This document shows, piece by piece, positions 1 through 38,005 of a stretch of 38,005 nt of DNA. Both the position numbers and the translations under genes were made by a program. The notes beneath the pieces are model-generated. The model was not told the origin of the DNA and searched no databases. It worked only from the letters and a program-made list of their open reading frames with translations. Within the stretch, counting starts at the first letter, position 1; every line of letters begins with the position of its first letter. Source of the DNA: Clostridia bacterium (lineage in GTDB: Bacteria; Bacillota; Clostridia; TANB77; CAG-508); the NCBI GenBank assembly GCA_017528375.1, contig JAFXOY010000079.1, positions 1 to 38,005 on the forward strand. Direction: 5' to 3'.

Positions 1-40
1 TGCATATAGCATAATGTTAATGAAAGTTAATGTAGTGCCG

Positions 41-81
41 TAACCGATAGGTCGTCTGTTCGAGTCAGACACGAGGAGCCA
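41..81 (+). repeat. tRNA-Asn 3'-half remnant (candidate att scar)
   Basis: This stretch matches the 3' half of the intact tRNA-Asn at 4304-4379 from the anticodon loop to the CCA end. The T-arm differs by paired changes (TCTG/CAGA instead of TTGG/CCAA), so it derives from another tRNA-Asn copy. Similarity stops abruptly to the left, inside the anticodon loop, and no 5' half is present. A cut at that place is what tyrosine-integrase insertion into a tRNA gene leaves. That it is an attR scar is my inference. Confidence 0.6.
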
Positions 82-101
82 TAGACGATTTTCGTCGAAC
101 C

Positions 102-139
102 AATAAGAAAGTTTGATTTTATCAAGCTTTCTTATTTTT
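102..139 (+). terminator. Rho-independent terminator after the tRNA remnant
   Basis: A perfect 13-16 bp stem (AAGAAAGTTTGAT paired with ATCAAGCTTTCTT, one G-T pair) with a 3-nt loop is followed by a T-rich tail. It stands after the tRNA remnant just as terminators follow the other tRNA-Asn copies in the window. The rest of 140-351 has no convincing gene. A weak promoter-like pair (TTGTAT at 299, TAATAT at 322, 17-nt spacing) lies before the first gene. Confidence 0.75.
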
Positions 140-351
140 GCAATTAAAATTGATTAGTAATTTTTATAGACGAAACAAATCGAATAACAAAAAATATAAA
201 TGGATAAAATAATTAAAAATGGCAAAGTATTTAAAATTAAACCTGCAAAAAATGGCGAGTTACTCAAAAACAAACTTGCAAAAAGTGGCAAGAAATTATT
301 GTATATTTATAGAAAATATGATAATATTCTTAGCAAAGGAGAAGTGAATTT

Positions 352-1656
352 ATGCAAAGATTATTCGAAAAAAGATTGTTTGATTGGAAAGAATCAGGTA
401 TGAAAAAGCCTTTAATGATTGTTGGAGCAAGACAAATTGGAAAAACATATACAGTTGAGAAATTTGCCAAAGAAAATTTTGAAAAATACTTGTATTTCAA
501 TTTAGAAAAAAATATAGATGTTAGAAATATTTTTGAAAAATCAATTGATGATGAAAGAATTATAAGTGATATCGAATTATACTTAGGTAAAAAAATTGAT
601 ATTGAAAAAACAATATTCTTTTTCGATGAAGTGCAAGTTAGTGAAAGTTTTATAGTATCCTTAAAGTACTTTAATGAATCTGAAAAACCATATAAAATAA
701 TATGTGCAGGAAGTTTACTAGGAGTGAAAATAAATAGATTTAAAGGGTCATTTCCAGTAGGTAAAATAAGAATGGAATATATGTATCCTATGAATTTTGA
801 AGAATTTTTAATAGCTACAGGAAATGAAATGCTACGAGATAAAATAAGAGAATGTTATAAAGAGATGTCACCAATGCCAGATTTTGCACATGAACAAGCT
901 ATTACATTATATAAACAATATTTATGTGTTGGTGGTATGCCAGAAGCTGTAAATAATTTTATAGAGAATGAATTAGACATATTAAGATTTGATTCACATA
1001 TTATTTCTGACATAAAAGATATGTACATTGCAGATATGCAGAAATATGTCAAAAGTAGTTTTGAAACTGTGAAAATTGAAAAGGTATATAAAAATATTCC
1101 TAGTCAATTAGCAAAAGATAATAAAAATTTTAAATATAACTTTGTTGAAGAAACTGGAAGGAAGAGAAAATATGAAAGTTCTATTGATTGGCTAGTAGCT
1201 TCAAAAATGATTTTAATAAATTACAATGCAAAACGTATGGAAATACCTTTAAAAGTATATATAGACGAAAATACTTTTAAATTATATTTAAGCGATGTAG
1301 GCATATTAACAAATATGAGTGAAATTAAATTTCCGGATATAATGTTAGATAATACTTTCATTTATAAAGGAGCTATTACAGAAAACTATGTAGCACAAGA
1401 ATTAACTTTTAACGAAGAGTCATTGTATTATTGGACGTCAAAAAGAAGTGCTGAAATAGATTTTATATTGTATAGTGAAGAAGATGGAATAATTCCAATA
1501 GAAGTGAAAAGTGGAAATAATGTAAGATCAGTAAGTTTAAATATGTATATTAATGAATATAATCCTAAATATGCAATAAGATTTTCTACTAGAAATTTTG
1601 GATTTGAAAATAATATTAAATCAATTCCACTATATGCTGTGTTTTGTATAAAATAA
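352..1656 (+). CDS. AAA ATPase with DUF4143-like nuclease-fold tail
   Basis: 434 aa. The Walker A motif GARQIGKT lies at residues 25-32 and Walker B FFFDEVQ at about 89-95 (D92, E93), as in the archaeal-type ATPase/DUF4143 family. The C-terminus has the core EIDFILY...IPIEVKSG, which resembles a PD-(D/E)XK restriction-fold site. Family members are cytoplasmic ATPases of unclear role, often near mobile or defence genes. The start is supported by AAAGGAG eight bases upstream. The gene sits directly downstream of the tRNA-Asn scar, so it may be island cargo. Function beyond ATP binding is not established. Confidence 0.85.
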   Translation: MQRLFEKRLFDWKESGMKKPLMIVGARQIGKTYTVEKFAKENFEKYLYFNLEKNIDVRNIFEKSIDDERIISDIELYLGKKIDIEKTIFFFDEVQVSESFIVSLKYFNESEKPYKIICAGSLLGVKINRFKGSFPVGKIRMEYMYPMNFEEFLIATGNEMLRDKIRECYKEMSPMPDFAHEQAITLYKQYLCVGGMPEAVNNFIENELDILRFDSHIISDIKDMYIADMQKYVKSSFETVKIEKVYKNIPSQLAKDNKNFKYNFVEETGRKRKYESSIDWLVASKMILINYNAKRMEIPLKVYIDENTFKLYLSDVGILTNMSEIKFPDIMLDNTFIYKGAITENYVAQELTFNEESLYYWTSKRSAEIDFILYSEEDGIIPIEVKSGNNVRSVSLNMYINEYNPKYAIRFSTRNFGFENNIKSIPLYAVFCIK

Positions 1657-1773
1657 TTTGTAATTAAAAAGAAATAAAGGAATGAGTGTTTATGTAAGAA
1701 AAAATGAAGAACAAATAGAAATAAAAGATAAAAAGAAAAATATGTTTTATAAGAAGTAGAAGGGGTTGTTGTT

Positions 1774-1968
1774 ATGAAGTTGGATTTAAAGAAAAGTGTT
1801 GATATAGTTTTTCAACTAGCAGACATTATAGATGAATATAATGTTGGAATAAAAAGAATATATAAAGATACAGGAACTCGGCAAACTGAAAATAATAATC
1901 AAACAACAAAAGAAATTGTTAAACTTGAATTATTGCAGTTTGTTTCTAGAATAATTGGAATTGAATAG
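1774..1968 (+). CDS. Small hypothetical protein
   Basis: 64 aa, unrecognised. It is hydrophilic and probably helical, with a leucine/isoleucine-rich start (MKLDLKKSVDIVFQL) and end and a polar N/Q/T-rich middle near residues 35-45. AAGGGG lies about ten bases before the ATG. A 25-codon reading frame (1682-1759) precedes it with a poorly spaced ribosome binding site and may be decayed sequence. No signal peptide or membrane segment is visible. Confidence 0.45.
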   Translation: MKLDLKKSVDIVFQLADIIDEYNVGIKRIYKDTGTRQTENNNQTTKEIVKLELLQFVSRIIGIE

Positions 1969-2034
1969 AATTGAATTTATAAATAAATCAAAAGAATATA
2001 GTAATTAAAAGATAATAAATGGAGTTAGAAAAGT

Positions 2035-2742
2035 ATGAGTTTAAAAAGAATAGACAAAATAATTTCAGAGAAAAGTTTTTTTTCAAGAAAAGAAATAAAA
2101 AAGATGATAAATAAAGGAATAATCCATGTAAATGGAGATAAGATAAGTAAACCAGAAGAAAAATATGATGAATCAGATATAGAAATTACAATAAATGGAG
2201 AGAGAGTAAATGTAAAAGAGCATATTTATTTAATTTTAAATAAACCAAAAGGATATGTATCTTCTACAAAGATGGAAAATAAAAAAACAGTAATAGATCT
2301 TGTGCCTGAAAAATATAAATCAAGGAATATATTCCCAGCAGGAAGATTAGATAAAGATACAACAGGATTTATGATAATAACAGATGATGGAAAATTTGCA
2401 CATAATATTTTATCTCCAAGAAAGCATGTAAAAAAAATATATGAGGTAATAATAGATATTCCTATTACAGATGAGATGATAGAAGGATTTAAGAGGGGTA
2501 TAGAACTAAAAGAAGGGAAATGTAAACCTGCCATAATAGAAGTAATAAATAGAAATAAAGCAAGGATTACAATAATGGAAGGAAAATATCACCAAATTAA
2601 GAGAATGTTTGCAAAATACAGAGCAAACGTAACAAATCTTAATAGGATATGTATAGGAAATTTAGAGATACCAAAAGAGTTAAAATTAGGAGATATAAGA
2701 GAAGCTACTGAAGAGGAATTAAGAAAAATACAGGAAATTTAA
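2035..2742 (+). CDS. rsuA: RsuA/RluB-family pseudouridine synthase
   Basis: 235 aa, the normal size for the small-subunit RsuA group. Residues 1-60 form an S4 RNA-binding domain (KRIDKIISEKSFFSRKEI). The catalytic motif is GRLDKDTTG with the nucleophilic aspartate at residue 106, and KxxYEV and QIKRMF motifs follow as expected. Family enzymes convert a uridine in rRNA (U516 of 16S for RsuA) to pseudouridine in the cytoplasm. RluB or RluF substrate choice cannot be excluded from sequence alone. The next gene begins 16 bases downstream with its own AAAGGAG site. Confidence 0.82.
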   Translation: MSLKRIDKIISEKSFFSRKEIKKMINKGIIHVNGDKISKPEEKYDESDIEITINGERVNVKEHIYLILNKPKGYVSSTKMENKKTVIDLVPEKYKSRNIFPAGRLDKDTTGFMIITDDGKFAHNILSPRKHVKKIYEVIIDIPITDEMIEGFKRGIELKEGKCKPAIIEVINRNKARITIMEGKYHQIKRMFAKYRANVTNLNRICIGNLEIPKELKLGDIREATEEELRKIQEI

Positions 2743-2757
2743 AAAGGAGATCAATTA

Positions 2758-3447
2758 ATGGATAGAAATAGAATCAAACTAAAAATATCATTAATAATAA
2801 ATATTATAATAGTAATTTTAACAGTTATCGCTTCAGTTATAATGTTTACTGGTTTTAGATTTATGTATGGTTATGAAATAGTATTAGAATCTACAAAGCT
2901 AGGTATGCTCAGATTTTTTACAGTTGATTCAAATATGTTTATGGGAATAGTTGCACTTTTATTTGCAATTGATGAAATTAATGTATTACAAGAAAAAAGA
3001 GATGATATTTCAATTAATAAATATATATTAAAATTAATGGGAACATCAGGAGTAGGATTAACATTTCTTATCGTATTTACTTATTTAGGACAAATTTCAG
3101 AGTATGGATTAAGTTCATTACTTATGAATAGCAATTTGTTTTTCCATCTTATTATTCCAATATTTAGTATACTTAATTTTATTATATTCGAAAAAACAGA
3201 TAAAATGAATTATAAATACACATTTTATGGAATAATTCCAACAGTTGCTTATGCAATTTATTATTTATCAAACATATTATATCATATGGAGAATGGAGAA
3301 GTATCAGTAAAGTATGACTGGTATTGGTTTGTACAAAATGGCATATGGACAGCAGTAATTGTTGCACCAACAATACTAGTTTTATCATATGTAATTAGTT
3401 ATGTACTGTGGATATTAAATAAAAATCATAAAAAGAAAATTCCCTAA
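2758..3447 (+). CDS. Pr6Pr-like integral membrane protein
   Basis: 229 aa with about six hydrophobic segments (near residues 8-30, 60-72, 95-115, 128-146, 158-174 and 198-222) and a lysine-rich cytoplasmic end. The motif FFTVDSNMF after the first helix is typical of the Pr6Pr family of six-helix membrane proteins, whose function is unknown. AAAAGGAG precedes the ATG. It probably shares a transcript with rsuA. Its stop lies in the 5' part of a hairpin (3436-3468) ahead of the next gene. Confidence 0.7.
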   Translation: MDRNRIKLKISLIINIIIVILTVIASVIMFTGFRFMYGYEIVLESTKLGMLRFFTVDSNMFMGIVALLFAIDEINVLQEKRDDISINKYILKLMGTSGVGLTFLIVFTYLGQISEYGLSSLLMNSNLFFHLIIPIFSILNFIIFEKTDKMNYKYTFYGIIPTVAYAIYYLSNILYHMENGEVSVKYDWYWFVQNGIWTAVIVAPTILVLSYVISYVLWILNKNHKKKIP

Positions 3448-3470
3448 TACAATAGATAAGGGGATTTTTT
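3436..3470 (+). terminator. Terminator-like hairpin overlapping the next ribosome binding site
   Basis: AAAATTCCC (3436-3444) pairs with GGGGATTTT (3460-3468, one G-T pair) around a 15-nt loop, then a T run leads straight into the ATG at 3471. The right arm contains the only plausible ribosome binding site (AAGGGG) of that gene. The hairpin could therefore end the upstream transcript and also mask translation of the CAP-domain gene. The long loop makes it weaker than the other terminators here. Confidence 0.5.
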
Positions 3471-4217
3471 ATGAGAGTTTTAAAGATTAAAAAGAAATAT
3501 ATAGCAATTGTTATATCAATATTAGTTTTTATAATTATATTTACTAAATTTTCATCGTCATATGCAATGCAAAGTTACTATAAAGTTGATTTTCAAACAG
3601 GAATTGTTACAGCAACTACATTAAATGTAAGAAGTGGTCCTGGAACACAGTATAAAATAGTAGCAACAGTTAAGAAAAACGATTATATTAGAGTTTTTGC
3701 TGGAGTTGGAAATTGGTATATTGTTCAAGTAGAAGGAGATTATGTTGGGGCAGTTAGTAAAAAATATGTAAGAGCAATATATCCATCAACATCAAACAAT
3801 AATTCAATAGGCACAACCACAACTTCGTCAATAATGACAGCAGACGAAAAAGAAGTATTTAATTTAATTAATACTCAAAGAGCAAATAATGGATTAAGTG
3901 CATTACAAATGGATGAAGAGACACAGAAGGTAGCAAGAATAAAAGCACAAGATATGGTTAATAATAATTATTTTTCTCATACATCACCAACGTATGGGAG
4001 CCCATTTGATATGCTAAAAAGCTTTAAAATTTCTTATAAAAGTGCAGGAGAAAATATTGCTGGTAATTCAAGTAATAGTGGAGCAGTAAATGCATGGATG
4101 AACTCAGACGGACATAGAGCAAATATTTTAAATAGTAGCTATAACTATACAGGAATAGGGGTTGTTTCTAGTCCAAAATATGGAAAAATATATGTACAAT
4201 TGTTTATAGGAAAGTAA
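3471..4217 (+). CDS. Secreted SH3b-CAP domain protein
   Basis: 248 aa. A basic start plus hydrophobic stretch (IAIVISILVFIIIFTKF, about residues 11-27) is a signal peptide or anchor. Residues about 45-100 form a bacterial SH3 domain (TLNVRSGPGTQYKIV), which usually binds cell wall. Residues about 122-248 form a CAP/SCP domain like B. subtilis YkwD (VFNLINTQRANNGLSALQ, FSHTSPTYGSPF, AGENIAG, W..S.GHRANIL). The CAP histidines and acidic residues are conserved. It should act outside the membrane; the activity of bacterial CAP proteins is unsettled. The start codon abuts a hairpin that may mask its ribosome binding site. Confidence 0.88.
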   Translation: MRVLKIKKKYIAIVISILVFIIIFTKFSSSYAMQSYYKVDFQTGIVTATTLNVRSGPGTQYKIVATVKKNDYIRVFAGVGNWYIVQVEGDYVGAVSKKYVRAIYPSTSNNNSIGTTTTSSIMTADEKEVFNLINTQRANNGLSALQMDEETQKVARIKAQDMVNNNYFSHTSPTYGSPFDMLKSFKISYKSAGENIAGNSSNSGAVNAWMNSDGHRANILNSSYNYTGIGVVSSPKYGKIYVQLFIGK

Positions 4218-4253
4218 AAGTTATTAATAGGCATAAAAAAATTATTTAAATAC

Positions 4254-4282
4254 TTGAAATATATGAATAATAGATGTATAAT
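4254..4282 (+). promoter_or_regulatory. Sigma-A type promoter of tRNA-Asn
   Basis: TTGAAA (4254-4259) and TATAAT (4277-4282) are separated by exactly 17 bases. The predicted start near 4289 is about 15 bases before the mature tRNA. Confidence 0.75.
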
Positions 4283-4303
4283 ATGTCTATATTAATAATA
4301 TAT

Positions 4304-4379
4304 TCCTCGTTAGCTCAGTCGGTAGAGCGCTCGGCTGTTAACCGATAGGTCGTTGGTTCAAGTCCAACACGAGGAGCCA
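4304..4379 (+). tRNA. tRNA-Asn (anticodon GTT)
   Basis: 76 nt including an encoded CCA. The acceptor stem TCCTCGT pairs fully with ACGAGGA, followed by discriminator G. The D-arm is TAGCTCAGTCGGTAGAGC, the anticodon stem-loop TCGG-CTGTTAA-CCGA gives anticodon GTT, and the T-arm TTGG-TTCAAGT-CCAA pairs fully. It has its own promoter and terminator. Its 3' part is the source of the degenerate repeats downstream, which shows the locus has been a repeated insertion target. Confidence 0.97.
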
Positions 4380-4437
4380 AAATAAAAAGGTAGGTTTAAG
4401 CCTACCTTTTTATTTTGAAAAATGAGAAGGACTTGAA
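4358..4437 (+). repeat. 80-bp direct repeat, copy A (tRNA 3' end plus terminator)
   Basis: The tRNA-Asn 3' end, its terminator and about 20 bases beyond recur at 4526-4605, offset by 168 bases, with one mismatch by eye. Copy A is part of the functional tRNA. The duplication marks an earlier insertion or rearrangement at the tRNA end. Confidence 0.85.
4380..4418 (+). terminator. tRNA-Asn terminator
   Basis: A stem with core GGTAGG/CCTACC, flanked by A-rich and T-rich arms that extend the pairing, ends in a T run. Degenerate tRNA copies at 4547-4585 and 6338-6377 carry their own versions. The last has the core changed on both sides (GGATAGG/CCTATC), so pairing is kept. Confidence 0.85.
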
Positions 4438-4453
4438 AAGGAGGTTGCCTTTC

Positions 4454-4555
4454 CATAGTAATTTAGAATAAATTAATAGGGAAAGGAAAAAACAGTCTAG
4501 TAGACTGTTTTACCGACACGGCTTGTCAAGTCCAACACGAGGAGCCAAAATAAAA
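4454..4555 (+). repeat. 102-bp direct repeat, left copy (att-like)
   Basis: This block recurs at 6245-6346 with about two mismatches. It contains a palindrome (AAAACAGTCTA, one base, TAGACTGTTTT at 4489-4511), a decayed tRNA-Asn 3' half (from CCGA at 4513) and an intact tRNA 3' end up to the terminator. It bounds the KilA-N cassette on the left. Such an arrangement is expected of attL/attR around an integrated element, but no integrase remains between the copies. Confidence 0.85.
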
Positions 4556-4605
4556 AGGTAGGTTTAAGCCTACCTTATTATTTTGAAAAATGAGAAGGAC
4601 TTGAA
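4526..4605 (+). repeat. 80-bp direct repeat, copy B
   Basis: Second copy of the 4358-4437 block, again with a terminator (4547-4585). It overlaps the right part of the 102-bp repeat. 4606-4690 holds no gene that I can recognise. Confidence 0.85.
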
Positions 4606-4695
4606 TTAGATCTTTCAAGAAATGTTAGTCATAGATATGAAGAAACTGTTTCCTGGAAAAATAGTAAAAATATGTAAATTTTATAGTTAAAAAAG

Positions 4696-4732
4696 TGGTC
4701 CGTTTTTCAATTATAAAATGGTCCATTTTTCA
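4696..4732 (+). repeat. Two 14-bp direct repeats, possible IS21-type end remnant
   Basis: TGGTCCGTTTTTCA (4696-4709) and TGGTCCATTTTTCA (4719-4732) are 23 bases apart and run into CTTGACAAATACAAA. A related CTTGACAATTACAAA lies at 4845-4859. Repeated short units next to TTGACA recall the multi-copy terminal repeats of IS21-family elements; this is a weak inference. An operator pair is an alternative reading. Confidence 0.35.
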
Positions 4733-4741
4733 CTTGACAAA

Positions 4742-4837
4742 TACAAAGACACTGACCCACTTAAATGGACTGGGCTTATGAATAATCATAAATGCATGGT
4801 GAAAGAAACTATATTTGAAGAATTGATTTATATTTAG
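4742..4837 (+). pseudogene. TnpV C-terminal fragment
   Basis: Reading from 4754 gives DPLKWTGLMNN and ends EELIYI before TAG at 4835. This matches the end of the TnpV-like protein nested at 24430-24777 (DPMKWTGLMNN ... ANELIYA). No start or N-terminal part remains, so it is a transposon-gene remnant inside the tRNA-Asn cassette. Confidence 0.7.
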
Positions 4838-4845
4838 ATTTTTAC

Positions 4846-4874
4846 TTGACAATTACAAACAACTGTTTTATGAT
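4846..4874 (+). promoter_or_regulatory. Strong sigma-A promoter for the KilA-N gene
   Basis: TTGACA (4846-4851) and TATGAT (4869-4874) are spaced by 17 bases. Transcription should start near 4881, giving a leader of under 30 bases before the ATG at 4909. Confidence 0.75.
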
Positions 4875-4908
4875 ATAAAAAGAATTTACAAAGATTGGAA
4901 GTGGTATT

Positions 4909-5781
4909 ATGAGCAAAGAACTTATAACAACACAAATGAAAGTAAAAGATAATTTAGTAGGTGTTATGAGAGTTGGAGATGTTGATTACATATCATTAAC
5001 AGATTTAGCCAAATTTAAAAATGATAAATTTCCAGCAAATGTTATTATCCATTGGTTGAGTAATAAAGATACTGCTCTTTATGTTGGATTGTGGGAAGAA
5101 CTTAATAATGAAAATTTTAATTTAACGGAATACCGTGAAATTAAAATAAATGAAATTGGAACATCTTCTTATACGATGAGTCCTAAGCAATGGATACAAA
5201 GAACTAATGCAATAGGTTTAATATCAAAAGGTGGAAAATATAGTATTGGAACTTATGCTCATCCAGATTTAGCTTTCGAATTTGCAAGTTGGTTAAATGT
5301 TGAATTTAAACTTTATTTAATAAGAGAATTTGAAAGGCTAAAGAAAAACGAAAGCTATCAAAATAAAATAGAATGGTCTGTAAGAAGAGAACTTGCAAAA
5401 ACAAATTATAGAATACATACCGATAGTATAAAAGAAAAGATAATTCCTACACTAACTGAAAAACAAAAATTATATGTATATGCAAATGAAGCAGATATTT
5501 TAAATGTTGCATTGTTTGGAATGACAGCAAAGGAATGGAAAGATAAAAATCCTACTTTAGATGGTAATATGAGGGATTGTTCCAATATTCTTCAGCTAGT
5601 AATTTTAAGTAATTTAGAAAACCTAAATAGTGAAATGATTGCTCAAGGATTAGAGCAGAAATTAAGGCTTGAAAGATTAAACAATATAGCTAAAAAACAA
5701 TACAGTATTTTAAAAGAGAGCACAGGAATTAAAAAGATTGAAACGTTAGATGACAATAGTAATACTAAATTATTAAGTTAA
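4909..5781 (+). CDS. KilA-N domain protein
   Basis: 290 aa. Residues about 15-140 match the KilA-N domain: VDYISLTDLAKFKND, VIIHWLSNKDT, then GGKYSIGTYAHPDLAFEFASWLN and FKLYLIREFERLK. KilA-N is a DNA-binding fold of phage and large DNA-virus proteins and often accompanies temperate phage or satellite regulators. The remainder (about 150-290) is helical and lysine-rich. The gene has its own near-consensus promoter and a perfect terminator, so it is an independent unit. It is the only intact gene between the 102-bp att-like repeats. A regulatory, immunity or phage-interference role is possible but unproven. Confidence 0.85.
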   Translation: MSKELITTQMKVKDNLVGVMRVGDVDYISLTDLAKFKNDKFPANVIIHWLSNKDTALYVGLWEELNNENFNLTEYREIKINEIGTSSYTMSPKQWIQRTNAIGLISKGGKYSIGTYAHPDLAFEFASWLNVEFKLYLIREFERLKKNESYQNKIEWSVRRELAKTNYRIHTDSIKEKIIPTLTEKQKLYVYANEADILNVALFGMTAKEWKDKNPTLDGNMRDCSNILQLVILSNLENLNSEMIAQGLEQKLRLERLNNIAKKQYSILKESTGIKKIETLDDNSNTKLLS

Positions 5782-5790
5782 TACTAATTG

Positions 5791-5828
5791 AAATAGCAGA
5801 TAGACAATATGTTTATCTGCTATTTTGT
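5791..5828 (+). terminator. Terminator of the KilA-N gene
   Basis: A perfect 12-bp stem, AAATAGCAGATA (5791-5802) with TATCTGCTATTT (5814-5825), has an 11-nt loop and a T-rich exit. Confidence 0.85.
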
Positions 5829-6244
5829 ATTAACTATTTGATTTCTGTTCCGCCCCATTCTACTGCAACAAATCCTGTTCTTTTTTATGTAAATCAAACA
5901 CATTTAATCATTTATTGATTAAACTGATAACGAAAAATTATTATGCAGGTATGCTATTAATTTTTCAGTTTGTAGAAAACGAAACTTATTAGTTGTTAGA
6001 TATCTTATGGTAATAAATATATAAGGTTTCGTTTTGATACAAAAAAGCGAAGCCTTTTTTGTATTGTTACTATAGTAATCGCTATTGTAACTGATGAGAT
6101 ATAAACAATTTATTGGTTATATCTCTCAAGAATAATAAACGAAGATTTATTATTCTTGTATCAAATATCAAATGTAATTTGGTAATTGATATGCCCTCCG
6201 CTAAGGAGCCCACTGACATCTTTGCAGACGAAGTCTGAAAGTGT
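5829..6244. other. Non-coding tract with serial hairpins and one antisense gene tail
   Basis: No complete gene is seen. On the - strand, 5884-5834 reads as a 16-residue tail, KRTGFVAVEWGGTEIK, before a stop; this looks like the end of a lost gene. Further right are inverted repeats TTTAATCA/TGATTAAA (about 5903-5923), AAAACGAAAC/GTTTCGTTTT (about 5979-6036), a terminator-like ATACAAAAAAG/CTTTTTTGTAT (about 6038-6066), GAGATATAA/TTATATCTC (about 6096-6128), AAGAATAATAAA/TTTATTATTCTT (about 6129-6158) and a bulged TGACA...TGTCA stem (6214-6246) running into the direct repeat. Confidence 0.55.
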
Positions 6245-6346
6245 CATAGTAATTTAGAATAAATTAATAGGGAAAGGAAAAAACAGTCTAGTAGACTGTT
6301 TTACCGACGTGGCTTGTCAAGTCCAACACGAGGAGCCAAAATAAAA
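6245..6346 (+). repeat. 102-bp direct repeat, right copy (att-like)
   Basis: Right-hand copy of 4454-4555, again with the 11-bp palindrome (6280-6302), a decayed tRNA half and a tRNA 3' end. The terminator that follows (6338-6377) has a GGATAGG/CCTATC core, changed on both arms relative to the left copy. This suggests the segment came from a separate tRNA-Asn locus or a separate insertion. Confidence 0.85.
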
Positions 6347-6479
6347 GGATAGGATTAATCCTATCTTTTTATTTTGGAAGTTGTAAAAAGTCCAAAAGAA
6401 GTGGAAATTTTAAAAAAAGAATTGAAAGATTTACATAAATTTGATACAATAATAAAAATTATTATGAAAGGATTTGATG

Positions 6480-7184
6480 ATGATAATGGATTTTCGTACT
6501 CGTATTAGAGAAGGAGTTTTTACAAGTAAAGGTAAACCAGCAACTACATATAATACAAGAAGATTTATAAAAATCGAAGAATTAATTCCTGATGGATTAA
6601 ATGAATTTGTTAGAGGATTAATAATTGGTATTAATGAATATTTACTCATAGAAAAAGAAGATAGGTATTCATTTAAAAGAGCCAATCAAGCAACAAAAGA
6701 TGAAAATTTATATTTAGCACCACTTGAAGCAATAAGACGAAGTGTATCTAAGGTAGGAGAGGTTAATGATTCTCTTATATGGTTAGAATATGGAGAAAAA
6801 GTTTTATTCAATGAAGGTAATTATAATGCAAAGATAGTAAAGGAAAGAACTATTTATCCTAGTATAGATCCAAGAAGAATGTGTCCAAAAGATATAGCAC
6901 AAGGGATTGTGCAAATTGTATATGATTCACCTGAAGGAAGCCTAATTATCCAACAAAGAGCAACTAATCCAACAATATTTAATGTATATATTTCAGATGA
7001 TATGTCTGATAGACTTAAAGATAGAATATATAGTGCTGCAGCAATAGGTGTAGGTTTAGAATTAGAATCATTTTTGCAAGGATTAAACAGAAGAATTCAA
7101 CGAATGGGTGGACACCGTATTACATTTAATGAAATAAAAGCTGAAAATGGGTTGGAAAGTGTTCCTGAAGAGTTTAGAACATAA
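6480..7184 (+). CDS. Hypothetical protein
   Basis: About 235 aa, unrecognised. The frame also has a TTG at 6474 and ATGs at 6477 and 6486; I chose 6480 because it lies seven bases after AAAGGA. The protein is soluble-looking, with arginine-rich stretches (RTRIREGVF, RRIQRMGGHR) and no signal peptide or membrane helix. It follows the right att-like repeat directly, so it may be the first chromosomal gene beyond the island or leftover cargo. No terminator is visible before the CDF gene. Confidence 0.6.
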   Translation: MIMDFRTRIREGVFTSKGKPATTYNTRRFIKIEELIPDGLNEFVRGLIIGINEYLLIEKEDRYSFKRANQATKDENLYLAPLEAIRRSVSKVGEVNDSLIWLEYGEKVLFNEGNYNAKIVKERTIYPSIDPRRMCPKDIAQGIVQIVYDSPEGSLIIQQRATNPTIFNVYISDDMSDRLKDRIYSAAAIGVGLELESFLQGLNRRIQRMGGHRITFNEIKAENGLESVPEEFRT

Positions 7185-7251
7185 TAAAAAAATGTAACAT
7201 AAAAGTGAAAAAGTAATATAATAAATAATAAAATATTATAAGAGGTTTTTT

Positions 7252-8352
7252 ATGGATAGAAGTAAAAAAATTATAAAAACAAGTATTATAGGAATAATTG
7301 TTAATATATTTTTAGTTATATTTAAAACAATAATAGGATTAATAACAAATTCAATAGCAATTATACTTGATGCAATAAACAATTTAACAGATGCTTTATC
7401 ATCTGTTATTACAATCGTAGGTACAAAACTTGCAAATAAGGCACCAGACAAGAAACATCCATATGGACATGGAAGAATAGAATATTTTACATCAGTTATA
7501 ATATCTACAATAGTTCTGGTAGCAGGTATAACTGCAGGAAAAGAATCAATTGAAAAAATAATAAATCCAGAAAAAGTGGAGTATTCAATAATTTCACTTA
7601 TAATAATTTTTGTTGCAGTTGTTGTAAAATTAATAATGGGAAAATATGTAAAAGCTGTTGGAAAAAAATTATCATCACAAAGCCTAGTAGCATCAGGGCA
7701 AGATGCGTTTATGGATGCAGTATTATCTTTTACAACATTAATTGCAGGAATAATAAACTTTATATGGAAAATAAGTATAGAAGGATTCTTAGGAGTAGCT
7801 ATATCAATAATTATTATAAAATCTGCAATTGAAATATTAAAAGATACAATTGACTCAATGCTTGGTGAAAGGGCAGATAAAGACTTAGTTGATAAGTTAA
7901 AAGCTAGTATAACATCATTTAAAGAAGTGCAAGGTGCATACGATTTAAATTTGCACAATTATGGACCTTCTAAGATTATAGCATCAGTACATATACAAGT
8001 AAGGAACGATATGACAGCTGAACAAATCCACATATTAACAAGAGAAATAGAATACAAAATATACAAGGAATACGGAATCGCATTAACAATTGGAATATAT
8101 GCAGCTAATGATAATGGTGAATATGGAGAGATGAAAAGAGAAATTGTCAAAACAATAAAGGAATATAACACTATATTACAAATGCATGGGTTTTATGTAA
8201 ATGAAGAAAACAAAAATGTATATTTCGATTTAATAATAGATTTTGAAGAAAAAGAAAAAGAAGGCATCCTAAAAAAAATAATAGAAGAATTAAAATCAAA
8301 ATATAATGATTATAATTTTAATATTATTTTAGATTCAGATATAAGTGATTAG
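7252..8352 (+). CDS. Cation diffusion facilitator family transporter
   Basis: 366 aa. The N-terminal half has about six membrane segments, with the metal-site motif DAINNLTDALSSVI and the family signature HPYGHGRIEYF (about residues 75-85). A second site motif QDAFMDAVLS lies near residue 150. The C-terminal half is a cytoplasmic ferredoxin-like domain (VQGAYDLNLHNYG, VHIQVRNDMT, EIEYKIYKEYGI) that extends further than in minimal members. Family proteins export divalent metals such as zinc, iron or manganese using proton antiport. Metal choice cannot be fixed here. Leader 7185-7251 shows AAGAGG close to the ATG. Confidence 0.92.
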   Translation: MDRSKKIIKTSIIGIIVNIFLVIFKTIIGLITNSIAIILDAINNLTDALSSVITIVGTKLANKAPDKKHPYGHGRIEYFTSVIISTIVLVAGITAGKESIEKIINPEKVEYSIISLIIIFVAVVVKLIMGKYVKAVGKKLSSQSLVASGQDAFMDAVLSFTTLIAGIINFIWKISIEGFLGVAISIIIIKSAIEILKDTIDSMLGERADKDLVDKLKASITSFKEVQGAYDLNLHNYGPSKIIASVHIQVRNDMTAEQIHILTREIEYKIYKEYGIALTIGIYAANDNGEYGEMKREIVKTIKEYNTILQMHGFYVNEENKNVYFDLIIDFEEKEKEGILKKIIEELKSKYNDYNFNIILDSDISD

Positions 8353-8358
8353 AATTAT

Positions 8359-8392
8359 AAAAGCAAATGGTTGTAAATCATTTGCTTTTGTG
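8359..8392 (+). terminator. Terminator after the CDF transporter
   Basis: A perfect 11-bp stem, AAAAGCAAATG (8359-8369) with CATTTGCTTTT (8379-8389), has a 9-nt loop. Confidence 0.85.
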
Positions 8393-8456
8393 ATATATAT
8401 AAATTATTAAAAAAAGTAAGAATGGAATATATATTGTAAAAAAAGGAAAGTAATAT

Positions 8457-9155
8457 ATGGAATTAGTTATAAAAGATTTATATAAAAACTTTGAAAAAAA
8501 AGAAGTATTAAAAGGAATAAATTTTAAATTTGAAAAGGGAAAAATATATGGACTATTAGGAAGAAATGGAGCAGGAAAAACAACATTGTTTAACTGTATA
8601 AGTTCAGAAATACAAATAAATAAAGGTGAAATTTATTTAATTGAAAGTGAGAAACAAAGAAGGATAAATGATAGTGATATTGGTTATGTAATTTCAACAC
8701 CAAATGTTCCAGAGTTTTTAACTGGAAGAGAGTTTTTGAAATTCTTTATAGATATAAATAAAAAGGAAATAAAAAATTTAAAAACAATAGATGAATATTT
8801 TGAATATCTAAAACTAGATGAAGCAGATAAAGATAAATTATTAAAAGACTATTCACACGGAATGAAAAACAAAATGCAAATGTTAATTAATATAATTGCA
8901 AACCCAAACATACTACTATTAGATGAGCCATTAACATCTTTAGATGTAGTAATGGCAGATGAAATTCAACAAATGTTAAAACAAATTAAAAGTGAACATA
9001 TTATAATTTTTTCAACACATATAATGGAACTTGCTCTTAGCTTATGCGATGAAATAGTTATTTTAAATAAAGGAGTTCTTGAAAAAATAGAAAAAGCAAA
9101 TCTAAATAACGAAGACTTTAAAAACAAAATAATTAATGTACTAAAGGAGGAATAG
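8457..9155 (+). CDS. ABC transporter ATP-binding protein
   Basis: 232 aa, a typical single nucleotide-binding domain. Walker A GRNGAGKT is at residues 35-42, the signature is the variant YSHGMKNKMQ (about 137-146), Walker B is ILLLDEPLTSLD and the switch histidine is in FSTHIMEL. It energises the permease encoded three bases downstream, whose ribosome binding site (AAAGGAGG) lies in its last codons. Substrate is not evident; the pair resembles ABC-2 type exporters of drugs, peptides or lipids. Confidence 0.93.
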   Translation: MELVIKDLYKNFEKKEVLKGINFKFEKGKIYGLLGRNGAGKTTLFNCISSEIQINKGEIYLIESEKQRRINDSDIGYVISTPNVPEFLTGREFLKFFIDINKKEIKNLKTIDEYFEYLKLDEADKDKLLKDYSHGMKNKMQMLINIIANPNILLLDEPLTSLDVVMADEIQQMLKQIKSEHIIIFSTHIMELALSLCDEIVILNKGVLEKIEKANLNNEDFKNKIINVLKEE

Positions 9156-9157
9156 AA

Positions 9158-10777
9158 ATGCTTGAAACTTTTTTATTATCATACAAATTAAAAACTACCT
9201 ATATAACAAATAGTGTAATTTATTCATTAAAACAAATTCCACTTATAGGCAAGACAATTTCAGATGCATGTTATACAGATAAAACACTTATAATAATAGC
9301 ATATATAATCTCCAGTTTAAAAACAATACTTTGGGATATTTTAATAAAAAAATTTCTATACATAATATTTATGTATATTATGATTCCATCATTATTATAC
9401 TCATTTATTTATGACATAAATTTAGAAAATTTAGAAATTACCATACCAATATTAACAACATATGTTTTTCTAACAGTCATTGGTGGATTTATGAATAATG
9501 ACATGTTTAAAACAAGCAAAGACAAGTACTATGCTATAATCACAATGAAAATAGACGCAAAAAAATACATAATAACAAATTACATATCGAATTTACTAAA
9601 AACAATGTTAGGGATATTAATAGCAACACTTGTATTTACAATAGGAGAACAAATGTCAATAATAACATTATTTTTATTACCAGTGTATTTAGTGCTTGTA
9701 AAAATAATTTTTACAGGGCTAAATATATTACATTTTAAAAAAACAGAAAGAATTATAAGTGGAAGTATAACAAATTTTTTTAAAATTATAGTATCAGTAA
9801 TATTATTATTCATAGCATATATATTACCTATATTTAATATCGAAATAAATGAAAATATTTTTTATCTAATTTTAGCTATAACATTTGTATTAGCAATAAA
9901 AGGAGCTATAGAAATTATAAAATTTAATGACTATAAAAGAATGTATAAAGTTAGAGAAATAGAATCAGAAGCTCTTGGATTGAAGAGCATAAAATACCAA
10001 CACAAAAAACTAACAGAACAAGTACATAATCAAATAGATATAGGAGAAAAATTTGAAAGTAAGAAAACAGGATATGCATTTTTCAATAAGCTATTTATAA
10101 ATAGACATAAAAAAATAATAGAAAAAGCAATAAAAATAGAGACAATTATTATAATTGCAATGGTAATTGTATTAATAGGAGTAATAGAAATAATAAATGA
10201 CCCAGGAACGAATTCAAGTATAAATGTTTTTTTACTTAACTCATTACCATATTTTACCTTAATAATGTTTTGGTTAAATAGAAGTGCAACAATAACACAA
10301 GCAATGTATATGAACTGTGATCATAGTATGTTAACATACAAATTCTATAGAACTCCAAAAGCAATATTAGGGCTATTTAAAGAAAGATTAAAAACACTAA
10401 TTGCAGTAAATTTAATACCAGCTGGAATATTAGCAATAGAGCTACCAGCGATATTATTATTATCTGGAGGAACAGATAATCCATTAAACTATTTAGTATT
10501 ATTTGTATCAATAATATCAATGAGCATATTCTTTTCAATACACCATTTAGTAATATATTATTTATTACAACCATATACAAAAGAATCAGAGCTAAAAGGA
10601 GCATCATACAAAGTAGTTCAATCTGCAACATATTTATTATGCTATTTTTTTTCAGACCTAAAAATGGATACAACAGTATTTGGATTATGTATGATAGCAT
10701 TTAGTATAGGATACATATTTATATCAATGTTTTTAGTATACAAAAATGCACCAAAAACATTTAAAATAAGAAATTAA
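9158..10777 (+). CDS. ABC-2 type permease
   Basis: 539 aa with about ten to twelve hydrophobic segments, in two blocks separated by a charged cytoplasmic stretch near residues 260-320 (YKRMYKVREIESEALGLK). It pairs with the ATPase just upstream and should form a dimeric membrane channel with it. There is no recognisable substrate signature. The unusually large size fits a fused two-part exporter permease of low-GC Gram-positives. Only an imperfect AT-rich inverted repeat follows the stop. Confidence 0.8.
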   Translation: MLETFLLSYKLKTTYITNSVIYSLKQIPLIGKTISDACYTDKTLIIIAYIISSLKTILWDILIKKFLYIIFMYIMIPSLLYSFIYDINLENLEITIPILTTYVFLTVIGGFMNNDMFKTSKDKYYAIITMKIDAKKYIITNYISNLLKTMLGILIATLVFTIGEQMSIITLFLLPVYLVLVKIIFTGLNILHFKKTERIISGSITNFFKIIVSVILLFIAYILPIFNIEINENIFYLILAITFVLAIKGAIEIIKFNDYKRMYKVREIESEALGLKSIKYQHKKLTEQVHNQIDIGEKFESKKTGYAFFNKLFINRHKKIIEKAIKIETIIIIAMVIVLIGVIEIINDPGTNSSINVFLLNSLPYFTLIMFWLNRSATITQAMYMNCDHSMLTYKFYRTPKAILGLFKERLKTLIAVNLIPAGILAIELPAILLLSGGTDNPLNYLVLFVSIISMSIFFSIHHLVIYYLLQPYTKESELKGASYKVVQSATYLLCYFFSDLKMDTTVFGLCMIAFSIGYIFISMFLVYKNAPKTFKIRN

Positions 10778-10873
10778 AATTTTCAAAAGGAAGAGTCAAA
10801 TCTTAGAAATTTTTGGTTCAAGAGGGACAAAAAATATTCAGAATTTATTATGTAGAAGAGGAGAAATAATATA

Positions 10874-11950
10874 ATGCCTAACATAAATGATTATTTAAAA
10901 TGGAGAGGAGAGATTCCAATATCAAAAAGCTTTCCGTTTAATGAGATTGACAGTATGATTTTAGCGAGATTTTCATATTTGATTTTTGATAAAATTAATA
11001 TGGAAGAAGTAGAAACGATATATTCAATATCAGAAAAAATGAAAAATTTTTCAAATGAAGAGTTTAGATATAACGGAGACAAAGAGTTAATTCAAAATTT
11101 AGGAAATAGTTTACGATTTAGAGATATGAGGGTAACTGATTTTATAGAAAACAATGAAAAAGATAACGAGAAACAGTTTGGAGCAATAGTGATACACAAT
11201 AGCAAAAATGAGATATACATATCTTTTATTGGTACCAACAGAACAATTTATGGTTGGAAAGAAGATTTTAATATGTCATTTATGGAAAATGTACCCTGTC
11301 AAATTGCAGGATATCAATATCTTGGAGAAATTGCAAACAAATATAAAAACACTAAAATAAGAATTGGTGGACATTCAAAAGGAGGGAATATTGCAATTTA
11401 TTCTGCTATAACAACAGAAGAAGAAATAAAAAAAAGAATAATAAAAGTATATAATTATGATGGACAAGGATTTAATAACAAATTTATAAAAAAACATGAT
11501 AAAGATGCAATTATGGATAAAATACAAACATATTTTCCGCAAGAATCAATAATAGGAAGAATTATGAATCATAAAGAAAAAACAGTAGTAATTTTTAGTA
11601 CAGCAAAGGGGATATTACAACATGACATATACTCTTGGCAAGTATTAGGAACAGAACCTATATATGCTTATGAACTAACCAAAACAAGTGAAATAATAAG
11701 CAAAACAGTAACCAATTGGCTAGAGAACACCACGGAAGAAAAAAGAAAAGTATTTTTCGATAGTGTATTTAGTATTATATATTCAACAGAAGCAAATACA
11801 TTTGGAGATATATCTAGAGAAATAACCAAAAGTATACCAATATTATTAAAAAGCTATGTACATATATCAAAAGAAGATAAATCAACAATTACAGGAATGA
11901 TTAGATTATTTTTAAAGACATATTTTACAGAGCTAATGAATAACAGATAA
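10874..11950 (+). CDS. DUF2974 (Mbeg1-like) alpha/beta-hydrolase protein
   Basis: 358 aa. The nucleophile elbow is GGHSKGGN with serine 168, preceded by a lipase-like strand (EIYISFIGTNRTIYGWKEDF) and followed by YNYDGQGFN; this pattern is typical of DUF2974. Family proteins are predicted cytoplasmic lipases or esterases without a firm assigned substrate. GAAGAGGAG precedes the ATG by about a dozen bases. A long hairpin terminator begins at its stop codon, separating it from secA. Confidence 0.85.
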   Translation: MPNINDYLKWRGEIPISKSFPFNEIDSMILARFSYLIFDKINMEEVETIYSISEKMKNFSNEEFRYNGDKELIQNLGNSLRFRDMRVTDFIENNEKDNEKQFGAIVIHNSKNEIYISFIGTNRTIYGWKEDFNMSFMENVPCQIAGYQYLGEIANKYKNTKIRIGGHSKGGNIAIYSAITTEEEIKKRIIKVYNYDGQGFNNKFIKKHDKDAIMDKIQTYFPQESIIGRIMNHKEKTVVIFSTAKGILQHDIYSWQVLGTEPIYAYELTKTSEIISKTVTNWLENTTEEKRKVFFDSVFSIIYSTEANTFGDISREITKSIPILLKSYVHISKEDKSTITGMIRLFLKTYFTELMNNR

Positions 11951-12019
11951 ATTTCTCAATAGGTATGCCCCAGTTTAAAAATTTTTTAAAAAACTAGGGC
12001 ATCCCAATTGAGAAATTTT
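11949..12019 (+). terminator. Long hairpin terminator before secA
   Basis: AAATTTCTCAAT pairs with ATTGAGAAATTT and an inner TATGCCC pairs with GGGCAT(C), giving a long imperfect stem around an A/T-rich loop. T residues follow the right arm. It overlaps the stop codon of the DUF2974 gene. Confidence 0.8.
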
Positions 12020-12022
12020 ATC

Positions 12023-12051
12023 TTGATAAATAATTAAAAACATGATATATT
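12023..12051 (+). promoter_or_regulatory. Sigma-A promoter of secA
   Basis: TTGATA (12023-12028) and TATATT (12046-12051) are spaced by 17 bases. The predicted start near 12058 precedes GAAAGGA and the ATG at 12084. Confidence 0.65.
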
Positions 12052-12083
12052 AAATTACATAATAGTTTGAAAGGAAGCATAAG

Positions 12084-14852
12084 ATGGGAATCTTTAATAA
12101 AATTTTTAAATCATATTCTGAAAAAGAAGTAAAAAGAGTAATGCCTATTGTAGAAAGGATTAATTCACTAGAAGAAAATATTTCTAAATTAACAGACAGT
12201 GATTTAAAATACAAAACTCAAGAATTTAAGGATAGAGTTAGTAAAGGAGAAACGCTAGATAGTATATTACCAGAAGCATTTGCTGTTATGAGAGAGGCAT
12301 CAAAAAGAGTATTGGGAATGAGACATTTTGATGTGCAACTAATTGGTGGTATTATTCTTCACCAAGGAAGAATAGCCGAAATGAAAACAGGAGAAGGAAA
12401 AACACTAGTTGCAACACTTCCAGCATATTTAAATGCAATAACAGGGAAGGGCGTTCATGTAATTACAGTAAATGATTATCTTGCAAAAAGAGATAGCGAA
12501 TGGATGGGAAAAATATATAAATTCTTAGGATTATCAGTAGGTTTAGTAATTAGCGGAATGAATCAAGAGGAAAAACAAAAGGCATATTCTGCAGATATTA
12601 CATATGGAACAAATAATGAATTTGGATTTGATAATCTAAGGGATAATATGGTGATATATAAAGAACAAGCGGTACAACGAGGTCTTAATTTTGCAATTGT
12701 AGACGAGATAGATAGTATATTAATTGATGAAGCTCGTACACCATTAATAATTTCAGGAAGAGGAACAGAATCATCAGACTTATATAAAAAAGCTAATGAC
12801 TTTGTAAAAAGACTAACACCAAAAGTAATAGTTGAAGAAGATGTAAAAGATACAGAACAAGCAGAAGACAATGAAAAATATGATTATATTATTGATTTAA
12901 AAGCAAAATCAGCATCATTAACAGCTAAAGGAATAGAAAAAGCAGAAAAAACATTTAATGTAGAGAACTTAGATGACCTAGATAATTCAGAATTAGTACA
13001 TCATATAAATCAAGCATTACGTGCACATGGAGTAATGAAGAAAGATATTGATTACATTGTAAAAGACGGTGAAGTATTAATTGTAGATGAATTCACAGGA
13101 CGTATAATGTATGGAAGAAGATATAATAATGGCTTACATCAAGCAATAGAAGCCAAAGAAGGAGTAAAAATAGCAGATGAATCAAAAACATTGGCTACTA
13201 TAACTTTCCAAAACTATTTTAGAATGTATGAAAAATTATCAGGAATGACAGGTACAGCAATGACAGAAGAAGCTGAATTTCAAGAAATATATAAACTTGA
13301 TGTTATTGCTATACCAACAAATAAGCCAATGATTAGAAAAGATCAAAATGATGTTATTTATAAGAATGAAAAAGCAAAATTTAATGCAATTGTGGAAGAA
13401 ATAAAAAAGAGTCATGAAAAAGGCCAACCAGTCCTTGTTGGAACGATTTCAATTGAAAACTCGGAAAAATTAAGTAACATTTTAAAAAGAGAAGGTATAC
13501 CACATCAAGTATTAAATGCAAAATTTCACGAAAAAGAAGCAGCAATAATTGCACAAGCTGGAAAGTATGGAGCTGTAACCATTTCCACTAATATGGCAGG
13601 ACGTGGTACAGATATAATACTTGGAGGAAACTCTGAATTTTTAGCAAAACAAGAAATGAAAAAAAGAGGATATTCGGACGAATTAATAGAACAAGCAGAT
13701 GCTTTTAATGAAACTGATGATAATGAAATATTAAAGGCAAGGGAAAAATTTGAAGAGTTAAAAAATAAATATGAAGAAGAAATTAAAGATGAGAAACAAA
13801 GAGTAATAGAAGCTGGTGGACTAAAAATAATAGGAACAGAAAGACATGAATCAAGGAGAATAGATAACCAATTAAGAGGAAGAAGTGGACGTCAAGGAGA
13901 TGTAGGAGAATCAAGATTCTTTATATCGCTGGATGATGACTTAATGAAAATATTTGGTGGTGATATGATAACAAATGTATATAATACTATTGGAATGGAT
14001 GAAAATATTCCAATAGAAGCACGAATAATATCATCAGCAGTTGAAAATGCACAAAAAAGAGTAGAAGGTAGAAACTTTAGTATACGTAAAAATGTTTTGC
14101 AATATGATGATGTTATGAACACACAAAGAGAAATAATATACGGTCAAAGACGAGACGTATTAGATGGTAAGAATTTAAAAGAAAGCATATTAAAGATGAT
14201 AGAACCAGTAGCAATTGGAGTTACATCTAATTTCTTTACAGGTGAAGAAAATATTAGTAAAGAAGCTCTTGCTCAAGAAATTAAAATAAACTTTGGTATT
14301 GAAGGATTAAAATCTATAGAAAAAGAGACATTAAATCAAAGGGAGATTATAGAAGAAATAGTAGAGATTGCAAATGAGAAGTATGAAAAAAAAGAACAAG
14401 AGAATGGACAAGAAGAAACAAGAGAATTAGAAAGAGTAGTTATGCTAAAGGTAGTAGATCAAAGATGGATGGATCATATTGATGCAATGGATGATTTAAA
14501 AGATGGAATAGGATTACGAGCATATGGACAAAAAGACCCTGTAGCTCAATACAGAATAGAAGGATTTGACATGTTTGATGAAATGGTTGCTGGAATACAA
14601 AGAGATGTTATAAAAATTTTATTAAATATTCAAAAAGCAGGGGAAGTAAAAAGAACACAAACAGCAACAATAACATCTGCAGCACAAGAAAAATTACAAA
14701 GTATAAATGTAGTTACAGAAGGAGGTCCTACACAAAAAGTAACTCAAGAATCAAAAAGAGAACCAATAGTAAACCAAGGCCCAAAAGTAGGAAGAAATGA
14801 TCCATGCCCATGTGGAAGTGGCAAAAAGTACAAACAATGTTGTGGAAAATAA
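12084..14852 (+). CDS. secA: Preprotein translocase ATPase SecA
   Basis: 922 aa, a full-length SecA. Visible features in order are Walker [10 protein letters not shown], the DEAD-like [15 protein letters not shown], the preprotein cross-linking region, the second RecA domain ([32 protein letters not shown]), the helical scaffold ([11 protein letters not shown]-type motif) and a C-terminal zinc tail, [17 protein letters not shown]. SecA drives secretory proteins through SecYEG using ATP, so it serves the exported proteins in this window. No hairpin with a T run directly follows its stop. The next terminator (15035) lies inside the ICE end, so the ICE may have replaced the native 3' flank. Confidence 0.98.
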
Positions 14853-14907
14853 TTTCGCAAAGCCTTATAAAATAAGGAAATGTGAAAAAATGAAAAATTA
14901 GAAAAAA

Positions 14908-15023
14908 TGTCCACAGAGGTCAAAATGTCCACAATTCGTCCACGAAATAATAATTTTGAGGACGAGAATTAGAAAAACCTATATAAATCAAGGAAAAATC
15001 TACGTGGACAAACTATGTGGACA
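14908..15023 (+). repeat. Candidate integrase arm-type sites and att region
   Basis: GTCCAC units occur directly at 14908 (TGTCCAC), 14926 (TGTCCAC) and 14937 (CGTCCAC) and inverted at 15004 and 15017 (GTGGACA). Between them lies an imperfect inverted repeat, AATTCGTCC with GGACGAGAATT. Clusters of short oriented repeats at an element end next to int are typical of integrase arm binding. A poly-A rich tract (about 14885-14907) just outside could be the crossover region; I cannot fix the core. Confidence 0.6.
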
Positions 15024-15034
15024 ATGTTATATAA

Positions 15035-15065
15035 ATGTCAGCATTCGTGAATGTTGGCATTTTTT
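15035..15065 (+). terminator. Terminator in front of the integrase gene
   Basis: ATGTCAGCATTC pairs with GAATGTTGGCAT (two G-T pairs) in a 12-bp stem, followed by a T run. It would stop read-through from secA or from beyond the element end before int. Confidence 0.75.
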
Positions 15066-15098
15066 CGTTCACTAAATTATAGTGAAGGAGAGAAAATT

Positions 15099-16409
15099 AT
15101 GGTAAGCGTAAGAAAACGTGGAAAGGTATATGAATACCGATTTGAAATTGCAACAGTTGAGGGAACAAGAAAATGGATATCAAAGTCTGGATATCCAACA
15201 AGACAGGAAGCATTTAAGGAGGGTGCAAAAGCATATAATGATTTTTATTATAATGGTACTAAAACACAGTTAAGAGAAAAAATGTCTTATGCAGACTTTT
15301 TAGATTATTGGGTTGATACTTATGCAAGTTTCAATTTGCATTATTCTACAACAGTAGCATATATAAACATTATAAAGAATCACGTTAAACCTAGAATAGG
15401 TTATTATCAATTATGGCAATTAGATACTAGATTACTTCAAGAATTTATAAATAAGATATATGTTGATTATTCTTTTTCTAAAAATTATATGGCTAGTATA
15501 TTAAAAGTTGTTAAAGGTTCATTAAAATATGCGTGTTATACACTAAATTATATAAATACTAATCCGGCAGAACACGTACACGCACCTAGAATAGATAAAA
15601 TACAAAGCGACCCTGCTCATATTTTTACACAAGAAGAATTTGAGAGAATATTAGAAAGATTTAAAGGGACACATTCAATTTATTATTCATTTTTAACAGC
15701 ATATTATACAGGTATGAGAGTATCAGAAGTATATGGATTAACTTGGGATTGTATTGATTTTGAAAAGAAAACTTTAACAATAAATAAAAATATTATAAAG
15801 AAAAATCAATATGGACTTCCTAAAAGAAAAAGCATAACAAAAGGTCATTCAGTTGGTGTATGGTATTATGGTGATTGCAAGAATCCTCAAAGTAGAAGAA
15901 CAATATCCATTGGAGATACTTTAATAAATGCTTTAAAAGAATATAAAAAAGAACAAGAAGAAAATAGAAAATTTTATGGAGATTCTTATTTATGCTATTA
16001 TGAAAAGAAAGTTCTTAATGAAATTACAAATAGAGAAGAAATTAAATTACTTGAAGCAAAAGCAGAATTAGGAGTTGGATTAAAAGAAGCACAATTAGTT
16101 TTTGTAAAAGAAAACGGACAATTTTTAGGTACTGATTCTCCTAAATATGCCTTTAAAGTTATTCATTATGAATTAGGAATAAATTGTAGATTTCACGATT
16201 TTAGAGATACACACGCAACAAAATTGATAGAAAGTGGTGCTGATATTAAGGCAGTTTCAAAAAGGTTAGGACATTCAACTATTCAAACAACTTATAATAT
16301 ATATGTTAAAGTGACAAATAAAATGGAAAATGATACAGTTAATAAGTTTGAGGAATATACGAATACATTAGAAATACCTAAAACAGTTGAAATGCCATAT
16401 TTAGCATAG
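15099..16409 (+). CDS. int: Tyrosine recombinase (ICE integrase)
   Basis: 436 aa from the ATG at 15099, which has AAGGAG eight bases upstream; an in-frame ATG at 15051 lies inside the terminator hairpin and is less likely. An N-terminal arm-binding domain (about 1-50) is followed by a SAM-like core-binding domain (about 65-165) and the catalytic domain. The expected catalytic set is present: R207 in GMRVSEVYGL, H366 and R369 in HDFRDTH, H392 in LGHST and Y402 in TTYNIY. It should integrate and excise the element. An insert of about 40 residues in the catalytic domain (EKKVLNEITNREE) is like Tn916-type integrases. Confidence 0.95.
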   Translation: MVSVRKRGKVYEYRFEIATVEGTRKWISKSGYPTRQEAFKEGAKAYNDFYYNGTKTQLREKMSYADFLDYWVDTYASFNLHYSTTVAYINIIKNHVKPRIGYYQLWQLDTRLLQEFINKIYVDYSFSKNYMASILKVVKGSLKYACYTLNYINTNPAEHVHAPRIDKIQSDPAHIFTQEEFERILERFKGTHSIYYSFLTAYYTGMRVSEVYGLTWDCIDFEKKTLTINKNIIKKNQYGLPKRKSITKGHSVGVWYYGDCKNPQSRRTISIGDTLINALKEYKKEQEENRKFYGDSYLCYYEKKVLNEITNREEIKLLEAKAELGVGLKEAQLVFVKENGQFLGTDSPKYAFKVIHYELGINCRFHDFRDTHATKLIESGADIKAVSKRLGHSTIQTTYNIYVKVTNKMENDTVNKFEEYTNTLEIPKTVEMPYLA

Positions 16410-16422
16410 GAGAGTGATTAGA

Positions 16423-16569
16423 GTGAAAAATAAAAAAATAAAGTTGCCTATATATAATAATGAGATAGAAATAATAATAAATGCCTTAATTGAGTTTAGA
16501 AATGAAATAATAAAGCAAGGAAGATATGCTAATCCTATTGATGAACTTATTATTAAAGTAAATAAATAG
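16423..16569 (+). CDS. Small ICE protein, paralog of the one before the coupling protein
   Basis: 48 aa, GTG start with GGAGAG nine bases upstream. The stretch YNNEIEIIINALIEFRNEII matches DKYELGILINALNEFRNKLI of the protein at 36301-36504, and ANPIDELIIKV matches TEYVDEVLLRA. The two small proteins therefore belong to one family, placed at opposite sides of the visible ICE. Function is unknown. It follows int by 13 bases and is probably co-transcribed with it. Confidence 0.75.
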   Translation: MKNKKIKLPIYNNEIEIIINALIEFRNEIIKQGRYANPIDELIIKVNK

Positions 16570-16575
16570 CACATT

Positions 16576-16606
16576 TGGACTGATTATAAATAGTCAGTTC
16601 TTTTTT
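16576..16606 (+). terminator. Terminator of the int unit
   Basis: GGACTGATTA pairs with TAGTCAGTTC (two G-T pairs) around TAAA, followed by a run of seven T. Confidence 0.8.
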
Positions 16607-16681
16607 TATGCCAGAAATGGAGTACATAGCCATTTTACTTAATTGTAGAGTGGCTAAATTAAAAAGAAAGGAGGAGAATAT

Positions 16682-17512
16682 ATGCAAGAAAGTAAGTGCA
16701 AGGTAATTGCTATTACAAATCAAAAAGGTGGCGTTGGTAAAACAACAACAACTTTTAATCTAGGAGTAGCATTAGCGAAACAAGGTAAAAAGGTTTTAAT
16801 AGTTGATGTTGATCCACAGAGCAACTTAACTACTTATGCAGGTTGGTACAAAGAAGAAGATTTAAAATATACTTTATCTGATTTGATGGAACAATCAATG
16901 AATGATGAAGAAATTAAAACAAAAGAAAGTATATTACACCACAAAGAGAATATAGATTTGATTCCATCTAGTTTAAATCTATCTGCATTAGAAAACTCAC
17001 TAGCCTATGCTATGAGTAGAGAATACACTTTAAGGAATTGTTTATCTGTTGTAAAAAACGATTATGACTATATCTTATTAGATTGTCAGCCAAGTTTAGG
17101 TATGCTAACTATAAATGCTCTTGCTAGTGCAGATAGTGTCCTAGTTCCTGTGCAAAGTGAATATTTTGCATTAAGAGGAATGACCGATTTATTTAAGATA
17201 ATAAATAAGGTAAGAAGGCAAATAAATCCTACACTAAAAATAGATGGAGCATTTCTAACATTAGTAGATAAAAGGACTAATCTAACAAAAGAAATAGAAA
17301 AACAGATAAAAGACAATTATGGGAGTATATTAAAGTTGTATGATACTAAAATACCTCGTGCTGTTAAAACTGCTGAATCTACTTCGTCTGGGGGAAGTAT
17401 ATTTTCTTATGATAAAAGTGGTGTTGTAGCAGAAGCATATTCTTCGTTGACAAAGGAGGTGCTTGATGATGGCAAAAGACTTATCAAAAATGCCACTGCC
17501 AAAGTTAGATGA
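16682..17512 (+). CDS. parA: ParA-family partition ATPase
   Basis: 276 aa. It has the deviant Walker A KGGVGKTT (residues 15-22), the A' motif DVDPQSNLT and the Walker B-like YILLDCQPSLGML, as in Soj/ParA. With ParB it should segregate or stabilise the excised circular or replicating form of the ICE; it binds DNA non-specifically in its ATP state. The start follows GAAAGGAGGAG. A 32-codon frame (16608-16706) overlaps its start but lacks a ribosome binding site. Confidence 0.95.
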   Translation: MQESKCKVIAITNQKGGVGKTTTTFNLGVALAKQGKKVLIVDVDPQSNLTTYAGWYKEEDLKYTLSDLMEQSMNDEEIKTKESILHHKENIDLIPSSLNLSALENSLAYAMSREYTLRNCLSVVKNDYDYILLDCQPSLGMLTINALASADSVLVPVQSEYFALRGMTDLFKIINKVRRQINPTLKIDGAFLTLVDKRTNLTKEIEKQIKDNYGSILKLYDTKIPRAVKTAESTSSGGSIFSYDKSGVVAEAYSSLTKEVLDDGKRLIKNATAKVR

Positions 17513-18419
17513 CCTTTTTACAACAGAAGAAGAAAGAACTAATGCACAATTAGAAAAAGTTATTGATATAAAAATAAGTGATATTGATGACTTCCCAAAT
17601 CACCCATTTAAAGTCATTGAAAATGATGATATGTATAATATGCGTGATAGTATCAAAGAAAATGGTGTATTAGTACCTGCATTAGTAAGGCAAAAGCCAG
17701 ATGGTAGATATGAAATGGTATCCGGGCATAGAAGAAAATATGCAAGTCAATTAGCAAATAAAGAAACTATACCGTGTATTGTAAGGGATTTAACAGATGA
17801 TGAAGCAATTATCATAATGGTAGATAGCAACTTACAAAGAGAAGAAATACTACCAAGTGAAAAAGCACACGCCTATAAAATGAAATATGAAGCAATAAAA
17901 CATCAAGGTAAACGAACAGACTTAACTTCATCGCCGGTGGCGACAAAGTTGGATAGTGCTTCTATTATAGGTAAAGAAAGTGGAGAAAGTCGTGACCAAG
18001 TTTATAGGTATATGAGTTTAAATAATTTAATACCAGACTTATTAGATATGGTAGATAATGATGTTTTAAAACAAAAACCAAGTATAGCATTAAGACCGGC
18101 AGTAGAGTTATCACACTTAACCGAAGAAGAACAATATCAATTACTTGATTGTATTGAATATTGTGACGCTACCCCATCACACGACCAAGCAATTAGATTA
18201 AGAGCATTGAGTAAATCAAAAACACTTACTCAAAATGAAATTGATAGGATTATGTCAGAAGAAAAACCTAATCAAATCCCACATATCAGTTTCAATGAAA
18301 CAAGAATCAGAAGTGTACTCCCAAAAGAGATAAAGGGAAAAAACATTGAAGATTTTGTTATTAAAGCCATTGAATTTTATGGAAAGCACTTACAAAAACA
18401 AAAATCAATGGAAAGATAA
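17466..18419 (+). CDS. parB: ParB-family partition protein
   Basis: About 317 aa. The ParB N-terminal nuclease/CTPase-like domain (about 25-120) shows KISDIDDFPNHPF, VLVPALVRQKPDGRYEMVSG, HRRKYAS and DSNLQREEILPSEKA. A helix-turn-helix region follows (GESRDQVYRYMSLNNLIPDLL). The frame opens at a TTG (17463) with ATGs at 17466 and 17469 behind AAAGGAGGT, and overlaps parA by about 45 bases, so the two are translationally coupled. It should bind a parS-like site, which I did not find. Confidence 0.93.
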   Translation: MMAKDLSKMPLPKLDDLFTTEEERTNAQLEKVIDIKISDIDDFPNHPFKVIENDDMYNMRDSIKENGVLVPALVRQKPDGRYEMVSGHRRKYASQLANKETIPCIVRDLTDDEAIIIMVDSNLQREEILPSEKAHAYKMKYEAIKHQGKRTDLTSSPVATKLDSASIIGKESGESRDQVYRYMSLNNLIPDLLDMVDNDVLKQKPSIALRPAVELSHLTEEEQYQLLDCIEYCDATPSHDQAIRLRALSKSKTLTQNEIDRIMSEEKPNQIPHISFNETRIRSVLPKEIKGKNIEDFVIKAIEFYGKHLQKQKSMER

Positions 18420-18463
18420 TGGGAGTTTATATTCCACAAATCCCTCCTTACAATCCACCCTAG
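18419..18463 (+). CDS. Possible 14-residue proline-rich peptide
   Basis: The parB stop overlaps an ATG (TAATG at 18417-18421) that opens a short frame, MGVYIPQIPPYNPP, with GGAAAG three bases before it. Such a proline-rich stretch could stall ribosomes, as in a leader peptide. It is just as likely chance. A second short frame (18498-18572, 24 aa, MYKLEIAEMKITKHYARLK) ends in the ribosome binding region of the next gene. Confidence 0.25.
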   Translation: MGVYIPQIPPYNPP

Positions 18464-18577
18464 TATTACTAACTATTTATTACTAACTGAAAAAAGTATG
18501 TATAAATTAGAAATCGCAGAAATGAAAATTACTAAGCATTATGCTAGATTAAAAGTAATCAAAGGAGAGTGATTAGA

Positions 18578-19276
18578 ATGAAAAAAATAGTTTTTAGTAT
18601 TTTATGCACAGTAATAGCAAGTGCAATAGTAGGAGTTAATTCTTTGCTTAACACAACACCAAAAGAGCAACCTAAGGAACAACTAAAACAAGAAACCAAA
18701 ATTGAGCAAGTTGATGAGAAAATAGATACAGAAGATATCGCAGTTAAAGACGAGGAAAATCAAGATGGAATTGTTGAAAAACCAAGTGAAACTGAAAAAA
18801 ATGAAAAATTAGAAACTAAATCAAAATCAACGAATAAACCTAGTTCTTCGGTTAGTAATGTTCCTAAACAAGAAACACCACAAAAGCAAGAAAGTAGTAG
18901 CAATTCAAATGTTGCTTCTACACCACAACAACCTACACAAAATACTACACAAACACCACAACCAAGTTCTAATACACAGAGTAATACTTCTGGACAAACG
19001 AACAAAGTATCAACATCATTTTACGATTCAATAACAGGTGGAAAAAAAGAGTTTAGTTCTGAAAGTGCTTGTTTTGCAAGAGGTACACAAATACAAAATG
19101 CAGAACTAGATTATGTTCTTAATTACAATGAACAACATCCAGAAGCACCAATACAACCAGAAATAAACTATTTTAGATGTTATCCGGTTATTGATGAACA
19201 AGGAGAGGGTTGGTATCTTCATTTCTTTTGCAGAAGTGGAGAGGGATTAGATTCAACACTAAAATCAAAATATTAA
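18578..19276 (+). CDS. Exported protein with low-complexity linker and unknown C-domain
   Basis: 232 aa. A signal or anchor segment (KKIVFSILCTVIASAIVGV) is followed by about 125 residues rich in Glu, Lys, Gln, Thr, Pro and Ser, then a compact C-domain of about 85 residues with cysteines in SACFARG, YFRCYPV and FFCRSG. The layout suggests a surface protein whose domain is held off the membrane. I do not recognise the C-domain. I chose the ATG at 18578 over the GTG at 18569 because AAAGGAG ends at 18567. It sits between the partition genes and the adhesin, so a mating-surface role is possible. Confidence 0.7.
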   Translation: MKKIVFSILCTVIASAIVGVNSLLNTTPKEQPKEQLKQETKIEQVDEKIDTEDIAVKDEENQDGIVEKPSETEKNEKLETKSKSTNKPSSSVSNVPKQETPQKQESSSNSNVASTPQQPTQNTTQTPQPSSNTQSNTSGQTNKVSTSFYDSITGGKKEFSSESACFARGTQIQNAELDYVLNYNEQHPEAPIQPEINYFRCYPVIDEQGEGWYLHFFCRSGEGLDSTLKSKY

Positions 19277-19303
19277 AATGACTCATAAAGAGTCATTTTT
19301 TTA
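19275..19303 (+). terminator. Terminator before the adhesin unit
   Basis: AAAATGACTC pairs perfectly with GAGTCATTTT around ATAAA, then T residues. Confidence 0.85.
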
Positions 19304-19318
19304 TGGAAAGGAACAGAA

Positions 19319-19438
19319 ATGTTAAAAAATATAGGAATAGCACTACTAATTTTGATAGTGCTTTTTTGTTATTCTGCCTGTGTTGTTTCGGGCAGATGTT
19401 CACGAGAGGAGGAAAAAAACAATGAAAAAATGCGTTAA
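19319..19438 (+). CDS. 39-residue single-helix membrane protein
   Basis: The frame starts MLKNIGIALLILIVLFCYSA and ends in a charged tail (REEEKNNEKMR), so it is one membrane helix with the tail outside the bilayer. GAAAGGA lies seven bases before the ATG. It overlaps the adhesin start (19422) by 17 bases, and the adhesin ribosome binding site lies in its tail codons. Small proteins of this kind are common in Firmicutes mobile elements; function is unknown. Confidence 0.6.
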   Translation: MLKNIGIALLILIVLFCYSACVVSGRCSREEEKNNEKMR

Positions 19439-22151
19439 ATATTTTTTAGTAATGTTTGGATTACTAATAGGATTTACTGTTAATGCACACGCTGTTCAAG
19501 CAGCAACTTTAAGTATGAATTATTCTGATTATTGGTATTATAGAGCCCACGGTGATGGAAGTGATGTTCATTCTTGGCATTTTACTCTATATGAAGTAGA
19601 TGGCGAAGTAGCATATTGTATAGAGCCAAATATACCAGAAGGAACAACTTATTCACAAGGTAGTTGGGAACAAACCGGATTATCTAATTCAATTAAAGAA
19701 AGAATACTTTTAATTGGATATTATGGATATACTTATCCGGGACATCAAACACTTGAATATAGAGCAGCAACGCAAGGGTTAATATGGGACACTATTGTTG
19801 GACACGGTGCGCATACAACTTTTTGGACTGCAAGATATGCAAATGGAAGTCAATTTGATGTATCTGCACAACAAGCAGAAATAGAAAGACTTATCTCACA
19901 CCATTACGATAGACCATCATTTAATGGTGGAGTTTATAGATTACAAGTAGGAGAAACTTTAACACTTACTGACACTAATGGAGTATTAGGAAATTATGAC
20001 ATAAGTGTTAATGGAGCAGATTATAATGTTGATGGAAATAATTTAACCATAAAGCCAACAAGAGATGGTGCTATTGATATTACTTTAAGTAAGAAAATGC
20101 CTTATAACTCTGCTTATAAACTATTTGTTGGAGATGGTATTCAAAATATGTATGTACCGGGAACTACTGATCCGGTTATAGCAAAAATACGAGTTAATAG
20201 TTATTATGGAGAGGCTGAAATAACAAAGAAAGATAAAGAAACTAATCAAACAACTCCACAAGGACAAGCAACTCTAAAAAATGCTGAATATGGTGTTTAT
20301 GAACAAGCCACAGGAAAACTTGTGACAACAATTAAAACAGATGAAAATGGATATGGTAAAAGTCCAAAAGTTCTACCTTATAATTCTTATTACTTACAAG
20401 AAATAAATCCTAGTGAGGGTTATTTACTTGATAATACAAAATATAATTTTGATTTAAAAGGTAAAGAAAATGAAAAATTAGATGTATTTGAAACAGTAGT
20501 TAAGAATTATATAAGTATTTTAAAACAATATGAATTTGTAGATGGAGAAACAACTTTCTTAAATGCAGAAAAAGGAATAACATTTGAGATTTATTATCCA
20601 AATGGAGAGAAGTTTGATGAAATAACTACTGATAAAAATGGTTATGCAACAATAAATCTTCCTTATGGTATATGGAAGTTCCATCAAGTTAATTCAACAA
20701 CAGGTTATGAAAAAATTTATGATTTCTTTATAACAGTTGATTATAATTCTGAAAAAGAACAATATTATAATATTTTAAATAATGCTTTATCAGCATATTT
20801 ACAGGTATTTAAAACAGATATAGAAACAGGTAAAACTATTGCATTAGCAAATACTACTTTCAAGATTTTAAATACTGATACTAATCAATATGTTAGTCAA
20901 TATGTTGGTGGAAAGGTTTATAGCGAGTTTTAAACTGATGAAAATGGTAGATTTATATCTTATTTAAAATTAGTTGCAGGAAACTATAAACTAATTGAAA
21001 CAGAAAGCCCACAAGGGTATTTGTTAGATACAAAAGGTTTGAATTTTACTATTGGAGATAATACTCATTATGCTTATACAACTTATGGTCCATTTATTAC
21101 GGTGTATTATAAAAACACACCAATAAAAGGACAAATAGAAATCTCTAAAAGTGGAGAGTTATTTGAAATAGAAGATGATACTTTCAACTATAATGGTAAA
21201 AAATCATTAAAAGGAATTGTTTATAATATCTATGCAGAAGAAGATATTAAATCACCAGATGGTAATCATATTTACTATGAAAAAGGCGATTTAGTAGGAA
21301 CTATGACAACTAATGAAGATGGGTATGCGATAAGTGAAAAACTACCTCTTGGAAAGTATATTGTTAAAGAAGTTCAAACAGATGATGAATATGTACTTGA
21401 TGAAACAGAGTATCATATTGAATTAACAGAAATAGATAACAAAACAGCAGTGGTTTATGATTCACTTGAAATGACCAATATTTTAAAGAAAGGTAAAATT
21501 GAGTTTACTAAAACAGATTTAGTAAATGGCGAAGTAATACCAAATACTATTATAGAAATCTATACCGAAAACAATGAACTAATATTTACAGGAACTACTG
21601 ATAAAAATGGTAAAGTTGTTGTAGATGAATTAAAAGTAGTAAAATACTATGTTTTAGAAAAAGAAGCAGCAACAGGTTATGTTATTACTGATGAGAAAGT
21701 TTATTTTGAAATTAAAGACAATGGAGAAATTGTAAAAGCAGAAATGAAAAATAAACCTATCACAGGAACGGTAGAAATAACTAAACAAGATGTATCTACA
21801 AGTGAACCACTACCAAATACTCTTATAGAAGTTTATAACGATAAAGATGAGTTAGTATTTAGTGGTAGAACAGACGAGAATGGTAAAATCATAATTGAAG
21901 ATTTAAGATATGGAAAATACTATTTCGTTGAAAAAGAAGCACCAGAGGGGTACACTTTAAACCCAGAAAAAATGTATTTTGAAATACTTGAAGAAGGAGA
22001 AATTGTTAAGTGTACTATGGTAGATGAGAAAGTTATTATAGAAGTTCCAAATACAGGAGTAGATGATAATCATATTGCAGAGATATTTGGATCATTACTA
22101 ATTTTAAGTGGAATAGGAGTTATTGTTTATGTTAAAAAGAAAAGAAAATAA
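19422..22151 (+). pseudogene. Thioester-domain SpaA-like surface adhesin, interrupted by a stop codon
   Basis: 910 codons if read through. After a signal peptide (about 1-27, NAHAVQA), a thioester domain shows cysteine 66 in AYCIEPN and glutamine 118 in ATQGLIWD, the pair that forms an internal Cys-Gln thioester used for covalent host or cell binding. Five or six SpaA/Cna-B type domains follow, with E-box motifs (LQEINPSEGY, IETESPQGY, EKEAATGY, EKEAPEGY), then the sortase signal VPNTG, a hydrophobic helix and KKKRK. TAA at 20931-20933 (codon 504) breaks the third repeat domain in frame: EF, stop, TDENG. The frame continues intact, so this looks like a single base change, probably AAA to TAA. 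Without read-through the anchor is lost. Confidence 0.9.
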
Positions 22152-22776
22152 TAATAGTAAAAGTAGAAAGGGTCAACTTATAATAGTTGGCTCTTTTCTT
22201 ATCTTATTAGGAATATCAGTTGTAGGAGGTAAGTATCTTTATAACTATCTTTTAGATAGAGCAGAAGATATTAAAATTGAAGAATTTTATGAAATACAAG
22301 AAACAATAGATGATGAAACTATTGTTGATGAAACACCAACCAAAGAAAAACAAGAAGAAACTAAACAAGATAACACTAATTATATTGCAGTAATTAAAAT
22401 ACCAAAAATAGGACTTGAAAAAGGTTTATGTGAAAAAGGTAGTTATTGCAATAATGTGAATAGAAATATTCAAATATTAAAAGAATCAACTTATCCAGAT
22501 ATAGCAAATGGTAATTTTATATTAGCCGGACACTCTGGAACAGGTAGAGTATCTTATTTTAGAAATCTTAATAAATTATCACAAGATGATGAAGTAAGCA
22601 TTTTCTATCAAGGAAAAGAGTACAAGTATAAAGTTGTTAATATGTATGATATTGAAAAGACAGGTACTGCTAATATCATTAGAAACAAAGAAAAAACAAC
22701 TCTAACTTTAATTACTCGTAGGCATAATACAAATAAACAAATTGTTGTTATCTGTGAATTAGTTGAAACAGTATAG
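22129..22776 (+). CDS. Sortase lacking the catalytic cysteine
   Basis: 215 aa. An N-terminal membrane anchor (IIVGSFLILLGISVVGG), an acidic stalk and a sortase beta-barrel (IAVIKIPKIGLEKGL, NFILAGHSGTG with histidine 135) are clear. At the place of the usual TLxTC motif the sequence reads TLTLITRRHNTNKQ, with arginine 197 (CGT at 22717) instead of cysteine. One T-to-C change from TGT would explain it. The other cysteines (CEKGSYC and VIC) are not at the active-site strand. It overlaps the adhesin end by 23 bases and should have anchored that adhesin. As read, it should be inactive. Confidence 0.85.
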   Translation: MLKRKENNNSKSRKGQLIIVGSFLILLGISVVGGKYLYNYLLDRAEDIKIEEFYEIQETIDDETIVDETPTKEKQEETKQDNTNYIAVIKIPKIGLEKGLCEKGSYCNNVNRNIQILKESTYPDIANGNFILAGHSGTGRVSYFRNLNKLSQDDEVSIFYQGKEYKYKVVNMYDIEKTGTANIIRNKEKTTLTLITRRHNTNKQIVVICELVETV

Positions 22777-22788
22777 GAGGGTTAGACT

Positions 22789-23022
22789 ATGGATAACAAA
22801 TATAATCTTAATCAAATAACAAAAGCATTAGAAAAGTTATTTGGTGCAGGATTTAATACTGATAAGAAAATTCTAGCAATGAAACTAGAAGATTTAGTTA
22901 AGATGGGAACTCTAACATCTTCTGAAATATCAATAATAATTGATTTTAGAACAGCAGTTAAAAACAAACAAATAACTGCTTTTTTAAGTGGATATAAAGA
23001 GAAAGGAAATGAGCGCAAATGA
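22789..23022 (+). CDS. Small ICE hypothetical protein
   Basis: 77 aa, hydrophilic and probably helical (NLNQITKALEKLF, MKLEDLVKMGTLTSSEIS). It starts after TAGGAGGG and overlaps the next gene by four bases (ATGA). I recognise no domain. It lies between the sortase and the helicase in one apparent operon. Confidence 0.7.
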   Translation: MDNKYNLNQITKALEKLFGAGFNTDKKILAMKLEDLVKMGTLTSSEISIIIDFRTAVKNKQITAFLSGYKEKGNERK

Positions 23023-23213
23023 AAAAATTTGAAATTGATGTAGATATAAATGGAACTATCACTTTTGAAGTAGAGGCTAAAAACAAACAAGAGGCACAAG
23101 CAAAAGTTGATGACATTTTAAGTAATACTTCTGTTAAGGAAGCATTAGCAAATTATAGAAATAATATTGTTTTAAATGAAAAAGTAAAACAAGAAAAAGA
23201 TAGGGAAAGATAG
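23019..23213 (+). CDS. DpnD/PcfM-like small protein
   Basis: 64 aa. KKFEIDVDINGTITFEVEAKNKQEAQAKV has the strand-strand-helix pattern, with an EA-rich helix, of the DpnD/PcfM family found in conjugative elements. A similar stretch is in the XRE protein at 32148. Its role is unknown. Its final codons (GAAAGATAGGAGG) include the ribosome binding site of the next gene. Confidence 0.6.
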   Translation: MKKFEIDVDINGTITFEVEAKNKQEAQAKVDDILSNTSVKEALANYRNNIVLNEKVKQEKDRER

Positions 23214-23224
23214 GAGGAATTATA

Positions 23225-23563
23225 ATGGCATATTCAAAGAGAATACCACCAATTAAAATTAAATTAAATGTAGATGACTATAATAAACTTGTTCAAATAT
23301 TAGACAATATGATTGATTGTGGAAATGAATATTATTCTAGTAAATGTTCTAAAATGAAAGACAAGTTATTAAGGTATAGTGTTCCTTTAAAAGAAGAAGA
23401 TGGAACAGAATTAGTGGATATGAGATTTTACAACAATGAAATGGTAGATTTATTTATGATTTTCTTTTTTGGAGTTGGAGATATTGATATTCACACAAAC
23501 TTCTATGATGTTTTAGTTAGAGTAAGAGAAAAAATCAAAGAAGATAAAACAAATAATGAATAG
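23225..23563 (+). CDS. ICE hypothetical protein
   Basis: 112 aa. It begins KRIPPIKIKLNVDDYNKLVQ and contains a hydrophobic patch, MVDLFMIFFFGVGDIDIH. Unrecognised, though placed as small unknowns are in related ICEs directly before the giant helicase gene. GGAGG lies eight bases upstream; the helicase start follows within 26 bases. Confidence 0.65.
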   Translation: MAYSKRIPPIKIKLNVDDYNKLVQILDNMIDCGNEYYSSKCSKMKDKLLRYSVPLKEEDGTELVDMRFYNNEMVDLFMIFFFGVGDIDIHTNFYDVLVRVREKIKEDKTNNE

Positions 23564-23588
23564 TCTAATTTAGAATAGGAGGTGCAAT

Positions 23589-26500
23589 ATGGCGAGTAAA
23601 TTAAGACTAATTACAGACCTTTATGGAGAAACCTTAACTCAAATAAGCAATAATCCAGATGAATGGATGTCCTTTTTGGAATGTGCTGCAATGAACTACA
23701 AATACCCTTTTAATGACCAAGTTTTAATTTATGCACAAAGACCACAAGCAGTTGCCTGTGCTAAAATAGAGGCTTGGAATAAACAAGTAGGTAGATGGGT
23801 TAATCGTGGTGCAAAAGGAATAGCACTTCTTTCAGAAGATAATGGCTATACTAACTTGCGATATGTATTTGATATTGCAGATACCAATAGTAAATATGGT
23901 AAAAGTTTTAGATTATGGTCAGTTTCTAAACCTTATGAATTAGACATTATTGAGTCATTAGAAAACAAGTACGGAGAACTTGAAGATAAAAGTTCTCTGG
24001 GACTTGCAATTAAGTCAGTATCAAAGATAATTGTTGAAGACAATATACAAGACTATTTAGAAGATTTAATGTTTTATAGAGAAAATAGTTCTCTTGAATC
24101 ACTAGATGAAGAAAGTGTAAAAACATTATTTCAAAATGCACTTTCAAATAGTATTGCATTTTCAATGATTAAAAGGTGTGGATTAAATCCAAATGAATAT
24201 TTTACTCATAAAGACTTTGTAGAAATATTAAGTTTTAATAGTTATGACACTATAACAAGAATAGGTGTTGCAACAAGTGAAATATCAGAAATGGGACTTC
24301 GTGAGATTTATAATACAATTAAAAATCTGCGAATTAACGAAATAAATAAAATTCGCACATTTGATATAAATAATGATTTGTCTTATGATGTAAGCGAAAG
24401 CAGTAATACTGCTGAAAGGAGGAATAATTATGATAACTTACACACGTCAAGGGGATTATCAAATTCCAGATCTATCAATGCCAGAGAACAAGATACAAGT
24501 GGAGGGCAAATACGCAATGATGAGATTAAGGTACTTGAAAGAGAACAAGAAATCTCTATACACAACTCTACTAATGAGCAATCAACTTCCAGACCACTTG
24601 ATGAGTATTCAAGAAACAGCGATGGAGAGAATAGAACAGATAGTATCAGAGTTGAAAGAGAAAGAGAAGATAACAGAGAAGATGAAACAACAAGACCCAA
24701 TGAAATGGACAGGCTTAATGAACAACTTGAAGAAGTCAGCAGAGGAGATAGTAGCGAACGAGTTGATATACGCCTAAATATCTATGAGCCAGATAAGTCT
24801 AAAACTTCTTATGTTGTATTAGATGAAAAGATAAATCAAATATTAAGTACAAATCCACATTTAAGAAAATCAAATAAAGAAATTAAAGATTTTATTAACA
24901 ATGAAAAAGATATTAGCAAAAGAGCAGAGTTCCTTAAAGGAATATTTAATTCGGATTATACCGGTGTTATAGTTGATGACCAAATGTATGGTTATAAAAC
25001 TTATGACAACGGTATTTTATTTTGGAAAGGTAATTTTTTATCAAGAGATACAGAAAGTTTTGTTAGTTGGGAAGATTTAACTTATCATTATGAGGCAATG
25101 ATATTATTAAATCAATTAAATGATAGAATTAAGCCTTTGCCAAGTATGACAGACCAATTATCTTTGATTGATGATAATAGTGAAAAGACTGTATCAGATT
25201 TAGAGTTTACACAAGAGTTTGTTGATAGATACTTAACTGAAAGTGGAACAGAAACTAAATATGCTATTTATGAAATGTTCCAAAAAAGTCTATCAACAGA
25301 TGATAATATCAATTATCTTAAAAATCTTTATGGTATAGGTGGAGCAAGTGGAACTATCAAAGGCTCTGGTATAGGAATAAATTATGATTCAAAAGGTATT
25401 CGCTTTTATCGTGGTTATTTTGACGCTAGTGCGACAGAACAACTATTTAAGTGGAATTATATTGAAAAGAGAATAAAGACGCTTATACACGAAGATAGAT
25501 ACCTTAATTCAAAGGAATTAGAAGAATATCCTAATTGGTTAGAAAAACAAGAACAAGAAAGAGAGTTTGCAGAGGCAGAAAATAATATGGCAGAAAGTAT
25601 TGTTCCAGAACTAGCCGAAGAAGAATATGACTATCAATATCATTTAGGAGATAAAGTTTATATTGGTGCAGATGAATATGAAATATTAAGTATTGGAGAT
25701 TTTAATGTAGTCTTATATGATTATCAATATCCATTATTTAATCGTGAAATGTCAAAAGAAGAATTTGATAGGAAAGTAAAAGAAAATCCTGCAAATGACC
25801 ACCTTAAAGTTAAAATAAATGATATTGTAGAGCAAAAACAAGAAGAAAAAAGTGAAGTAATAGAAACAAAAGAAGAAATATCAGTTCCTGCTGAAATTGA
25901 TGATGTAGAAGTAAAAGAAGAAATCATTATTCCAGAGTTTGAAAAGAAAAAAAGTAATAAGATTAGAAGTTTTGATATACACCCAGATATACCAAGTTCT
26001 GATCGTAGTCAATTTAGAATTGAAAACGATAGTCTTGGAGAGGGAACACCAAGAGAAAAGTTTAATCGTAATGTAGAAGCAATTAAAGTTCTAAAAAAAT
26101 GTGAAGAAGAAGATAGATTTGCTACCCCAGAAGAACAAAAAATATTATCTCAATATGTAGGTTGGGGAGGACTTCCACAAGCATTTGATGAAATGGATTC
26201 TTCTTGGAGTAATGAATACAACATTTTAAAGAACTTACTTGATGAAACAGAGTATTCACAAGCACGAGAATCAACTTTAACGGCTTTTTATACACCACCG
26301 GTAGTAATTAGATCAATGTATAAAGCATTAGAAAATATGGGACTTAAAACCGGTAATATATTAGAGCCTAGTTGTGGAACAGGAAACTTTATAGGTATGC
26401 TTCCAGACTCATTAAAAGATTGTAAGTTATATGGTGTAGAACTTGATTCTATAAGTGGTAGAATAGCAAGACAACTATATCAAAAATCCACTGTCGCAGT

Positions 26501-29500
26501 TCAAGGTTATGAAGATACTAATCTTCCTAATTCTTTCTTTGATGTTGCAGTAGGAAATGTTCCTTTTGGAGATTTCAAAGTATTAGATAAGAAATATGAT
26601 AAGAATAAGTTTTTAATTCACGATTATTTCTTTGCTAAAACACTTGATAAAGTAAGACCGGGAGGAGTTGTAGCATTTATAACTTCAAAAGGTACACTAG
26701 ATAAAGAAAATCCTAGTGTTAGAAGATATATTGCACAACGAGCAGACTTATTAGGAGCAATTAGACTACCTAATGATACCTTTAAAGCAAATGCCGGTAC
26801 AGAAGTCACATCAGACATTATTTTCTTACAGAAAAGAGATTCAATAACTGACATTGAGCCAGATTGGGTATATCTTGGAGAAAATGAAAATGGAATAAAG
26901 ATGAATCAATATTTCATAGATAATCCAGATATGATAATGGGTAATATGGAAATGATTTCTACTAGGTTTGGTTATGACTCTGCTTGTATATCTGATGGTG
27001 GTAATTTAGAAGAAAAACTAGAAGAAGCAATTTCAAATATACACGCCGAAGTAAAAGAATATGAACTAGATGATATAGGAGAAGAAGATAATTCTATTGA
27101 AGCAGATTTAACTGTTAGAAACTTCTCATATACCATTGTAGATGACCAAATCTATTTTAGAGAAAATAGTAGAATGTATCCACAAGAACTTGCTATGACT
27201 ACTGAAAATAGAGTAAGAGGACTTATTGAAATAAGGGACTGTGTGAGAACTCTTTTAGAGTATCAAACAGAAGATTATCCAGATGAAGATATAAAGAGAG
27301 AACAGGCTAAATTAAATCGCTTATATGACGCTTTTACAAAGAAATATGGACTAATCAATAGCAGAGGTAATAACTCTGCTTTTTCTAACGATTCAAGTTA
27401 TTATTTATTATGTTCTCTTGAAATATTAGATGAAAATGGAAACCTTGCAAGAAAAGCAGATATGTTCACAAAAAGAACTATCAAACCTAAAACAGAAATA
27501 ACATCAGTTGATAATGCAAATGACGCCTTAATTGTTTCGCTATCTGAAAAAGCAAGAGTTGATATAAACTTTATGCAACAATTATGTGGTAAAGATATGG
27601 ACGAAATGCTTAAAGATTTAGAGGGAGAAATATTCAATGTTCCAGAATATGGAGAGCCTAATCATTGGGTGACTGCTGATGAATATTTATCTGGAAATGT
27701 TAGAGAAAAGTTAAGAATAGCAGAAAAGTTTGCAGAAACTGATGATAGATTTAATGTTAATGTGAAATATCTTAAAGAAGTTCAACCAAAGGATTTAAGT
27801 GCTAGTGAAATAAGTGTTAGACTTGGATCAACTTGGATACCACCAGAAGATATAAAAGTATTTATAGAATACTTATTAAATCCTAACTATTATGCTAGTC
27901 AGAATATTAGAGTTCATTATATGGAATCTACTTCTGAATGGTATATAGATGGTAAAAACTATGACAAGTATAATGTAAAAGCAACTAACACTTATGGTAC
28001 AAGTAGAGCCAATGCTTATAAGATTATTGAAGATAGTTTGAATTTGAAAGACACAAGAATTTATGATTATTATGAGGACGAAAATGGTAAGAAAGTCGCA
28101 GAATTAAATAAAAAAGAAACTGCAATAGCACAGGCAAAGCAAGAACAAATTAAACTTGCTTTTGAAGAATGGATATGGAAAGACCCAGAACGCAGAGAAA
28201 GATTAGTCCAATCATATAATGAAAGATTTAATTCTATTAGACCTCGTGAATATGATGGAAGTCATATCACTTTTGATGGAATGAATCCAGAAATAACTTT
28301 AAGAACTCATCAAGTAAATGCGATAGCAAGAATACTTTATGGGGGTAATACTTTACTTGCTCACGAAGTTGGTGCAGGTAAAACTTATGAAATGGTAGCA
28401 GCAGCAATGGAGTCAAAAAGATTAGGATTATGTAATAAATCTTTATTTGTAGTTCCTAATCATATAGTAGAACAATTCGGTCAAGAGTTCTTACAATTAT
28501 ATCCTAGTGCAAATATTTTAGTCACAACTAAAAAAGATTTTGAAACTGCTAATCGTAAAAAGTTTTGTTCAAGAATTGCAACAGGAGATTATGACGCAGT
28601 TATAATTTCTCATTCACAATTTGAAAAGATACCAATGTCAGTTGAAAGACAAATTGCAATAATTCAAAAGCAAATAGATGATATAACTTTTGGTATTCAA
28701 GATTTAAAGAATAGTAATGGTGAAAGATTTTCTATTAAACAAATGGAGAAAACTAAAAAAAGTTTAGAAACAAGACTTGCTAAACTTAATGATACTTCAA
28801 GAAAAGATGATGTTATCACTTTTGAAGAATTAGGTGTTGATAGAATATTTGTAGATGAAGCACATTATTATAAAAACTTATTCCTTTATACCAAGATGAG
28901 AAATGTAGGAGGAATAGCACAAACAGAGGCACAAAAGTCATCAGATTTATTTATGAAATGTAGATATTTAGATGAACTTACTGACGGAAAAGGTGTAGTG
29001 TTTGCAACAGGAACTCCGGTTTCTAATTCAATGGTAGAGTTATATACTATGCAAAGATATTTGCAATATGGAGAACTAGAAAAAAGACATCTCCAACAAT
29101 TTGACGCTTGGGCTTCAACTTTTGGAGAAACTGTGACTGCCATAGAATTAAGTCCAGAGGGAACAGGTTATAGAGCAAAAACTAGATTTGCAAAGTTCTT
29201 TAATCTACCAGAACTTATGGCAATGTTTAAGGAAGTTGCAGATATACAAACCTCTGATATGCTAAATCTTCCTGTCCCAAAAGCAAACTATCATAATGTA
29301 GTTATTGAGCCTAGTGAGATACAAAAAGAATTAGTTAAAGACTTATCTGAAAGAGCAGAAAAGATAAGAAATAAAATGGTAGATGCGTCAGTTGATAATA
29401 TGTTAAAGATTACAAATGACGGAAGAAAATTAGCACTAGATCAGAGATTATCTAATGATATGTTAGATGACTTTGAGCATAGTAAGGTAGCAACTTGTGC

Positions 29501-30764
29501 AGAAAATATTTATGATATATGGAATAAAACGAGTGATGATAAATCGGCACAATTAGTGTTCTGTGATTTATCAACACCACACAATGATGGTAAGTTTAAT
29601 GTCTATAATGATTTGAAAACAAAACTAATAGACAGAGGAATACCAGAAGAAGAAATTGCTTTCATACACGACGCAAATACAGACGCAAGAAAGCAAGAAT
29701 TATTCAATAAAGTTAGACGAGGACAAGTAAGAGTTTTAATGGGAAGTACACAGAAAATGGGTGCAGGAACAAACTGTCAAGACCGACTAATTGCTCTACA
29801 CGATTTAGATTGTCCTTGGCGACCAAGTGATTTAATACAACGAAGTGGAAGAATAATTAGACAAGGAAATAAGAATCCAGAAGTAGATATTTATAGGTAT
29901 GTCACAGAGGGAACTTTTGACGCATATTTATATCAGTTAGTAGAAAATAAACAAAGATTTATTTCTCAAATAATGACTTCTAAAACTCCTGTAAGATTTG
30001 CAGAAGACATAGATGAAACAGCATTATCTTATGCAGAAATTAAAGCACTTGCAGCCGGTAATCCAGATATTATTGAAAAAACAGAACTTGATACACAAGT
30101 AGCAAAACTTAAATTATTAAAGCAAACTTATTTAAGTGAAAAATATGATTTAGAAGATAAAGTTATAAAATTTTATCCAAATGAAATCAAAAGATTAGAA
30201 AATAGAATAGAAGATATGAAAGAAGATTTAGAAATATTTAAAGCCAATGAAACACCAGATAATTCATTCGTAAAAATGATTATTAAAGGAGAAATTTTCA
30301 CAGAAAGAAAAGACGCAGGAGAAAAAATCATTGAAATATGTAAGTCAATGACTAATCCAGAGCCAATAGAAATTGGGGAATATAAAGGCTTTAAAATGAT
30401 GTTATCTTTTGATACTATGGATAGAAAGTTTTATATGGGTATGAAGAATAATCTATCATACAAAGTAGAACTTGGTAGTGACCCTAGTGGTAATATTACT
30501 CGTATTGATAATGTGTTAAATGGTATTGAAAATAAACTATCAAATACAAAAAATAATTTAGAAGATACAAAAAAGAACTATGAAAATGCCAAGATAGAAA
30601 TTGAAAGACCATTCCCACAGGAAGAAGAATTAAAAGCCAAATCTAAACGATTAGATGAACTTAATATCAAGTTAAATCTTAATGAAAAGGATAAAGAAAT
30701 TGTTGACGATGGTGGTGAAGATGTGAGTGATAATCAAGTTCCAAAAAAAGAATATGAAAGATAA
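23589..30764 (+). CDS. Giant DNA methylase / SNF2 helicase fusion
   Basis: 2391 aa. The N-terminus (about 1-110) resembles ICE-associated ArdC-like domains (YKYPFNDQVLIYAQRPQA, WVNRGAKGIALL). A charged linker (about 270-400) follows, then an N6-adenine methylase-like domain with motif I EPSCGTGNF (about 926) and motif IV as NVPFGD (about 990, rather than NPPY/F). The SNF2 helicase has Walker A HEVGAGKT (lysine 1598), DEAH at 1756 and motif VI QRSGRIIRQG (about 2084), then a coiled-coil tail. Such proteins are common in Tn1549-type ICEs; roles in DNA processing or protection from host restriction are inferred. The start follows AGGAGG. Confidence 0.93.
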   Translation: MASKLRLITDLYGETLTQISNNPDEWMSFLECAAMNYKYPFNDQVLIYAQRPQAVACAKIEAWNKQVGRWVNRGAKGIALLSEDNGYTNLRYVFDIADTNSKYGKSFRLWSVSKPYELDIIESLENKYGELEDKSSLGLAIKSVSKIIVEDNIQDYLEDLMFYRENSSLESLDEESVKTLFQNALSNSIAFSMIKRCGLNPNEYFTHKDFVEILSFNSYDTITRIGVATSEISEMGLREIYNTIKNLRINEINKIRTFDINNDLSYDVSESSNTAERRNNYDNLHTSRGLSNSRSINAREQDTSGGQIRNDEIKVLEREQEISIHNSTNEQSTSRPLDEYSRNSDGENRTDSIRVEREREDNREDETTRPNEMDRLNEQLEEVSRGDSSERVDIRLNIYEPDKSKTSYVVLDEKINQILSTNPHLRKSNKEIKDFINNEKDISKRAEFLKGIFNSDYTGVIVDDQMYGYKTYDNGILFWKGNFLSRDTESFVSWEDLTYHYEAMILLNQLNDRIKPLPSMTDQLSLIDDNSEKTVSDLEFTQEFVDRYLTESGTETKYAIYEMFQKSLSTDDNINYLKNLYGIGGASGTIKGSGIGINYDSKGIRFYRGYFDASATEQLFKWNYIEKRIKTLIHEDRYLNSKELEEYPNWLEKQEQEREFAEAENNMAESIVPELAEEEYDYQYHLGDKVYIGADEYEILSIGDFNVVLYDYQYPLFNREMSKEEFDRKVKENPANDHLKVKINDIVEQKQEEKSEVIETKEEISVPAEIDDVEVKEEIIIPEFEKKKSNKIRSFDIHPDIPSSDRSQFRIENDSLGEGTPREKFNRNVEAIKVLKKCEEEDRFATPEEQKILSQYVGWGGLPQAFDEMDSSWSNEYNILKNLLDETEYSQARESTLTAFYTPPVVIRSMYKALENMGLKTGNILEPSCGTGNFIGMLPDSLKDCKLYGVELDSISGRIARQLYQKSTVAVQGYEDTNLPNSFFDVAVGNVPFGDFKVLDKKYDKNKFLIHDYFFAKTLDKVRPGGVVAFITSKGTLDKENPSVRRYIAQRADLLGAIRLPNDTFKANAGTEVTSDIIFLQKRDSITDIEPDWVYLGENENGIKMNQYFIDNPDMIMGNMEMISTRFGYDSACISDGGNLEEKLEEAISNIHAEVKEYELDDIGEEDNSIEADLTVRNFSYTIVDDQIYFRENSRMYPQELAMTTENRVRGLIEIRDCVRTLLEYQTEDYPDEDIKREQAKLNRLYDAFTKKYGLINSRGNNSAFSNDSSYYLLCSLEILDENGNLARKADMFTKRTIKPKTEITSVDNANDALIVSLSEKARVDINFMQQLCGKDMDEMLKDLEGEIFNVPEYGEPNHWVTADEYLSGNVREKLRIAEKFAETDDRFNVNVKYLKEVQPKDLSASEISVRLGSTWIPPEDIKVFIEYLLNPNYYASQNIRVHYMESTSEWYIDGKNYDKYNVKATNTYGTSRANAYKIIEDSLNLKDTRIYDYYEDENGKKVAELNKKETAIAQAKQEQIKLAFEEWIWKDPERRERLVQSYNERFNSIRPREYDGSHITFDGMNPEITLRTHQVNAIARILYGGNTLLAHEVGAGKTYEMVAAAMESKRLGLCNKSLFVVPNHIVEQFGQEFLQLYPSANILVTTKKDFETANRKKFCSRIATGDYDAVIISHSQFEKIPMSVERQIAIIQKQIDDITFGIQDLKNSNGERFSIKQMEKTKKSLETRLAKLNDTSRKDDVITFEELGVDRIFVDEAHYYKNLFLYTKMRNVGGIAQTEAQKSSDLFMKCRYLDELTDGKGVVFATGTPVSNSMVELYTMQRYLQYGELEKRHLQQFDAWASTFGETVTAIELSPEGTGYRAKTRFAKFFNLPELMAMFKEVADIQTSDMLNLPVPKANYHNVVIEPSEIQKELVKDLSERAEKIRNKMVDASVDNMLKITNDGRKLALDQRLSNDMLDDFEHSKVATCAENIYDIWNKTSDDKSAQLVFCDLSTPHNDGKFNVYNDLKTKLIDRGIPEEEIAFIHDANTDARKQELFNKVRRGQVRVLMGSTQKMGAGTNCQDRLIALHDLDCPWRPSDLIQRSGRIIRQGNKNPEVDIYRYVTEGTFDAYLYQLVENKQRFISQIMTSKTPVRFAEDIDETALSYAEIKALAAGNPDIIEKTELDTQVAKLKLLKQTYLSEKYDLEDKVIKFYPNEIKRLENRIEDMKEDLEIFKANETPDNSFVKMIIKGEIFTERKDAGEKIIEICKSMTNPEPIEIGEYKGFKMMLSFDTMDRKFYMGMKNNLSYKVELGSDPSGNITRIDNVLNGIENKLSNTKNNLEDTKKNYENAKIEIERPFPQEEELKAKSKRLDELNIKLNLNEKDKEIVDDGGEDVSDNQVPKKEYER
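24430..24777 (+). CDS. TnpV-like protein nested out of frame in the helicase gene
   Basis: 115 aa in the +1 frame relative to the helicase gene. It has a near-perfect ribosome binding site (AAAGGAGG) six bases before the ATG. The sequence carries the TnpV pattern: GDYQIPDLSMPE, RLRYLKENKKSLYTTLLMS, a helical middle and DPMKWTGLMNN ... ANELIYA. TnpV was named from Tn4451-type transposons and its role is uncertain. It is not a random shadow, because it is recognisably homologous and matches the remnant at 4742-4837. The host frame over the same bases is a low-complexity R/E/S/N linker. Confidence 0.75.
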   Translation: MITYTRQGDYQIPDLSMPENKIQVEGKYAMMRLRYLKENKKSLYTTLLMSNQLPDHLMSIQETAMERIEQIVSELKEKEKITEKMKQQDPMKWTGLMNNLKKSAEEIVANELIYA

Positions 30765-30777
30765 TTATTAAAGTATG

Positions 30778-30816
30778 AGAGTGATTTTAGGTAAAACTAT
30801 TATCACTCTTTTTTTT
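30778..30816 (+). terminator. Terminator after the helicase gene
   Basis: AGAGTGAT (30778-30785) pairs with ATCACTCT (30802-30809), followed by a long T run. Confidence 0.85.
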
Positions 30817-30839
30817 ATTTTATAGAAAGGATTGATACT

Positions 30840-31181
30840 ATGGAAGAAAAAATAAGAGAAGAATTGTATGAAAAATTATCACTAGAATATGATACTTTTA
30901 TTGAAGAAGTTAAAAAACTATCACCAGAAAAAATCATTGATAAATCTTATGAAAAAGTTATGAAAGAAGAATTAGTTTCAATGTTTTATCCGGAAAGTGA
31001 ACAATATGACATTAGTGATATTAAAGCACTTAATAAAAGTGAAAGTCCTCTTGAAGAATTATATCAAGGTTGGATGGATGAAGATAGTGGTATTCATCAA
31101 GCACTTGAAAGTAGTGTTGAAACAACAATAGATTTCTTAAAAAAAGAACAAAAAAGTAAGAATAAAGATTTAGAAAGGTAG
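30840..31181 (+). CDS. DUF3848-like protein
   Basis: 113 aa. The pattern LYEKLSLEYDTFIEEVKKLSP followed by EKIIDKSYEKVMKEELVSMF matches DUF3848, which appears in Firmicutes ICEs beside the SNF2-methylase and Toprim genes. Acidic and helical; function unknown. GAAAGGA precedes the ATG. It begins a new unit after the terminator. Confidence 0.75.
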   Translation: MEEKIREELYEKLSLEYDTFIEEVKKLSPEKIIDKSYEKVMKEELVSMFYPESEQYDISDIKALNKSESPLEELYQGWMDEDSGIHQALESSVETTIDFLKKEQKSKNKDLER

Positions 31182-31191
31182 GTAATAAATT

Positions 31192-32151
31192 ATGGCTTAT
31201 TATCAACCCGAAGAAATACAAAAGGCAAAAGAAATGGATTTGTTAACTTATCTACAAAACTATGAGCCAGATGAATTAGTGCATTTTAGTAGAGGAACTT
31301 ATATGACTAGAACACACGATAGTTTAAAGATAAGTAATGGTATGTGGTATTGGTTTTCAAGAGGAATAGGAGGAAAAACTGCATTAGAATATTTAATCCA
31401 AGTAAGAGATTATTCTTTTATTCAGGCAGTAGAAACAATTTTAGGTTATTCAAACGAAAGACCACCAATAACATATCAACAACCTAAAAAAGTACAAAAT
31501 ATAAGACTTATTTTGCCAAAAAAATCAGACTCAACTGATAGAGTTATTAACTATCTAACAAGTCGTGGAATTGATAAAGATATTATTAGTGAGTGTATAG
31601 ATAATCATTTGATTTATGAAGATTTGCCTAATCATAATGTTGTATTTGTTGGTTATGATAAAAACAAAATTCCAAGATATGCAGGAGTAAGAGCAACAAA
31701 TGATAGTAGGTATATGAAAGACGCCTATGGAAGTCATAAGGCTTTTTCTTTTAAATTAGATTCAATAATACAAAGTGATACAGTACACTTATTTGAGAGT
31801 GCTATTGATTTATTATCATACGCTACACTTAATAAATTAGATAACAAAGAATGGTATAATGATAATTTACTTTCACTTGCCGGAGTATATCAACCGGCTA
31901 AAAAAATAGATGAAAGTAAGATACCATTAGCATTAAATTACTATCTAAATCAGAATCAGAATATTAAAAAAATATATCTTCATTTTGATAATGATAGTGC
32001 AGGAAGAATAGCAACGATGGCACTTAAAACTGTTCTCCCAAAACAATATGAAGTCATTGATGATCCACCAAAAGTTGGAAAGGATTTCAATGACTTTTTA
32101 TGTGCCAAATTAGGAATAAATTATAAAAAAAGATATGAAAGAGAGAGATGA
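31192..32151 (+). CDS. DUF3991/Toprim primase-like protein
   Basis: 319 aa. The N-terminal part (DSLKISNGMWYWFSRGIGGKTALEYL) resembles the CHC2-like primase region without a cysteine/histidine zinc site. The middle is DUF3991-like (YLTSRGIDKDIISECI, YAGVRATND). The Toprim part has HLFESAIDLLSYA and the acidic metal motif LHFDNDSAGR. It probably primes or assists replication of the transferred strand or the excised element. Its stop overlaps the next start (ATGA at 32148-32151). Confidence 0.85.
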   Translation: MAYYQPEEIQKAKEMDLLTYLQNYEPDELVHFSRGTYMTRTHDSLKISNGMWYWFSRGIGGKTALEYLIQVRDYSFIQAVETILGYSNERPPITYQQPKKVQNIRLILPKKSDSTDRVINYLTSRGIDKDIISECIDNHLIYEDLPNHNVVFVGYDKNKIPRYAGVRATNDSRYMKDAYGSHKAFSFKLDSIIQSDTVHLFESAIDLLSYATLNKLDNKEWYNDNLLSLAGVYQPAKKIDESKIPLALNYYLNQNQNIKKIYLHFDNDSAGRIATMALKTVLPKQYEVIDDPPKVGKDFNDFLCAKLGINYKKRYERER

Positions 32152-32684
32152 AAATTATGAAATTTAATTATTTAAAGTTAGCAGAAATTATTAAAACAAG
32201 AAGAAATGAATTGGGTATTTCAACAAGAAAACTTGCTGAAAAAATAGGTATAAGTCACGCCGAAATATCAAGATTTGAGAATGGATTAAAACCAAGTTTT
32301 TATTTCATTCCGTTTGTAAAAATGTGTAAGGAATTAGATTTAGACCTTATGGATTTGTTAATTGAAGTTGGACTTTTAGATGAAACAACTGATAAAAAAT
32401 ATATAGTAAAAGTCACAAATGTTGATGATGATTTTTTTGAAATTGAAGCAAGAAATGAAAAAGAAGCAGCAACGATTGTAGGAAATTTTATTATCAATAA
32501 TGACATCATTGAAATAAATACAGATAAGCCTATTGACTTTGAAGTTGAAGAAATACAAGAAGAAATTGACGATGAAAATTCTGATAAAGATAAAGAATTA
32601 GACGCAGAATCTTTTATGAAAATGCAATGTGAAAATTGCGAATATTATTGTCCATATTGTGGCGAGTGTACTTTTGGGGAATAG
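32148..32684 (+). CDS. XRE regulator with DpnD/PcfM-like and cysteine-cluster domains
   Basis: 178 aa. Residues about 10-70 form an XRE helix-turn-helix (LGISTRKLAEKIGISHAEIS, RFENGLKPS). Residues about 85-140 (YIVKVTNVDDDFFEIEARNE) resemble the DpnD/PcfM fold seen in the protein at 23019. An acidic stretch leads to a C-terminal cluster, CENCEYYCPYCGEC, that could hold zinc or a redox-sensitive centre. The gene is coupled to the Toprim gene by ATGA. It lies just before the candidate oriT and mobilisation genes, so it may control transfer. Confidence 0.8.
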   Translation: MKIMKFNYLKLAEIIKTRRNELGISTRKLAEKIGISHAEISRFENGLKPSFYFIPFVKMCKELDLDLMDLLIEVGLLDETTDKKYIVKVTNVDDDFFEIEARNEKEAATIVGNFIINNDIIEINTDKPIDFEVEEIQEEIDDENSDKDKELDAESFMKMQCENCEYYCPYCGECTFGE

Positions 32685-32690
32685 AACTTA

Positions 32691-32764
32691 TGTCTAGCCA
32701 GCACTGAATTCATACTCCCGTACGAATTCGTTTGTGGGGAAATCCCCAATCCCCTTGCTAGACA
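32691..32764 (+). other. Candidate oriT / structured GC-rich element
   Basis: TGTCTAGC (32691-32698) pairs with GCTAGACA (32757-32764), closing a fold with two inner elements: GAATTC with GAATTC (32706-32711 and about 32723-32728), and GGGG with CCCC around AAAT (about 32736-32747). This three-way layout and its G/C runs stand out in AT-rich DNA. It lies immediately upstream of DUF3789, MobC and relaxase genes, where oriT is expected. No T run follows, so it is not a simple terminator. A conserved RNA is the alternative. Confidence 0.55.
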
Positions 32765-32797
32765 AAACTTGATATTAAAGAAAGGAAGATGATAGAA

Positions 32798-32971
32798 ATG
32801 AGTGAATTATTATTTTTTATTTTAGGTTTAATTATAGGAGGACTTGGTATGACAACTTTAATGTGTTGCTTACAAGTGAATCGTGTTAATGAACTTGAAA
32901 GACAAATAGTATTAAGACCAGACACTAACGAAGATAATTCGGAGGTGGTTGAATGCGAAGTAGAAGAATAA
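32798..32971 (+). CDS. DUF3789-like small membrane protein
   Basis: About 57 aa: one hydrophobic helix (LLFFILGLIIGGLGMTTLMC) and a short acidic tail. This is the DUF3789 pattern found next to mobilisation genes. An ATG at 32789 is too close to AAAGGA, so I chose 32798. It overlaps MobC by 19 bases, and the MobC ribosome binding site lies in its tail. Confidence 0.65.
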   Translation: MSELLFFILGLIIGGLGMTTLMCCLQVNRVNELERQIVLRPDTNEDNSEVVECEVEE

Positions 32972-33282
32972 AAAAACAAATCTGGCTTAATGATGACGAA
33001 GATTATATTATGAAATGTAAATCACAAGCAGTAGGTATGAATAGTTCAGATTATATTAGACATTTAATTGTGGGTTATAAGCCAAAAGAAAAACCATCAG
33101 AACAATTTTATGAAGATATAAAAGGTATTCGCAATATAGGAAATAATATAAATCAAATAGCCAGAATTGCAAATGCAAAAGGAATTATTGATGTGCCACA
33201 TTTAAAGAAAGAAATTGATAAGTTAGACCAACTTATTATTGAAATAAAAAATAAATATCTTCGTCCAGACAGAGAAGAATAA
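32953..33282 (+). CDS. mobC: MobC-like relaxosome accessory protein
   Basis: 109 aa. It has a ribbon-helix-helix-like start (KKQIWLNDDEDYIMKCKS), then MNSSDYIRHLI and the MobC hallmark GIRNIGNNINQIARIAN (about 57-73). MobC-type proteins bind oriT and help the relaxase open the DNA. GGAGGTGG precedes the ATG, and the relaxase starts 12 bases after the stop. Confidence 0.88.
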   Translation: MRSRRIKKQIWLNDDEDYIMKCKSQAVGMNSSDYIRHLIVGYKPKEKPSEQFYEDIKGIRNIGNNINQIARIANAKGIIDVPHLKKEIDKLDQLIIEIKNKYLRPDREE

Positions 33283-33293
33283 AGGAGTGTGAA

Positions 33294-34646
33294 ATGGCAA
33301 CAACAGGAATATGGAAAATTGAAAAAAGATTAGATAATGTTTTAGACTATACAACTAATATTGAAAAAACAATAAATAGTGAATATGGTAAAGATAGTTA
33401 TTATGATTTGCATAATGTTATTGATTATGTAGAAGCAGATTATAAAACTGAAAAACAATTTTATGTGTCTGGTGTTAATTGTAATCCTAAAACTGCACTT
33501 GAAGAAATGACTATTACAAAAGAACAATTTGGAAAGACAGGTGGAATACTTGGCTTTCACGCATTTCAATCTTTTGCAGAGGGAGAAGTCACACCAGAAC
33601 AATGCCACGCAATAGGTGTTAAATTAGCCGAAGAAATGTGGGGAGATAGATTTGAAGTTGTTGTCAGTACACATCTTAATACTAATCATTATCATAATCA
33701 CTTTGTAATAAACTCTGTATCGTTTAAAGACGGTAAAAGGTATTATGATAAGCGAGATACTTATGCAGAGTTAAGAAGAATATCAGATTCTTTATGCGAA
33801 GAATATGGATTATCAGTTATACAAGAAAAGCCTTGTAGAAATAGTAAGATTAACTTTGCTAATTATCAAAAAGATTTTAATAATAAAGTTAATTATTATT
33901 CTATTGCAAAAGAAGATTTAGATAGAGCAATAGGTATGGCTACTTCTTATTATGACTTTGAAGATTTAATGAAAGCAATGGATTATGAACTTATTTATAG
34001 AGGAGATAAGTTAAGTATAAGAAGAAGTCCATATAAGAAAAATATTCGTATTGAAAGATACTTCGGTAATGAATATTCTATTGAAAGAATAAAACAAAGA
34101 ATTGATGAAGAATATATCAAACGAGTACCTTTTATAGAAGAATATGGAAACAAAAAAAGATATAATGCTAATCATTATAAAAGGCGAAAGCCGAAAGGAT
34201 TTTATGCTTTATATATTCACTATTGTTATCTATTAAGAGTATTCCCCAAAAAATATCCTTATCAAAAATTATCTCCTGCAATTCGTGCTGATGTACGAAA
34301 GATGGAGCAAATATCAAATGAAACAAGACTGCTTGTCAGAAATAATTTAAAAACTGACGAGCAGTTTTTTTTGTTTAAAGAAGATAAAGAAAAAAGACTT
34401 AATGACATTATGGATCAGAGAAGTAAACTCTGGTACAAGCATAAGAAGTCAAAGTCCAAACAAGAAAAGGAAGAAATTAAGAAACAAATAGATGAATTAA
34501 ATAAAGAAATAGAGCCAATACGAAAGGAGGTGGTGCTATGTAAAGATATTATAGAGAGAAGTAAGAAGATGGAACAAAATCTTCAAGAATTATCTGATGA
34601 AAAAGACCAAACAAAGGAGGTAGAGAAAAATGAACACATCAGGTGA
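33294..34646 (+). CDS. MobP-type relaxase
   Basis: 450 aa. The relaxase domain lies in the first 200 residues. The histidine motif THLNTNHYHNHFVINSVSF gives H127 and a metal triad around H132, H134 and H136; tyrosines near residues 19 and 40 are nucleophile candidates. The C-terminal part is lysine-rich and coiled-coil-like. It should nick oriT and lead the strand to the coupling protein. It ends 17 bases inside the next gene, whose AAAGGAGG lies in its own codons. Confidence 0.92.
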   Translation: MATTGIWKIEKRLDNVLDYTTNIEKTINSEYGKDSYYDLHNVIDYVEADYKTEKQFYVSGVNCNPKTALEEMTITKEQFGKTGGILGFHAFQSFAEGEVTPEQCHAIGVKLAEEMWGDRFEVVVSTHLNTNHYHNHFVINSVSFKDGKRYYDKRDTYAELRRISDSLCEEYGLSVIQEKPCRNSKINFANYQKDFNNKVNYYSIAKEDLDRAIGMATSYYDFEDLMKAMDYELIYRGDKLSIRRSPYKKNIRIERYFGNEYSIERIKQRIDEEYIKRVPFIEEYGNKKRYNANHYKRRKPKGFYALYIHYCYLLRVFPKKYPYQKLSPAIRADVRKMEQISNETRLLVRNNLKTDEQFFLFKEDKEKRLNDIMDQRSKLWYKHKKSKSKQEKEEIKKQIDELNKEIEPIRKEVVLCKDIIERSKKMEQNLQELSDEKDQTKEVEKNEHIR

Positions 34647-35394
34647 CGCTGCTGAATCTATTGTAAGAATGAGTTTGCAAGGTTTAGAAGTGGCAGTAAA
34701 ACTTTCTGGAAGTGGTGCAAAAAATGTTGCTGCAATAATGATAGCAATGTTAAAAGACCAAAAGCAAACAAAAGGTAAGACTAGACTTACTAATATGCTT
34801 AAATCCGGAAAAGAATTAAAAGTATTTACTGTTAAAGAAGAAGATTTAAGAAAGTTCACAGAGGAAGCAAAACGATATGGTGTACTATTTTGTGCCTTAA
34901 AAGGCAAAGGAAAAAGCCTTGATGGAATAGTTGATATTATGGTAAGAGCAGAAGACGCAAGTAAAATAAATCGTATTGTTGAAAGATTTAATCTTGCTAC
35001 TGTTGATACGGCTTCTATTAAAAGTGAAATTCAAAAATCAAAAGACAGTAAAGACAAAGGTGTTGTTATTAAAAGTGTTGAGGAAAGACTTGTTGATGAT
35101 ATTTTATCTAAACCAATAAGTAAGGAGGAAAATGATATGTCAAACCCCCAAGTGGCAAAGACGGAAAAAAACCCTCCGTCAGAGCCTATCTTAAACAACA
35201 AAAACAAGTCAGACAAGGGTACTAAATCAGAAAAACCATCTGTTAGAGAAGAAATAAAATCTATTAAAGAAGAACAAAAGAAAGAGAGAGATTTAGATAA
35301 GTCTGAACTTAAAAATGAAAAGACTCAACCTAATAGAACAACAAAACACAAACAACCAAAATCAAAAAAGAAAAAATCAAAGGAAAGAGGGTAA
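34630..35394 (+). CDS. PcfB-family (DUF3801) protein
   Basis: 254 aa. Residues 1-130 match PcfB/DUF3801: DAAESIVRMSLQGLEVAVKL, GAKNVAAIMIAML and FCALKGKGKSLDGIVDIMV. The rest is a lysine/serine/glutamate-rich tail ending KSKKKKSKERG. PcfB of plasmid pCF10 binds DNA and the relaxase and helps deliver it to the VirD4-type ATPase. Its place between the relaxase and the coupling protein fits that job. Confidence 0.85.
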   Translation: MNTSGDAAESIVRMSLQGLEVAVKLSGSGAKNVAAIMIAMLKDQKQTKGKTRLTNMLKSGKELKVFTVKEEDLRKFTEEAKRYGVLFCALKGKGKSLDGIVDIMVRAEDASKINRIVERFNLATVDTASIKSEIQKSKDSKDKGVVIKSVEERLVDDILSKPISKEENDMSNPQVAKTEKNPPSEPILNNKNKSDKGTKSEKPSVREEIKSIKEEQKKERDLDKSELKNEKTQPNRTTKHKQPKSKKKKSKERG

Positions 35395-35400
35395 AAGAAT

Positions 35401-36291
35401 ATGAATGATTTTGATGATATTATGGCAAAAGCCAATGGGAATGATACTCAAACGAAAAAGCCTTTTGATAAAAATGCTTGGGTAGAAAAGAAACAACAAG
35501 AAAGACAAGAAGTATATGATTTAATGGATAAAACAGCAGATGAAGTTAAGGTAGATATTGATAAGTACAAACAATATTTAGATGTTCAAGGTAGATTTGA
35601 TAAATACTCTGTTGGTAATGCACTTGTTATATCTGCAAGTCTTCCTACTGCTACACAATTAAAGGAGTTTACTGATTGGAAAGAAGCAGGTGCTTTCATT
35701 AAAAAGGGAGAAAACGGAATTAAAATATTAGAGCCGGGCGACCCTTATACAAGAGCAGATGGAAGTTCTGGTATTTCTTATAATGTTAAGAAAATGTTTG
35801 ATATATCACAAACAACTTCTAATCAAAAACCTAGAACTATAAGTTATGATGACAGAGTTAAATTGACTGCTCTGTTAAAAGATTGTCCTGTTGATATTAA
35901 AGCAGTAGATGAAATACCTAACAGTAATAATGTTGTAGAGTGGAATAAAGAAGATAATGCTTTATATGTTCAACGAGGAGGAGGAGAAACAGAAATATTC
36001 AAACAACTTGCAAAAGAATTGACAAGAGTTGGATTAGAAGAAACAGGAAATAGTGAATTAGATAATTTTAAATGTTCTTCTACTGCATATATGCTTTGTA
36101 AAAAATATGGAATAGATGTATCAAATATTAACATCAATTCTATTCCAGAAGCATTTAAGAATATGAGTGCTAGTGAAGTAAGAAATGAATTAACTTCTAT
36201 GCGTAGTGCTATGGAAGATATAAATACTAGAATGAGTGCATACTTTGAAACTATTTCAAAGACACCAAAAAATAAAGAACACGAGAGATAG
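35401..36291 (+). CDS. ArdC N-terminal domain-like protein
   Basis: 296 aa. Residues about 55-110 show the ArdC ssDNA-binding-like pattern: FDKYSVGNALVISASLPTAT, then FTDWKEAGAFIKKGENGIKI. Full ArdC proteins carry a metallopeptidase HExxH; here the matching region reads IFKQLAKELTRVG, so that activity seems lost. ArdC-type proteins coat the incoming strand and counter restriction. The start is six bases after the PcfB stop. The end (GAGAGATAGGAGG) supplies the next ribosome binding site. Confidence 0.75.
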   Translation: MNDFDDIMAKANGNDTQTKKPFDKNAWVEKKQQERQEVYDLMDKTADEVKVDIDKYKQYLDVQGRFDKYSVGNALVISASLPTATQLKEFTDWKEAGAFIKKGENGIKILEPGDPYTRADGSSGISYNVKKMFDISQTTSNQKPRTISYDDRVKLTALLKDCPVDIKAVDEIPNSNNVVEWNKEDNALYVQRGGGETEIFKQLAKELTRVGLEETGNSELDNFKCSSTAYMLCKKYGIDVSNININSIPEAFKNMSASEVRNELTSMRSAMEDINTRMSAYFETISKTPKNKEHER

Positions 36292-36300
36292 GAGGAACTT

Positions 36301-36504
36301 ATGAAAGACGAGATTAAAGTGTTGGAACTTGATAAATACGAATTAGGTATTCTAATCAATGCTTTAAACGAGTTTAGAAATAAACTTATTAAAGAGGGAA
36401 AGGAAACAGAATATGTAGATGAAGTTTTATTAAGAGCCATAGATGCCCCACCAAAAAAAAAAGTTCTCACAAGGTGTTTGAGGAGAGATGAACACAGATA
36501 CTAA
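36301..36504 (+). CDS. Small ICE protein with a slippery A10 tract
   Basis: 67 aa as read. Residues about 10-45 (LDKYELGILINALNEFRNKL, YVDEVLLRAID) match the small protein at 16423. Ten A residues (36453-36462) follow the APP codons. One extra A, or a -1 slip, would move the frame to end ...VFEER at a TGA that overlaps the coupling-protein ATG. As read, the frame runs 17 bases into that gene. The true end is therefore uncertain. Confidence 0.65.
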   Translation: MKDEIKVLELDKYELGILINALNEFRNKLIKEGKETEYVDEVLLRAIDAPPKKKVLTRCLRRDEHRY

Positions 36505-38005
36505 ATATCCAAAGTGGGTGTATTGTATTGGACTAATACCTACGATATGGTTAGCACTTTTAATTGCACCGTCAGTAAATGGAGGATTGCCAAAAGTTAT
36601 AAAGGATTTTTCTGATATACTTGGTAATCCTTTTCATATTACTTGGTGTGGAGATTCATTAAAGACAATAATAGTATTGATAATCGCTTATGTAATGGCT
36701 ATTACAATTTATTTATCTACTAGAAAAAACTATCGTAGGAGAGAAGAACACGGCTCTGCAAAGTGGGGTAATGCAACCGAGATAAATAAAAAGTACAAAC
36801 AAACCCCAATGGAAAACAATAAATTACTAACTCAAAATGTATGTTTAGGACTTAATGGTAAAAAGCATAGAAGAAACTTAAATGTATTAGTATGTGGTGG
36901 TAGTGGTGCAGGTAAAACAAGATTTTATTGTAAGCCTAATGTTATGCAATGTAATACTTCAATGGTAATTCTTGATCCAAAAGGAGAAATTGTAAGAGAT
37001 ACAGGTGCATTGCTAAAAAAGAAAGGTTATGAAGTTAAAGTATTGGATTTAATCAATATGGAAAAATCACATTGTTATAATCCTTTTGTTTATTTAAAGA
37101 GTGATAATGATGTTCAAAAGTTAGTCACAAACCTTTTTAAAGCAACTACACCAAAAGGAAGTCAAAGCAATGATCCATTCTGGGACACTGCTGCAAGTAT
37201 GCTATTATTAGCACTTGTTTTTTATTTGAAATATGAAGCACCAGATGATGAGCAGAACTTCCCAATGGTAATGGAATTATTAAGAGCAGGAGAAGTACAC
37301 GAAGATGATGACACTTATGTAAGTCCATTAGATGTATTATTTAATAGATTAGAAGAAAGAGAGCCAGAGCATATTGCAGTTAAGTATTATAGAGATTATC
37401 ACTCTGGTAGTGCTAAAACTCTTAAATCTATTCAAATTACACTTGCAGCAAGATTAGAAAAGTTCAATCTTGAAAGTCTTGCGTCTTTAACTGCAACTGA
37501 TGAATTAGATTTGCCATCATTAGGAGAAAAGAAAACTGCATTATTTGCACTTATACCAGATAACGATACAAGTTTTAATTTCCTAGTTAGTATTTTATAC
37601 ACGCAACTGTTTCAACAGTTGTTTTTTTTAGCAGACCATAAGTATGGAGGAAGTCTTCCTGTTCACGTTCATTTTGTTATGGACGAGTTTGCTAATGTAA
37701 GTTTGCCAGATGATTTTGATAAGATACTTTCTGTTATGCGTTCAAGAGAAGTATCAGTATCTATCATTTTACAAAACCTAGCACAATTAAAAGCCTTATT
37801 TGAAAAACAATGGGGAAGTATTATAGGAAACTGTGATGAGTTTTTATATCTTGGTGGTAATGAACAATCAACGCATAAGTACGTATCAGAGTTATTAGGT
37901 AAAGAAACTATTGACACTAATACCTATGGAAAATCAAGTGGTAGAAGTGGAAATTACTCTACTAATTATCAAATAAGTGGTAGGGAATTATTAACTCCGG
38001 ATGAA
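36488..38005 (+). CDS. VirD4/TraG-type coupling protein, 3' end outside the window
   Basis: 506 codons are open to the window edge with no stop. Two N-terminal membrane helices (about 9-27 and 58-78) lead to the motif EEHGSAKWG. The ATPase domain has Walker A GGSGAGKT (137-144) and Walker B HFVMDEFANV (aspartate 399, glutamate 400). The VirD4-type strand MVILDPKGEIVRDTG and the late motif SVMRSREVSVSIILQNLAQL are also present. It couples the relaxase-DNA complex to the type IV secretion channel. GAGGAGAG precedes the ATG. About 100 or more C-terminal residues should be missing. Confidence 0.93.
   Translation, partial: MNTDTKYPKWVYCIGLIPTIWLALLIAPSVNGGLPKVIKDFSDILGNPFHITWCGDSLKTIIVLIIAYVMAITIYLSTRKNYRRREEHGSAKWGNATEINKKYKQTPMENNKLLTQNVCLGLNGKKHRRNLNVLVCGGSGAGKTRFYCKPNVMQCNTSMVILDPKGEIVRDTGALLKKKGYEVKVLDLINMEKSHCYNPFVYLKSDNDVQKLVTNLFKATTPKGSQSNDPFWDTAASMLLLALVFYLKYEAPDDEQNFPMVMELLRAGEVHEDDDTYVSPLDVLFNRLEEREPEHIAVKYYRDYHSGSAKTLKSIQITLAARLEKFNLESLASLTATDELDLPSLGEKKTALFALIPDNDTSFNFLVSILYTQLFQQLFFLADHKYGGSLPVHVHFVMDEFANVSLPDDFDKILSVMRSREVSVSIILQNLAQLKALFEKQWGSIIGNCDEFLYLGGNEQSTHKYVSELLGKETIDTNTYGKSSGRSGNYSTNYQISGRELLTPDE

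Follow-up and report, generated by a model that had tools for sequence, protein, structure and literature searches.

Three four-base palindromes, CATG, AGCT and TCGA, are missing from one part of a clostridial contig and present in the remainder; what removed them, and what keeps them away? The window, meaning the whole 38,005-nucleotide stretch of contig JAFXOY010000079.1 analyzed here, carries at its right side part of an integrated conjugative element (ICE). Between the secA attachment site at 14823 and the end of the contig at 38005, exact counting gave 0 CATG, 0 AGCT and 0 TCGA, against 19, 41 and 13 in the left 14,852 bases. The original prediction of zero sites in 14853-38005 was thus confirmed, and all seven CATG positions cited in it are in the exact list.

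The element and its limits

The features of the visible ICE are as follows (coordinates, strand, description).

14823..14834, plus strand: putative attL core AAAAAGTACAAA within the secA 3' end, left limit of the site-free zone
14823..38005, no strand: visible part of the ICE, right limit being the contig end at 38005
15051..16409, plus strand: tyrosine integrase (PF00589, PF14659)
16682..17512, plus strand: ParA-like ATPase (PF13614)
17463..18419, plus strand: ParB-like protein (PF02195)
18532..18676, no strand: CTNAG at 18532 and 18672, its sole two occurrences in the visible ICE
19380..22776, plus strand: surface-protein block with a thioester/SpaA protein as two ORFs, plus a sortase (PF08341, PF17802, PF04203)
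23589..30764, plus strand: SNF2 helicase/DarB-like antirestriction protein, 2391 aa, with a methylase-like segment (PF00176)
31192..32151, plus strand: DUF3991/Toprim protein, primase-like
32953..33282, plus strand: NikA/MobC-like relaxosome protein (PF21983, PF05713)
33294..34646, plus strand: relaxase of the MobA/VirD2 type (PF03432, 140 bits)
34630..35394, plus strand: DUF3801 protein (PF12687)
35401..36291, plus strand: ArdC-N-like protein (21.7 bits, slightly below the family cut-off of 22.6)
36488..38005, plus strand: VirD4/TraG coupling protein, truncated by the contig end (PF02534)

Tyrosine integrase, relaxase and coupling protein are all present among the window genes, as in a Tn1549-like ICE with a MobA/VirD2-type relaxase. 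The 2391-aa protein matches phrog_10089 (DarB-like antirestriction) with 1657 bits, and its gene contains a weak PF07669 stretch at 26529-26753. Only the left part of the ICE is visible because the contig stops within it. No VirB4-type ATPase lies in the window, which the contig end cuts short; the complete relative has a TraG P-loop/AAA_10 protein. The host genome (G000) was searched for the missing right half of the window ICE with a 10-kb query from this relative (G038), and it was not among the 40 of 330 first-look candidates scored; the claim of a purge of the whole element therefore rests on relatives.

The final forbidden site before the ICE is at 14809, 14 bases upstream of the putative att core at 14823. 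In the complete relative (G038:C3) a 14-bp direct repeat from the same place in the secA 3' end is present at both ends. Its site-free zone coincides with the element ends, with sites returning at most 25 bases from the end repeats. The absence does mark the edge of the ICE, as had been proposed, but this edge falls at the putative att core within secA and not at the secA stop. As a practical marker, a site-free stretch delimits the element to about 25 bases, judged from the one complete element seen. The KilA-N gene (4909-5781), left of the ICE, holds four AGCT, one TCGA, one CTNAG and four CTNNAG sites, and neither CATG nor ATTAAT. These sites place it outside the purged element; the different origin suggested for this cassette does not follow from them.

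Missing words compared with codon-preserving nulls

For the 17 ICE genes, 500 codon-preserving shuffles gave means of 32.7 CATG, 43.6 AGCT and 29.9 TCGA, with minima of 20, 22 and 17. Near-zero counts under such shuffles, which the original prediction had named as evidence against itself, were not found: none fell below 17 for any of the three words. The left coding sequence was close to its shuffles, with 17, 39 and 10 sites observed and means of 21.0, 33.6 and 10.1. Three further contigs of the host, sampled over 140 kb, contained 956 sites of the three words, the largest gap being at most 1,188 bases. Histidine before a G is, as predicted, always encoded by CAC in the ICE (25 CAC, 0 CAT), compared to 2 CAC and 11 CAT left of it.

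The list of purged words is wider than three. Under the same codon null, CTNNAG (0 vs 73), ATTAAT (0 vs 26) and CTNAG (1 vs 38) were found to be absent or nearly so. CCGC, GAGAC, ACTGG, GATGC and GAACC were likewise purged from the window ICE (CCGC/GCGG count 0 in its visible part), and for the several asymmetric pentamers purged both strands were affected. GATC (12 vs 51) and ACGT (6 vs 25) were strongly depleted but not purged, and depletion was mild for GTAC (33 vs 49), AATT and TATA. TGCA (97 vs 101) and TTAA (248 vs 247) were untouched, while CCGG was commoner than expected (23 vs 8.5). The argument that the loss is specific to three palindromes since others remain is incorrect in that form, GATC and ACGT being strongly depleted too.

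A greedy scan over 1,416 motifs called 17 in the window ICE, 15 in L030, 12 in L034, 19 in L033, 12 in L035 and 13 in L025, and 22 at a stricter threshold in the complete G038 ICE, which includes L030. The close relatives thus provide six stretches with 12-22 called motifs. The same scan of the chromosome called 0 motifs in the left host genes, 1, 1 and 0 in host contigs and 0 in contig C166. The purge is confined to the element and the host chromosome is spared.

That composition, codon usage or amino-acid content makes these words rare by chance has a negligible probability. The ICE is A+T-rich (G+C 0.298), and some G+C-rich words would be scarce anyway, as for GGCC and CGCG, both 0 in the visible ICE with low expectations of 4.8 and 3.2. 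However, the shuffle minima of 17-22 and the 0-1 motifs called in host genes both argue against chance, as does a relative that shares 74% DNA identity and is collinear for the most part, yet has 25 CATG, 30 AGCT and 14 TCGA in 22.8 kb. Restriction-target depletion in the ICE goes beyond composition and codon use. ICEs transfer as a single strand and many of the purged words are palindromic, but avoidance of palindromes or hairpins in the transferred strand is hardly credible when TGCA and TTAA are untouched, CCGG is enriched and asymmetric words are purged as well. Because so many cloning sites are absent, a synthetic or cleaned vector was also considered and rejected; several studies have yielded variants that differ in their sites, from many MAGs and from an isolate.

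Relatives and maintenance of the absence

The complete 53.4-kb relative, its BREX cargo included, has 6 sites in total for six motifs. Much of the purge list is common to members of the clade, although all three words are at zero in the aligned core of only 5 of 15 close relatives. The list switches from lineage to lineage. ACTGG is purged in the window ICE and free in G038, and other lineages have other lists, with CTNNAG at 0/83 in G032:C9, CTNAG at 4/44 and GAGAC at 0/17 in G005:C17, and GGCC at 0/64 and CGCG at 1/65 in L054. In the G+C-richer L069 the lists are less clean, since CCAG, GCTA and TAGA, which do not look like targets, were also called. L026 and L036 carry sites although nested in an otherwise purged clade (unresolved fork). 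Depletion is only partial in two phage-like contigs from the host genus, G005:C25 for AGCT (24/85), GATC (15/52) and CTNAG (13/40), and G000:C91 for CTNAG (13/35) and others; as an independent witness this is suggestive, not decisive.

The common list could also stem from a single ancestral loss, the absence being merely inherited and selection no longer acting. We consider this very improbable. The window and L030 differ by 991 synonymous codon changes accumulated since their split, and these created 0 sites of six motifs where the summed null mean is 35. L034 and L035 agree with this result. In L034, CTNNAG is free after divergence (14 vs 14.6) and the remaining five motifs are at 0; CTNNAG in L034 serves as an internal positive control for the post-divergence test. 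For CATG or CTNAG taken singly, some nulls reach 0 too. L026, nested among purged relatives, has sites at the null level, which fits inheritance and indicates that selection can lapse. The absence is kept by ongoing selection.

Restriction systems and known mobile elements

Altogether, these observations make it highly probable that the ICE has been kept clear of Type II targets by long, ongoing purifying selection during conjugative spread, largely via synonymous codons. The loss of restriction targets by long selection, as originally suggested, is well supported by the scan, the post-divergence test and the lineage-specific lists. The ICE would arrive in the recipient single-stranded, and since its complement would be synthesized there, the new duplex would be unmodified and each target an independent risk of cutting before methylation. 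Passage through numerous hosts that carry numerous Type II systems could in this way remove each target almost wholly and weed out new ones. The DarB- and ArdC-like genes of the ICE may handle other systems (Type I), so that mutation would be left to remove the Type II targets.

The depleted words are recognition sequences, asymmetric ones included: of the nine pentamers called, six coincide with Type IIS sites on a list that covers 24 of 512 classes and was compiled after the purged words were known (P 4e-7). CTNNAG is a genuine modification target, being that of the methyltransferase M.Eco57I (PMC3874165), and is fully m6A-methylated in Mycoplasma dispar (PMC6385981). Direct enzyme matches to the purged words are weak. 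Among matches to PF00145, PF02086, PF01555 and PF07669 in the host genome, a Sau3AI-family system, presumably specific for GATC, was the sole system recognized, and none of these matches proved to be a cognate of a fully purged word. Type II systems in the host genus are varied. Cognates for CATG, TCGA and GAGAC were sought with one endonuclease Pfam family per specificity. ICEA, which we take to be NlaIII-like, was found in 3 of 287 genomes of the order; one copy is uninterrupted, another has an internal stop, and the third is a partial match that also contains a stop. In the phylum, 0 of 398 genomes had it over cut-off. RE_TaqI was over cut-off in 0 of the 287 order genomes, and RE_Alw26IDE was found in one, broken by stops.

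Another sequence-specific agent, such as BREX, a Type IIG or Type III system, or methylation disturbing the element's own regulation, is unlikely, though it fits some of the words. We know of no simple Type II endonuclease for CTNNAG, GAACC or CCTGA, and the G038 relative carries BREX genes. M.Eco57I, which targets CTNNAG, serves a Type IIG enzyme (PMC3874165). Against such an agent stand the six pentamers on the Type IIS list, the effect on both strands and the purging of the coding sequence as a whole.

A dozen words are wholly or almost wholly missing here and other sets in relatives, and the sequence of the element may therefore preserve a history of the defences passed. We think it rather likely that the ICE family holds a lineage-by-lineage archive of restriction systems, with specificities purged over tens of kb and gained or released singly, whose list predicts endonuclease specificities (CTNNAG, GAACC, CCTGA) in uncultured bacteria. 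Which restriction systems gate conjugation in natural communities thereby becomes a testable question, as does whether host range and enzymes of unculturable bacteria can be inferred backwards from mobile-element sequence.

Among known systems, ArdC of R388 is reportedly a protein-based antirestriction counterpart. The ICE itself encodes a DarB-like giant (a PHROG family name) and an ArdC-N-like protein. Protection by DarB or ArdC is protein-based and does not explain the missing sites; it may explain why site loss is mainly against Type II. No earlier report of site purging in ICEs was found in the literature searched, most subscription papers lying outside it. As far as the text consulted goes, prokaryotic viruses avoid recognition sites ('No sites, no DNA cleavage'; Rusinov, 2018, PMC6286503), and the ICE resembles them in strategy but differs in being conjugative and integrated, and in having lost at least a dozen motifs at once. 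Closer are the conjugative elements RP4, R388 and RIP113, which are cited with one EcoRI site against 7, 5 and 9 expected, added sites increasing restriction (PMC11602122). They are depleted of one target for which only a few sites are expected, whereas the ICE lacks hundreds over many motifs. The same source expects that, overall, restriction-modification affects natural plasmids relatively little, which speaks against Type II selection (PMC11602122).

In the sections consulted of Shaw, Rocha and MacLean (2023; PMC10359461), plasmids are depleted of Type II targets in connection with broad host range, and the ICE is likewise a mobile element depleted of such targets. Avoidance there was mainly for 6-bp targets in mainly small plasmids, 4-bp palindromes showing no difference between plasmid and core, whereas in the ICE the loss is absolute along 23 kb for targets of 4 bp and degenerate ones, and in its relative nearly so along 53 kb. 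Large plasmids are described as adapting primarily by gene carriage, short targets being harder for them to avoid (PMC10359461). In contrast to these conclusions, a 53-kb element with antirestriction-like genes of its own has also shed at least a dozen targets at once. The purge of the ICE is a known phenomenon in extreme degree.

The missing words and the width of the purge

By exact count, CATG, AGCT and TCGA are each absent from 14853-38005 and occur 19, 41 and 13 times in 1-14852, which confirms the original prediction that these words are missing from the integrative and conjugative element (ICE). The codon-shuffle check proposed with it was run on 17 ICE genes in their correct frames (21,405 coding bases). 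Against the observed 0, 0 and 0, 500 codon-preserving shuffles gave means of 32.7, 43.6 and 29.9 and minima of 20, 22 and 17. On the left side, coding sequence of 12,300 bases had 17, 39 and 10, in agreement with shuffle means of 21.0, 33.6 and 10.1. Codon choice matches the absence of the words: all 25 histidine codons followed by a G in the ICE are CAC, against 2 of 13 to its left. A 140-kb sample of three other host contigs contains 956 occurrences of the three words, with no gap larger than 1,188 bases.

The purge is much wider than these three words. A total of 1,416 motifs (4-mers, 5-mers and plain, degenerate and gapped palindromes) were compared with codon shuffles in a greedy scan, where each new motif was scored only on occurrences clear of motifs already accepted. 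Seventeen motifs were called in the window ICE.

Motifs called by the greedy scan in the window ICE (observed/expected)
CTNNAG, 0/70
AGCT, 0/35
CATG, 0/32
CTNAG, 1/34
TCGA, 0/28
ATTAAT, 0/27
RAATTY, 21/68
AGATC, 4/33
ACTGG, 0/16
GTAAC, 0/15
GATGC, 2/19
CCTTC, 3/21
AACGT, 3/20
GAGAC, 0/13
GAACC, 2/18
CCGC, 0/9.5
CCTGA, 3/14.5

The same scan called no motif in the host genes on the left and 1, 1 and 0 motifs in three host contigs; none was called in contig C166 (54.7 kb), at a slightly stricter threshold. An outgroup ICE (L026) gave four weaker motifs (GATC, AACGT, AAGCT and CCGC). For the six core words (CATG, AGCT, TCGA, CTNAG, CTNNAG and ATTAAT) 150 sites lie left of the putative attachment core, a density corresponding to 235 sites in the visible ICE, which has 2.

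The further claim that other palindromes are present, and the loss hence specific, holds for TGCA (97 observed vs. 101 expected) and nearly so for CTAG (39 vs. 49), but fails for GATC (12 vs. 51) and ACGT (6 vs. 25); a mild deficit was also seen for GTAC (33 vs. 49). CCGG was commoner than expected from codon shuffles (23 vs. 8.5); this word, enriched in the window ICE, is nevertheless absent from stretches of the relatives L030 and L034.

The element, its complete relative and the putative attachment site

The purged region is an ICE, with genes for an integrase, ParA/ParB, a MobA/VirD2 relaxase and its NikA/MobC partner, DUF3801 and VirD4. It also encodes a 2,391-aa SNF2 protein with 'DarB-like antirestriction' as its best phage-family match (1,657 bits), and an ArdC-N-like protein scoring just below the family cut-off. 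The window is one whole contig that stops within the VirD4 gene, and the source genome totals 1.99 Mb across 187 contigs, with 92% completeness and 8% contamination. When the missing right half of the ICE was sought with a 10-kb query taken from the corresponding half of a relative, this assembly gave no match among the 40 scored of 330 initial candidates. The thioester/SpaA surface protein is represented by two ORFs in the window (19380-20933 and 21021-22151) and by a single 910-aa ORF in G038, the genome of L030; the window gene is possibly interrupted.

In G038 the ICE lies on a 127-kb contig (G038:C3); it begins at 4972, within the 3' end of secA, and extends to 58341, where there is a direct repeat of 14 bp, and a secA protein tail of 13 residues is encoded at both ends. 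The secA 3' end appears to be the ICE attachment site (window 14823; G038:C3 4972 and 58341; also the relative L033). The host secA just left of this ICE is apparently split into two ORFs in the assembly (2244-3797 and 3817-5001).

The 53.4-kb ICE of G038 contains no CATG, TCGA, GGCC, CGCG or CCGC/GCGG, one each of AGCT, CTNNAG and ATTAAT, and three CTNAG. The nearest flanking sites of the six motifs are at 4958 (left) and 58379 (right). Twenty-two motifs were called, including CATATG, CAATTG, ACTAGT, ATGCAT, AGTACT and GAANNNNTTC. Its cargo includes a BREX set of BrxA, BrxB, BrxC, PglX, PglZ and BrxL (L218:758-14285, about 40.8-54.3 kb of G038:C3), which is purged of the same words as the rest of the element; a 15-kb cargo stretch by itself gave nine called motifs.

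Relatives, other lineages and ongoing selection

The best 80 of 186 relatives retained in one scan represent 79 distinct loci, of which 38 were tabulated. Among these best 80, the fifteen closest (L023-L025, L027-L035 and L037-L039; 73-97% protein identity) vary in degree in the pattern of missing words: in the aligned core CATG is zero in 12, AGCT in 9, TCGA in 8 and all three in 5 (L030, L031, L034, L035 and L039), and among the others L024 (18) and L028 (17) have the highest core counts. In L024, a SNF2 gene without sites adjoins site-bearing segments of only 85% identity, a pattern that reads as a mosaic formed when a purged element recombined with one that was not. Gene order is largely kept in L026 and L036, at 73-74% DNA identity, with CATG/AGCT/TCGA counts of 25/30/14 and 10/15/8. 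Stretches of this ICE in L023 (a Bacilli MAG) and L031 (an isolate of Anaerofustis stercorihominis) share 99.5% identity over 8.4 kb; provided that the MAG is correctly binned, this would point to elements crossing hosts, with recent transfer across class boundaries.

Selection against the sites is ongoing. Seven genes compared between the window and L030 (4,680 codons) have 991 synonymous differences, and partner codons were re-dealt 200 times among the synonymously differing positions encoding the same amino acid. The null means were 2.2 for CATG, 7.0 for AGCT, 5.0 for TCGA, 3.9 for CTNAG, 11.9 for CTNNAG and 5.0 for ATTAAT, whereas all observed counts were 0; the minima were 2 for AGCT, 1 for TCGA, 5 for CTNNAG and 2 for ATTAAT, while CATG and CTNAG reach 0. 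L034 (2,702 codons) and L035 (3,092) agree, except for CTNNAG in L034 (14 vs. 14.6), and this target is therefore not selected there. In L224, 14 kb from the genome of L034, eight motifs were called, and CTNNAG was again not one of them. The closer L033, with 626 differences, had CTNAG 1 vs. 2.2 and CTNNAG 2 vs. 8.1 in this test, and in L026 all six motifs were near the null.

Lineages differ in which targets are purged. A tree was built from 74 of 82 candidate SNF2 proteins, leaving out 8 without an ORF above 1,500 aa, and per-gene counts were added. A mostly Lachnospiraceae group has 0-1 GGCC per gene vs. about 19-28; L069 has CATG 1/16 and L094 ATTAAT 0/14 per SNF2 gene. A second purge list characterizes L054 and its relatives (GGCC 0/64, CGCG 1/65, CACGG/CCGTG 0/40 and others); GGCC and CGCG lead the 21 motifs called in L054 (Sporofaciens musculi), scored as a whole locus with element ends not set. 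A different ICE of the family (G032:C9, L141 and L142) has CTNNAG 0/83 in 30 kb coding and none of the other five core words called, and G005:C17 has CTNAG 4/44, GAGAC 0/17 and CATG 13/46. Lists are noisier for loci richer in G+C, as the one for L069 shows by including words unlike targets (CCAG, GCTA and TAGA). As L026 and L036 lie on an unresolved fork inside a 17-row SNF2 clade that is otherwise purged, two histories would fit: a loss of the purge in this pair, or more than one gain of it.

Probable restriction targets, host systems and known avoidance

The purged words look like restriction sites and not like structure. Clade scans gave 13 asymmetric pentamers, and removal of four with a depleted palindrome inside (AGATC, AACGT, ACGTA and TCGAA) left nine. 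By strand in the window, sites were absent or nearly so for GATGC (1/13.8; GCATC 0/7.9), ACTGG (0/12.2; CCAGT 0/6.5), GAACC (1/13.2; GGTTC 1/7.4) and GTAAC (0/8.4; GTTAC 0/8.6), and for GAGAC (0/12.5), the expectation for GTCTC (0/1.9) being too low to judge. GGTGA (6/21.4; TCACC 2/5.5), CATCC (1/3.0; GGATG 4/11.9), CCTTC (0/6.0; GAAGG 3/17.9) and CCTGA (0/12.7; TCAGG 3/10.4) are depleted, not absent. Six of the nine (ACTGG, GATGC, CCTTC, GAGAC, GGTGA and CATCC) match Type IIS/III sites (P 4e-7, against 24 such sites in 512 classes, a set compiled once the words were known). CTNNAG is the strongest word of the window purge and is not known to be the target of a simple Type II endonuclease. Published work gives CTNNAG as the specificity of M.Eco57I (PMC3874165), as fully m6A-methylated in Mycoplasma dispar (PMC6385981) and as partly methylated in a giant virus of algae (PMC12700378).

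The Type II systems of the host genus are varied: this genome (G000:C135, L238) and G009 each have a Sau3AI-family endonuclease and C5 methylase, G009 and G005 have EcoRV-family enzymes, and G009 also has an NgoFVII-C-like one. Host genes contain less GATC than expected (8 vs. 17.6), as does the ICE (12 vs. 51); a GATC enzyme would account for this, but not for the zero words. The family ICEA, presumably NlaIII-like and cutting CATG, was matched in 3 of the 287 order genomes: one copy is uninterrupted, another has an internal stop, and the third is partial and also has a stop. None of 398 genomes of the phylum scored above the ICEA cut-off. RE_TaqI was over cut-off in none of the 287 order genomes, and RE_Alw26IDE was found in one, broken by stops. 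One endonuclease family was searched per specificity where several unrelated families are possible, and the scarce matches are therefore a weak negative; restriction enzymes are thus the putative agents of the purge. Of two phage-like contigs of the host genus, AGCT is partly depleted in one and CTNAG in both. One of the two, G000:C91 (L277, L278), from the same host as the window, has its own list of partial avoidance, which includes AAATTT 12/48, CTNAG 13/35 and MGTACK 1/15.

On the best reading, the element would repeatedly have entered, by conjugation, hosts that carry many Type II systems. Some points made in PMC11602122 suit an element that has DarB/ArdC-like genes and has lost its Type II targets. 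The expectation in that paper that the effect of restriction-modification on plasmids in nature is relatively low overall does not help this reading. Our literature search found no report of such site purging in an ICE. Target avoidance itself is described as a known strategy in PMC6286503, PMC10359461 and PMC12707154. In Shaw et al. (PMC10359461), 4-bp palindromes were without a difference between plasmid and core genes, and gene carriage is argued to be the primary adaptation of large plasmids. Compared to those plasmids, with no 4-bp effect, this ICE differs in its degree of avoidance.
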